Origin: Henricia sp. BOLD:AAB3569
Taxonomy: Eukaryota > Echinodermata > Asteroidea > Spinulosida > Echinasteridae
Assembly (NCBI GenBank): GCA_037783545.1
Contig: JBBELK010001671.1
Span: forward strand, 1-64,000
Direction of reading: 5' to 3'
DNA: 64,000 bases
Below are positions 1 through 64,000 of this stretch, piece after piece (the stretch's first letter is position 1; every line of letters starts with the position of its first letter). The translations under genes were made by a program, and so were the position numbers. Below the pieces are notes generated by a model that did not search any database, was not told the origin of the DNA, and was given only the letters and a program-made list of their open reading frames with translations.

Positions 1-2166
1 ACAGACTTTCGCCGGGAAATGGCAGAGAAATTTCAAAGTTTAGAAAAAACTGGGTTGAGGCTTCCTGACTGCTCTCACGCAAACCGTGGCTGTCTGTACA
101 GCACCTCTTTGGGGTACTCCTGAGTTGTGCGCATGCTCAGTCATTCGGACTGTCGTTAACGCACCGCAGTTTGGCTCGGCAATTTGGTCAAAGTGTGGTC
201 CAAACGTCGGCAAATTTGGAGGTCGAAAAATGTTCCGACGAACTTCAAATTTTGCATGCCCTAAACTCTCTATATTGCGCACTTGTCATAAAAAATTGAC
301 AGACTTTCGCCGGGAAATGGCAGAGAAATTTCAAAGTTTAGAAAAAACTGGGTTGAGGCTTCCTGACTGCTCTCACGCAAACCGTGGCTGTCTGTACACA
401 CCTCTTTGGGGTACTCCTGAGTTGTGCGCATGCTCAGTCATTCGGACTGTCGTTAACGCACCGCAGTTTGGCTCGGCAATTTGGTCAAAGTGTGGTCCAA
501 ACGTCGGCAAATTTGGAGGTCGAAAAATGTTCCGACGAACTTCAAATTTTGCATGCCCTAAACTCTCTATATTGCGCACTTGTCATAAAAAATTGACAGA
601 CTTTCGCCGGGAAATGGCAGAGAAATTTCAAAGTTTAGAAAAAACTGGGTTGAGGCTTCCTGACTGCTCTCACGCAAACCCGTGGCTGTCTGTACACACC
701 TCTTTGGGGTACTCCTGAGTTGTGCGCATGCTCAGTCATTCGGACTGTCGTTAACGCACCGCAGTTTGGCTCGGCAATTTGGTCAAAGTGTGGTCCAAAC
801 GTCGGCAAATTTGGAGGTCGAAAAATGTTCCGACGAACTTCAAATTTTGCATGCCCTAAACTCTCTATATTGCGCACTTGTCATAAAAAATTGACAGACT
901 TTCGCCGGGAAATGGCAGAGAAATATCAAAGTTTAGAAAAAACTGGGTTGAGGCTTCCTGACTGCTCTCACGCAAACCGTGGCTGTCTGTACACACCTCT
1001 TTGGGTGTACTCCTGAGTTGTGCGCATGCTCAGTCATTCGGACTGTCGTTAACGCACCGCAGTTTGGCTCGGCAATTTGGTCAAAGTGTGGTCCAAACGT
1101 CGGCAAATTTGGAGGTCGAAAAATGTTCCGACGAACTTCAAATTTTGCATGCCCTAAACTCTCTATATTGCGCACTTGTCATAAAAAATTGACAGACTTT
1201 CGCCGGGAAATGGCAGAGAAATTTCAAAGTTTAGAAAAAACTGGGTTGAGGCTTCCTGACTGCTCTCACGCAAACCGTGGCTGTCTGTACACACCTCTTT
1301 GGGGTACTCCTGAGTTGTGCGCATGCTCAGTCATTCGGACTGTCGTTAACGCACCGCAGTTTGGCTCGGCAATTTGGTCAAAGTGTGGTCCAAACGTCGG
1401 CAAATTTGGAGGTCGAAAAATGTTCGACGAACTTCAAATTTTGCATGCCCTTAAACTCTCTATATGCGCACTTGTCATAAAAAATTGACAGACTTTCGCC
1501 GGGAAATGGCAGAGAAATTTCAAAGTTTAGACAAAACTGGGTTGAGGCTTCCTGACTGCTCTCACGCAAACCGTGGCTGTCTGTACACACCTCTTTGGGG
1601 TACTCCTGAGTTGTGCGCATGCTCAGTCATTCGGACTGTCGTTAACGCACCGCAGTTTGGCTCGGCAATTTGGTCAAAGTGTGGTCCAAACGTCGGCAAA
1701 TTTGGAGGTCGAAAAATGTTCCGACGAACTTCAAATTTTGCATGCCCTAAACTCTCTATATTGCGCACTTGTCATAAAAAATTGACAGACTTTCGCGGGA
1801 AATGGCAGAGAAATTTCAAAGTTTAGAAAAAACTGGGTTGGAGGCTTCCTGACTGCTCTCACGCAAACCGTGGCTGTCTGTACACACCTCTTTGGGGTAC
1901 TCTGAGTTGTGCGCATGCTCAGTCATTCGGACTGTCGTTAACGCAGCCGCAGTTTGGCTCGGCAATTTGGTCAAAGTGTGGTCCAAACGTCGGCAAATTT
2001 GGAGGTCGAAAAATGTTCCGACGAACTTCAAATTTTGCATGCCCTAAACTCTCTATATTGCGCACTTGTCATAAAAAATGGACAGACTTTCGCCGGGAAA
2101 TGGCAGAGAAATTTCAAAGTTTAGAAAAAACTGGGTTGAGGCTTCCTGACTGCTCTCACGCAAACC
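1..2166. repeat. Left segment: indel-rich, irregular monomers
   Basis: Contains the 85-bp tail of a monomer and units starting at 86, 384, 682, 979, 1277, 1573 and 1870. At least ten single-base indels are private to one monomer each: an extra G in TGTACAGCACC (86), an extra C in AACCCGTGG (unit 384), TTTGGGTGTAC (979), a missing C in ATGTTCGACG, an extra T in GCCCTTAAAC and a missing T in TATATGCGC (unit 1277), TTCGCGGG and GGTTGGAGG (unit 1573), GTACTCTGAG and GCAGCCGCAG (unit 1870). Elsewhere most indels are shared between HOR copies, so this stretch is unusual. Either it reflects poorer consensus quality (for instance near a contig end) or genuinely less homogenised monomers. Some indels compensate in pairs. 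Confidence 0.85.
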
Positions 2167-4546
2167 GTGGCTGTCTGTACACACCTCTTTGGGGTACTCC
2201 TGAGTTGTGCGCATGCTCAGTAATTCGGACTGTCGTTAACGCACCGCAGTTTGGCTCGGCAATTTGGTCAAAGTGTGGTCCAAACGTCGGCAAATTTGGA
2301 GGTCGAAAAATGTTCCGACGAACTTCAAATTTTGCATGCCCTAAACTCTCTATATTGCGCACTTGTCATAAAAAATTGACAGACTTTCGCCGGGAAATGG
2401 CAGAGAAATTTCAAAGTTTAGAAAAAACTGGGTTGAGGCTTCCTGACTGCTCTCACGCAAACCGTGGCTGTCTGTACACACCTCTTTGGGGTACTCCTGA
2501 GTTGTGCGCATGCTCAGTCATTCGGACTGTCGTTAACGCACCGCAGTTTGGCTCGGCAATTTGATCAAAGTGTGGTCCAAACGTCGGCAAATTTGGAGGT
2601 CGAAAAATGTTCCGACGAACTTCAAATTTTGCATGCCCTAAACTCTCTATATTGCGCACTTGTCATAAAAAATTGACAGACATTCGCCAGGAAATGGCAG
2701 AGAAATTTCAAAGTTTAGAAAAAACTGGGTTGAGGCTTCCTGACTGCTCTTACGCAAACCGTGGCTGTCTGTACACACCTCTTTGGGGTACTCCTGAGTT
2801 GTGCGCATGCTCAGTCATTCGGACTGTCGTTAACGCACCGCAGTTTGGCTCGGCAAGTTGGTCAAAGTGTGGTCCAAACGTCGGCAAATTTGGAGGTCGA
2901 AAAATGTTCCGACGAACTTCAAATTTTGCATGCCCTAAACTCTCTATATTGCGCACTTGTCATAAAAAATTGACAGACTTTCGCCTGGAAATGGCAGAGA
3001 AATTTCAAAGTTTCGAAAAAACTGGGTTGAGGCTTCCTGACTGCTCTCACGCAAACCGTGGCTGTCTGTACACACCTCTTTGGGGTACTCCTGAGTTGTG
3101 CGCATGCTCAGTCATTCGGACTGTCGTTAACGCACCGCAGTTTGGCTCGGCAATTTGGTCAAAGTGTGGTCCAAACGTCGGCAAATTTGGAGGTCGAAAA
3201 ATGTTCCGACGAACTTCAAATTTTGCATGCCCTAAACTCTCTATATTGCACACTTGTCATAAAAAAATTGACAGACTTTCGCCGGGAAATGGCAGAGAAA
3301 TTTCAAAGTTTAGAAAAAAACTGGGTTGAGGCTTCCTGACTGCTCTCACGCAAACCGTGGCTGTCTGTACACACCTCTTTGGGGTACTCCTGAGTTGTGC
3401 GCATGCTCAGCCATTCGGACTGTCGTTAACGCACCGCAGTTTGGCTCGGCAATTTGGTCAAAGTGTGGTCCAAGCGTCGGCAAATTTGGAGGTCGAAAAA
3501 TGTTCCGACGAACTTCAAATTTTGCATGCCCTAAACTCTCTATATTGCGCACTTGTCATAAAAAATTGACAGACTTTCGCCGGGAAATGGCAGAGAAATT
3601 TCAAAGTTTAGAAAAAACTGGGTTGAGGCTTCCTGACTGCTCTCACGCAAACCGTGGCTGTCTGTACACACCTCTTTGGGGTACTCCTGAGTTGTGCGCA
3701 TGCTCAGTCATTCGGACTGTCGTTAACGCACCGCAGTTTGGCTCGGCAATTTGGTCAAAGTGTGGTCCAAACGTCGGCAAATTTGGAGGTCGAAAAATGT
3801 TCCGACGAACTTCAAATTTTGCATGCCCTAAACTCTCTATATTGCGCACTTGTCATAAAAAAATTGACAGACTTTCGCCGGGAAATGGCAGAGAAATTTC
3901 AAAGTTTAGAAAAAACTGGGTTGAGGCTTCCTGACTGCTCTCACGCAAACCGTGGCTGTCTGTACACACCTCTTTGGGGTACTCCTGAGTTGTGCGCATG
4001 CTCAGTCATTCGGACTGTCGTTAACGCACCGCAGTTTGGCTCGGCAATTTGGTCAAAGTGTGGTCCAAACGTCGGCAAATTTGGAGGTCGAAAAATGTTC
4101 CGACGAACTTCAAATTTTGCATGCCCTAAACTCTCTATATTGCGCACTTGTCATAAAAAATTGACAGACTTTCGCCGGGAAATGGCAGAGAAATTTCAAA
4201 GTTTAGAAAAAAACTGGGTTGAGGCTTCCTGACTGCTCTCACGCAAACCGTGGCTGTCTGTACACACCTCTTTGGGGTACTCCTGAGTTGTGCGCATGCT
4301 CAGTCATTCGGACTGTCGTTAACGCACCGCAGTTTGGCTCGGCAATTTGGTCAAAGTGTGGTCCAAACGTCGGCAAATTTGGAGGTCGAAAAATGTTCCG
4401 ACGAACTTCAAATTTTGCATGCCCTAAACTCTCTATATTGCGCACTTGTCATAAAAAATTGACAGACTTTCGCCGGGAAATAGCAGAGAAATTTCAAAGT
4501 TTAGAAAAAACTGGGTTGAGGCTTCCTGACTGCTCTCACGCAAATC
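2167..4546. repeat. HOR block alpha, first copy (8 monomers)
   Basis: Units start at 2167, 2464, 2761, 3058, 3357, 3654, 3952 and 4250. Diagnostic variants in order: AGTAATTCGG (2167), GACATTCGCCAGG and TTTGATCAAAG (2464), GGCAAGTTGG with CGCCTGGAAA (2761), a longer A-tract before CTGGG (3058), CAGCCATTCGG (3357), A7 before TTGACAG (3654). Much of the same ordered series recurs at 10802-12586, at an offset of about 8635 bp. Private changes (TTTGATC; CTTACGC at about 2750; TTTCGAAAAA at about 3013; CCAAGCGTCGG in unit 3357) show divergence after duplication. Unit 3952 and part of 4250 no longer match the second copy. Confidence 0.8.
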
Positions 4547-7500
4547 GTGGCTGTCTGTACACACCTCTTTGGGGTACTCCTGAGTTGTGCGCATGCTCAG
4601 TAATTCGGACTGTCGTTAACGCACCGCAGTTTGGCTCGGCAATTTGGTCAAAGTGTGGTCCAAACGTCGGCAAATTTGGAGGTCGAAAAATGTTCCGACG
4701 AACTTCAAATTTTGAATGCCCTAAACTCTCTATATTGCGCACTTGTCATAAAAAATTGACAGACTTTCGCCGGGAAATGGCAGAGAAATTTCAAAGTTTA
4801 GAAAAAACTGGGTTGAGGCTTCCTGACTGCTCTCACGCAAACCGTGGCTGTCTGTACACACCTCTTTGGGGTACTCCTGAGTTGTGCGCATGCTCAGTCA
4901 TTCGGACTGTCGTTAACGTACCGCAGTTTGGCTCGGCAATTTGGTCAAAGTGTTGTCCAAACGTCGGCAAATTTGGAGGTCGAAAAATGTTCCGACGAAC
5001 TTCAAATTTTGCATGCCCTAAACTCTCTATATTGCGCACTTGTCATAACAAAATTGACAGACTTTCGCCGGGAAATGGCAGAGAAATTTCAAAGTTTAGA
5101 AAAAACTGGGTTGAGGCTTCCTGACTGCTCTCACGCAAACCGTGGCTGTCTGTACACACCTCTTTGGGGTACTCCTGAGTTGTGCGCATGCTCAGTCATT
5201 CGGACTGTCGTTAACGCACCGCAGTTTGGCTCGGCAATTTGGTCAAAGTGTGGTCCAAACGTCGGCAAATTTGGAGGTCGAAAAATGTTCCGACGAACTT
5301 CAAATTTTGCATGCCCTAAACTCTCTATATTGCGCACTTGTCATAAAAAATTGACAGACTTTCGCCGGGAAATGGCAGAGAAATTTCAAAGTTTAGAAAA
5401 AACTGGGTTGAGGCTTCCTGACTGCTCTCACGCAAACCGTGGCTGTCTGTACACACCTCTTTGGGGTACTCCTGAGTTGTGCGCATGCTCAGTAATTCGG
5501 ACTGTCGTTAACGCACCGCAGTTTGGCTCGGCAATTTGGTCAAAGTGTGGTCCAAACGTCGGCAAATTTGGAGGTCGAAAAATGTTCCGACGAACTTCAA
5601 ATTTTGCATGCCCTAAACTCTCTATATTGCGCACTTGTCATACAAAATTGACAGACTTTCGCCGGGAAATGGCAGAGAAATTTCAAAGTTTAGAAAAAAC
5701 TGGGTTGAGGCTTCCTGACTGCTCTCACGCAAACCGTGGCTGTCTGTACACACCTCTTTGGGGTACTCCTGAGTTGTGCGCATGCTCAGTCATTCGGACT
5801 GTCGTTAACGCACCGCAGTTTGGCTCGGCAATTTGGTCAAAGTGTTGTCCAAACGTCGGCAAATTTGGAGGTCGAAAAATGTTCCGACGAACTTCAAATT
5901 TTGCATGCCCTAAACTCTCTATATTGCGCACTTGTCATAAAAAATTGACAGACTTTCGCCGGGAAATGGCAGAGAAATTTCAAAGTTTTTAGAAAAAACT
6001 GGGTTGAGGCTTCCTGACTGCTCTCACGCAAACCGTGGCTGTCTGTACACACCTCTTTGGGTACTCCTGAGTTGTGCGCATGCTCAGTCATTCGGACTGT
6101 CGTTAACGCACCGCAGTTTGGTTCGGCAATTTGGTCAAAGTGTGGTCCAAACGTCGGCAAATTTGGAGGTCGAAAAATGTTCCGACGAACTTCAAATTTT
6201 GCATGCCCTAAACTCTCTATATTGCGCACTTGTCATAACAAATTGACAGACTTTCGCCGGGAAATGGCAGAGAAATTTCAAAGTTTAGAAAAAACTGGGT
6301 TGAGGCTTCCTGACTGCTCTCACGCAAACCGTGGCTGTCTGTACACACCTCTTTGGGGTACTCCTGAGTTGTGCGCATGCTCAGTCATTCGGACTGTCGT
6401 TAACGCACCGCAGTTTGGCTCGGCAATTTGGTCAAAGTGTGGTCCAAACGTCGGCAAATTTGGAGGTCGAAAAATGTTCCGACGAACTTCAAATTTTGCA
6501 TGCCCTAAACTCTCTATATTGCGCACTTGTCATAACAAAATTGACAGACTTTCGCCGGGAAATGGCAGAGAAATTTCAAAGTTTAGAAAAAACTGGGTTG
6601 AGGCTTCCTGACTGCTCTCACGCAAACCGTGGCTGTCTGTACACACCTCTTTGGGGTACTCCTGAGTTGTGCGCATGCTCAGTCATTCGGACTGTCGTTA
6701 ACGCACCGCAGTTTGGCTCGGCAATTTGGTCAAAGTGTGGTCCAAACGTCGGCAAATTTGGAGGTCGAAAAATGTTCCGACGAACTTCAAATTTTGCATG
6801 CCCTAAACTCTCTATATTGCGCACTTGTCATAAAAAATTGACAGACTTTCGCCGGGAAATGCAGAGAAATTTCAAAGTTTAGAAAAAACTGGGTTGAGGC
6901 TTCCTGACTGCTCTCACGCAAACCGTGGCTGTCTGTACACACCTCTTTGGGGTACTCCTGAGTTGTGCGCATGCTCAGTAATTCGGACTGTCGTTAACGC
7001 ACCGCAGTTTGGCTCGGCAATTTGGTCAAAGTGTGGTCCAAACGTCGGCAAATTTGGAGGTCGAAAAATGTTCCGACGAACTTCAAATTTTGCATGCCCT
7101 AAACTCTCTATATTGCGCACTTGTCATAAAAAATTGACAGACTTTCGCCGGGAAATGGCAGAGAAATTTCAAAGTTTAGAAAAACTGGGTTGAGGCTTCC
7201 TGACTGCTCTCACGCAAACCGTGGCTGTCTGTACACACCTCTTTGGGGTACTCCTGAGTTGTGCGCATGCTCAGTCATTCGGACTGTCGTTAACGCACCG
7301 CAGTTTGGCTCGGCAATTTGGTCAAAGTGTTGTCCAAACGTCGGCAAATTTGGAGGTCGAAAAATGTTCCGACGAACTTCAAATTTTGCATGCCCTAAAC
7401 TCTCTATATTGCGCACTTGTCATAAAAAATTGACAGACTTTCGCCGGGAAATGGCAGAGAAATTTCAAAGTTTAGAAAAAACTGGGTTGAGGCTTCCTGA

Positions 7501-9300
7501 CTGCTCTCACGCAAACCGTGGCTGTCTGTACACACCTCTTTGGGGTACTCCTGAGTTGTGCGCATGCTCAGTCATTCGGACTGTCGTTAACGCACCGCAG
7601 TTTGGCTCGGCAATTTGGTCAAAGTGTGGTCCAAACGTCGGCAAATTTGGAGGTCGAAAAATGTTCCGACGAACTTCAAATTTTGCATGCCCTAAACTCT
7701 CTATATTGCGCACTTGTCATAACAAATTGACAGACTTTCGCCGGGAAATGGCAGAGAAATTTCAAAGTTTAGAAAAAACTGGGTTGAGGCTTCCTGACTG
7801 CTCTCACGCAAACCGTGGCTGTCTGTACACACCTCTTTGGGGTACTCCTGAGTTGTGCGCATGCTCAGTCATTCGGACTGTCGTTAACGCACCGCAGTTT
7901 GGCTCGGCAATTTGGTCAAAGTGTGGTCCAAACGTCGGCAAATTTGGAGGTCGAAAAATGTTCCGACGAACTTCAAATTTTGCATGCCCTAAACTCTCTA
8001 TATTGCGCACTTGTCATAAAAAAATTGACAGACTTTCGCCGGGAAATGGCAGAGAAATTTCAAAGTTTAGAAAAAACTGGGTTGAGGCTTCCTGACTGCT
8101 CTCACGCAAACCGTGGCTGTCTGTACACACCTCTTTGGGGTACTCCTGAGTTGTGCGCATGCTCAGTAATTCGGACTGTCGTTAACGCACCGCAGTTTGG
8201 CTCGGCAATTTGGTCAAAGTGTGGTCCAAACGTCGGCAAATTTGGAGGTCGAAAAATGTTCCGACGAACTTCAAATTTTGCATGCCCTAAACTCTCTATA
8301 TTGCGCACTTGTCATAAAAAATTGACAGACTTTCGCCGGGAAATGGCAGAGAAATTTCAAAGTTTAGAAAAAACTGGGTTGAGGCTTCCTGACTGCTCTC
8401 ACGCAAACCGTGGCTGTCTGTACACACCTCTTTGGGGTACTCCTGAGTTGTGCGCATGCTCAGTCATTCGGACTGTCGTTAACGCACCGCAGTTTGGCTC
8501 GGCAATTTGGTCAAAGTGTTGTCCAAACGTCGGCAAATTTGGAGGTCGAAAAATGTTCCGACGAACTTCAAATTTTGCATGCCCTAAACTCTCTATATTG
8601 CGCACTTGTCATAAAAAATTGACAGACTTTCGCCGGGAAATGGCAGAGAAATTTCAAAGTTTAGAAAAAACTGGGTTGAGGCTTCCTGACTGCTCTCACG
8701 CAAACCGTGGCTGTCTGTACACACCTCTTTGGGGTACTCCTGAGTTGTGCGCATGCTCAGTCATTCGGACTGTCGTTAACGCACCGCAGTTTGGCTCGGC
8801 AATTTGGTCAAAGTGTGGTCCAAACGTCGGCAAATTTGGAGGTCGAAAAATGTTCCGACGAACTTCAAATTTTGCATGCCCTAAACTCTCTATATTGCGC
8901 ACTTGTCATAACAAATTGACAGACTTTCGCCGGGAAATGGCAGAGAAATTTCAAAGTTTAGAAAAAACTGGGTTGAGGCTTCCTGACTGCTCTCACGCAA
9001 ACCGTGGCTGTCTGTACACACCTCTTTGGGGTACTCCTGAGTTGTGCGCATGCTCAGTCATTCGGACTGTCGTTAACGCACCGCAGTTTGGCTCGGCAAT
9101 TTGGTCAAAGTGTGGTCCAAACGTCGGCAAATTTGGAGGTCGAAAAATGTTCCGACGAACTTCAAATTTTGCATGCCCTAAACTCTCTATATTGCGCACT
9201 TGTCATAAAAAATTGACAGACTTTCGCCGGGAAATGGCAGAGAAATTTCAAAGTTTAGAAAAAACTGGGTTGAGGCTTCCTGACTGCTCTCACGCAAACC
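4547..9300. repeat. 4-monomer HOR domain (~1188 bp period)
   Basis: Unit starts are 4547, 4844, 5142, 5439, 5736, 6035, 6331, 6629, 6925, 7221, 7518, 7815, 8113, 8410, 8707 and 9004. The repeating order is: a monomer with AGTAATTCGG, one with TGTTGTCC, one with CATAACAAATTG, and one plain or with A7. The two clearest copies are 6925-8112 (1188 bp) and 8113-9300 (1188 bp). Earlier versions are irregular: a 3-mer at 4547-5438 and a 5-mer at 5439-6924. That suggests gain and loss of single monomers by unequal exchange. Local oddities include AGTTTTTAGAAA (+2) near 5987, CTTTGGGTAC (-1) in unit 6035, GTTCGGCAA near 6121 and a lost G in GAAATGCAGAG near 6860. Confidence 0.85.
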
Positions 9301-9419
9301 GTGGCTGTCTGTACACACCTCTTTGGGGTACTCCTGAGTTGTGCGCATGCTCAGTCATTCGGACTGTCGTTAACGCACCGCAGTTTGGCTCGGCAATTTG
9401 GTCAAAGTGTTGTCCAAAC

Positions 9420-9426
9420 CCTTAAC
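9420..9426. repeat. 7-bp insertion CCTTAAC inside a monomer
   Basis: The normal CCAAAC|GTCGG junction is interrupted by CCTTAAC, giving AAC on both sides of the insert. The resulting CTTAACG resembles the GTTAACG found about 60 bp upstream in every monomer. A short template switch or microhomology-mediated event is therefore plausible. The identical insertion sits at 10320-10326, so it predates the 900-bp duplication. Confidence 0.9.
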
Positions 9427-10319
9427 GTCGGCAAATTTGGAGGTCGAAAAATGTTCCGACGAACTTCAAATTTTGCATGCCCTAAACTCTCTATATTGCG
9501 CACTTGTCATAAAAAATGGACAGACTTTCGCCGGGAAATGGCAGAGAAATTTCAAAGTTTAGAAAAAACTGGGTTGAGGCTTCCTGACTGCTCTCACGCA
9601 AACCGTGGCTGTCTGTACACACCTCTTTGGGGTACTCCTGAGTTGTGCGCATGCTCAGTCATTCGGACTGTCGTTAACGCACCGCAGTTTGGCTCGGCAA
9701 TTTGGTCAAAGTGTGGTCCAAACGTCGGCAAATTTGGAGGTCGAAAAATGTTCCGACGAACTTCAAATTTTGCATGCCCTAAACTCTCTATATTGCGCAC
9801 TTGTCATAAAAAAATTGACAGACTTTCGCCGGGAAATGGCAGAGAAATTTCAAAGTTTAGAAAAAACTGGGTTGAGGCTTCCTGACTGCTCTCACGCAAA
9901 CCGTGGCTGTCTGTACACACCTCTTTGGGGTACTCCTGAGTTGTGCGCATGCTCAGTCATTCGGACTGTCGTTAACGCACCGCAGTTTGGCTCGGCAATT
10001 TGGTCAAAGTGTGGTCCAAACGTCGGCAAATTTGGAGGTCGAAAAATGTTCCGACGAACTTCAAATTTTGCATGCCCTAAACTCTCTATATTGCGCACTT
10101 GTCATAAAAAAATTGACAGACTTTCGCCGGGAAATGGCAGAGAAATTTCAAAGTTTAGAAAAAACTGGGTTGAGGCTTCCTGACTGCTCTCACGCAAACC
10201 GTGGCTGTCTGTACACACCTCTTTGGGGTACTCCTGAGTTGTGCGCATGCTCAGTCATTCGGACTGTCGTTAACGCACCGCAGTTTGGCTCGGCAATTTG
10301 GTCAAAGTGTTGTCCAAAC

Positions 10320-10326
10320 CCTTAAC
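10320..10326. repeat. Second copy of the 7-bp insertion
   Basis: Same CCTTAAC insert at the same monomer position as 9420-9426, exactly 900 bp downstream. It marks the second copy of the 3-monomer unit. Confidence 0.9.
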
Positions 10327-10801
10327 GTCGGCAAATTTGGAGGTCGAAAAATGTTGCGACGAACTTCAAATTTTGCATGCCCTAAACTCTCTATATTGCG
10401 CACTTGTCATAAAAAATGGACAGACTTTCGCCGGGAAATGGCAGAGAAATTTCAAAGTTTAGAAAAAACTGGGTTGAGGCTTCCTGACTGCTCTCACGCA
10501 AACCGTGGCTGTCTGTACACACCTCTTTGGGGTACTCCTGAGTTGTGCGCATGCTCAGTCATTCGGACTGTCGTTAACGCAGCGCAGTTTGGCTCGGCAA
10601 TTTGGTCAAAGTGTGGTCCAAACGTCGGCAAATTTGGAGGTCGAAAAATGTTCCGACGAACTTCAAATTTTGCATGCCCTAAACTCTCTATATTGCGCAC
10701 TTGTCATAAAAAATTGACAGACTTTCGCCGGGAAATGGCAGAGAAATTTCAAAGTTTAGAAAAAACTGGGTTGAGGCTTCCTGACTGCTCTCACGCAAAC
10801 C

Positions 10802-12586
10802 GTGGCTGTCTGTACACACCTCTTTGGGGTACTCCTGAGTTGTGCGCATGCTCAGTAATTCGGACTGTCGTTAACGCACCGCAGTTTGGCTCGGCAATTT
10901 GGTCAAAGTGTGGTCCAAACGTCGGCAAATTTGGAGGTCGAAAAATGTTCCGACGAACTTCAAATTTTGCATGCCCTAAACTCTCTATATTGCGCACTTG
11001 TCATAAAAAATGGACAGACTTTCGCCGGGAAATGGCAGAGAAATTTCAAAGTTTAGAAAAAACTGGGTTGAGGCTTCCTGATTGCTCTCACGCAAACCGT
11101 GGCTGTCTGTACACACCTCTTTGGGGTACTCCTGAGTTGTGCGCATGCTCAGTCATTCGGACTGTCGTTAACGCACCGCAGTTTGGCTCGGCAATTTGGT
11201 CAAAGTGTGGTCCAAACGTCGGCAAATTTGGAGGTCGAAAAATGTTCCGACGAACTTCAAATTTTGCATGCCCTAAACTCTCTATATTGCGCACTTGTCA
11301 TAAAAAATTGACAGACATTCGCCAGGAAATGGCAGAGAAATTTCAAAGTTTAGAAAAAACTGGGTTGAGGCTTCCTGACTGCTCTCACGCAAACCGTGGC
11401 TGTCTGTACACACCTCTTTGGGGTACTCCTGAGTTGTGCGCATGCTCAGTCATTCGGACTGTCGTTAACGCACCGCAGTTTGGCTCGGCAAGTTGGTCAA
11501 AGTGTGGTCCAAACGTCGGCAAATTTGGAGGTCGAAAAATGTTCCGACGAACTTCAAATTTTGCATGCCCTAAACTCTCTATATTGCGCACTTGTCATAA
11601 AAAATTGACAGACTTTCGCCTGGAAATGGCAGAGAAATTTCAAAGTTTAGAAAAAACTGGGTTGAGGCTTCCTGACTGCTCTCACGCAAACCGTGGCTGT
11701 CTGTACACACCTCTTTGGGGTACTCCTGAGTTGTGCGCATGCTCAGTCATTCGGACTGTCGTTAACGCACCGCAGTTTGGCTCGGCAATTTGGTCAAAGT
11801 GTGGTCCAAACGTCGGCAAATTTGGAGGTCGAAAAATGTTCCGACGAACTTCAAATTTTGCATGCCCTAAACTCTCTATATTGCGCACTTGTCATAAAAA
11901 ATTGACAGACTTTCGCCGGGAAATGGCAGAGAAATTTCAAAGTTTAGAAAAAAACTGGGTTGAGGCTTCCTGACTGCTCTCACGCAAACCGTGGCTGTCT
12001 GTACACACCTCTTTGGGGTACTCCTAAGTTGTGCGCATGCTCAGCCATTCGGACTGTCGTTAACGCACCGCAGTTTGGCTCGGCAATTTGGTCAAAGTGT
12101 GGTCCAAACGTCGGCAAATTTGGAGGTCGAAAAATGTTCCGACGAACTTCAAATTTTGCATGCCCTAAACTCTCTATATTGCGCACTTGTCATAAAAAAA
12201 TTGACAGACTTTCGCCGGGAAATGGCAGAGAAATTTCAAAGTTTAGAAAAAACTGGGTTGAGGCTTCCTGACTGCTCTCACGCAAACCGTGGCTGTCTGT
12301 ACACACCTCTTTGGGGTACTCCTGAGTTGTGCGCATGCTCAGTCATTCGGACTGTCGTTAACGCACCGCAGTTTGGCTCGGCAATTTGGTCAAAGTGTGG
12401 TCCAAACGTCGGCAAATTTGGAGGTCGAAAAATGTTCCGACGAACTTCAAATTTTGCATGCCCTAAACTCTCTATATTGCGCACTTGTCATAAAAAAATT
12501 GACAGACTTTCGCCGGGAAATGGCAGAGAAATTTCAAAGTTTAGAAAAAACTGGGTTGAGGCTTCCTGACTGCTCTCACGCAAACC
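10802..12586. repeat. HOR block alpha, second copy (6 monomers)
   Basis: Units 10802, 11099, 11396, 11693, 11991 and 12289. They carry, in order, AGTAATTCGG, GACATTCGCCAGG, GGCAAGTTGG with CGCCTGGAAA, a longer A-tract before CTGGG, CAGCCATTCGG, and A7 before TTGACAG. This is the order of 2167-3951, at a constant offset of 8634-8635 bp (29 monomers). Private differences include CCTAAGTTG in unit 11991 and GATTGC at about 11081. The two copies are separated by the unrelated 4-mer and 3-mer domains. Confidence 0.8.
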
Positions 12587-13774
12587 GTGGCTGTCTGTAC
12601 ACACCTCTTTGGGGTACTCCTGAGTTGTGCGCATGCTCAGTCATTCGGACTGTCGTTAACGCACCGCAGTTTGGCTCGGCAATTTGGTCAAAGTGTGGTC
12701 CAAACGTCGGCAAATTTGGAGGTCGAAAAATGTTCCGACGAACTTCAAATTGTGCATGCCCTAAACTCTCTATATTGCGCACTTGTCATAAAAAATTGAC
12801 AGACTTTCGCCGGGAAATGGCAGAGAAATTTCAAAGTTTAGAAAAAACTGGGTTGAGGCTTCCTGACTGCTCTCACGCAAACCGTGGCTGTCTGTACACA
12901 CCTCTTTGGGGTACTCCTGAGTTGTGCGCATGCTCAGTCATTCGGACTGTCGTTAACGCACCGCAGTTTGGGTCGGCAATTTGGTCAAAGTGTGGTCCAA
13001 ACGTCGGCAAATTTGGAGGTCGAAAAATGTTCCGACGAACTTCAAATTTTGCATGCCCTAAACCCTCTATATTGCGCACTTGTCATAAAAAATTGACAGA
13101 CTTTCGCCGGGAAATGGCAGAGAAATTTCAAAGTTTAGAAAAAACTGGGTTGAGGCTTCCTGACTGCTCTCACGCAAACCGTGGCTGTCTGTACACACCT
13201 CTTTGGGGTACTCCTGAGTTGTGCGCATGCTCAGTCATTCGGACTGTCGTTAACGCACCGCAGTTTGGCTCGGCAATTTGGTCAAAGTGTGGTCCAAACG
13301 TCGGCAAATTTGGAGGTCGAAAAATGTTCCGACGAACTTCAAATTGTGCATGCCCTAAACTCTCTATATTGCGCACTTGTCATACAAAATTGACAGACTT
13401 TCGCCGGGAAATGGCAGAGAAATTTTAAAGTTTAGAAAAAACTGGGTTGAGGCTTCCTGACTGCTCTCACGCAAACCGTGGCTGTCTGTACACACCTCTT
13501 TGGGGTACTCCTGAGTTGTGCGCATGCTCAGTCATTCGGACTGTCGTTAACGCACCGCAGTTTGGGTCGGCAATTTGGTCAAAGTGTGGTCCAAACGTCG
13601 GCAAATTTGGAGGTCGAAAAATGTTCCGACGAACTTCAAATTTTGCATGCCCTAAACCCTCTATATTGCGCACTTGTCATAAAAAATTGACAGACTTTCG
13701 CCGGGAAATGGCAGAGAAATTTCAAAGTTTAGAAAAAACTGGGTTGAGGCTTCCTGACTGCTCTCACGCAAACC

Positions 13775-15264
13775 GTGGCTGTCTGTACATACCTCTTTGG
13801 GGTACTCCTGAGTTGTGCGCATGCTCAGTCATTCGGACTGTCGTTAACGCACCGCAGTTTGGCTCGGCAATTTGGTCAAAGTGTGGTCCAAACGTCGGCA
13901 AATTTGGAGGTCGAAAAATGTTCCGACGAACTTCAAATTTTGCATGCCCTAAACTCTCTATATTGCGCACTTGTCATAAAAAATTGACAGACTTTCGCCG
14001 GGAAATGGCAGATAAATTTCAAAGTTTAAAAAAAAAATGGGTTGAGGCTTCCTGACTGCTCTCACGCAAACCGTGGCTGTCTGTACACACCTCTTTGGGG
14101 TACTCCTGAGTTGTGCGCATGCTCAGTCATTCGGACTGTCGTTAACGCACCGCAGTTTGGCTCGGCAATTTGGTCAAAGTGTGGTCCAAACGTCGGCAAA
14201 TCTGGAGGTCGAAAAATGTTCCGACGAACTTCAAATTTTGCATGCCCTAAACTCTATATATTGCGCACTTGTCATAAAAAATTGACAGACTTTCGCCGGG
14301 AAATGGCAGAGAAATTTCAAAGTTTAGAAAAAAACTGGGTTGAGGCTTCCTGACTGCTCTCACGCAAACCGTGGCTGTCTGTACACACCTCTTTGGGGTA
14401 CTCCTGAGTTGTGCGCATGCTCAGTCATTCGGACTGTCGTTAACGCACCGCAGTTTGGCTCGGCAATTTGGTCAAAGTGTGGTCCAAACGTCGGCAAATT
14501 TGGAGGTCGAAAAATGTTCCGACGAACTTCAAATTTTGCATGTCCTAAACTCTCTATATTGCGCACTTGTCATAAAAAAATTGACAGACTTTCGCCTGGA
14601 AATGGCAGAGAAATTTCAAAGTTTAGAAAAAACTGGGTTGAGGATTCCTGACTGCTCTCACGCAAGCCGTGGCTGTCTGTACACACCTCTTTGGGGTACT
14701 CCTGAGTTGTGCGCATGCTCAGTCATTCGGACTGTCGTTAACGCACCGCAGTTTGGCTCGGCAATTTGGTCAAAGTGTGGTCCAAACGTCGGCAAATTTG
14801 GAGGTCGAAAAATGTTCCGACGAACTTCAAACTTTGCATGCCCTAAACTCTCTATATTGCGCACTTGTCATAAAAAATTGACAGACTTTCGCCGGGAAAT
14901 GGCAGAGAAATTTCAAAGTTTAGAAACAAACTGGGTTGAGGCTTCCTGACTGCTCTCACGCAAACCGTGGCTGTCTGTACACACCTCTTTGGGGTACTCC
15001 TGAGTTGTGCGCATGCTCAGTCATTCGGACTGTCGTTAACGCACCGCAGTTTGGCTCGGCAATTTGGTCAAAGTGTGGTCCAAACGTCGGCAAATTTAGA
15101 GGTCGAAAAATGTTCCGACGAACTTCAAATTTTGCATGCCCTAAACTCTCTATATTGCGCACTTGTCATAAAAAATTGACAGACTTTCGCCGGGAAATGG
15201 CAGAGAAATTTCAAAGTTTAGAAACAAACTGGGTTGAGGCTTCCTGACTGCTCTCACGCAAACC
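13775..15264. repeat. Duplicated 5-monomer segment, copy 1 of 2
   Basis: Units 13775, 14073, 14371, 14669 and 14967 match 16454-17943 at a constant 2679-bp offset. I see about seven single-base differences in ~1490 bp. Those private to this copy include TGTACATACC, GCAGATAAA, GCATGTCC, GAGGATTCC, CAAACTTTGC and AATTTAGAGG. All five units are 298 bp. Confidence 0.8.
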
Positions 15265-16453
15265 GTGGCTGTCTGTACACACCTCTTTGGGGTACTCCTG
15301 AGTTGTGCGCATGCTCAGTCATTCGGACTGTCGTTAACGCACCGCAGTTTGGCTCGGCAATTTGGTCAAAGTGTGGTCCAAACGTCGGCAAATTTGGAGG
15401 TCGAAAAATGTTCCGACGAACTTCAAATTGTGCATGCCCTCAACTCTCTATATTGCGCACTTGTCATAAAAAAATTGACAGACTTTCGCCGGGAAATGGC
15501 AGAGAAATTTCAAAGTTTAGAAAAAACTGGGTTGAGGCTTCCTGACTGCTCTCACGCAAACCGTGGCTGTCTGTACACACCTCTTTGGGGTACTCCTGAG
15601 TTGTGCGCATGCTCAGTCATTCGGACTGTCGTTAACGCACCGCAGTTTGGCTCGGCAATTTGGTCAAAGTGTGGTCCAAACGTCGGCAAATTTGGAGGTC
15701 GAAAAATGTTCCGACGAACTTAAAATTGTGCATGCCCTAAACTCTCTATATTGCGCACTTGTCATAAAAAATTGACAGACTTTCGCCGGGAAATGGCAGA
15801 GAAATTTCAAAGTTTAGAAAAAACTGGGTTGAGGCTTCCTGACTGCTCTCACGCAAACCGTGGCTGTCTGTACACACCTCTTTGGGGTACTCCTGAGTTG
15901 TGCGCATGCTCAGTCATTCGGACTGTCGTTAACGCACCGCAGTTTGGCTCGGCAATTTGGTCAAAGTGTGGTCCAAACGTCGGCAAATTTGGAGGTCGAA
16001 AAATGTTCCGACGAACTTCAAATTTTGCATGCCCTAAACCCTCTATATTGCGCACTTGTCATAAAAAATTGACAGACTTTCGCCGGGAAATGGCAGAGAA
16101 ATTTCAAAGTTTAGAAAAAACTGGGTTGAGGCTTCCTGACTGCTCTCACGCAAACCGTGGCTGTCTGTACACACCTCTTTGGGGTACTCCTGAGTTGTGC
16201 GCATGCTCAGTCATTCGGACTGTCGTTAACGCACCGCAGTTTGGCTCGGCAATTTGGTCAAAGTGTGGTCCAAACGTCGGCAAATTTGGAGGTCGAAAAA
16301 TGTTCCGACGAACTTCAAATTGTGCATGCCCTAAACTCTCTATATTGCGCACTTGTCATACAAAATTGACAGACTTTCGCCGGGAAATGTCAGAGAAATT
16401 TCAAAGTTTAGAAAAAACTGGGTTGAGGCTTCCTGACTGCTCTCACGCAAACC

Positions 16454-17943
16454 GTGGCTGTCTGTACACACCTCTTTGGGGTACTCCTGAGTTGTGCGCA
16501 TGCTCAGTCATTCGGACTGTCGTTAACGCACCGCAGTTTGGCTCGGCAATTTGGTCAAAGTGTGGTCCAAACGTCGGCAAATTTGGAGGTCGAAAAATGT
16601 TCCGACGAACTTCAAATTTTGCATGCCCTAAACTCTCTATATTGCGCACTTGTCATAAAAAATTGACAGACTTTCGCCGGGAAATGGCAGAGAAATTTCA
16701 AAGTTTAAAAAAAAAATGGGTTGAGGCTTCCTGACTGCTCTCACGCAAACCGTGGCTGTCTGTACACACCTCTTTGGGGTACTCCTGAGTTGTGCGCATG
16801 CTCAGTCATTCGGACTGTCGTTAACGCACCGCAGTTTGGCTCGGCAATTTGGTCAAAGTGTGGTCCAAACGTCGGCAAATCTGGAGGTCGAAAAATGTTC
16901 CGACGAACTTCAAATTTTGCATGCCCTAAACTCTATATATTGCGCACTTGTCATAAAAAATTGACAGACTTTCGCCGGGAAATGGCAGAGAAATTTCAAA
17001 GTTTAGAAAAAAACTGGGTTGAGGCTTCCTGACTGCTCTCACGCAAACCGTGGCTGTCTGTACACACCTCTTTGGGGTACTCCTGAGTTGTGCGCATGCT
17101 CAGTCATTCGGACTGTCGTTAACGCACCGCAGTTTGGCTCGGCAATTTGGTCAAAGTGTGGTCCAAACGTCGGCAAATTTGGAGGTCGAAAAATGTTCCG
17201 ACGAACTTCAAATTTTGCATGCCCTAAACTCTCTATATTGCGCACTTGTCATAAAAAAATTGACAGACTTTCGCCTGGAAATGGCAGAGACATTTCAAAG
17301 TTTAGAAAAAACTGGGTTGAGGCTTCCTGACTGCTCTCACGCAAGCCGTGGCTGTCTGTACACACCTCTTTGGGGTACTCCTGAGTTGTGCGCATGCTCA
17401 GTCATTCGGACTGTCGTTAACGCACCGCAGTTTGGCTCGGCAATTTGGTCAAAGTGTGGTCCAAACGTCGGCAAATTTGGAGGTCGAAAAATGTTCCGAC
17501 GAACTTCAAATTTTGCATGCCCTAAACTCTCTATATTGCGCACTTGTCATAAAAAATTGACAGACTTTCGCCGGGAAATGGCAGAGAAATTTCAAAGTTT
17601 AGAAACAAACTGGGTTGAGGCTTCCTGACTGCTCTCACGCAAACCGTGGCTGTCTGTACACACCTCTTTGGGGTACTCCTGAGTTGTGCGCATGCTCAGT
17701 CATTCGGACTGTCGTTAACGCACCGCAGTTTGGCTCGGCAATTTGGTCAAAGTGTGGTCCAAACGTCGGCAAATTTGGAGGTCGAAAAATGTTCCGACGA
17801 ACTTCAAATTTTGCATGCCCTAAACTCTCTATATTGCGCACTTGTCATAAAAAATTGACAGACTTTCGCCGGGAAATGGCAGAGAAATTTCAAAGTTTAG
17901 AAACAAACTGGGTTGAGGCTTCCTGACTGCTCTCACGCAAACC
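16454..17943. repeat. Duplicated 5-monomer segment, copy 2 of 2
   Basis: Units 16454, 16752, 17050, 17348 and 17646 repeat 13775-15264 with the same A10 tract, AATCTGG/TATATA, CGCCTGG/CAAGCCG and GAAACAAAC markers. The private change is GAGACATTTC at about 17290. This copy is closer to consensus than copy 1. Confidence 0.8.
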
Positions 17944-20360
17944 GTGGCTGTCTGTACACACCTCTTTGGGGTACTCCTGAGTTGTGCGCATGCTCAGTCA
18001 TTCGGACTGTCGTTAACGCACCGCAGTTTGGCTCGGCAATTTGGTCAAAGTGTGGTCCAAACGTCGGCAAATTTGGAGGTAGAAAAATGTTCCGACGAAC
18101 TTCAAATTTTGCATGCCCTAAACTCTCTATATTGCGCACTTGTCATAAAAAATTGACAGACTTTCGCCGGGAAATGGCAGAGAAATTTCAAAGTTTAGAA
18201 AAAACTGGGTTGAGGCTTCCTGACTGCTCTCACGCAAACCGTGGCTGTCTGTACACACCTCTTTGGGGTACTCCTGAGTTGTGCGCATGCTCAGTCATTC
18301 GGACTGTCGTTAACGCACCGCAGTTTGGCTCGGCAATTTGGTCAAAGTGTGGTCCAAACGTCGGCAAATTTGGAGGTCGAAAAATGTTCCGACGAACTTC
18401 AAATTTTGCATGCCCTAAACTCTCTATATTGCGCACTTGTCATAAAAAATTGACAGACTTTCGCGGGGAAATGGCAGAGAAATTTCAAAGTTTAGAAAAA
18501 ACTGGGTTGAGGCTTCCTGACTGCTCTCACGCAAACCGTGGCTGTCTGTACACACCTCTTTGGGGTACTCCTGAGTTGTGCGCATGCTCAGTCATTCGGA
18601 CTGTCGTTAACGCACCGCAGTTTGGCTCGGCAATTTGGTCAAAGTGTGGTCCAAACGTCGGCAAATTTGGAGGTCGAAAAATGTTCCGACGAACTTCAAA
18701 TTGTGCATGCCCTCAACTCTCTATATTGCGCACTTGTCATAAAAAATTGACAGACTTTCGCCAGGAAATGGCAGAGAAATTTCAAAGTTTAGAAAAAACT
18801 GGGTTGAGGCTTCCTGACTGCTCTCACGCAAACCGTGGCTGTCTGTACACACCTCTTTGGGGTACTCCTGAGTTGTGCGCATGCTCAGTCATTCGGACTG
18901 TCGTTAACGCACCGCAGTTTGGCTCGGCAATTTGGTCAAAGTGTGGTCCAAACGTCGGCAAATTTGGAGGTCGAAAAATGTTCCGACGAACTTCAAATTT
19001 TGCATGCCCTAAACCCTCTATATTGCGCACTTGTCATAAAAAATTGACAGACTTTCGCCGGGAAATGGCAGAGAAATTTCAAAGTTTAGAAAAAACTGGG
19101 TTGAGGCTTCCTGACTGCTCTCACGCAAACCGTGGCTGTCTGTACACACCTCTTTGGGGTACTCCTGAGTTGTGCGCATGCTCAGTCATTCGGACTGTCG
19201 TTAACGCACCGCAGTTTGGCTCGGCAATTTGGTCAAAGTGTGGTCCAAACGTCGGCAAATTTGGAGGTCGAAAAATGTTCCGACGAACTTCAAATTTTGC
19301 ATGCCCTAAACTCTCTATATTGCGCACTTGTCATAAAAAATTGACAGACTTTCGCCGGGAAATGGCAGAGAAATTTCAAAGTTTAGAAAAAACTGGGTTG
19401 AGGCTTCCTGACTGCTCTCACGCAAACCGTGGCTGTCTGTACACACCTCTTTGGGGTACTCCTGAGTTGTGCGCATGCTCAGTCATTCGGACTGTCGTTA
19501 ACGCACCGCAGTTTGGCTCGGCAATTTGGTCAAAGTGTGGTCCAAACGTCGGCAAATTTGGAGGTCGAAAAATGTTCCGACGAACTTCAAATTTTGCATG
19601 CCCTAAACTCTCTATATTGCGCACTTGTCATAAAAAATTGACAGACTTTCGCCGGGAAATGGCAGAGAAATTTCAAAGTTTAGAAAAAACTGGGTTGAGG
19701 CTTCCTGACTGCTCTCACGCAAACCGTGGCTGTCTGTACACACCTCTTTGGGGTACTCCTGAGTTGTGCGCATGCTCAGTCATTCGGACTGTCGTTAACG
19801 CACCGCAGTTTGGCTCGGCAATTTGGTCAAAGTGTGGTCCAAACGTCGGCAAATTTGGAGGTCGAAAAATGTTCCGACGAACTTCAAATTTTGCATGCCC
19901 TAAACTCTCTATATTGCGCACTTGTCATAAAAAATTAACAGACTTTCGCCGGGAAATGGCAGAGAAATTTCAAAGTTTAGAAAAAACTGGGTTGAGGCTT
20001 CCTGACTGCTCTCACGCAAACCGTGGCTGTCTGTACACACCTCTTTGGGGTACTCCTGAGTTGTGCGCATGCTCAGCCATTCGGACTGTCGTTAACGCAC
20101 CGCAGTTTGGCTCGGCAATTTGGTCAAAGTGTGGTCCGAACGTCGGTAAATTTGGAGGTCGAAAAATGTTCCGACGAACTTCAAATTGTGCATGCCCTAA
20201 ACTCTCTATATTGCGCACTTGTCATAAAAAATTGACAGACTTTCGCCGGGAAATGGCAGAGAAATTTCAAAGTTTAGAAAAAACTGGGTTGAGGCTTCCT
20301 GACTGCTCTCACGCAAACCGTGGCTGTCTGTACACACCTCTTTGGGGTACTCCTGAGTTG

Positions 20361-20372
20361 TGCGCATGCTCA
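20361..20372 (+). promoter_or_regulatory. NRF-1-like TGCGCATGCTCA, one per monomer
   Basis: The 12-mer matches the animal NRF-1/alpha-Pal consensus YGCGCAYGCGCR at 11 of 12 positions, with T for G at position 10. It lies at the centre of a CTGAG-N11-CTCAG dyad (20353-20373). It is present in nearly all 215 monomers. It is altered in a few: GCATGTTC in units 25668, 27154, 30720 and 32207; GCGAATGC in 36961, 39337 and 42011. Binding is an inference. If the host is not an animal the resemblance is probably meaningless. Confidence 0.3.
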
Positions 20373-20386
20373 GTCATTCGGACTGT

Positions 20387-20394
20387 CGTTAACG
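20387..20394. other. CGTTAACG palindrome (single HpaI site per monomer)
   Basis: A perfect 8-bp palindrome containing GTTAAC, found once per reference monomer. A complete HpaI digest should therefore collapse the array to a ~297-bp band. It is lost in unit 35179 (GTCGTTTACGC). Confidence 0.85.
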
Positions 20395-20516
20395 CACCGC
20401 AGTTTGGCTCGGCAATTTGGTCAAAGTGTGGTCCAAACGTCGGCAAATTTGGAGGTCGAAAAATGTTCCGACGAACTTCAAATTTTGCATGCCCTAAACT
20501 CTCTATATTGCGCACT

Positions 20517-20534
20517 TGTCATAAAAAATTGACA
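20517..20534. other. TGTCA-TAAAAAAT-TGACA inverted repeat with A-tract spacer
   Basis: Perfect 5-bp arms flank an 8-bp spacer made of A6 bounded by T. Across the array this spacer is the main length-variable site: A6, A7, CATAACAAA, CATACAAAA, and A7 with loss of one T. It is responsible for many of the 298-bp units. TGACAG half-sites resemble TALE-homeodomain targets, but that is speculative. The arms themselves are mostly conserved; AAAATGGACAG variants break the right arm. Confidence 0.6.
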
Positions 20535-20537
20535 GAC

Positions 20538-20550
20538 TTTCGCCGGGAAA
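20538..20550. other. Imperfect palindrome TTTCGCCGGGAAA
   Basis: 13 bp, equal to its reverse complement at 10 positions. The minus strand reads TTTCCCGGCGAAA, which fits a loose E2F-type TTTSSCGS pattern. Variants TTCGTCGGG, TTCACCGGG, CGCCTGG and CGCCGAG hit this element in separate HOR blocks. Functional meaning is unproven. Confidence 0.3.
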
Positions 20551-22398
20551 TGGCAGAGAAATTTCAAAGTTTAGAAAAAACTGGGTTGAGGCTTCCTGAC
20601 TGCTCTCACGCAAACCGTGGCTGTCTGTACACACCTCTTTGGGGTACTCCTGAGTTGTGCGCATGCTCAGTCATTCGGACTGTCGTTAACGCACCGCAGT
20701 TTGGCTCGGCAATTTGGTCAAAGTGTGGTCCAAACGTCGGCAAATTTGGAGGTCGAAAAATGTTCCGACGAACTTCAAATTTTGCATGCCCTAAACTCTC
20801 TATATTGCGCACTTGTCATAAAAAATTGACAGACTTTCGCCGGGAAATGGCAGAGAAATTTCAAAGTTTAGAAAAAACTGGGTTGAGGCTTCCTGACTGC
20901 TCTCACGCAAACCGTGGCTGTCTGTACACACCTCTTTGGGGTACTCCTGAGTTGTGCGCATGCTCAGTCATTCGGACTGTCGTTAACGCACCGCAGTTTG
21001 GCTCGGCAATTTGGTCAAAGTGTGGTCCAAACGTCGGCAAATTTGGAGGTCGAAAAATGTTCCGACGAACTTCAAATTTTGCATGCCCTAAACTCTCTAT
21101 ATTGCGCACTTGTCATAAAAAATTAACAGACTTTCGCCGGGAAATGGCAGAGAAATTTCAAAGTTTAGAAAAAACTGGGTTGAGGCTTCCTGACTGCTCT
21201 CACGCAAACCGTGGCTGTCTGTACACACCTCTTTGGGGTACTCCTGAGTTGTGCGCATGCTCAGCCATTCGGACTGTCGTTAACGCACCGCAGTTTGGCT
21301 CGGCAATTTGGTCAAAGTGTGGTCCGAACGTCGGTAAATTTGGAGGTCGAAAAATGTTCCGACGAACTTCAAATTGTGCATGCCCTAAACTCTCTATATT
21401 GCGCACTTGTCATAAAAAATTGACAGACTTTCGCCGGGAAATGGCAGAGAAATTTCAAAGTTTAGAAAAAACTGGGTTGAGGCTTCCTGACTGCTCTCAC
21501 GCAAACCGTGGCTGTCTGTACACACCTCTTTGGGGTACTCCTGAGTTGTGCGCATGCTCAGTCATTCGGACTGTCGTTAACGCACCGCAGTTTGGCTCGG
21601 CAATTTGGTCAAAGTGTGGTCCAAACGTCGGCAAATTTGGAGGTCGAAAAATGTTCCGACGAACTTCAAATTTTGCATGCCCTAAACTCTCTATATTGCG
21701 CACTTGTCATAAAAAATTGACAGACTTTCGCCGGGAAATGGCAGAGAAATTTCAAAGTTTAGAAAAAACTGGGTTGAGGCTTCCTGACTGCTCTCACGCA
21801 AACCGTGGCTGTCTGTACACACCTCTTTGGGGTACTCCTGAGTTGTGCGCATGCTCAGTCATTCGGACTGTCGTTAACGCACCGCAGTTTGGCTCGGCAA
21901 TTTGGTCAAAGTGTGGTCCAAACGTCGGCAAATTTGGAGGTCGAAAAATGTTCCGACGAACTTCAAATTTTGCATGCCCTAAACTCTCTATATTGCGCAC
22001 TTGTCATAAAAAATTAACAGACTTTCGCCGGGAAATGGCAGAGAAATTTCAAAGTTTAGAAAAAACTGGGTTGAGGCTTCCTGACTGCTCTCACGCAAAC
22101 CGTGGCTGTCTGTACACACCTCTTTGGGGTACTCCTGAGTTGTGCGCATGCTCAGCCATTCGGACTGTCGTTAACGCACCGCAGTTTGGCTCGGCAATTT
22201 GGTCAAAGTGTGGTCCGAACGTCGGTAAATTTGGAGGTCGAAAAATGTTCCGACGAACTTCAAATTGTGCATGCCCTAAACTCTCTATATTGCGCACTTG
22301 TCATAAAAAATTGACAGACTTTCGCCGGGAAATGGCAGAGAAATTTCAAAGTTTAGAAAAAACTGGGTTGAGGCTTCCTGACTGCTCTCACGCAAACC

Positions 22399-23289
22399 GT
22401 GGCTGTCTGTACACACCTCTTTGGGGTACTCCTGAGTTGTGCGCATGCTCAGTCATTCGGACTGTCGTTAACGCACCGCAGTTTGGCTCGGCAATTTAGT
22501 CAAAGTTTGGTCCAAACGTCGGCAAATTTGGAGGTCGAAAAATGTTCCGACGAACTTCAAATTTTGCATGCCCTAAACTCTCTATATTGCGCACTTGTCA
22601 TAAAAAATTGACAGACTTTCGCCGGGAAATGGCAGAGAAATTTCAAAGTTTAGAAAAAACTGGGTTGAGGCTTCCTGACTGCTCTCACGCAAACCGTGGC
22701 TGTCTGTACACACCTCTTTGGGGTACTCCTGAGTTGTGCGCATGCTCAGTCATTCGGACTGTCGTTAACGCACCGCAGTTTGGCTCGGCAATTTGGTCAA
22801 AGTGTGGTCCAAACGTCGGCAAATTTGGAGGTCGAAAAATGTTCCGACGAACTTCAAATTTTGCATGCCCTAAACTCTCTATATTGCGCACTTGTCATAA
22901 AAAATTGACAGACTTTCGCCGGGAAATGGCAGAGAAATTTCAAAGTTTAGAAAAAACTGGGTTGAGGCTTCCTGACTGCTCTCACGCAAACCGCGGCTGT
23001 CTGTAAACACCTCTTTGGGGTACTCCTGAGTTGTGCGCATGCTCAGTCATTCGGACTGTCGTTAACGCACCGCAGTTTGGCTCGGCAATTTGGTCAAAGT
23101 GTGGTCCAAACGTCGGCAAATTTGGAGGTCGAAAAATGTTCCGACGAACTTCAAATTTTGCATGCCCTAAACTCTCTATATTGCGCACTTGTCATAAAAA
23201 ATTGACAGACTTTCGCCGGGAAATGGCAGAGAAATTTCAAAGTTTAGAAAAAACTGGGTTGAGGCTTCCTGACTGCTCTCACGCAAACC
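22399..23289. repeat. Lead-in trimer resembling the start of the 17-mer
   Basis: Units 22399 (AATTTAGTCAAAGTTTGG), 22696 (plain) and 22993 (ACCGCGGCTG with CTGTAAACACC). The next three positions of the 17-mer (23587, 23884, 24181) show the same order 1188 bp downstream, with CTGTGAACACC replacing CTGTAAACACC. This is an older 4-mer periodicity nested at the start of the 17-mer domain. Confidence 0.75.
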
Positions 23290-26200
23290 GTGGCTGTCTC
23301 TACACACCTCTTTGGGGTACTCCTGAGTTGTGCGCATGCTCAGTCATTCGGACTGTCGTTAACGCACCGCAGTTTGGCTCGGCAATTTGGTCAAAGTGTG
23401 GTCCAAACGTCGGCAAATTTGGAGGTCGAAAAATGTTCCGACGAACTTCAAATTTTGCATGCCCTAAACTCTCTATATTGCGCACTTGTCATAAAAAATT
23501 GACAGACTTTCGCCGGGAAATGGCAGAGAAATTTCAAAGTTTAGAAAAAACTGGGTTGAGGCTTCCTGACTGCTCTCACGCAAACCGTGGCTGTCTGTAC
23601 ACACCTCTTTGGGGTACTCCTGAGTTGTGCGCATGCTCAGTCATTCGGACTGTCGTTAACGCACCGCAGTTTGGCTCGGCAATTTAGTCAAAGTTTGGTC
23701 CAAACGTCGGCAAATTTGGAGGTCGAAAAATGTTCCGACGAACTTCAAATTTTGCATGCCCTAAACTCTCTATATTGCGCACTTGTCATAAAAAATTGAC
23801 AGACTTTCGCCGGGAAATGGCAGAGAAATTTCAAAGTTTAGAAAAAACTGGGTTGAGGCTTCCTGACTGCTCTCACGCAAACCGTGGCTGTCTGTACACA
23901 CCTCTTTGGGGTACTCCTGAGTTGTGCGCATGCTCAGTCATTCGGACTGTCGTTAACGCACCGCAGTTTGGCTCGGCAATTTGGTCAAAGTGTGGTCCAA
24001 ACGTCGGCAAATTTGGAGGTCGAAAAATGTTCCGACGAACTTCAAATTTTGCATGCCCTAAACTCTCTATATTGCGCACTTGTCATAAAAAATTGACAGA
24101 CTTTCGCCGGGAAATGGCAGAGAAATTTCAAAGTTTAGAAAAAACTGGGTTGAGGCTTCCTGACTGCTCTCACGCAAACCGCGGCTGTCTGTGAACACCT
24201 CTTTGGGGTACTCCTGAGTTGTGCGCATGCTCAGTCATTCGGACTGTCGTTAACGCACCGCAGTTTGGCTCGGCAATTTGGTCAAAGTGTGGTCCAAACG
24301 TCGGCAAATTTGGAGGTCGAAAAATGTTCCGACGAACTTCAAATTTTGCATGCCCTAAACTCTCTATATTGCCCACTTGTCATAAAAAATTGACAGACTT
24401 TCGCCGGGAAATGGCAGAGAAATTTCAAAGTTTAGAAAAAACTGGGTTAAGGCTTCCTGACTGCTCTCACGCAAACCGTGGCTGTCTGTACACACCTCTT
24501 TGGGGTACTCCTGAGTTGTGCGCATGCTCAGTCATTCGGACTGTCGTTAACGCACCGCAGTTTGGCTCGGCAATTTGGTCAAAGTGTGGTCCAAACGTCG
24601 GCAAATTTGGAGGTCGAAAAATGTTCCGACGAACTTCAAATTTTGCATGCCCTAAACTCTCTATATTGCGCACTTGTCATAAAAAATTGACAGACTTTCG
24701 CCGGGAAATGGCAGAGAAATTTCAAAGTTTAGAAAAAACTGGGTTGAGGCTTCCTGACTGCTCTCACGCAAACCGTGGCTGTCTCTACACACCTCTTTGG
24801 GGTACTCCTGAGTTGTGCGCATGCTCAGTCATTCGGACTGTCGTTAACGCACCGCAGTTTGGCTCGGCAATTTGGTCAAAGTGTGGTCCAAACGTCGGCA
24901 AATTTGGAGGTCGAAAAATGTTCCGACGAACTTCAAATTTTGCATGCCCTAAACTCTCTATATTGCGCACTTGTCATAAAAAAATTGACAGACTTTCGCC
25001 GGGAAATGGCAGAGAAATTTCAAAGTTTAGAAAAAACTGGGTTGAAGCTTCCTGACTGCTCTCACGCAAACCGCGGCTGTCTGTACACACCTCTTTGGGG
25101 GTACTCCTGAGTTGTGCGCATGCTCAGTCATTCGGACTGTCGTTAACGCACCGCAGTTTGGCTCGGCAATTTGGTCAAAGTGTGGTCCAAACGTCGGCAA
25201 ATTTGGAGGTCGAAAAATGTTCCGACGAACTTCAAATTTTGCATGCCCTAAACTCTCTATATTGCGCACTTGTCATAAAAAAATGACAGACTTTCGCCGG
25301 GAAATGGCAGAGAAATTTCAAAGTTTAGAAAAAACTGGGTTGAGGCTTCCTGACTGCTCTCACGCAAACCGTGGCTGTCTGTACACACCTCTTTGGGGTA
25401 CTCCTGAGTTGTGCGCATGCTCAGTCATTCGGACTGTCGTTAACGCACCGCAGTTTGGCTCGGCAATTTGGTCAAAGTGTGGTCCAAACGTCGGCAAATT
25501 TGGAGGTCGAAAAATGTTCCGACGAACTTCAAATTTTGCACGCCCTAAACTCTCTATATTGCGCACTTGTCATAAAAAATTGACAGACTTTCGCCGGGAA
25601 ATGGCAGAGAAATTTCAAAGTTTAGAAAAAACTGGGTTGAGGCTTCCTGACTGCTCTCACGCAAACCGTGGCTGTCTGTACACACCTCTTTGGGGTACTC
25701 CTGAGTTGTGCGCATGTTCAGTCATTCGGACTGTCGTTAACGCACCGCAGTTTGGCTCGGCAATTTGGTCAAAGTGTGGTCCAAACGTCGGCAAATTTGG
25801 AGGTCGAAAAATGTTCCGACGAACTTCAAATTTTGCATGCCCTAAACTCTCTATATTGCGCACTTGTCATAAAAAAATGACAGACTTTCGCCGGGAAATG
25901 GCAGAGAAATTTCAAAGTTTAGAAAAAAACTGGGTTGAGGCTTCCTGACTGCTCTCACGCAAACCGTGGCTGTCTGTACACACCTCTTTGGGGTACTCCT
26001 GAGTTGTGCGCATGCTCAGTCATTCGGACTGTCGTTAACGCACCGCAGTTTGGCTCGGCAATTTGGTCAAAGTGTGGTCCAAACGTCGGCAAATTTGGAG
26101 GTCGAAAAATGTTCCGACGAACTTCAAATTTTGCACGCCCTAAACTCTCTATATTGCGCACTTGTCATAAAAAATTGACAGACTTTCGCCGGGAAATGGC

Positions 26201-28342
26201 AGAGAAATTTCAAAGTTTAGAAAAAACTGGGTTGAGGCTTCCTGACTGCTCTCACGCAAACCGTGGCTGTCTGTACACACCTCTTTGGGGTACTCCTGAG
26301 TTGTGCGCATGCTCAGTCATTCGGACTGTCGTTAACGCACCGCAGTTTGGCTCGGCAATTTGGTCAAAGTGTGGTCCAAACGTCGGCAAATTTGGAGGTC
26401 GAAAATGTTCCGACGAACTTCAAATTTTGCATGCCCTAAACTCTCTATATTGCGCACTTGTCATAAAAAAATGACAGACTTTCGCCGGGAAATGGCAGAG
26501 AAATTTCAAAGTTTAGAAAAAACTGGGTTGAGGCTTCCTGACTGCTCTCACGCAAACCGCGGCTGTCTGTACACACCTCTTTGGGGGTACTCCTGAGTTG
26601 TGCGCATGCTCAGTCATTCGGACTGTCGTTAACGCACCGCAGTTTGGCTCGGCAATTTGGTCAAAGTGTGGTCCAAACGTCGGCAAATTTGGAGGTCGAA
26701 AAATGTTCCGACGAACTTCAAATTTTGCATGCCCTAAACTCTCTATATTGCGCACTTGTCATAAAAAAATGACAGACTTTCGCCGGGAAATGGCAGAGAA
26801 ATTTCAAAGTTTAGAAAAAACTGGGTTGAGGCTTCCTGACTGCTCTCACGCAAACCGTGGCTGTCTGTACACACCTCTTTGGGGTACTCCTGAGTTGTGC
26901 GCATGCTCAGTCATTCGGACTGTCGTTAACGCACCGCAGTTTGGCTCGGCAATTTGGTCAAAGTGTGGTCCAAACGTCGGCAAATTTGGAGGTCGAAAAA
27001 TGTTCCGACGAACTTCAAATTTTGCACGCCCTAAACTCTCTATATTGCGCACTTGTCATAAAAAATTGACAGACTTTCGCCGGGAAATGGCAGAGAAATT
27101 TCAAAGTTTAGAAAAAACTGGGTTGAGGCTTCCTGACTGCTCTCACGCAAACCGTGGCTGTCTGTACACACCTCTTTGGGGTACTCCTGAGTTGTGCGCA
27201 TGTTCAGTCATTCGGACTGTCGTTAACGCACCGCAGTTTGGCTCGGCAATTTGGTCAAAGTGTGGTCCAAACGTCGGCAAATTTGGAGGTCGAAAAATGT
27301 TCCGACGAACTTCAAATTTTGCACGCCCTAAACTCTCTATATTGCGCACTTGTCATAAAAAATTGACAGACTTTCGCCGGGAAATGGCAGAGAAATTTCA
27401 AAGTTTAGAAAAAACTGGGTTGAGGCTTCCTGACTGCTCTCACGCAAACCGTGGCTGTCTGTACACACCTCTTTGGGGTACTCATGAGTTGTGCGCATGC
27501 TCAGTCATTCGGACTGTCGTTAACGCACCGCAGTTTGGCTCGGCAATTTGGTCAAAGTGTGGTCCAAACGTCGGCAAATTTGGAGGTCGAAAAATGTTCC
27601 GACGAACTTCAAATTTTGCATGCCCTAAACTCTCTATATTGCGCACTTGTCATAAAAAAATGACAGACTTTCGCCGGGAAATGGCAGAGAAATTTCAAAG
27701 TTTAGAAAAAACTGGGTTGAGGCTTCCTGACTGCTCTCACGCAAACCGTGGCTGTCTGTACACACCTCTTTGGGGTACTCCTGAGTTGTGCGCATGCTCA
27801 TTCATTCGGACTGTCGTTAACGCACCGCAGTTTGGCTCGGCAATTTGGTCAAAGTGTGGTCCAAACGTCGGCAAATTTGGAGGTCGAAAAATGTTCCGAC
27901 GAACTTCAAATTTTGCATGCCCTAAACTCTCTATATTGCGCACTTGTCATAAAAAATTGACAGACTTTCGTCGGGAAATGGCAGAGAAATTTCAAAGTTT
28001 AGAAAAAACTGGGTTGAGGCTTCCTGACTGCTCTCACGCAAACCGTGGCTGTCTCTACACACCTCTTTGGGGTACTCCTGAGTTGTGCGCATGCTCAGTC
28101 ATTCGGACTGTCGTTAACGCACCGCAGTTTGGCTCGGCAATTTGGTCAAAGTGTGGTCCAAACGTCGGCAAATTTGGAGGTCGAAAAATGTTCCGACGAA
28201 CTTCAAATTTTGCATGCCCTAAACTCTCTATATTGCGCACTTGTCATAAAAAATTGACAGACTTTCGTCGGGAAATGGCAGAGAAATTTCAAAGTTTAGA
28301 AAAAAACTGGGTTGAGGCTTCCTGACTGCTCTCACGCAAACC
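23290..28342. repeat. 17-monomer HOR unit, copy 1 (5053 bp)
   Basis: Units 23290, 23587, 23884, 24181, 24478, 24775, 25073, 25371, 25668, 25966, 26263, 26559, 26857, 27154, 27451, 27748 and 28045. Marker order: CTGTCTCTAC; AATTTAGTC; plain; TGTGAACACC with ATTGCCCAC and GGGTTAAGG; plain; CTCTAC with A7 and TTGAAGC; TTTGGGGG; GCACGCC; GCATGTTC; GCACGCC; GAAAATG; TTTGGGGG; GCACGCC; GCATGTTC with GCACGCC; ACTCATGAG; CTCATTCATTCGG with TTCGTCGGG; CTCTAC with TTCGTCGGG. The entire series recurs immediately downstream in the same order. Confidence 0.92.
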
Positions 28343-31300
28343 GTGGCTGTCTCTACACACCTCTTTGGGGTACTCCTGAGTTGTGCGCATGCTCAGTCAT
28401 TCGGACTGTCGTTAACGCACCGCAGTTTGGCTCGGCAATTTGGTCAAAGTGTGGTCCAAACGTCGGCAAATTTGGAGGTCGAAAAATGTTCCGACGAACT
28501 TCAAATTTTGCATGCCCTAAACTCTCTATATTGCGCACTTGTCATAAAAAATTGACAGACTTTCGCCGGGAAATGGCAGAGAAATTTCAAAGTTTAGAAA
28601 AAACTGGGTTGAGGCTTCCTGACTGCTCTCACGCAAACCGTGGCTGTCTGTACACACCTCTTTGGGGTACTCCTGAGTTGTGCGCATGCTCAGTCATTCG
28701 GACTGTCGTTAACGCACCGCAGTTTGGCTCGGCAATTTAGTCAAAGTTTGGTCCAAACGTCGGCAAATTTGGAGGTCGAAAAATGTTCCGACGAACTTCA
28801 AATTTTGCATGCCCTAAACTCTCTATATTGCGCACTTGTCATAAAAAATTGACAGACTTTCGCCGGGAAATGGCAGAGAAATTTCAAAGTTTAGAAAAAA
28901 CTGGGTTGAGGCTTCCTGACTGCTCTCACGCAAACCGTGGCTGTCTGTACACACCTCTTTGGGGTACTCCTGAGTTGTGCGCATGCTCAGTCATTCGGAC
29001 TGTCGTTAACGCACCGCAGTTTGGCTCGGCAATTTGGTCAAAGTGTGGTCCAAACGTCGGCAAATTTGGAGGTCGAAAAATGTTCCGACGAACTTCAAAT
29101 TTTGCATGCCCTAAACTCTCTATATTGCGCACTTGTCATAAAAAATTGACAGACTTTCGCCGGGAAATGGCAGAGAAATTTCAAAGTTTAGAAAAAACTG
29201 GGTTGAGGCTTCCTGACTGCTCTCACGCAAACCGCGGCTGTCTGTGAACACCTCTTTGGGGTACTCCTGAGTTGTGCGCATGCTCAGTCATTCGGACTGT
29301 CGTTAACGCACCGCAGTTTGGCTCGGCAATTTGGTCAAAGTGTGGTCCAAACGTCGGCAAATTTGGAGGTCGAAAAATGTTCCGACGAACTTCAAATTTT
29401 GCATGCCCTAAACTCTCTATATTGCCCACTTGTCATAAAAAATTGACAGACTTTCGCCGGGAAATGGCAGAGAAATTTCAAAGTTTAGAAAAAACTGGGT
29501 TAAGGCTTCCTGACTGCTCTCACGCAAACCGTGGCTGTCTGTACACACCTCTTTGGGGTACTCCTGAGTTGTGCGCATGCTCAGTCATTCGGACTGTCGT
29601 TAACGCACCGCAGTTTGGCTCGGCAATTTGGTCAAAGTGTGGTCCAAACGTCGGCAAATTTGGAGGTCGAAAAATGTTCCGACGAACTTCAAATTTTGCA
29701 TGCCCTAAACTCTCTATATTGCGCACTTGTCATAAAAAATTGACAGACTTTCGCCGGGAAATGGCAGAGAAATTTCAAAGTTTAGAAAAAACTGGGTTGA
29801 GGCTTCCTGACTGCTCTCACGCAAACCGTGGCTGTCTCTACACACCTCTTTGGGGTACTCCTGAGTTGTGCGCATGCTCAGTCATTCGGACTGTCGTTAA
29901 CGCACCGCAGTTTGGCTCGGCAATTTGGTCAAAGTGTGGTCCAAACGTCGGCAAATTTGGAGGTCGAAAAATGTTCCGACGAACTTCAAATTTTGCATGC
30001 CCTAAACTCTCTATATTGCGCACTTGTCATAAAAAAATTGACAGACTTTCGCCGGGAAATGGCAGAGAAATTTCAAAGTTTAGAAAAAACTGGGTTGAAG
30101 CTTCCTGACTGCTCTCACGCAAACCGCGGCTGTCTGTACACACCTCTTTGGGGTACTCCTGAGTTGTGCGCATGCTCAGTCATTCGGACTGTCGTTAACG
30201 CACCGCAGTTTGGCTCGGCAATTTGGTCAAAGTGTGGTCCAAACGTCGGCAAATTTGGAGGTCGAAAAATGTTCCGACGAACTTCAAATTTTGCATGCCC
30301 TAAACTCTCTATATTGCGCACTTGTCATAAAAAAATGACAGACTTTCGCCGGGAAATGGCAGAGAAATTTCAAAGTTTAGAAAAAACTGGGTTGAGGCTT
30401 CCTGACTGCTCTCACGCAAACCGTGGCTGTCTGTACACACCTCTTTGGGGTACTCCTGAGTTGTGCGCATGCTCAGTCATTCGGACTGTCGTTAACGCAC
30501 CGCAGTTTGGCTCGGCAATTTGGTCAAAGTGTGGTCCAAACGTCGGCAAATTTGGAGGTCGAAAAATGTTCCGACGAACTTCAAATTTTGCACGCCCTAA
30601 ACTCTCTATATTGCGCACTTGTCATAAAAAATTGACAGACTTTCGCCGGGAAATGGCAGAGAAATTTCAAAGTTTAGAAAAAACTGGGTTGAGGCTTCCT
30701 GACTGCTCTCACGCAAACCGTGGCTGTCTGTACACACCTCTTTGGGGTACTCCTGAGTTGTGCGCATGTTCAGTCATTCGGACTGTCGTTAACGCACCGC
30801 AGTTTGGCTCGGCAATTTGGTCAAAGTGTGGTCCAAACGTCGGCAAATTTGGAGGTCGAAAAATGTTCCGACGAACTTCAAATTTTGCATGCCCTAAACT
30901 CTCTATATTGCGCACTTGTCATAAAAAAATGACAGACTTTCGCCGGGAAATGGCAGAGAAATTTCAAAGTTTAGAAAAAAACTGGGTTGAGGCTTCCTGA
31001 CTGCTCTCACGCAAACCGTGGCTGTCTGTACACACCTCTTTGGGGTACTCCTGAGTTGTGCGCATGCTCAGTCATTCGGACTGTCGTTAACGCACCGCAG
31101 TTTGGCTCGGCAATTTGGTCAAAGTGTGGTCCAAACGTCGGCAAATTTGGAGGTCGAAAAATGTTCCGACGAACTTCAAATTTTGCACGCCCTAAACTCT
31201 CTATATTGCGCACTTGTCATAAAAAATTGACAGACTTTCGCCGGGAAATGGCAGAGAAATTTCAAAGTTTAGAAAAAACTGGGTTGAGGCTTCCTGACTG

Positions 31301-33392
31301 CTCTCACGCAAACCGTGGCTGTCTGTACACACCTCTTTGGGGTACTCCTGAGTTGTGCGCATGCTCAGTCATTCGGACTGTCGTTAACGCACCGCAGTTT
31401 GGCTCGGCAATTTGGTCAAAGTGTGGTCCAAACGTCGGCAAATTTGGAGGTCGAAAAATGTTCCGACGAACTTCAAATTTTGCATGCCCTAAACTCTCTA
31501 TATTGCGCACTTGTCATAAAAAAATGACAGACTTTCGCCGGGAAATGGCAGAGAAATTTCAAAGTTTAGAAAAAACTGGGTTGAGGCTTCCTGACTGCTC
31601 TCACGCAAACCGCGGCTGTCTGTACACACCTCTTTGGGGGTACTCCTGAGTTGTGCGCATGCTCAGTCATTCGGACTGTCGTTAACGCACCGCAGTTTGG
31701 CTCGGCAATTTGGTCAAAGTGTGGTCCAAACGTCGGCAAATTTGGAGGTCGAAAAATGTTCCGACGAACTTCAAATTTTGCATGCCCTAAACTCTCTATA
31801 TTGCGCACTTGTCATAAAAAAATGACAGACTTTCGCCGGGAAATGGCAGAGAAATTTCAAAGTTTAGAAAAAACTGGGTTGAGGCTTCCTGACTGCTCTC
31901 ACGCAAACCGTGGCTGTCTGTACACACCTCTTTGGGGTACTCCTGAGTTGTGCGCATGCTCAGTCATTCGGACTGTCGTTAACGCACCGCAGTTTGGCTC
32001 GGCAATTTGGTCAAAGTGTGGTCCAAACGTCGGCAAATTTGGAGGTCGAAAAATGTTCCGACGAACTTCAAATTTTGCACGCCCTAAACTCTCTATATTG
32101 CGCACTTGTCATAAAAAATTGACAGACTTTCGCCGGGAAATGGCAGAGAAATTTCAAAGTTTAGAAAAAACTGGGTTGAGGCTTCCTGACTGCTCTCACG
32201 CAAACCGTGGCTGTCTGTACACACCTCTTTGGGGTACTCCTGAGTTGTGCGCATGTTCAGTCATTCGGACTGTCGTTAACGCACCGCAGTTTGGCTCGGC
32301 AATTTGGTCAAAGTGTGGTCCAAACGTCGGCAAATTTGGAGGTCGAAAAATGTTCCGACGAACTTCAAATTTTGCACGCCCTAAACTCTCTATATTGCGC
32401 ACTTGTCATAAAAAATTGACAGACTTTCGCCGGGAAATGGCAGAGAAATTTCAAAGTTTAGAAAAAACTGGGTTGAGGCTTCCTGACTGCTCTCACGCAA
32501 ACCGTGGCTGTCTGTACACACCTCTTTGGGGTACTCATGAGTTGTGCGCATGCTCAGTCATTCGGACTGTCGTTAACGCACCGCAGTTTGGCTCGGCAAT
32601 TTGGTCAAAGTGTGGTCCAAACGTCGGCAAATTTGGAGGTCGAAAAATGTTCCGACGAACTTCAAATTTTGCATGCCCTAAACTCTCTATATTGCGCACT
32701 TGTCATAAAAAAATGACAGACTTTCGCCGGGAAATGGCAGAGAAATTTCAAAGTTTAGAAAAAACTGGGTTGAGGCTTCCTGACTGCTCTCACGCAAACC
32801 GTGGCTGTCTGTACACACCTCTTTGGGGTACTCCTGAGTTGTGCGCATGCTCATTCGGACTGTCGTTAACGCACCGCAGTTTGGCTCGGCAATTTGGTCA
32901 AAGTGTGGTCCAAACGTCGGCAAATTTGGAGGTCGAAAAATGTTCCGACGAACTTCAAATTTTGCATGCCCTAAACTCTCTATATTGCGCACTTGTCATA
33001 AAAAATTGACAGACTTTCGTCGGGAAATGGCAGAGAAATTTCAAAGTTTAGAAAAAAACTGGGTTGAGGCTTCCTGACTGCTCTCACGCAAACCGTGGCT
33101 GTCTCTACACACCTCTTTGGGGTACTCCTGAGTTGTGCGCATGCTCAGTCATTCGGACTGTCGTTAACGCACCGCAGTTTGGCTCGGCAATTTGGTCAAA
33201 GTGTGGTCCAAACGTCGGCAAATTTGGAGGTCGAAAAATGTTCCGACGAACTTCAAATTTTGCATGCCCTAAACTCTCTATATTGCGCACTTGTCATAAA
33301 AAATTGACAGACTTTCGTCGGGAAATGGCAGAGAAATTTCAAAGTTTAGAAAAAAACTGGGTTGAGGCTTCCTGACTGCTCTCACGCAAACC
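28343..33392. repeat. 17-monomer HOR unit, copy 2 (5050 bp)
   Basis: Units 28343, 28640, 28937, 29234, 29531, 29828, 30126, 30423, 30720, 31018, 31315, 31612, 31910, 32207, 32504, 32801 and 33095 repeat copy 1 at an offset of 5050-5053 bp. By eye I find only four differences, all length changes: TTTGGGG instead of TTTGGGGG in unit 30126; GAAAAATG instead of GAAAATG in unit 31315; loss of one ATTC in unit 32801; and one extra A at about 33050. I found no substitution. The offset steps 5053, 5052, 5053, 5050 match exactly those events. Confidence 0.92.
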
Positions 33393-35772
33393 GTGGCTGT
33401 CTCTACACACCTCTTTGGGGTACTCCTGAGTTGTGCGCATGCTCAGTCATTCGGACTGTCGTTAACGCACCGCAGTTTGGCTCGGCAATTTGGTCAAAGT
33501 GTGGTCCAAACGTCGGCAAATTTGGAGGTCGAAAAATGTTCCGACGAACTTCAAATTTTGCATGCCCTAAACTCTCTATATTGCGCACTTGTCATAAAAA
33601 ATTGACAGACTTTCGCCGGGAAATGGCAGAGAAATTTCAAAGTTTAGAAAAAACTGGGTTGAGGCTTCCTGACTGCTCTCACGCAAACCGCGGCTGTCTG
33701 TACACACCTCTTTGAGGGTACTCCTGAGTTGTGCGCATGCTCAGTCATTCGGACTGTCGTTAACGCACCGCAGTTTGGCTCGGCAATTTGGTCAAAGTGT
33801 GGTCCAAACGTCGGCAAATTTGGAGGTCGAAAAATGTTCCGACGAACTTCAAATTTTGCATGCCCTAAACTCTCTATATTGCGCACTTGTCATAAAAAAA
33901 TGACAGACTTTCGCCGGGAAATGGCAGAGAAATTTCAAAGTTTAGAAAAAACTGGGTTGAGGCTTCCTGACTGCTCTCACGCAAACCGTGGCTGTCTGTA
34001 CACACCTCTTTGGGGTACTCCTGAGTTGTGCGCATGCTCATTCATTCGGACTGTCGTTAACGCACCGCAGTTTGGCTCGGCAATTTGGTCAAAGTGTGGT
34101 CCAAACGTCGGCAAATTTGGAGGTCGAAAAATGTTCCGACGAACTTCAAATTTTGCATGCCCTAAACTCTCTATATTGCGCACTTGTCATAAAAAATTGA
34201 CAGACTTTCGTCTGGAAATGGCAGAGAAATTTCAAAGTTTAGAAAAAAACTGGGTTGAGGCTTCCTGACTGCTCTCACGCAAACCGTGGCTGTCTCTACA
34301 CACCTCTTTGGGGTACTCCTGAGTTGTGCGCATGCTCAGTCATTCGGACTGTCGTTAACGCACCGCAGTTTGGCTCGGCAATTTGGTCAAAGTGTGGTCC
34401 AAACGTCGGCAAATTTGGAGGTCGAAAAATGTTCCGACGAACTTCAAATTTTGCATGCCCTAAACTCTCTATATTGCGCACTTGTCATAAAAAATTGACA
34501 GACTTTCGTCGGGAAATGGCAGAGAAATTTCAAAGTTTAGAAAAAAACTGGGTTGAGGCTTCCTGACTGCTCTCACGCAAACCGTGGCTGTCTCTACACA
34601 CCTCTTTGGGGTACTCCTGAGTTGTGCGCATGCTCAGTCATTCGGACTGTCGTTAACGCACCGCAGTTTGGCTCGGCAATTTGGTCAAAGTGTGGTCCAA
34701 ACGTCGGCAAATTTGGAGGTCGAAAAATGTTCCGACGAACTTCAAATTTTGCATGCCCTAAACTCTCTATATTGCGCACTTGTCATAAAAAATTGACAGA
34801 CTTTCGCCGGGAAATGGCAGAGAAATTTCAAAGTTTAGAAAAAACTGGGTTGAGGCTTCCTGACTGCTCTCACGCAAACCGCGGCTGTCTGTACACACCT
34901 CTTTGATGGTACTCCTGAGTTGTGCGCATGCTCAGTCATTCGGACTGTCGTTAACGCACCGCAGTTTGGCTCGGCAATTTGGTCAAAGTGTGGTCCAAAC
35001 GTCGGCAAATTTGGAGGTCGAAAAATGTTCCGACGAACTTCAAATTTTGCATGCCCTAAACTCTCTATATTGCGCACTTGTCATAAAAAATTGACAGACT
35101 TTCGCCGGGAAATGGCAGAGAAATTTCAAAGTTTAGAAAAAACTGGGTTGAGGCTTCCTGACTGCTCTCACGCAAACCGTGGCTGTCTGTACACACCTCT
35201 TTGGGGTACTCCTGAGTTGTGCGCATGCTCAGTCATTCGGACTGTCGTTTACGCACCGCAGTTTGGCTCGGCAATTTGGTCAAAGTGTGGTCCAAACGTC
35301 GGCAAATTTGGAGGTCGAAAAATGTTCCGACGAACTTCAAATTTTGCATGCCCTAAACTCTCTATATTGCGCACTTGTCATAAAAAAATGACAGACTTTC
35401 GCCGGGAAATGGCAGAGAAATTTCAAAGTTTAGAAAAAACTGGGTTGAGGCTTCCTGACTGCTCTCACGCAAACCGTGGCTGTCTGTACACACCTCTTTG
35501 GGGTACTCCTGAGTTGTGCGCATGCTCATTCATTCGGACTGTCGTTAACGCACCGCAGTTTGGCTCGGCAATTTGGTCAAAGTGTGGTCCAAACGTCGGC
35601 AAATTTGGAGGTCGAAAAATGTTCCGACGAACTTCAAATTTTGCATGCCCTAAACTCTCTATATTGCGCACTTGTCATAAAAAATTGACAGACTTTCGCC
35701 GGGAAATGGCAGAGACATTTCAAAGTTTATAAAAAACTGGGTTGAGGCTTCCTGACTGCTCTCACGCAAACC
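33393..35772. repeat. 4-monomer HOR domain (1191 bp period)
   Basis: Units 33393, 33690, 33988, 34286, 34584, 34881, 35179 and 35476. The 4-mer begins inside the end of the 17-mer. The series 33095/33393/33690 matches 34286/34584/34881 at exactly 1191 bp, and 33988 matches 35476 and 27748 (CTCATTCATTCGG). Markers are CTGTCTCTAC, TTCGTCGGG, ACCGCGG and a modified G-run (TTTGAGGG at 33690, TTTGATGG at 34881). Unit 35179 has GTCGTTTACGC; 35476 has GAGACATTTC and AGTTTATAAA. The domain looks like a local expansion of the 3' end of the 17-mer. Confidence 0.85.
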
Positions 35773-38300
35773 GTGGCTGTCTGTACACACCTCTTTGGGG
35801 TACTCCTGAGTTGTGCGCATGCTCAGTCATTCGGACTGTCGTTAACGCACCGCAGTTTGGCTCGGCAATTTGGTCAAAGTGTGGTCCAAACGTCGGCAAA
35901 TTTGGAGGTCGAAAAATGTTCCGACGAACTTCAAATTTTGCATGCCCTAAACTCTCTATATTGCGCACTTGTCATAAAAAATTGACAGACTTTCGCCGGG
36001 AAATGGCAGAGAAATTTCAAAGTTTAGAAAAAACTGGGTTGAGGCTTCCTGACTGCTCTCACGCAAACCGTGGCTGTCTGTACACACCTCTTTGGGGTAC
36101 TCCTGAGTTGTGCGCATGCTCAGTCATTCGGACTGTCGTTAACGCACCGCAGTTTGGCTCGGCAATTTGGTCAAAGTGTGGTCCAAACGTCGGCAAATTT
36201 GGAGGTCGAAAAATGTTCCGACGAACTTCAAATTTTGCATGCCCTAAACTCTCTATATTGCGCACTTGTCATAAAAAATTGACAGACTTTCGCCGGGAAA
36301 TGGCAGAGAAATTTCAAAGTTTAGAAAAAACTGGGTTGAGGCTTCCTGACTGCTCTCACGCAAACCGTGGCTGTCTGTACACACCTCTTTGGGGTACTCC
36401 TGAGTTGTGCGCATGCTCAGTCATTCGGACTGTCGTTAACGCACCGCAGTTTGGCTCGGCAATTTGGTCAAAGTGTGGTCCAAACGTCGGCAAATTTGGA
36501 GGTCGAAAAATGTTCCGACGAACTTCAAATTTTGCATGCCCTAAACTCTCTATATTGCGCACTTGTCATAAAAAATTGACAGACTTTCGCCGGGAAATGG
36601 CAGAGAAATTTCAAAGTTTAGAAAAAACTGGGTTGAGGCTTCCTGACTGCTCTCACGCAAACCGTGGCTGTCTGTACACACCTCTTTGGGGTACTCCTGA
36701 GTTGTGCGCATGCTCAGTCATTCGGACTGTCGTTAACGCACCGCAGTTTGGCTCGGCAATTTGGTCAAAGTGTGGTCCAAACGTCGGCAAATTTGGAGGT
36801 CGAAAAATGTTCCGACGAACTTCAAATTTTGCATGCCCTAAACTCTCTATATTGCGCACTTGTCATAAAAAATTGACAGACTTTCGCCGGGAAATGGCAG
36901 AGAAATTTCAAAGTTTAGAAAAAACTGGGTTGAGGCTTCCTGACTGCTCTCACGCAAACCGTGGCTGTCTGTACACACCTCTTTGGGGTACTCCTGAGTT
37001 GTGCGAATGCTCAGTCATTCGGACTGTCGTTAACGCACCGCAGTTTGGCTCGGCAATTTGGTCAAAGTGTGGTCCAAACGTCGGCAAATTTGGAGGTCGA
37101 AAAATGTTCCGACGAACTTCAAATTTTGCATGCCCTAAACTCTCTATATTGCGCACTTGTCATAAAAAATTGACAGACTTTCGCCGGGAAATGGCAGAGA
37201 AATTTCAAAGTTTAGAAAAAACTGGGTTGAGGCTTCCTGACTGCTCTCACGCAAACCGTGGCTGTCTGTACACACCTCTTTGGGGTACTCCTGAGTTGTG
37301 CGCATGCTCAGTCATTCGGACTGTCGTTAACGCACCGCAGTTTGGCTCGGCAATTTGGTCAAAGTGTGGTCCAAACGTCGGCAAATTTGGAGGTCGAAAA
37401 ATGTTCCGACGAACTTCAAATTTTGCATGCCCTAAACTCTCTATATTGCGCACTTGTCATAAAAAATTGACAGACTTTCGCCGGGAAATGGCAGAGAAAT
37501 TTCAAAGTTTAGAAAAAACTGGGTTGAGGCTTCCTGACTGCTCTCACGCAAACCGTGGCTGTCTGTACACACCTCTTTGGGGTACTCCTGAGTTGTGCGC
37601 ATGCTCAGTCATTCGGACTGTCGTTAACGCACCGCAGTTTGGCTCGGCAATTTGGTCAAAGTGTGGTCCAAACGTCGGCAAATTTGGAGGTCGAAAAATG
37701 TTCCGACGAACTTCAAATTTTGCATGCCCTAAACTCTCTATATTGCGCACTTGTCATAAAAAATTGACAGACTTTCGCCGGGAAATGGCAGAGAAATTTC
37801 AAAGTTTAGAAAAAACTGGGTTGAGGCTTCCTGACTGCTCTCACGCAAACCGTGGCTGTCTGTACACACCTCTTTGGGGTACTCCTGAGTTGTGCGCATG
37901 CTCAGTCATTCGGACTGTCGTTAACGCACCGCAGTTTGGCTCGGCAATTTGGTCAAAGTGTGGTCCAAACGTCGGCAAATTTGGAGGTCGAAAAATGTTC
38001 CGACGAACTTCAAATTTTGCATGCCCTAAACTCTCTATATTGCGCACTTGTCATACAAAATTGACAGACTTTCGCCGGGAAATGGCAGAGAAATTTCAAA
38101 GTTTAGAAAAAACTGGGTTGAGGCTTCCTGACTGCTCTCACGCAAACCGTGGCTGTCTGTACACACCTCTTTGGGGTACTCCTGAGTTGTGCGCATGCTC
38201 AGTCATTCGGACTGTCGTTAACGCACCGCAGTTTGGCTCGGCAATTTGGTCAAAGTGTGGTCCAAACGTCGGCAAATTTGGAGGTCGAAAAATGTTCTGA
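35742..38300 (+). other. Stop-free frame of 852 codons, judged non-coding
   Basis: Nearly nine monomers of exactly 297 bp keep the 99-codon frame open. It ends in TGA created by ATGTTCTGACG at 38298-38300. The same stop recurs at 39486-39488 and 42160-42162 as part of an HOR. Identical units give identical 99-residue repeats with no recognisable domain. There is no evidence of expression or selection. Confidence 0.7.
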
Positions 38301-39336
38301 CGAACTTCAAATTTTGCATGCCCTAAACTCTCTATATTGCGCACTTGTCATAAAAAATTGACAGACTTTCGCCGGGAAATGGCAGAGAAATTTCAAAGTT
38401 TAGAAAAAACTGGGTTGAGGCTTCCTGACTGCTCTCACGCAAACCGTGGCTGTCTGTACACACCTCTTTGGGGTACTCCTGAGTTGTGCGCATGCTCAGT
38501 CATTCGGACTGTCGTTAACGCACCGCAGTTTGGCTCGGCAATTTGGTCAAAGTGTGGTCCAAACGTCGGCAAATTTGGAGGTCGAAAAATGTTCCGACGA
38601 ACTTCAAATTTTGCATGCCCTAAACTCTCTATATTGCGCACTTGTCATAAAAAATTGACAGACTTTCGCCGGGAAATGGCAGAGAAATTTCAAAGTTTAG
38701 AAAAAACTGGGTTGAGGCTTCCTGACTGCTCTCACGCAAACCGTGGCTGTCTGTACACACCTCTTTGGGGTACTCCTGAGTTGTGCGCATGCTCAGTCAT
38801 TCGGACTGTCGTTAACGCACCGCAGTTTGGCTCGGCAATTTGGTCAAAGTGTGGTCCAAACGTCGGCAAATTTGGAGGTCGAAAAATGTTCCGACGAACT
38901 TCAAATTTTGCATGCCCTAAACTCTCTATATTGCGCACTTGTCATAAAAAATTGACAGACTTTCGCCGGGAAATGGCAGAGAAATTTCAAAGTTTAGAAA
39001 AAACTGGGTTGAGGCTTCCTGACTGCTCTCACGCAAACCGTGGCTGTCTGTACACACCTCTTTGGGGTACTCCTGAGTTGTGCGCATGCTCAGTCATTCG
39101 GACTGTCGTTAACGCACCGCAGTTTGGCTCGGCAATTTGGTCAAAGTGTGGTCCAAACGTCGGCAAATTTGGAGGTCGAAAAATGTTCCGACGAACTTCA
39201 AATTTTGCATGCCCTAAACTCTCTATATTGCGCACTTGTCATAAAAAATTGACAGACTTTCGCCGGGAAATGGCAGAGAAATTTCAAAGTTTAGAAAAAA
39301 CTGGGTTGAGGCTTCCTGACTGCTCTCACGCAAACC
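35773..39336. repeat. Homogeneous core of consensus-like 297-bp monomers
   Basis: Twelve units (35773, 36070, 36367, 36664, 36961, 37258, 37555, 37852, 38149, 38446, 38743, 39040), all exactly 297 bp. The first four, and separately 38446-39336, look identical. The only markers seen are GCGAATGC (36961), CATACAAAA (37852) and ATGTTCTGACG (38149). This is the most uniform stretch of the window, and it separates the 17-mer/4-mer family on the left from the diversified family on the right. Confidence 0.85.
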
Positions 39337-42300
39337 GTGGCTGTCTGTACACACCTCTTTGGGGTACTCCTGAGTTGTGCGAATGCTCAGTCATTCGGAC
39401 TGTCGTTAACGCACCGCAGTTTGGCTCGGCAATTTGGTCAAAGTGTGGTCCAAACGTCGGCAAATTTGGAGGTCGAAAAATGTTCTGACGAACTTCAAAT
39501 TTTGCATGCCCTAAACTCTCTATATTGCGCACTTGTCATAAAAAATTGACAGACTTTCGCCGGGAAATGGCAGAGAAATTTCAAAGTTTAGAAAAAAATG
39601 GGTTGAGGCTTCCTGACTGCTCTCACGCAAACCGTGGCTGTCTGTACACACCTCTTTGGGGTACTCCTGAGTTGTGCGCATGCTCAGTCATTCGGACTGT
39701 CGTTAACGCACCGCAGTTTGGCTCGGCAATTTGGTCAAAGTGTGGTCCAAACGTCGGCAAATTTGGAGGTCGAAAAATGTTTCGACGAACTTCAAATTTT
39801 GCATGCCCTAAACTCTCTATATTGCGCACTTGTCATAAAAAAATTGACAGACTTTCGCCGGGAAATGGCAGAGAAATTTCAAAGTTTAGAAAAAACTGGG
39901 TTGAGGCTTCCTGACTGCTCTCACGCAAACCGTGGTTGTCTGTACAAACCTCTTTGGGGTACTCCTGAGTTGTGCGCATGCTCAGTCATTCGGACTGTCG
40001 TTAACGCACCGCAGTTTGGCTCGTCAATTTGGTCAAAGTGTGGTCCAAACGTCGGCAAATTTGGAGGTCGAAAAATGTTCCGACGAACTTCAAATTGTGC
40101 ATGCCCTAAACTCTCTATATTGCGCACTTGTCATAAAAAATTGACAGACTTTCGCCGGGAAATGGCAGAGAAATTTCAAAGTTTAGAAAAAACTGGGTTG
40201 AGGCTTCCTGACTGCTCTCACGCAAACCGTGGCTGTCTGTACACACCTCTTTGGGGTACTCCTGAGTTGTGCGCATGCTCAGTCATTCGGACTGTCGTTA
40301 ACGCACCGCAGTTTGGCTGGGCAATTTGGTCAAAGTGTGGTCCAAACGTCGGCAAATTTGGAGGTCGAAAAATGTTCCGACGAACTTCAAATTTTGCATG
40401 CCCTAAACTCTCTATATTGCGCACTTGTCATAAAAAATGGACAGACTTTCGCCGGGAAATGGCAGAGAAATTTCAAAGTTTAGAAAAAACTGGGTTGAGG
40501 CTTCCTGACTGCTCTCACGCAAACCGTGGCTGTCTGTACACACCTCTTTGGGGTACTCCTGAGTTGTGCGCATGCTCAGTCATTCGGACTGTCGTTAACG
40601 CACCGCAGTTTGGCTCGGCAATTTGGTCAAAGTGTGGTCCAAACGTCGGCAAATTTGGAGTTCGAAAAATGTTCCGACGAACTTCAAATTTTGCATGCCC
40701 TAAACTCTCTATATTGCGCACTTGTCATAAAAAATTGACAGACTTTCACCGGGAAATGGCAGAGAAATTTCAAAGTTTAGAAAAAACTGGGTTGAGGCTT
40801 CCTGACTGCTCTCACGCAAACCGTGGCTGTCTGTACACACCTCTTTGGGGTACTCCTGAGTTGTGCGCATGCTCAGTCATTCGGACTGTCGTTAACGCAC
40901 CGCAGTTTGGCTCGGCAATTTGGTCAAAGTGTGGTCCAAACGTCGGCAAATTTGGAGGTCGAAAAATGTTCCGACGAACTTCAAATTTTGCATGCCCTAA
41001 ACACTCTATATTGCGCACTTGTCATAAAAAATTGACAGACTTTCGCCGGGAAATGGCAGAGAAATTTCAAAGTTTAGAAAAAAATGGGTTGAGGCTTCCT
41101 GACTGCTCTCACGCAAACCGTGGCTGTCTGTACACACCTCTTTGGGGTACTCCTGAGTTGTGCGCATGCTCAGTCATTCGGACTGTCGTTAACGCACCGC
41201 AGTTTGGCTCGGCAATTTGGTCAAAGTGTGGTCCAAACGTCGGCAAATTTGGAGGTCGAAAAATGTTTCGACGAACTTCAAATTGTGCATGCCCTAAACT
41301 CTCTATATTGCGCACTTGTCATAAAAAATTGACAGACTTTCGCCGGGAAATGGCAGAGAAATTTCAAAGTTTAGAAAAAACTGGGTTGAGGCTTCCTGAC
41401 TGCTCTCACGCAAACCGTGGCTGTCTGTACACACCTCTTTGGGGTACTCCTGAGTTGTGCGCATGCTCAGTCATTCGGACTGTCGTTAACGCACCGCAGT
41501 TTGGCTCGGCAATTTGGTCAAAGTGTGGTCCAAACGTCGGCAAATTTGGAGGTCGAAAAATGTTCCGACGAACTTCAAATTTTGCATGCCCTAAACTCTC
41601 TATATTGCGCACTTGTCATAAAAAATTGACAGACTTTCGCCGGGAAATGGCAGAGAAATTTCAAAGTTTAGAAAAAACTGGGTTGAGGCTTCCTGACTGC
41701 TCTCACGCAAACCGTGGCTGTCTGTACACACCTCTTTGGGGTACTCCTGAGTTGTGCGCATGCTCAGTCATTCGGACTGTCGTTAACGCACCGCAGTTTG
41801 GCTCGGCAATTTGGTCAAAGTGTGGTCCAAACGTCGGCAAATTTGGAGGTCGAAAAATGTTCCGACGAACTTCAAATTTTGCATGCCCTAAACTCTCTAT
41901 ATTGCGCACTTGTCATAAAAAATTGACAGACTTTCGCCGGGAAATGGCAGAGAAATTTCAAAGTTTAGAAAAAACTGGGTTGAGGCTTCCTGACTGCTCT
42001 CACGCAAACCGTGGCTGTCTGTACACACCTCTTTGGGGTACTCCTGAGTTGTGCGAATGCTCAGTCATTCGGACTGTCGTTAACGCACCGCAGTTTGGCT
42101 CGGCAATTTGGTCAAAGTGTGGTCCAAACGTCGGCAAATTTGGAGGTCGAAAAATGTTCTGACGAACTTCAAATTTTGCATGCCCTAAACTCTCTATATT
42201 GCGCACTTGTCATAAAAAATTGACAGACTTTCGCCGGGAAATGGCAGAGAAATTTCAAAGTTTAGAAAAAAATGGGTTGAGGCTTCCTGACTGCTCTCAC

Positions 42301-43496
42301 GCAAACCGTGGCTGTCTGTACACACCTCTTTGGGGTACTCCTGAGTTGTGCGCATGCTCAGTCATTCGGACTGTCGTTAACGCACCGCAGTTTGGCTCGG
42401 CAATTTGGTCAAAGTGTGGTCCAAACGTCGGCAAATTTGGAGGTCGAAAAATGTTTCGACGAACTTCAAATTTTGCATGCCCTAAACTCTCTATATTGCG
42501 CACTTGTCATAAAAAAATTGACAGACTTTCGCCGGGAAATGGCAGAGAAATTTCAAAGTTTAGAAAAAACTGGGTTGAGGCTTCCTGACTGCTCTCACGC
42601 AAACCGTGGTTGTCTGTACAAACCTCTTTGGGGTACTCCTGAGTTGTGCGCATGCTCAGTCATTCGGACTGTCGTTAACGCACCGCAGTTTGGCTCGGCA
42701 ATTTGGTCAAAGTGTGGTCCAAACGTCGGCAAATTTGGAGGTCGAAAAATGTTCCGACGAACTTCAAATTGTGCATGCCCTAAACTCTCTATATTGCGCA
42801 CTTGTCATAAAAAATTGACAGACTTTCGCCGGGAAATGGCAGAGAAATTTCAAAGTTTAGAAAAAACTGGGTTGAGGCTTCCTGACTGCTCTCACGCAAA
42901 CCGTGGCTGTCTGTACACACCTCTTTGGGGTACTCCTGAGTTGTGCGCATGCTCAGTCATTCGGACTGTCGTTAACGCACCGCAGTTTGGCTGGGCAATT
43001 TGGTCAAAGTGTGGTCCAAACGTCGGCAAATTTGGAGGTCGAAAAATGTTCCGACGAACTTCAAATTTTGCATGCCCTAAACTCTCTATATTGCGCACTT
43101 GTCATAAAAAATGGACAGACTTTCGCCGGGAAATGGCAGAGAAATTTCAAAGTTTAGAAAAAACTGGGTTGAGGCTTCCTGACTGCTCTCACGCAAACCG
43201 TGGCTGTCTGTACACACCTCTTTGGGGTACTCCTGAGTTGTGCGCATGCTCAGTCATTCGGACTGTCGTTAACGCACCGCAGTTTGGCTCGGCAATTTGG
43301 TCAAAGTGTGGTCCAAACGTCGGCAAATTTGGAGTTCGAAAAATGTTCCGACGAACTTCAAATTTTGCATGCCCTAAACTCTCTATATTGCGCACTTGTC
43401 ATAAAAAATTGACAGACTTTCACCGGGAAATGGCAGAGAAATTTCAAAGTTTAGAAAAAACTGGGTTGAGGCTTCCTGACTGCTCTCACGCAAACC
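39337..43496. repeat. 9-monomer HOR domain (2674 bp period)
   Basis: Monomer types by start: E 39337 (GCGAATGC, TTCTGACG, A7 before TGGG), F' 39634 (ATGTTTCG, A7), K 39932 (GGTTGTCTG, TACAAACC, AATTGTGC), W 40229 (CTGGGCAA, AAAATGG), V 40526 (GGAGTTCG, TTTCACCGG), H 40823 (AAACACTCT, A7 before TGGG), F 41120 (ATGTTTCG, AATTGTGC), two plain units 41417 and 41714, then E 42011, F' 42308, K 42606, W 42903, V 43200. The first five types recur at exactly 2674 bp. I see one substitution between them (GCTCGTCAA near 40023). After V the second copy switches to a different series. Confidence 0.87.
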
Positions 43497-46400
43497 GTGG
43501 CTGTCTGTACACACCTCTTTGGGGTACTCCTGAGTTGTGCGCATGCTCAGTCATTCGGACTGTCGTTAACGCACCGCAGTTTGGCTCGGCAATTTGGTCA
43601 AAGTGTGGTCCAAACGTCGGCAAAGTTGGAGGTCGAAAAATGTTCCGACGAACTTCAAATTTTGCATGCCCTAAACTCTCTATATTGCGCACTTGTCATA
43701 AAAAAATTGACAGACTTTCGCCGGGAAATGGCAGAGAAATTTCAAAGTTTAGAAAAAACTGGGTTGAGGCTTCCTGACTGCTCTCACGCAAACCGTGGCT
43801 GTCTGTACACACCTCTTTGGGGTACTCCTGACTTGTGCGCATGCTCAGTCATTCGGACTGTCGTTAACGCACCGCAGTTTGGCTGGGCAATTTGGTCAAA
43901 GTGTGGTCCAAACGTCGGCAAATTTGGAGGTCGAAAAATGTTCCGACGAACTTCAAATTTTGCATGCCCTAAACTCTCTATATTGCGCACTTGTCATAAA
44001 AAATGGACAGACTTTCGCCGGGAAATGGCAGAGAAATTTCAAAGTTTAGAAAAAACTGGGTTGAGGCTTCCTGACTGCTCTCACGCAAACCGTGGCTGTC
44101 TGTACACACCTCTTTGGGGTACTCCTGAGTTGTGCGCATGCTCAGTCTTTCGGACTGTCGTTAACGCACCGCAGTTTGGCTCGGCAATTTGGTCAAAGTG
44201 TGGTCCAAACGTCGGCAAATTTGGAGTTCGAAAAATGTTCCGACGAACTTCAAATTTTGCATGCCCTAAACTCTCTATATTGCGCACTTGTCATAAAAAA
44301 TTGACAGACTTTCACCGGGAAATGGCAGAGAAATTTCAAAGTTTAGAAAAAACTGGGTTGAGGCTTCCTGACTGCTCTCACGCAAACCGTGGCTGTCTGT
44401 ACACACCTCTTTGGGGTACTCCTGACTTGTGCGCATGCTCAGTCATTCGGACTGTCGTTAACGCACCGCAGTTTGGCTGGGCAATTTGGTCAAAGTGTGG
44501 TCCAAACGTCGGCAAATTTGGAGGTCGAAAAATGTTCCGACGAACTTCAAATTTTGCATGCCCTAAACTCTCTATATTGCGCACTTGTCATAAAAAATGG
44601 ACAGACTTTCGCCGGGAAATGGCAGAGAAATTTCAAAGTTTAGAAAAAACTGGGTTGAGGCTTCCTGACTGCTCTCACGCAAACCGTGGCTGTCTGTACA
44701 CACCTCTTTGGGGTACTCCTGAGTTGTGCGCATGCTCAGTCATTCGGACTGTCGTTAACGCACCGCAGTTTGGCTCGGCAATTTGGTCAAAGTGTGGTCC
44801 AAACGTCGGCAAATTTGGAGGTCGAAAAATGTTCCGACGAACTTCAAATTTTGCATGCCCTAAACACTCTATATTGCGCACTTGTCATAAAAAATTGACA
44901 GACTTTCGCCGGGAAATGGCAGAGAAATTTCAAAGTTTAGAAAAAAATGGGTTGAGGCTTCCTGACTGCTCTCACGCAAACCGTGGCTGTCTGTACACAC
45001 CTCTTTGGGGTACTCCTGAGTTGTGCGCATGCTCAGTCATTCGGACTGTCGTTAACGCACCGCAGTTTGGCTCGGCAATTTGGTCAAAGTGTGGTCCAAA
45101 CGTCGGCAAATTTGGAGGTCGAAAAATGTTTCGACGAACTTCAAATTGTGCATGCCCTAAACTCTCTATATTGCGCACTTGTCATAAAAAATTGACAGAC
45201 TTTCGCCGGGAAATGGCAGAGAAATTTCAAAGTTTAGAAAAAACTGGGTTGAGGCTTCCTGACTGCTCTCACGCAAACCGTGGTTGTCTGTACAAACCTC
45301 TTTGGGGTACTCCTGAGTTGTGCGCATGCTCAGTCATTCGGACTGTCGTTAACGCACCGCAGTTTGGCTCGGCAATTTGGTCAAAGTGTGGTCCAAACGT
45401 CGGCAAATTTGGAGGTCGAAAAATGTTCCGACGAACTTCAAATTTTGCATGCCCTAAACTCTCTATATTGCGCACTTGTCATAAAAAATGGACAGACTTT
45501 CGCCGGGAAATGGCAGAGAAATTTCAAAGTTTAGAAAAAACTGGGTTGAGGCTTCCTGACTGCTCTCACGCAAACCGTGGCTGTCTGTACACACCTCTTT
45601 GGGGTACTCCTGACTTGTGCGCATGCTCAGTCATTCGGACTGTCGTTAACGCACCGCAGTTTGGCTGGGCAATTTGGTCAAAGTGTGGTCCAAACGTCGG
45701 CAAATTTGGAGGTCGAAAAATGTTCCGACGAACTTCAAATTTTGCATGCCCTAAACTCTCTATATTGCGCACTTGTCATAAAAAATGGACAGACTTTCGC
45801 CGGGAAATGGCAGAGAAATTTCAAAGTTTAGAAAAAACTGGGTTGAGGCTTCCTGACTGCTCTCACGCAAACCGTGGCTGTCTGTACACACCTCTTTGGG
45901 GTACTCCTGAGTTGTGCGCATGCTCAGTCATTCGGACTGTCGTTAACGCACCGCAGTTTGGCTCGGCAATTTGGTCAAAGTGTGGTCCAAACGTCGGCAA
46001 ATTTGGAGTTCGAAAAATGTTCCGACGAACTTCAAATTTTGCATGCCCTAAACTCTCTATATTGCGCACTTGTCATAAAAAATTGACAGACTTTCACCGG
46101 GAAATGGCAGAGAAATTTCAAAGTTTAGAAAAAACTGGGTTGAGGCTTCCTGACTGCTCTCACGCAAACCGTGGCTGTCTGTACACACCTCTTTGGGGTA
46201 CTCCTGACTTGTGCGCATGCTCAGTCATTCGGACTGTCGTTAACGCACCGCAGTTTGGCTGGGCAATTTGGTCAAAGTGTGGTCCAAACGTCGGCAAATT
46301 TGGAGGTCGAAAAATGTTCCGACGAACTTCAAATTTTGCATGCCCTAAACTCTCTATATTGCGCACTTGTCATAAAAAATGGACAGACTTTCGCCGGGAA

Positions 46401-48546
46401 ATGGCAGAGAAATTTCAAAGTTTAGAAAAAACTGGGTTGAGGCTTCCTGACTGCTCTCACGCAAACCGTGGCTGTCTGTACACACCTCTTTGGGGTACTC
46501 CTGAGTTGTGCGCATGCTCAGTCATTCGGACTGTCGTTAACGCACCGCAGTTTGGCTCGGCAATTTGGTCAAAGTGTGGTCCAAACGTCGGCAAATTTGG
46601 AGGTCGAAAAATGTTCCGACGAACTTCAAATTTTGCATGCCCTAAACACTCTATATTGCGCACTTGTCATAAAAAATTGACAGACTTTCGCCGGGAAATG
46701 GCAGAGAAATTTCAAAGTTTAGAAAAAAATGGGTTGAGGCTTCCTGACTGCTCTCACGCAAACCGTGGCTGTCTGTACACACCTCTTTGGGGTACTCCTG
46801 AGTTGTGCGCATGCTCAGTCATTCGGACTGTCGTTAACGCACCGCAGTTTGGCTCGGCAATTTGGTCAAAGTGTGGTCCAAACGTCGGCAAATTTGGAGG
46901 TCGAAAAATGTTTCGACGAACTTCAAATTGTGCATGCCCTAAACTCTCTATATTGCGCACTTGTCATAAAAAATTGACAGACTTTCGCCGGGAAATGGCA
47001 GAGAAATTTCAAAGTTTAGAAAAAACTGGGTTGAGGCTTCCTGACTGCTCTCACGCAAACCGTGGTTGTCTGTACAAACCTCTTTGGGGTACTCCTGAGT
47101 TGTGCGCATGCTCAGTCATTCGGACTGTCGTTAACGCACCGCAGTTTGGCTCGGCAATTTGGTCAAAGTGTGGTCCAAACGTCGGCAAATTTGGAGGTCG
47201 AAAAATGTTCCGACGAACTTCAAATTTTGCATGCCCTAAACTCTCTATATTGCGCACTTGTCATAAAAAATGGACAGACTTTCGCCGGGAAATGGCAGAG
47301 AAATTTCAAAGTTTAGAAAAAACTGGGTTGAGGCTTCCTGACTGCTCTCACGCAAACCGTGGCTGTCTGTACACACCTCTTTGGGGTACTCCTGAGTTGT
47401 GCGCATGCTCAGTCATTCGGACTGTCGTTAACGCACCGCAGTTTGGCTCGGCAATTTGGTCAAAGTGTGGTCCAAACGTCGGCAAATTTGGAGTTCGAAA
47501 AATGTTCCGACGAACTTCAAATTTTGCATGCCCTAAACTCTCTATATTGCGCACTTGTCATAAAAAATTGACAGACTTTCACCGGGAAATGGCAGAGAAA
47601 TTTCAAAGTTTAGAAAAAACTGGGTTGAGGCTTCCTGACTGCTCTCACGCAAACCGTGGCTGTCTGTACACACCTCTTTGGGGTACTCCTGAGTTGTGCG
47701 CATGCTCAGTCATTCGGACTGTCGTTAACGCACCGCAGTTTGGCTCGGCAATTTGGTCAAAGTGTGGTCCAAACGTCGGCAAATTTGGAGGTCGAAAAAT
47801 GTTCCGACGAACTTCAAATTTTGCATGCCCTAAACACTCTATATTGCGCACTTGTCATAAAAAATTGACAGACTTTCGCCGGGAAATGGCAGAGAAATTT
47901 CAAAGTTTAGAAAAAAATGGGTTGAGGCTTCCTGACTGCTCTCACGCAAACCGTGGCTGTCTGTACACACCTCTTTGGGGTACTCCTGAGTTGTGCGCAT
48001 GCTCAGTCATTCGGACTGTCGTTAACGCACCGCAGTTTGGCTCGGCAATTTGGTCAAAGTGTGGTCCAAACGTCGGCAAATTTGGAGGTCGAAAAATGTT
48101 TCGACGAACTTCAAATTGTGCATGCCCTAAACTCTCTATATTGCGCACTTGTCATAAAAAATTGACAGACTTTCGCCGGGAAATGGCAGAGAAATTTCAA
48201 AGTTTAGAAAAAACTGGGTTGAGGCTTCCTGACTGCTCTCACGCAAACCGTGGTTGTCTGTACAAACCTCTTTGGGGTACTCCTGAGTTGTGCGCATGCT
48301 CAGTCATTCGGACTGTCGTTAACGCACCGCAGTTTGGCTCGGCAATTTGGTCAAAGTGTGGTCCAAACGTCGGCAAATTTGGAGGTCGAAAAATGTTCCG
48401 ACGAACTTCAAATTTTGCATGCCCTAAACTCTCTATATTGCGCACTTGTCATAAAAAATTGACAGACTTTCGCCGGGAAATGGCAGAGAAATTTCAAAGT
48501 TTAGAAAAAACTGGGTTGAGGCTTCCTGACTGCTCTCACGCAAACC
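43497..48546. repeat. 6/5/4-monomer mosaic HOR domain
   Basis: Using the type letters of the preceding domain plus Q (CAAAGTTGG), with W here also carrying CCTGACTTG, the order is: Q 43497, W 43795, V 44092, W 44389, H 44686, F 44983, K 45280, W 45577, V 45874, W 46171, H 46468, F 46765, K 47062, V 47359, H 47656, F 47953, K 48250. W-V-W-H-F-K is a perfect 6-mer of 1782 bp (43795-45576 and 45577-47358). I see one substitution between copies (CAGTCTTTCGG near 44146). The third round is shortened to V-H-F-K, so the same cycle shrinks from six to four monomers. Confidence 0.87.
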
Positions 48547-49124
48547 GTGGCTGTCTGTACACACCTCTTTGGGGTACTCCTGAGTTGTGCGCATGCTCAG
48601 TCATTCGGACTGTCGTTAACGCACCGCAGTTTGGCTCGGCAATTTGGTCAAAGTGTGGTCCAAACGTCGGCAAAGTTGGAGGTCGAAAAATGTTCCGACG
48701 AACTTCAAATTTTGCATGCCCTAAACTCTCTATATTGCGCACTTGTCATAAAAAATTGACAGACTTTCGCCGGGAAATGGCAGAGAAATTTCAAAGTTTA
48801 GAAAAAACTGGGTTGAGGCTTCCTGACTGCTCTCACGCAAACCGTGGCTGTCTGTACACACCTCTTTGGGGTACTCCTGAGTTGTGCGCATGCTCAGTCA
48901 TTCGGACTGTCGTTAACGCACCGCAGTTTGGCTCGGCAATTTGGTCAAAGTGTGGTCCAAACGTCGGCAAAGTTGGAGGTCGAAAAATGTTCCGACGAAC
49001 TTCAAATTTTGCATGCCCTAAACTCTCTATATTGCGCACTTGTCATAAAAAAATTGACAGACTTTCGCCGGGAAATGGCAGAGAAATTTCAAAGTTTAGA
49101 AAAAACTGGGTTGAGGCTTCCTGA
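43497..49124 (+). other. Longest stop-free frame, 1875 codons, judged non-coding
   Basis: The frame begins in the 70-codon reading phase of unit 43497. It is shifted by that unit's A7 tract into the stop-free 99-codon phase, which stays open through about eighteen monomers. It terminates after another A7 tract shifts the phase at about 49050. The dependence on homopolymer slippage for both entry and exit shows that the length is accidental. Variants inside are mainly amino-acid changing (G to V, R to H, E to D, S to W, F to C). No domain, signal peptide or known family is recognisable. Confidence 0.75.
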
Positions 49125-50627
49125 CTGCTCTCACGCAAACCGTGGCTGTCTGTACACACCTCTTTGGGGTACTCCTGACTTGTGCGCATGCTCAGTCATT
49201 CGGACTGTCGTTAACGCACCGCAGTTTGGCTGGGCAATTTGGTCAAAGTGTGGTCCAAACGTCGGCAAATTTGGAGGTCGAAAAATGTTCCGACGAACTT
49301 CAAATTTTGCATGCCCTAAACTCTCTATATTGCGCACTTGTCATAAAAAATGGACAGACTTTCGCCGGGAAATGGCAGAGAAATTTCAAAGTTTAGAAAA
49401 AACTGGGTTGAGGCTTCCTGACTGCTCTCACGCAAACCGTGGCTGTCTGTACACACCTCTTTGGGGTACTCCTGAGTTGTGCGCATGCTCAGTCATTCGG
49501 ACTGTCGTTAACGCACCGCAGTTTGGCTCGGCAATTTGGTCAAAGTGTGGTCCAAACGTCGGCAAATTTGGAGGTCGAAAAATGTTCCGACGAACTTCAA
49601 ATTTTGCATGCCCTAAACTCTCTATATTGCGCACTTGTCATAAAAAATTGACAGACTTTCACCGGGAAATGGCAGAGAAATTTCAAAGTTTAGAAAAAAC
49701 TGGGTTGAGGCTTCCTGACTGCTCTCACGCAAACCGTGGCTGTCTGTACACACCTCTTTGGGGTACTCCTGAGTTGTGCGCATGCTCAGTCATTCGGACT
49801 GTCGTTAACGCACCGCAGTTTGGCTCGGCAATTTGGTCAAAGTGTGGTCCAAACGTCGGCAAAGTTGGAGGTCGAAAAATGTTCCGACGAACTTCAAATT
49901 TTGCATGCCCTAAACTCTCTATATTGCGCACTTGTCATAAAAAAATTGACAGACTTTCGCCGGGAAATGGCAGAGAAATTTCAAAGTTTAGAAAAAACTG
50001 GGTTGAGGCTTCCTGACTGCTCTCACGCAAACCGTGGCTGTCTGTACACACCTCTTTGGGGTACTCCTGACTTGTGCGCATGCTCAGTCATTCGGACTGT
50101 CGTTAACGCACCGCAGTTTGGCTGGGCAATTTGGTCAAAGTGTGGTCCAAACGTCGGCAAATTTGGAGGTCGAAAAATGTTCCGACGAACTTCAAATTTT
50201 GCATGCCCTAAACTCTCTATATTGCGCACTTGTCATAAAAAATGGACAGACTTTCGCCGGGAAATGGCAGAGAAATTTCAAAGTTTAGAAAAAACTGGGT
50301 TGAGGCTTCCTGACTGCTCTCACGCAAACCGTGGCTGTCTGTACACACCTCTTTGGGGTACTCCTGAGTTGTGCGCATGCTCAGTCATTCGGACTGTCGT
50401 TAACGCACCGCAGTTTGGCTCGGCAATTTGGTCAAAGTGTGGTCCAAACGTCGGCAAATTTGGAGGTCGAAAAATGTTCCGACGAACTTCAAATTTTGCA
50501 TGCCCTAAACTCTCTATATTGCGCACTTGTCATAAAAAATTGACAGACTTTCACCGGGAAATGGCAGAGAAATTTCAAATTTTAGAAAAAACTGGGTTGA
50601 GGCTTCCTGACTGCTCTCACGCAAACC
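48547..50627. repeat. 3-monomer HOR domain (892 bp period)
   Basis: Order: Q 48547, Q with A7 48844, W 49142, V' 49439 (TTTCACCGG but normal GGAGGTCG), Q 49736, W 50034, V' 50331, with the next Q at 50628. Q-W-V' repeats at 892 bp (48844 to 49736 to 50628). The A7 in each Q unit accounts for the extra base. Unit 50331 has a private CAAATTTTAG near 50576. V' looks like a V monomer that kept TTTCACC but was converted back at GGAGTTCG. Confidence 0.85.
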
Positions 50628-53600
50628 GTGGCTGTCTGTACACACCTCTTTGGGGTACTCCTGAGTTGTGCGCATGCTCAGTCATTCGGACTGTCGTTAA
50701 CGCACCGCAGTTTGGCTCGGCAATTTGGTCAAAGTGTGGTCCAAACGTCGGCAAAGTTGGAGGTCGAAAAATGTTCCGACGAACTTCAAATTTTGCATGC
50801 CCTAAACTCTCTATATTGCGCACTTGTCATAAAAAAATTGACAGACTTTCGCCGGGAAATGGCAGAGAAATTTCAAAGTTTAGAAAAAAAACTGGGTTGA
50901 GGCTTCCTGACTGCTCTCACGCAAACCGTGGCTGTCTGTACACACCTCTTTGGGGTACTCCTGAGTTTTGCGCATGCTCAGTCATTCGGACTGTCGTTAA
51001 CGCACCGCAGTTTGGCTCGGCAATTTGGTCAAAGTGTGGTCCAAACGTCGGCAAATTTGGAGGTCGAAAAATGTTCCGACGAACTTCAAATTTTGCATGC
51101 CCTAAACTCTCTATATTGCGCACTTGTCATAAAAAAATTGACAGACTTTCGCCGGGTAATGGCAGAGAAATTTCAAAGTTTAGAAAAAACTGGGTTGAGG
51201 CTTCCTGACTGCTCTCACGCAAACCGTGGCTGTCTGTACACACCTCTTTGGGGTACTCCTGACTTGTGCGCATGCTCAGTCATTCGGACTGTCGTTAACG
51301 CACCGCAGTTTGGCTGGGCAATTTGGTCAAAGTGTGGTCCAAACGTCGGCAAATTTGGAGGTCGAAAAATGTTCCGACGAACTTCAAATTTTGCATGCCC
51401 TAAACTCTCTATATTGCGCACTTGTCATAAAAAATGGACAGACTTTCGCCGGGAAATGGCAGAGAAATTTCAAAGTTTAGAAAAAACTGGGTTGAGGCTT
51501 CCTGACTGCTCTCACGCAAACCGTGGCTGTCTGTACACACCTCTTTGGGGTACTCCTGAGTTGTGCGCATGCTCAGTCATTCGGACTGTCGTTAACGCAC
51601 CGCAGTTTGGCTCGGCAATTTGGTCAAAGTGTGGTCCAAACGTCGGCAAATTTGGAGGTCGAAAAATGTTCCGACGAACTTCAAATTTTGCATGCCCTAA
51701 ACTCTCTATATTGCGCACTTGTCATAAAAAATTGACAGACTTTCACCGGGAAATGGCAGAGAAATTTCAAAGTTTAGAAAAAACTGGGTTGAGGCTTCCT
51801 GACTGCTCTCACGCAAACCGTGGCTGTCTGTACACACCTCTTTGGGGTACTCCTGAGTTGTGCGCATGCTCAGTCATTCGGACTGTCGTTAACGCACCGC
51901 AGTTTGGCTCGGCAATTTGGTCAAAGTGTGGTCCAAACGTCGGCAAATTTGGAGGTCGAAAAATGTTCCCACGAACTTCAAATTTTGCATGCCCTAAACT
52001 CTCTATATTGCGCACTTGTCATAAAAAATTGACAGACTTTCGCCTGGAAATGGCAGAGAAATTTCAAAGTTTAGAAAAAACTGGGTTGAGGCTTCCTGAC
52101 TGCTCTCACGCAAACCGTGGCTGTCTGTACACACCTCTTTGGGGTACTCCTGAGTTGTGCGCATGCTCAGTCATTCGGACTGTCGTTAACGCACCGCAGT
52201 TTGGCTCGGCAATTTGGTCAAAGTGTGGTCCAAACGTCGGCAAATTTGGAGGTCGAAAAATGTTCCGACGAACTTCAAATTTTGCATGCCCTAAACTCTC
52301 TATATTGCGCACTTGTCATAAAAAATTGACAGACTTTCACCGGGAAATGGCAGAGAAATTTCAAAGTTTAGAAAAAACTGGGTTGAGGCTTCCTGACTGC
52401 TCTCACGCAAACCGTGGCTGTCTGTACACACCTCTTTGGGGTACTCCTGAGTTGTGCGCATGCTCAGTCATTCGGACTGTCGTTAACGCACCGCAGTTTG
52501 GCTCGGCAATTTGGTCAAAGTGTGGTCCAAACGTCGGCAAATTTGGAGGTCGAAAAATTTTCCGACGAACTTCAAATTTTGCATGCCCTAAACTCTCTAT
52601 ATTGCGCACTTGTCATAAAAAATTGACAGACTTTCGCCGGGAAATGGCAGAGAAATTTCAAAGTTTAGAAAAAACTGGGTTGAGGCTTCCTGACTGCTCT
52701 CACGCAAACCGTGGCTGTCTGTACACACCTCTTTGGGGTACTCCTGAGTTGTGCGCATGCTCAGTCATTCGGACTGTCGTTAACGCACCGCAGTTTGGCT
52801 CGGCAATTTGGTCAAAGTGTGGTCCAAACGTCGGCAAATTTGGAGGTCGAAAAATGTTCCGACGAACTTCAAATTTTGCATGCCCTAAACACTCTATATT
52901 GCGCACTTGTCATAAAAAATTGACAGACTTTCGCCGGGAAATGGCAGAGAAATTTCAAAGTTTAGAAAAAAATGGGTTGAGGCTTCCTGACTGCTCTCAC
53001 GCAAACCGTGGCTGTCTGTACACACCTCTTTGGGGTTCTCCTGAGTTGTGCGCATGCTCAGTCATTCGGACTGTCGTTAACGCACCGCAGTTTGGCTCGG
53101 CAATTTGGTCAAAGTGTGGTCCAAACGTCGGCAAATTTGGAGGTCGAAAAATGTTTCGACGAACTTCAAATTGTGCATGCCCTAAACTCTCTATATTGCG
53201 CACTTGTCATAAAAAATTGACAGACTTTCGCCGGGAAATGGCAGAGAAATTTCAAAGTTTAGAAAAAACTGGGTTGAGGCTTCCTGACTGCTCTCACGCA
53301 AACCGTGGTTGTCTGTACAAACCTCTTTGGGGTACTCCTGAGTTGTGCGCATGCTCAGTCATTCGGACTGTCGTTAACGCACCGCAGTTTGGCTCGGCAA
53401 TTTGGTCAAAGTGTGGTCCAAACGTCGGCAAATTTGGAGGTCGAAAAATGTTCCGACGAACTTCAAATTTTGCATGCCCTAAACTCTCTATATTGCGCAC
53501 TTGTCATAAAAAATTGACAGACTTTCGCCGGGAAATGGCAGAGAAATTTCAAAGTTTAGAAAAAACTGGGTTGAGGCTTCCTGACTGCTCTCACGCAAAC

Positions 53601-55086
53601 CGTGGCTGTCTGTACACACCTCTTTGGGGTACTCCTGAGTTGTGCGCATGCTCAGTCATTCGGACTGTCGTTAACGCACCGCAGTTTGGCTCGGCAATTT
53701 GGTCAAAGTGTGGTCCAAACGTCGGCAAAGTTGGAGGTCGAAAAATGTTCCGACGAACTTCAAATTTTGCATGCCCTAAACTCTCTATATTGCGCACTTG
53801 TCATAAAAAATTGACAGACTTTCGCCGGGAAATGGCAGAGAAATTTCAAAGTTTAGAAAAAACTGGGTTGAGGCTTCCTGACTGCTCTCACGCAAACCGT
53901 GGCTGTCTGTACACACCTCTTTGGGGTACTCCTGAGTTGTGCGCATGCTCAGTCATTCGGACTGTCGTTAACGCACCGCAGTTTGGCTCGGCAATTTGGT
54001 CAAAGTGTGGTCCAAACGTCGGCAAATTTGGAGGTCGAAAAATGTTCCGACGAACTTAAAATTTTGCATGCCCTAAACTCTCTATATTGCGCACTTGTCA
54101 TAAAAAATTGACAGACTTTCGCCGGGAAATGGCAGAGAAATTTCAAAGTTTAGAAAAAACTGGGTTGAGGCTTCCTGACTGCTCTCACGCAAACCGTGGC
54201 TGTCTGTACACACCTCTTTGGGGTACTCCTGAGTTGTGCGCATGCTCAGTCATTCGGACTGTCGTTAACGCACCGCAGTTTGGCTCGGCAATTTGGTCAA
54301 AGTGTGGTCCAAACGTCGGCAAATTTGGAGGTCGAAAAATGTTCCGACGAACTTCAAATTGTGCATGCCCTAAACTCTCTATATTGCGCACTTGTCATAA
54401 AAAATTGACAGACTTTCGCCGGGAAATGGCAGAGAAATTTCAAAGTTTAGAAAAAACTGGGTTGAGGCTTCCTGACTGCTCTCACGCAAACCGTGGCTGT
54501 CTGTACACACCTCTTTGGGGTACTCCTGAGTTGTGCGCATGCTCAGTCATTCGGACTGTCGTTAACGCACCGCAGTTTGGCTCGGCAATTTGGTCAAAGT
54601 GTGGTCCAAACGTCGGCAAAGTTGGAGGTCGAAAAATGTTCCGACGAACTTAAAATTTTGCATGCCCTAAACTCTCTATATTGCGCACTTGTCATAAAAA
54701 ATTGACAGACTTTCGCCGGGAAATGGCAGAGAAATTTCAAAGTTTAGAAAAAACTGGGTTGAGGCTTCCTGACTGCTCTCACGCAAACCGTGGCTGTCTG
54801 TACACACCTCTTTGGGGTACTCCTGAGTTGTGCGCATGCTCAGTCATTCGGACTGTCGTTAACGCACCGCAGTTTGGCTCGGCAATTTGGTCAAAGTGTG
54901 GTCCAAACGTCGGCAAATTTGGAGGTCGAAAAATGTTCCGACGAACTTAAAATTTTGCATGCCCAAAACTCTCTATATTGCGCACTTGTCATAAAAAATT
55001 GACAGACTTTCGCCGGGAAATGGCAGAGAAATTTCAAAGTTTAGAAAAAACTGGGTTGAGGCTTCCTGACTGCTCTCACGCAAACC
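50628..55086. repeat. 15-monomer HOR unit, copy 1 (4459 bp)
   Basis: Order: Q 50628 (A7 and A8), R 50928 (GAGTTTTGCGC), W 51226, V' 51523, S 51820 (ATGTTCCCACG, CGCCTGG), V' 52117, I 52414 (GAAAAATTTTCCG), H 52711, F 53008 (GGGGTTCTCC), K 53305, Q 53602, T 53899 (ACTTAAAATT), G 54196 (AATTGTGC), QT 54493, T' 54790 (ACTTAAAATT and GCCCAAAAC). The first nine monomers recur from 55087 at a constant 4459 bp. The last six do not. Confidence 0.87.
50928..54059 (+). other. Stop-free frame of 1043 codons, judged non-coding
   Basis: Ten to eleven monomers of the 15-mer HOR keep the 99-codon frame. It ends at TAA created by the ACTTAAAATT variant at 54057-54059, a change that then becomes common towards the right end of the window. 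As with the other long frames, I see no feature of a real gene. Confidence 0.7.
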
Positions 55087-57763
55087 GTGGCTGTCTGTAC
55101 ACACCTCTTTGGGGTACTCCTGAGTTGTGCGCATGCTCAGTCATTCGGACTGTCGTTAACGCACCGCAGTTTGGCTCGGCAATTTGGTCAAAGTGTGGTC
55201 CAAACGTCGGCAAAGTTGGAGGTCGAAAAATGTTCCGACGAACTTCAAATTTTGCATGCCCTAAACTCTCTATATTGCGCACTTGTCATAAAAAAATTGA
55301 CAGACTTTCGCCGGGAAATGGCAGAGAAATTTCAAAGTTTAGAAAAAAAACTGGGTTGAGGCTTCCTGACTGCTCTCACGCAAACCGTGGCTGTCTGTAC
55401 ACACCTCTTTGGGGTACTCCTGAGTTTTGCGCATGCTCAGTCATTCGGACTGTCGTTAACGCACCGCAGTTTGGCTCGGCAATTTGGTCAAAGTGTGGTC
55501 CAAACGTCGGCAAATTTGGAGGTCGAAAAATGTTCCGACGAACTTCAAATTTTGCATGCCCTAAACTCTCTATATTGCGCACTTGTCATAAAAAAATTGA
55601 CAGACTTTCGCCGGGAAATGGCAGAGAAATTTCAAAGTTTAGAAAAAACTGGGTTGAGGCTTCCTGACTGCTCTCACGCAAACCGTGGCTGTCTGTACAC
55701 ACCTCTTTGGGGTACTCCTGACTTGTGCGCATGCTCAGTCATTCGGACTGTCGTTAACGCACCGCAGTTTGGCTGGGCAATTTGGTCAAAGTGTGGTCCA
55801 AACGTCGGCAAATTTGGAGGTCGAAAAATGTTCCGACGAACTTCAAATTTTGCATGCCCTAAACTCTCTATATTGCGCACTTGTCATAAAAAATGGACAG
55901 ACTTTCGCCGGGAAATGGCAGAGAAATTTCAAAGTTTAGAAAAAACTGGGTTGAGGCTTCCTGACTGCTCTCACGCAAACCGTGGCTGTCTGTACACACC
56001 TCTTTGGGGTACTCCTGAGTTGTGCGCATGCTCAGTCATTCGGACTGTCGTTAACGCACCGCAGTTTGGCTCGGCAATTTGGTCAAAGTGTGGTCCAAAC
56101 GTCGGCAAATTTGGAGGTCGAAAAATGTTCCGACGAACTTCAAATTTTGCATGCCCTAAACTCTCTATATTGCGCACTTGTCATAAAAAATTGACAGACT
56201 TTCACCGGGAAATGGCAGAGAAATTTCAAAGTTTAGAAAAAACTGGGTTGAGGCTTCCTGACTGCTCTCACGCAAACCGTGGCTGTCTGTACACACCTCT
56301 TTGGGGTACTCCTGAGTTGTGCGCATGCTCAGTCATTCGGACTGTCGTTAACGCACCGCAGTTTGGCTCGGCAATTTGGTCAAAGTGTGGTCCAAACGTC
56401 GGCAAATTTGGAGGTCGAAAAATGTTCCCACGAACTTCAAATTTTGCATGCCCTAAACTCTCTATATTGCGCACTTGTCATAAAAAATTGACAGACTTTC
56501 GCCTGGAAATGGCAGAGAAATTTCAAAGTTTAGAAAAAACTGGGTTGAGGCTTCCTGACTGCTCTCACGCAAACCGTGGCTGTCTGTACACACCTCTTTG
56601 GGGTACTCCTGAGTTGTGCGCATGCTCAGTCATTCGGACTGTCGTTAACGCACCGCAGTTTGGCTCGGCAATTTGGTCAAAGTGTGGTCCAAACGTCGGC
56701 AAATTTGGAGGTCGAAAAATGTTCCGACGAACTTCAAATTTTGCATGCCCTAAACTCTCTATATTGCGCACTTGTCATAAAAAATTGACAGACTTTCACC
56801 GGGAAATGGCAGAGAAATTTCAAAGTTTAGAAAAAAATGGGTTGAGGCTTCCTGACTGCTCTCACGCAAACCGTGGCTGTCTGTACACACCTCTTTGGGG
56901 TACTCCTGAGTTGTGCGCATGCTCAGTCATTCGGACTGTCGTTAACGCACCGCAGTTTGGCTCGGCAATTTGGTCAAAGTGTGGTCCAAACGTCGGCAAA
57001 TTTGGAGGTCGAAAAATTTTCCGACGAACTTCAAATTTTGCATGCCCTAAACTCTCTATATTGCGCACTTGTCATAAAAAATTGACAGACTTTCGCCGGG
57101 AAATGGCAGAGAAATTTCAAAGTTTAGAAAAAACTGGGTTGAGGCTTCCTGACTGCTCTCACGCAAACCGTGGCTGTCTGTACACACCTCTTTGGGGTAC
57201 TCCTGAGTTGTGCGCATGCTCAGTCATTCGGACTGTCGTTAACGCACCGCAGTTTGGCTCGGCAATTTGGTCAAAGTGTGGTCCAAACGTCGGCAAATTT
57301 GGAGGTCGAAAAATGTTCCGACGAACTTCAAATTTTGCATGCCCTAAACACTCTATATTGCGCACTTGTCATAAAAAATTGACAGACTTTCGCCGGGAAA
57401 TGGCAGAGAAATTTCAAAGTTTAGAAAAAAATGGGTTGAGGCTTCCTGACTGCTCTCACGCAAACCGTGGCTGTCTGTACACACCTCTTTGGGGTTCTCC
57501 TGAGTTGTGCGCATGCTCAGTCATTCGGACTGTCGTTAACGCACCGCAGTTTGGCTCGGCAATTTGGTCAAAGTGTGGTCCAAACGTCGGCAAATTTGGA
57601 GGTCGAAAAATGTTTCGACGAACTTCAAATTGTGCATGCCCTAAACTCTCTATATTGCGCACTTGTCATAAAAAATTGACAGACTTTCGCCGGGAAATGG
57701 CAGAGAAATTTCAAAGTTTAGAAAAAACTGGGTTGAGGCTTCCTGACTGCTCTCACGCAAACC
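55087..57763. repeat. 15-monomer HOR, partial copy 2 (9 monomers)
   Basis: Units 55087, 55387, 55685, 55982, 56279, 56576, 56873, 57170 and 57467 reproduce 50628-53304 in order. I see two substitutions in about 2677 bp: CGGGTAATGG in copy 1 (near 51157) versus CGGGAAATGG, and A6-CTGGG versus A7-TGGG (near 56832). Copy 2 then skips the K monomer and continues with Q at 57764. The following part is replaced by the 5-mer domain. Confidence 0.87.
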
Positions 57764-60700
57764 GTGGCTGTCTGTACACACCTCTTTGGGGTACTCCTGA
57801 GTTGTGCGCATGCTCAGTCATTCGGACTGTCGTTAACGCACCGCAGTTTGGCTCGGCAATTTGGTCAAAGTGTGGTCCAAACGTCGGCAAAGTTGGAGGT
57901 CGAAAAATGTTCCGACGAACTTCAAATTTTGCATGCCCTAAACTCTCTATATTGCGCACTTGTCATAAAAAAATTGACAGACTTTCGCCGGGAAATGGCA
58001 GAGAAATTTCAAAGTTTAGAAAAAACTGGGTTGAGGCTTCCTGACTGCTCTCACGCAAACCGTGGCTGTCTGTACACACCTCTTTGGGGTACTCCTGAGT
58101 TGTGCGCATGCTCAGTCATTCGGACTGTCGTTAACGCACCGCAGTTTGGCTCGGCAATTTGGTCAAAGTGTGGTCCAAACGTCGGCAAATTTGGAGGTCG
58201 AAAAATGTTCCGACGAACTTAAAATTTTGCATGCCCAAAACTCTCTATATTGCGCACTTGTCATAAAAAATTGACAGACTTTCGCCGGGAAATGGCAGAG
58301 AAATTTCAAAGTTTAGAAAAAAATGGGTTGAGGCTTCCTGACTGCTCTCACGCAAACCGTGGCTGTCTGTACACACCTCTTTGGGGTACTCCTGAGTTGT
58401 GCGCATGCTCAGTCATTCGGACTGTCGTTAACGCACCGCAGTTTGGCTCGGCAATTTGGTCAAAGTGTGGTCCAAACGTCGGCAAATTTGGAGGTCGAAA
58501 AATGTTCCAACGAACTTCAAATTTTGCATGCCCTAAACTCTCTATATTGCGCACTTGTCATAAAAAATTGACAGACTTTCGCCGGGAAATGGCAGAGAAA
58601 TTTCAAAGTTTAGAAAAAACTGGGTTGAGGCTTCCTGACTGCTCTCACGCAAACCGTGGCTGTCTGTACACACCTCTTTGGGGTACTCCTGAGTTGTGCG
58701 CATGCTCAGTCATTCGGACTGTCGTTAACGCACCGCAGTTTGGCTCGGCAATTTGGTCAAAGTGTGGTCCAAACGTCGGCAAATTTGGAGGTCGAAAAAT
58801 GTTCCGACGAACTTCAAATTGTGCATGCCCTAAACTCTCTATATTGCGCACTTGTCATAAAAAATTGACAGACTTTCGCCGGGAAATGGCAGAGAAATTT
58901 CAAAGTTTAGAAAAAACTGGGTTGAGGCTTCCTGACTGCTCTCACGCAAACCGTGGCTGTCTGTACACACCTCTTTGGGGTACTCCTGAGTTGTGCGCAT
59001 GCTCAGTCATTCGGACTGTCGTTAACGCACCGCAGTTTGGCTCGGCAATTTGGTCAAAGTGTGGTCCAAACGTCGGCAAATTTGGAGGTCGAAAAATGTT
59101 CCGACGAACTTAAAATTTTGCATGCCCTAAACTCTCTATATTGCGCACTTGTCATAAAAAATTGACAGACTTTCGCCGAGAAATGGCAGAGAAATTTCAA
59201 AGTTTAGAAAAAACTGGGTTGAGGCTTCCTGACTGCTCTCACGCAAACCGTGGCTGTCTGTACACACCTCTTTGGGGTACTCCTGAGTTGTGCGCATGCT
59301 CAGTCATTCGGACTGTCGTTAACGCACCGCAGTTTGGCTCGGCAATTTGGTCAAAGTGTGGTCCAAACGTCGGCAAAGTTGGAGGTCGAAAAATGTTCCG
59401 ACGAACTTCAAATTTTGCATGCCCTAAACTCTCTATATTGCGCACTTGTCATAAAAAATTGACAGACTTTCGCCGGGAAATGGCAGAGAAATTTCAAAGT
59501 TTAGAAAAAACTGGGTTGAGGCTTCCTGACTGCTCTCACGCAAACCGTGGCTGTCTGTACACACCTCTTTGGGGTACTCCTGAGTTGTGCGCATGCTCAG
59601 TCATTCGGACTGTCGTTAACGCACCGCAGTTTGGCTCGGCAATTTGGTCAAAGTGTGGTCCAAACGTCGGCAAATTTGGAGGTCGAAAAATGTTCCGACG
59701 AACTTAAAATTTTGCATGCCCAAAACTCTCTATATTGCGCACTTGTCATAAAAAATTGACAGACTTTCGCCGGGAAATGGCAGAGAAATTTCAAAGTTTA
59801 GAAAAAAATGGGTTGAGGCTTCCTGACTGCTCTCACGCAAACCGTGGCTGTCTGTACACACCTCTTTGGGGTACTCCTGAGTTGTGCGCATGCTCAGTCA
59901 TTCGGACTGTCGTTAACGCACCGCAGTTTGGCTCGGCAATTTGGTCAAAGTGTGGTCCAAACGTCGGCAAATTTGGAGGTCGAAAAATGTTCCAACGAAC
60001 TTCAAATTTTGCATGCCCTAAACTCTCTATATTGCGCACTTGTCATAAAAAATTGACAGACTTTCGCCGGGAAATGGCAGAGAAATTTCAAAGTTTAGAA
60101 AAAACTGGGTTGAGGCTTCCTGACTGCTCTCACGCAAACCGTGGCTGTCTGTACACACCTCTTTGGGGTACTCCTGAGTTGTGCGCATGCTCAGTCATTC
60201 GGACTGTCGTTAACGCACCGCAGTTTGGCTCGGCAATTTGGTCAAAGTGTGGTCCAAACGTCGGCAAATTTGGAGGTCGAAAAATGTTCCGACGAACTTC
60301 AAATTGTGCATGCCCTAAACTCTCTATATTGCGCACTTGTCATAAAAAATTGACAGACTTTCGCCGGGAAATGGCAGAGAAATTTCAAAGTTTAGAAAAA
60401 ACTGGGTTGAGGCTTCCTGACTGCTCTCACGCAAACCGTGGCTGTCTGTACACACCTCTTTGGGGTACTCCTGAGTTGTGCGCATGCTCAGTCATTCGGA
60501 CTGTCGTTAACGCACCGCAGTTTGGCTCGGCAATTTGGTCAAAGTGTGGTCCAAACGTCGGCAAATTTGGAGGTCGAAAAATGTTCCGACGAACTTAAAA
60601 TTTGCATGCCCTAAACTCTCTATATTGCGCACTTGTCATAAAAAATTGACAGACTTTCGCCGAGAAATGGCAGAGAAATTTCAAAGTTTAGAAAAAACTG

Positions 60701-63700
60701 GGTTGAGGCTTCCTGACTGCTCTCACGCAAACCGTGGCTGTCTGTACACACCTCTTTGGGGTACTCCTGAGTTGTGCGCATGCTCAGTCATTCGGACTGT
60801 CGTTAACGCACCGCAGTTTGGCTCGGCAATTTGGTCAAAGTGTGGTCCAAACGTCGGCAAATTTGGAGGTCGAAAAATGTTCCGACGAACTTAAAATTTT
60901 GCATGCCCTAAACTCTCTATATTGCGCACTTGTCATAAAAAATTGACAGACTTTCGCCGAGAAATGGCAGAGAAATTTCAAAGTTTAGAAAAAACTGGGT
61001 TGAGGCTTCCTGACTGCTCTCACGCAAACCGTGGCTGTCTGTACACACCTCTTTGGGGTACTCCTGAGTTGTGCGCATGCTCAGTCATTCGGACTGTCGT
61101 TAACGCACCGCAGTTTGGCTCGGCAATTTGGTCAAAGTGTGGTCCAAACGTCGGCAAATTTGGAGGTCGAAAAATGTTCCGACGAACTTAAAATTTTGCA
61201 TGCCCTAAACTCTCTATATTGCGCACTTGTCATAAAAAATTGACAGACTTTCGCCGAGAAATGGCAGAGAAATTTCAAAGTTTAGAAAAAACTGGGTTGG
61301 GGCTTCCTGACTGCTCTCACGCAAACCGTGGCTGTCTGTACACACCTCTTTGGGGTACTCCTGAGTTGTGCGCATGCTCAGTCATTCGGACTGTCGTTAA
61401 CGCACCGCAGTTTGGCTCGGCAATTTGGTCAAAGTGTGGTCCAAACGTCGGCAAATTTGGAAGTCGAAAAATGTTCCGACGAACTTAAAATTTTGCATGC
61501 CCTAAACTCTCTATATTGCGCACTTGTCATAAAAAATTGACAGACTTTCGCCGAGAAATGGCAGAGAAATTTCAAAGTTTAGAAAAAACTGGGTTGAGGC
61601 TTCCTGACTGCTCTCACGCAAACCGTGGCTGTCTGTACACACCTCTTTGGGGTACTCCTGAGTTGTGCGCATGCTCAGTCATTCGGACTGTCGTTAACGC
61701 ACCGCAGTTTGGCTCGGCAATTTGGTCAAAGTGTGGTCCAAACGTCGGCAAATTTGGAGGTCGAAAAATGTTCCGACGAACTTCAAATTTTGCATGCCCT
61801 AAACTCTCTGTATTGCGCACTTGTCATAAAAAATTGACAGACTTTCGCCGGGAAATGCAGAGAAATTTCAAAGTTTAGAAAAAAATGGGTTGAGGCTTCC
61901 TGACTGCTCTCACGCAAACCGTGGCTGTCTGTACACACCTCTTTGGGGTACTCCTGAGTTGTGCGCATGCTCAGTCATTCGGACTGTCGTTAACGCACCG
62001 CAGTTTGGCTCGGCAATTTGGTCAAAGTGTGGTCCAAACGTCGGCAAATTTGGAGGTCGAAAAATGTTCCGACGAACTTCAAATTTTGCATGCCCTAAAC
62101 TCTCTATATTGCGCAGTTGTCATAAAAAATTGACAGACTTTCGCCGGGAAATGGCAGAGAAATTTCAAAGTTTAGAAAAAACTGGGTTGAGGCTTCCTGA
62201 CTGCTCTCACGCAAACCGTGGCTGTCTGTACACACCTCTTTGGGGTACTCCTGAGTTGTGCGCATGCTCAGTCATTCGGACTGTCGTTAACGCACCGCAG
62301 TTTGGCTCGGCAATTTGGTCAAAGTGTGGTCCAAACGTCGGCAAAGTTGGAGGTCGAAAAATGTTCCGACGAACTTCAAATTTTGCATGCCCTAAACTCT
62401 CTATATTGCGCACTTGTCATAAAAAATTGACAGACTTTCGCCGGGAAATGGCAGAGAAATTTCAAAGTTTAGAAAAAACTGGGTTGAGGCTTCCTGACTG
62501 CTCTCACGCAAACCGTGGCTGTCTGTACACACCTCTTTGGGGTACTCCTGAGTTGTGCGCATGCTCAGTCATTCGGACTGTCGTTAACGCACCGCAGTTT
62601 GGCTCGGCAATTTGGTCAAAGTGTGGTCCAAACGTCGGCAAATTTGGAGATCGAAAAATGTTCCGACGAACTTAAAATTTTGCATGCCCAAAACTCTCTA
62701 TATTGCGCACTTGTCATAAAAAATTGACAGACTTTCGCCGGGAAATGGCAGAGAAATTTTAAAGTTTAGAAAAAAATGGGTTGAGGCTTCCTGACTGCTC
62801 TCACGCAAACCGTGGCTGTCTGTACACACCTCTTTGGGGTACTCCTGAGTTGTGCGCATGCTCAGTCATTCGGACTGTCGTTAACGCACCGCAGTTTGGC
62901 TCGGCAATTTGGTCAAAGTGTGGTCCAAACGTCGGCAAATTTGGAGGTCGAAAAATGTTCCAACGAACTTCAAATTTTGCATGCCCTAAACTCTCTATAT
63001 TGCGCACTTGTCATAAAAAATTGACAGACTTTCGCCGGGAAATGGCAGAGAAATTTCAAAGTTTAGAAAAAACTGGGTTGAGGCTTCCTGACTGCTCTCA
63101 CGCAAACCGTGGCTGTCTGTACACACCTCTTTGGGGTACTCCTGAGTTGTGCGCATGCTCAGTCATTCGGACTGTCGTTAACGCACCGCAGTTTGGCTCG
63201 GCAATTTGGTCAAAGTGTGGTCCAAACGTCGGCAAATTTGGAGGTCGAAAAATGTTCCGACGAACTTCAAATTGTGCATGCCCTAAACTCTCTATATTGC
63301 GCACTTGTCATAAAAAATTGACAGACTTTCGCCGGGAAATGGCAGAGAAATTTCAAAGTTTAGAAAAAACTGGGTTGAGGCTTCCTGACTGCTCTCACGC
63401 AAACCGTGGCTGTCTGTACACACCTCTTTGGGGTACTCCTGAGTTGTGCGCATGCTCAGTCATTCGGACTGTCGTTAACGCACCGCAGTTTGGCTCGGCA
63501 ATTTGGTCAAAGTGTGGTCCAAACGTCGGCAAATTTGGAGGTCGAAAAATGTTCCGACGAACTTAAAATTTTGCATGCCCTAAACTCTCTATATTGCGCA
63601 CTTGTCATAAAAAATTGACAGACTTTCGCCGAGAAATGGCAGAGAAATTTCAAAGTTTAGAAAAAACTGGGTTGAGGCTTCCTGACTGCTCTCACGCAAA

Positions 63701-64000
63701 CCGTGGCTGTCTGTACACACCTCTTTGGGGTACTCCTGAGTTGTGCGCATGCTCAGTCATTCGGACTGTCGTTAACGCACCGCAGTTTGGCTCGGCAATT
63801 TGGTCAAAGTGTGGTCCAAACGTCGGCAAATTTGGAGGTCGAAAAATGTTCCGACGAACTTAAAATTTTGCATGCCCTAAACTCTCTATATTGCGCACTT
63901 GTCATAAAAAATTGACAGACTTTCGCCGAGAAATGGCAGAGAAATTTCAAAGTTTAGAAAAAACTGGGTTGGGGCTTCCTGACTGCTCTCACGCAAACCG
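57764..64000. repeat. 5-monomer HOR domain (~1485 bp), last round expanded to ten
   Basis: Order: Q 57764, T' 58062, N 58359 (TTCCAACG), G 58656, T 58953 (CGCCGAG); Q 59250, T' 59547, N 59844, G 60141, T 60438, T 60734, T 61031, T 61328, plain 61625, plain 61921; Q 62218, T' 62515, N 62812, G 63109, T 63406, T 63703. Q-T'-N-G-T recurs after 1485-1486 bp and again after 2968 bp. The second round carries four consecutive T monomers and two plain ones. T units share ACTTAAAATT and CGCCGAG; 61031 and 63703 also share GTTGGGGCT. 62515 is altered (GGAGATCG, AAATTTTAAAG). The array continues past the window. Confidence 0.87.

Follow-up and report, generated by a model that had tools for sequence, protein, structure and literature searches.

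In the alpha-satellite arrays of primates one higher-order repeat (HOR) is repeated many times in tandem, and AthCEN178 of Arabidopsis reportedly forms variable-length local HORs. Within an alpha-satellite HOR, monomers are about 50-70% alike (PMC8122249, PMC8997354). HOR block sizes of the Brachypodium satellites CentBd/CentBs are described as varying greatly and following a negative exponential distribution (PMC10910784), and variable-length local HORs are also known from Palv156, whose similarity drops with distance, and from non-centromeric Salicaceae arrays (PMC12046899). In the Drosophila ananassae subgroup, pericentromeric satellites that are recent, TE-poor and built of 99-411 bp monomers have HOR structure (PMC11917152). 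Models of unequal exchange and break-induced replication, in which neighbouring monomer sets are duplicated into HORs, are set out mainly for alpha satellite (PMC8997354); measured against them, the array described here would stand early in the process, after roughly 1-4 events per monomer.

The window, that is the whole stretch of 64,000 nucleotides from the sea star Henricia sp. analysed here, is a non-coding 297-bp satellite array. TRF reported one array with a period of 297 and 215.3 copies spanning 1-64000, and wraparound alignment resolved 216 full or partial monomers, all in the same orientation. These carry 126 distinct variants, or 1.92 per monomer, and have a mean pairwise identity of 98.77% over all monomers. 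Neither inserted foreign DNA nor a strand switch was found anywhere in the 64,000-nt window, and no sub-repeat indicating a dimer origin was seen inside the 297-bp monomer, where the highest self-identity at any shift was 31%. The array is head-to-tail, homogenised and non-coding, as is complex long-monomer satellite DNA. An exact 25-base monomer core was absent from collections of viral contigs and genome contigs, and an 893-base query of the array had no match among phages or plasmids. In the literature, two sequence strings from the array matched no paper, and the matches to a '297 bp' satellite were a mitogenome length, a retroelement and, judged by their listing, Dracaena organelle genomes.

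The non-coding character was observed directly. A coding gene array of the DUF371 type is an exceedingly improbable reading of the repeat, despite the facts that the first forward frame of the consensus runs through 99 codons without a stop and that Pfam DUF371 was matched on three tandem copies (29.8 bits, cut-off 25; E = 6.6e-7). The DUF371 score rose with copy number, from 14.1 bits (E 0.048) for one copy in its best phase to 19.3 bits for two. Among first-order Markov sequences, 15% have an open frame in one or more of the six. The frame is kept in 132 of 215 monomers and broken in the other 83 (54 frameshifted, 29 with a stop). The 96 substitutions comprise 20 silent, 69 replacement and 7 stop changes, in line with the shares of 23%, 72% and 5% expected in the absence of constraint. 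NCBIfam and PDB searches of the translation gave no match below E 0.1. For most copies a coding array is refuted; the DUF371 score lies below the cut-off with one copy and with two. A 5S rDNA or other RNA gene array was ruled out for the bases searched, with no Rfam match up to E = 1 in bases 1-2000 and no tRNA detected by ARAGORN in bases 1-3000.

Along the array, blocks of several monomers recur in nearly identical form (Table 1). With singleton variants dropped, 17 block pairs were significant compared to 0.21 per monomer-order shuffle, and with all variants kept there were 12 compared to 0.13 (300 shuffles each); the array thereby has HORs in the loose sense of a block of at least two monomers recurring with few differences, a definition that follows the TRASH settings minhor 2 and maxdiv 5 (as in PMC12046899) and was judged by our own block test. 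The block score was capped per monomer, since without a cap one variant-rich monomer alone could score and raise the null. Blocks are 3-17 monomers long and recur at 11 different lags, all between 3 and 29 monomers; at lags 3, 4, 5, 9, 15 and 17, variant sharing reached z = 7.7 to 11.4 (all variants, 300 shuffles). Two copies exist of 14 of the 17 significant blocks and three copies of the remaining 3, and 59 of the 216 monomers lie outside every significant block. The pair with the longest range was significant with singletons dropped and below threshold with all variants kept; another block pair (4759-7729) lies between its copies.

Table 1. Coordinates of the satellite array and of its recurring blocks.
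Feature	Position	Strand	Lag	Score	Identity	Remark
Single head-to-tail array, 297-bp satellite monomer	1..64000	+				216 full or partial copies
17-monomer tandem duplication	23502-28554 / 28555-33604	+	5053 bp	89		31 shared variants
15-monomer spacing	50543-53219 / 55002-57678	+	4459 bp	47	99.85%	9 of 15 monomers match
6-monomer tandem duplication	43710..47273	+	1782 bp	39	99.94%	length = lag
9-monomer spacing	38658..43411	+	2674 bp	35	99.95%	7 monomers match
Three-copy block family, 5-/10-/15-monomer spacings	57679..63914	+	1485, 2968, 4454 bp	21, 27, 20		
9-monomer spacing	13690..17857	+	2679 bp	24	99.46%	more diverged copy
3-monomer repeat	48759..50840	+	892 bp	19		
4-monomer repeat	19047..21719	+	1188 bp	15		
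4-monomer repeat	33009..35093	+	1191 bp	15		
5-monomer spacing, irregular	4759..7729	+	1487 bp	15		marker TGTTGTCC
Longest-range pair	2082-3866 / 10717-12501	+	29 monomers (8635 bp)	19	99.44%	
Lag-23 pair	40441-41331 / 47274-48164	+	23 monomers	19		
Lag-21 pair	42818-44006 / 49057-50245	+	21 monomers	15		
Lag-17 pair	47571-48758 / 52626-53813	+	17 monomers	17		
Lag-21 pair	27663-28554 / 33903-34795	+	21 monomers	14		

Identity between copies, measured for 10 of the 17 pairs, was 99.44-100%, with eight of these pairs at 99.83-100% and the lowest values in the 29-lag pair and the left 9-lag pair. Because the identities are graded in this way, the block pairs differ in age. The two copies of the 17-monomer block, whose length also equals its lag, show 8 differences, of which 1 is a substitution, and are 99.92% identical once a deletion of 4 bases in monomer 110 is disregarded. 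This preponderance of indels would suit an assembly error, with reads or haplotypes falsely duplicated or mis-joined, as the source of some near-identical neighbouring blocks, as would monomers 0-6, which resemble unpolished sequence in that 10 of their 12 private variants are indels, compared to 4 of 38 elsewhere. Such an artefact is nevertheless very unlikely, given that 11 lags, graded divergence over the pairs measured and a nested order of blocks are unlike the product of one mis-join.

The diagnostic motifs were located where the initial annotation had placed them, four confined to one domain each and two recurring far apart. TGTTGTCC occurs six times within 4951-10308, at irregular successive spacings of 3, 5, 4, 3 and 3 monomers, and AAATTAACAG, the marker of the 4-monomer repeat at 19047..21719, three times within 19932-22011 (19932, 21120 and 22011), the third of these lying three monomers beyond the second. 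GCACGCC was found eight times within 25538-32374 and CAAAGTTGG 11 times within 43621-62342. The two scattered motifs are AATTGTGC, with 21 occurrences in 12.7-22.3 kb and 40.1-63.3 kb, and CGCCTGG, with six. All eight spacings that had been predicted (892, 1188, 1485, 1782, 2674, 2679, 4459 and 5053 bp) are among the significant block pairs. As for the proposed division into adjoining HOR domains, regional blocks and several coexisting repeat lengths are present, but the domains overlap and nest instead of tiling the array cleanly, and one lag does not equal one domain because lags 4, 5, 9, 15, 17 and 21 each occur in two places.

The parallel with alpha satellite that had been drawn is a loose one. 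Near-identical multi-monomer blocks do recur, and the 99.44-100% identity of the block copies measured falls within the 97-100% of alpha-satellite HOR copies. In contrast, the monomers lack the divergence found within an alpha-satellite HOR, and each block has two or three copies instead of many. With two copies in 14 of 17 blocks and nearly identical monomers, the blocks are therefore block duplications and not HORs of the alpha-satellite kind. The core pattern of the CENP-B box, as generally known, matched the monomer consensus only with two mismatches. Many mammalian clades lack this box (PMC8997354).

CentBd/CentBs, Palv156, the non-centromeric Salicaceae arrays and AthCEN178 resemble the present array in combining highly similar monomers with many HOR block sizes and, in the case of Palv156, in similarity that drops with distance. 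The likeness is one of description, with the monomer here being 297 bp and the comparison covering 64 kb. The likeness to the satellites of the Drosophila ananassae subgroup is likewise one of description. Many HOR lengths do coexist in the window, as had been pointed out, although such coexistence was already described (PMC10910784). Comparable HORs being published for plant and fly satellites, the array is a clear case of known repeat-array evolution and not a new type of element.

The recurrence of variants far apart, AATTGTGC among them, had been read as local homogenisation with occasional long-range exchange. Combined with a steady state, which is our addition, this reading is unlikely. 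Eight of the 59 substitutions seen at least twice recur across gaps of more than 30 monomers, and neighbour sharing exceeds the background in the full set of pairs separated by more than 30 monomers (0.087 vs 0.033). Across the actual gaps of those eight substitutions, however, 37 of 839 neighbours were shared, a fraction of 0.044 compared to a shifted background of 0.052. Sites with two different alternative bases numbered 9, compared to 9.3 expected by chance, and therefore some recurrence of the same base is to be expected too. Local-only simulations, fitted for this comparison with no long-range statistic, yielded on average 13.3 (unequal exchange) and 7.7 (conversion) far-recurring variants vs the 8 observed. 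When long-range events were added with the parameters of the local-only fit reused, eight or fewer such variants were still common at 2% long-range events (24-46% of runs) and at 5% (10-18%), but at 10% were obtained in only 1.3% (unequal exchange) and 3.7% (conversion) of runs. No block pair above the 29-monomer lag (8.6 kb) reached the threshold within the 64 kb, the best score at lags above 30 being 9.2 vs a limit of 14. This absence weighs little, because 11-22% of runs with 10% long-range events show no far block pair either, compared to 26-39% of local-only runs. Under these models long-range exchange would not be needed for the observed variation; a small share may have occurred, and 10% fits poorly.

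The steady-state part of that reading was addressed by simulation. The window holds 95 distinct substitutions, 36 of them singletons, numbers attained by none of the high-turnover runs with 2500-monomer arrays, either at 8-16 events per monomer (98 mean-matched runs) or at 16-40 (131 runs). A small steady-state simulation gave 12-49 distinct variants (20 final runs, not all of them matched in mean), and because these were too few a non-equilibrium model was adopted. The variation, as observed directly, is star-like (Tajima-type D = -2.41), and substitutions per monomer are near Poisson (mean 1.57, variance 1.36). Star-like variation is also expected if selection holds monomers near the consensus, and the simulations assumed neutrality. 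They also assumed events evenly spread; the mean number of substitutions per monomer varies along the array, being 1.03 in monomers 0-35 and 2.06 in monomers 144-179, and the process was therefore not uniform.

Starting from a uniform array and with local events only, simulations came near the observed distinct variants, singletons, blanks, lag curve and block number. In each of the four model variants, the best-fit runs had an excess of distinct variants (means 106-120 vs 95) and of singletons (41-55 vs 36), and their best block score was too low (58-66 vs 92). Of the histories simulated, the one that would fit best starts from a near-uniform founder array and adds roughly 1-4 block events per monomer. 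The median fitted mean event was about 6-8 monomers, roughly 2 kb, with a range to about 9 kb, and the 10-90% range of mean event size was 3-9 monomers for unequal exchange and 3-18 for conversion. Refitting without the long-range statistics gave geometric means of 5.0-18.4 and 3.5-24.1 monomers, respectively (10-90%), block size being less certain once these statistics are left out. Homogenisation over tracts of roughly 1-5 kb, as suggested in the initial annotation, agrees with the fitted event sizes and with the largest block, 17 monomers or 5.05 kb.

We consider it likely that the window is explained by a near-uniform founder array in which blocks were copied locally. As the simulations suggest, the founder would have been an array of one monomer sequence, ancestral to at least these 64 kb, in which about 1.6 substitutions per monomer have since gathered. 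Copying of blocks of several monomers, at most 17, would have stayed local, reaching to about 9 kb, and would have happened roughly 1-4 times per monomer; the block structure and its local range are themselves seen directly in the monomer order. With each copying event, variants that happened to lie together would become a short-lived HOR, mostly of two copies, which later events would overwrite or split.

General knowledge of recombination points to an out-of-register pathway as the most likely agent, either unequal sister-chromatid exchange or break-induced replication with template slip, and we give this pathway about an even chance. In-register gene conversion, in which a block overwrites a near block while array length stays constant, would change the agent only, and is a somewhat less probable but serious alternative. 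Conversion fits the summary statistics comparably or slightly better, with a mean distance over the best 30 runs of 0.17 vs 0.20 for unequal exchange, and supplies 66 of the 100 best runs. The 17- and 6-monomer blocks, in which length equals lag, are as expected of fresh tandem duplication, from which the 17/17 and 6/6 matches arise directly, though conversion produced such matches nearly as often in simulation. Length equal to lag does not separate the two, being observed in 2 of 5 long pairs and expected at 0.285 under conversion and 0.306 under unequal exchange, and about the same register-shift counts are predicted by both models.

Tentatively, and with somewhat less confidence than we place in an out-of-register agent, the array may be regarded as a snapshot of HOR birth, a young near-uniform satellite after roughly 1-4 purely local rounds of block exchange per monomer, in which single duplication events, with their sizes and their order, can still be read; in older arrays this record is expected to be overwritten. 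If this reading is true, homogenising events in a satellite could be measured for size and range before saturation, and longer-range exchange within 64 kb would be limited, roughly and under these models, to about 10% at most. Motifs common to distant parts of an array need not mean exchange between them, since recurrent mutation can suffice.

A single tandem array of a 297-bp unit spans the whole window (64,000 bases). Wraparound alignment resolved it into 216 monomers, full or partial and all on one strand, and yielded 126 distinct variants (56 of them singletons), with 1.92 variants per monomer relative to the consensus and a mean pairwise identity between monomers of 98.77%. The maximum per monomer was six variants, so that other DNA is not inserted in the array. 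The largest recurring length variant is a 7-base insertion common to monomers 31 and 34, numbered from 0 along the window (9216-10419; unit positions ~199-200). CpG is not depleted in the monomer (16 observed vs 16.0 expected), CpG transitions are scarce (5 distinct in 1-64000) and the distinct substitutions comprise 54 transversions and 42 transitions, G:C to T:A changes being numerous (24). This CpG content and substitution spectrum hint at little germline CpG methylation.

No RNA genes were found in the searched part of the array, a coding repeat was rejected, and the matches to the CENP-B box core in the consensus all had two mismatches. Pfam DUF371 scored 29.8 bits on three tandem monomers (38361-39251), above the cut-off, with two monomers (19.3) and one (14.1) below it, a pattern that calls for caution in family searches on tandem repeats.

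The initial annotation had described regional higher-order repeats (HORs). Its six diagnostic variant motifs were located where it had placed them, and its eight predicted spacings were all present, exact to the base, among the significant block pairs, i.e., multi-monomer runs recurring elsewhere in the array. Variant sharing at lags (spacings between copies) of 3, 4, 5, 9, 15 and 17 monomers gave z values of 7.7 to 11.4 against 300 order shuffles of the monomers, all variants included. With the score capped per monomer and the 95% shuffle limit as threshold, 12 block pairs reached the limit when all variants were kept (0.13 expected) and 17 when singleton variants were dropped (0.21 expected). 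The lags of these 17 were 3, 4, 5, 6, 9, 10, 15, 17, 21, 23 and 29 monomers; block pairs touched 157 of the 216 monomers, and 59 were in none.

Copies were counted where the score passed 40% of a block's self-score. Two copies were present for 14 blocks of the 17 and three copies for the other three, which form one family at 57.7-63.9 kb. At the 15-monomer and 9-monomer spacings the match covers only part of their length. Identity was measured for 10 of the 17 pairs, after manual re-coding of monomers 110 and 203, and ranged from 99.44 to 100% between copies vs 98.77% over all monomer pairs. The lag-29 pair, above threshold only with singletons dropped, has another block pair between its copies and, given also its divergence, the block structure is layered.

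Coordinates and character of selected blocks
Feature	Position	Character	Basis
17-monomer block	23502-33604	complete tandem duplication	block length = lag
6-monomer block	43710-47273	complete tandem duplication	block length = lag
lag-29 pair	2082-3866 / 10717-12501	most diverged of ten measured pairs	

The copying agent could be in-register block conversion or unequal exchange. Summary statistics were slightly in favour of conversion without separating the two models, and neither did the long blocks, two of five having a length equal to their lag (expected share 0.306 under unequal exchange and 0.285 under conversion). We tentatively favour out-of-register recombination, because complete tandem duplications arise from it directly and because it is a standard route (reviewed in PMC8997354).

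Occasional long-range exchange had also been proposed. Within the 64-kb window, no block pair at a lag above 30 monomers reached the shuffle limit (best 9.2 vs 14). Of the simulated local-only runs, 26% under unequal exchange and 39% under conversion lacked far block pairs, and their absence alone argues only weakly, because 11% and 22%, respectively, of runs at 10% long-range events lacked them too. Among 59 substitutions occurring at least twice, eight had a gap above 30 monomers; across these gaps neighbours had 37 variants in common over 839 comparisons (0.044) vs 0.052 at shifted positions, which does not support copied blocks. When neighbours were compared more loosely, for every pair separated by more than 30 monomers, sharing was in excess (0.087 vs 0.033), a comparison that takes in pairs within one variant-sharing region. 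Sites with two alternative bases numbered nine vs 9.3 expected under uniform hits, so some same-base recurrence is expected from mutation alone. Local-only runs fitted to all statistics produced on average 9.4 far-recurring variants under unequal exchange and 7.5 under conversion; fitted without the long-range statistics, the means were 13.3 (10-90%: 4-28) and 7.7 (10-90%: 3-13). At 2%, 5% and 10% long-range events (300 simulated runs each), eight or fewer such variants were obtained in 24%, 10% and 1.3% of unequal-exchange runs and in 46%, 18% and 3.7% of conversion runs. Since copied blocks left no sign and local-only runs yield comparable far-recurring variants, the data do not require long-range exchange; a share of a few per cent is possible, and 10% fits poorly.

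Private variants in monomers 0-6 (1-2081) were indels in 10 of 12 cases, compared with 4 of 38 elsewhere (Fisher p 5e-6); this left ~2 kb looks like unpolished read sequence and is perhaps the contig end. Over 2082-64000, private substitutions were enriched at the left, with 21 in monomers 7-59 vs 13 in 60-215 (p 8e-6). Substitutions per monomer ranged from a minimum of 1.03 in monomers 0-35 to a maximum of 2.06 in 144-179. Block turnover is perhaps lower at the left of the array and higher at the right.

HORs of highly variable size, following a negative exponential distribution, are described in Brachypodium centromeres (PMC10910784), and HORs are also reported from recently emerged 99-411 bp satellites in the Drosophila ananassae subgroup (PMC11917152). 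Palv156 monomers of Salicaceae are reported to form HORs with similarity declining with distance, and HORs alone do not prove a centromeric role, because non-centromeric Salicaceae arrays carry them too (PMC12046899). Alpha satellite is described as having divergent monomers within each HOR (PMC8122249, PMC8997354), unlike this array.

The history was simulated from a uniform starting array with neutral, local block events only (10,000 runs, 3,146 of them near the observed mean). With geometric sizes, the fitted mean block was 5.8 monomers (10-90%: 3.3-8.8) under unequal exchange and 8.0 (10-90%: 3.2-18) under conversion; across four model variants, median events per monomer were 1.1-2.2 (10-90% ranges 0.5-4.6). 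These simulations came close to the data, imperfectly, giving 106-120 distinct variants vs 95 observed, 41-55 singletons vs 36, and a best block score of 58-66 vs 92. A small steady-state simulation was rejected, as its distinct variants were too few (12-49; 20 runs). Of 1,728 runs on arrays 2,500 monomers long, the 710 whose mean matched were retained; among these, at least 95 distinct substitutions were found in 98%, 83% and 40% of runs at 0.5-1, 1-2 and 2-4 events per monomer, and in 5%, 0% and 0% at 4-8, 8-16 and 16-40. Tajima-type D across monomers was -2.41, a descriptive value since monomers are non-independent. A simple reading of these models is that a near-uniform founder array would have undergone only few rounds of local exchange.
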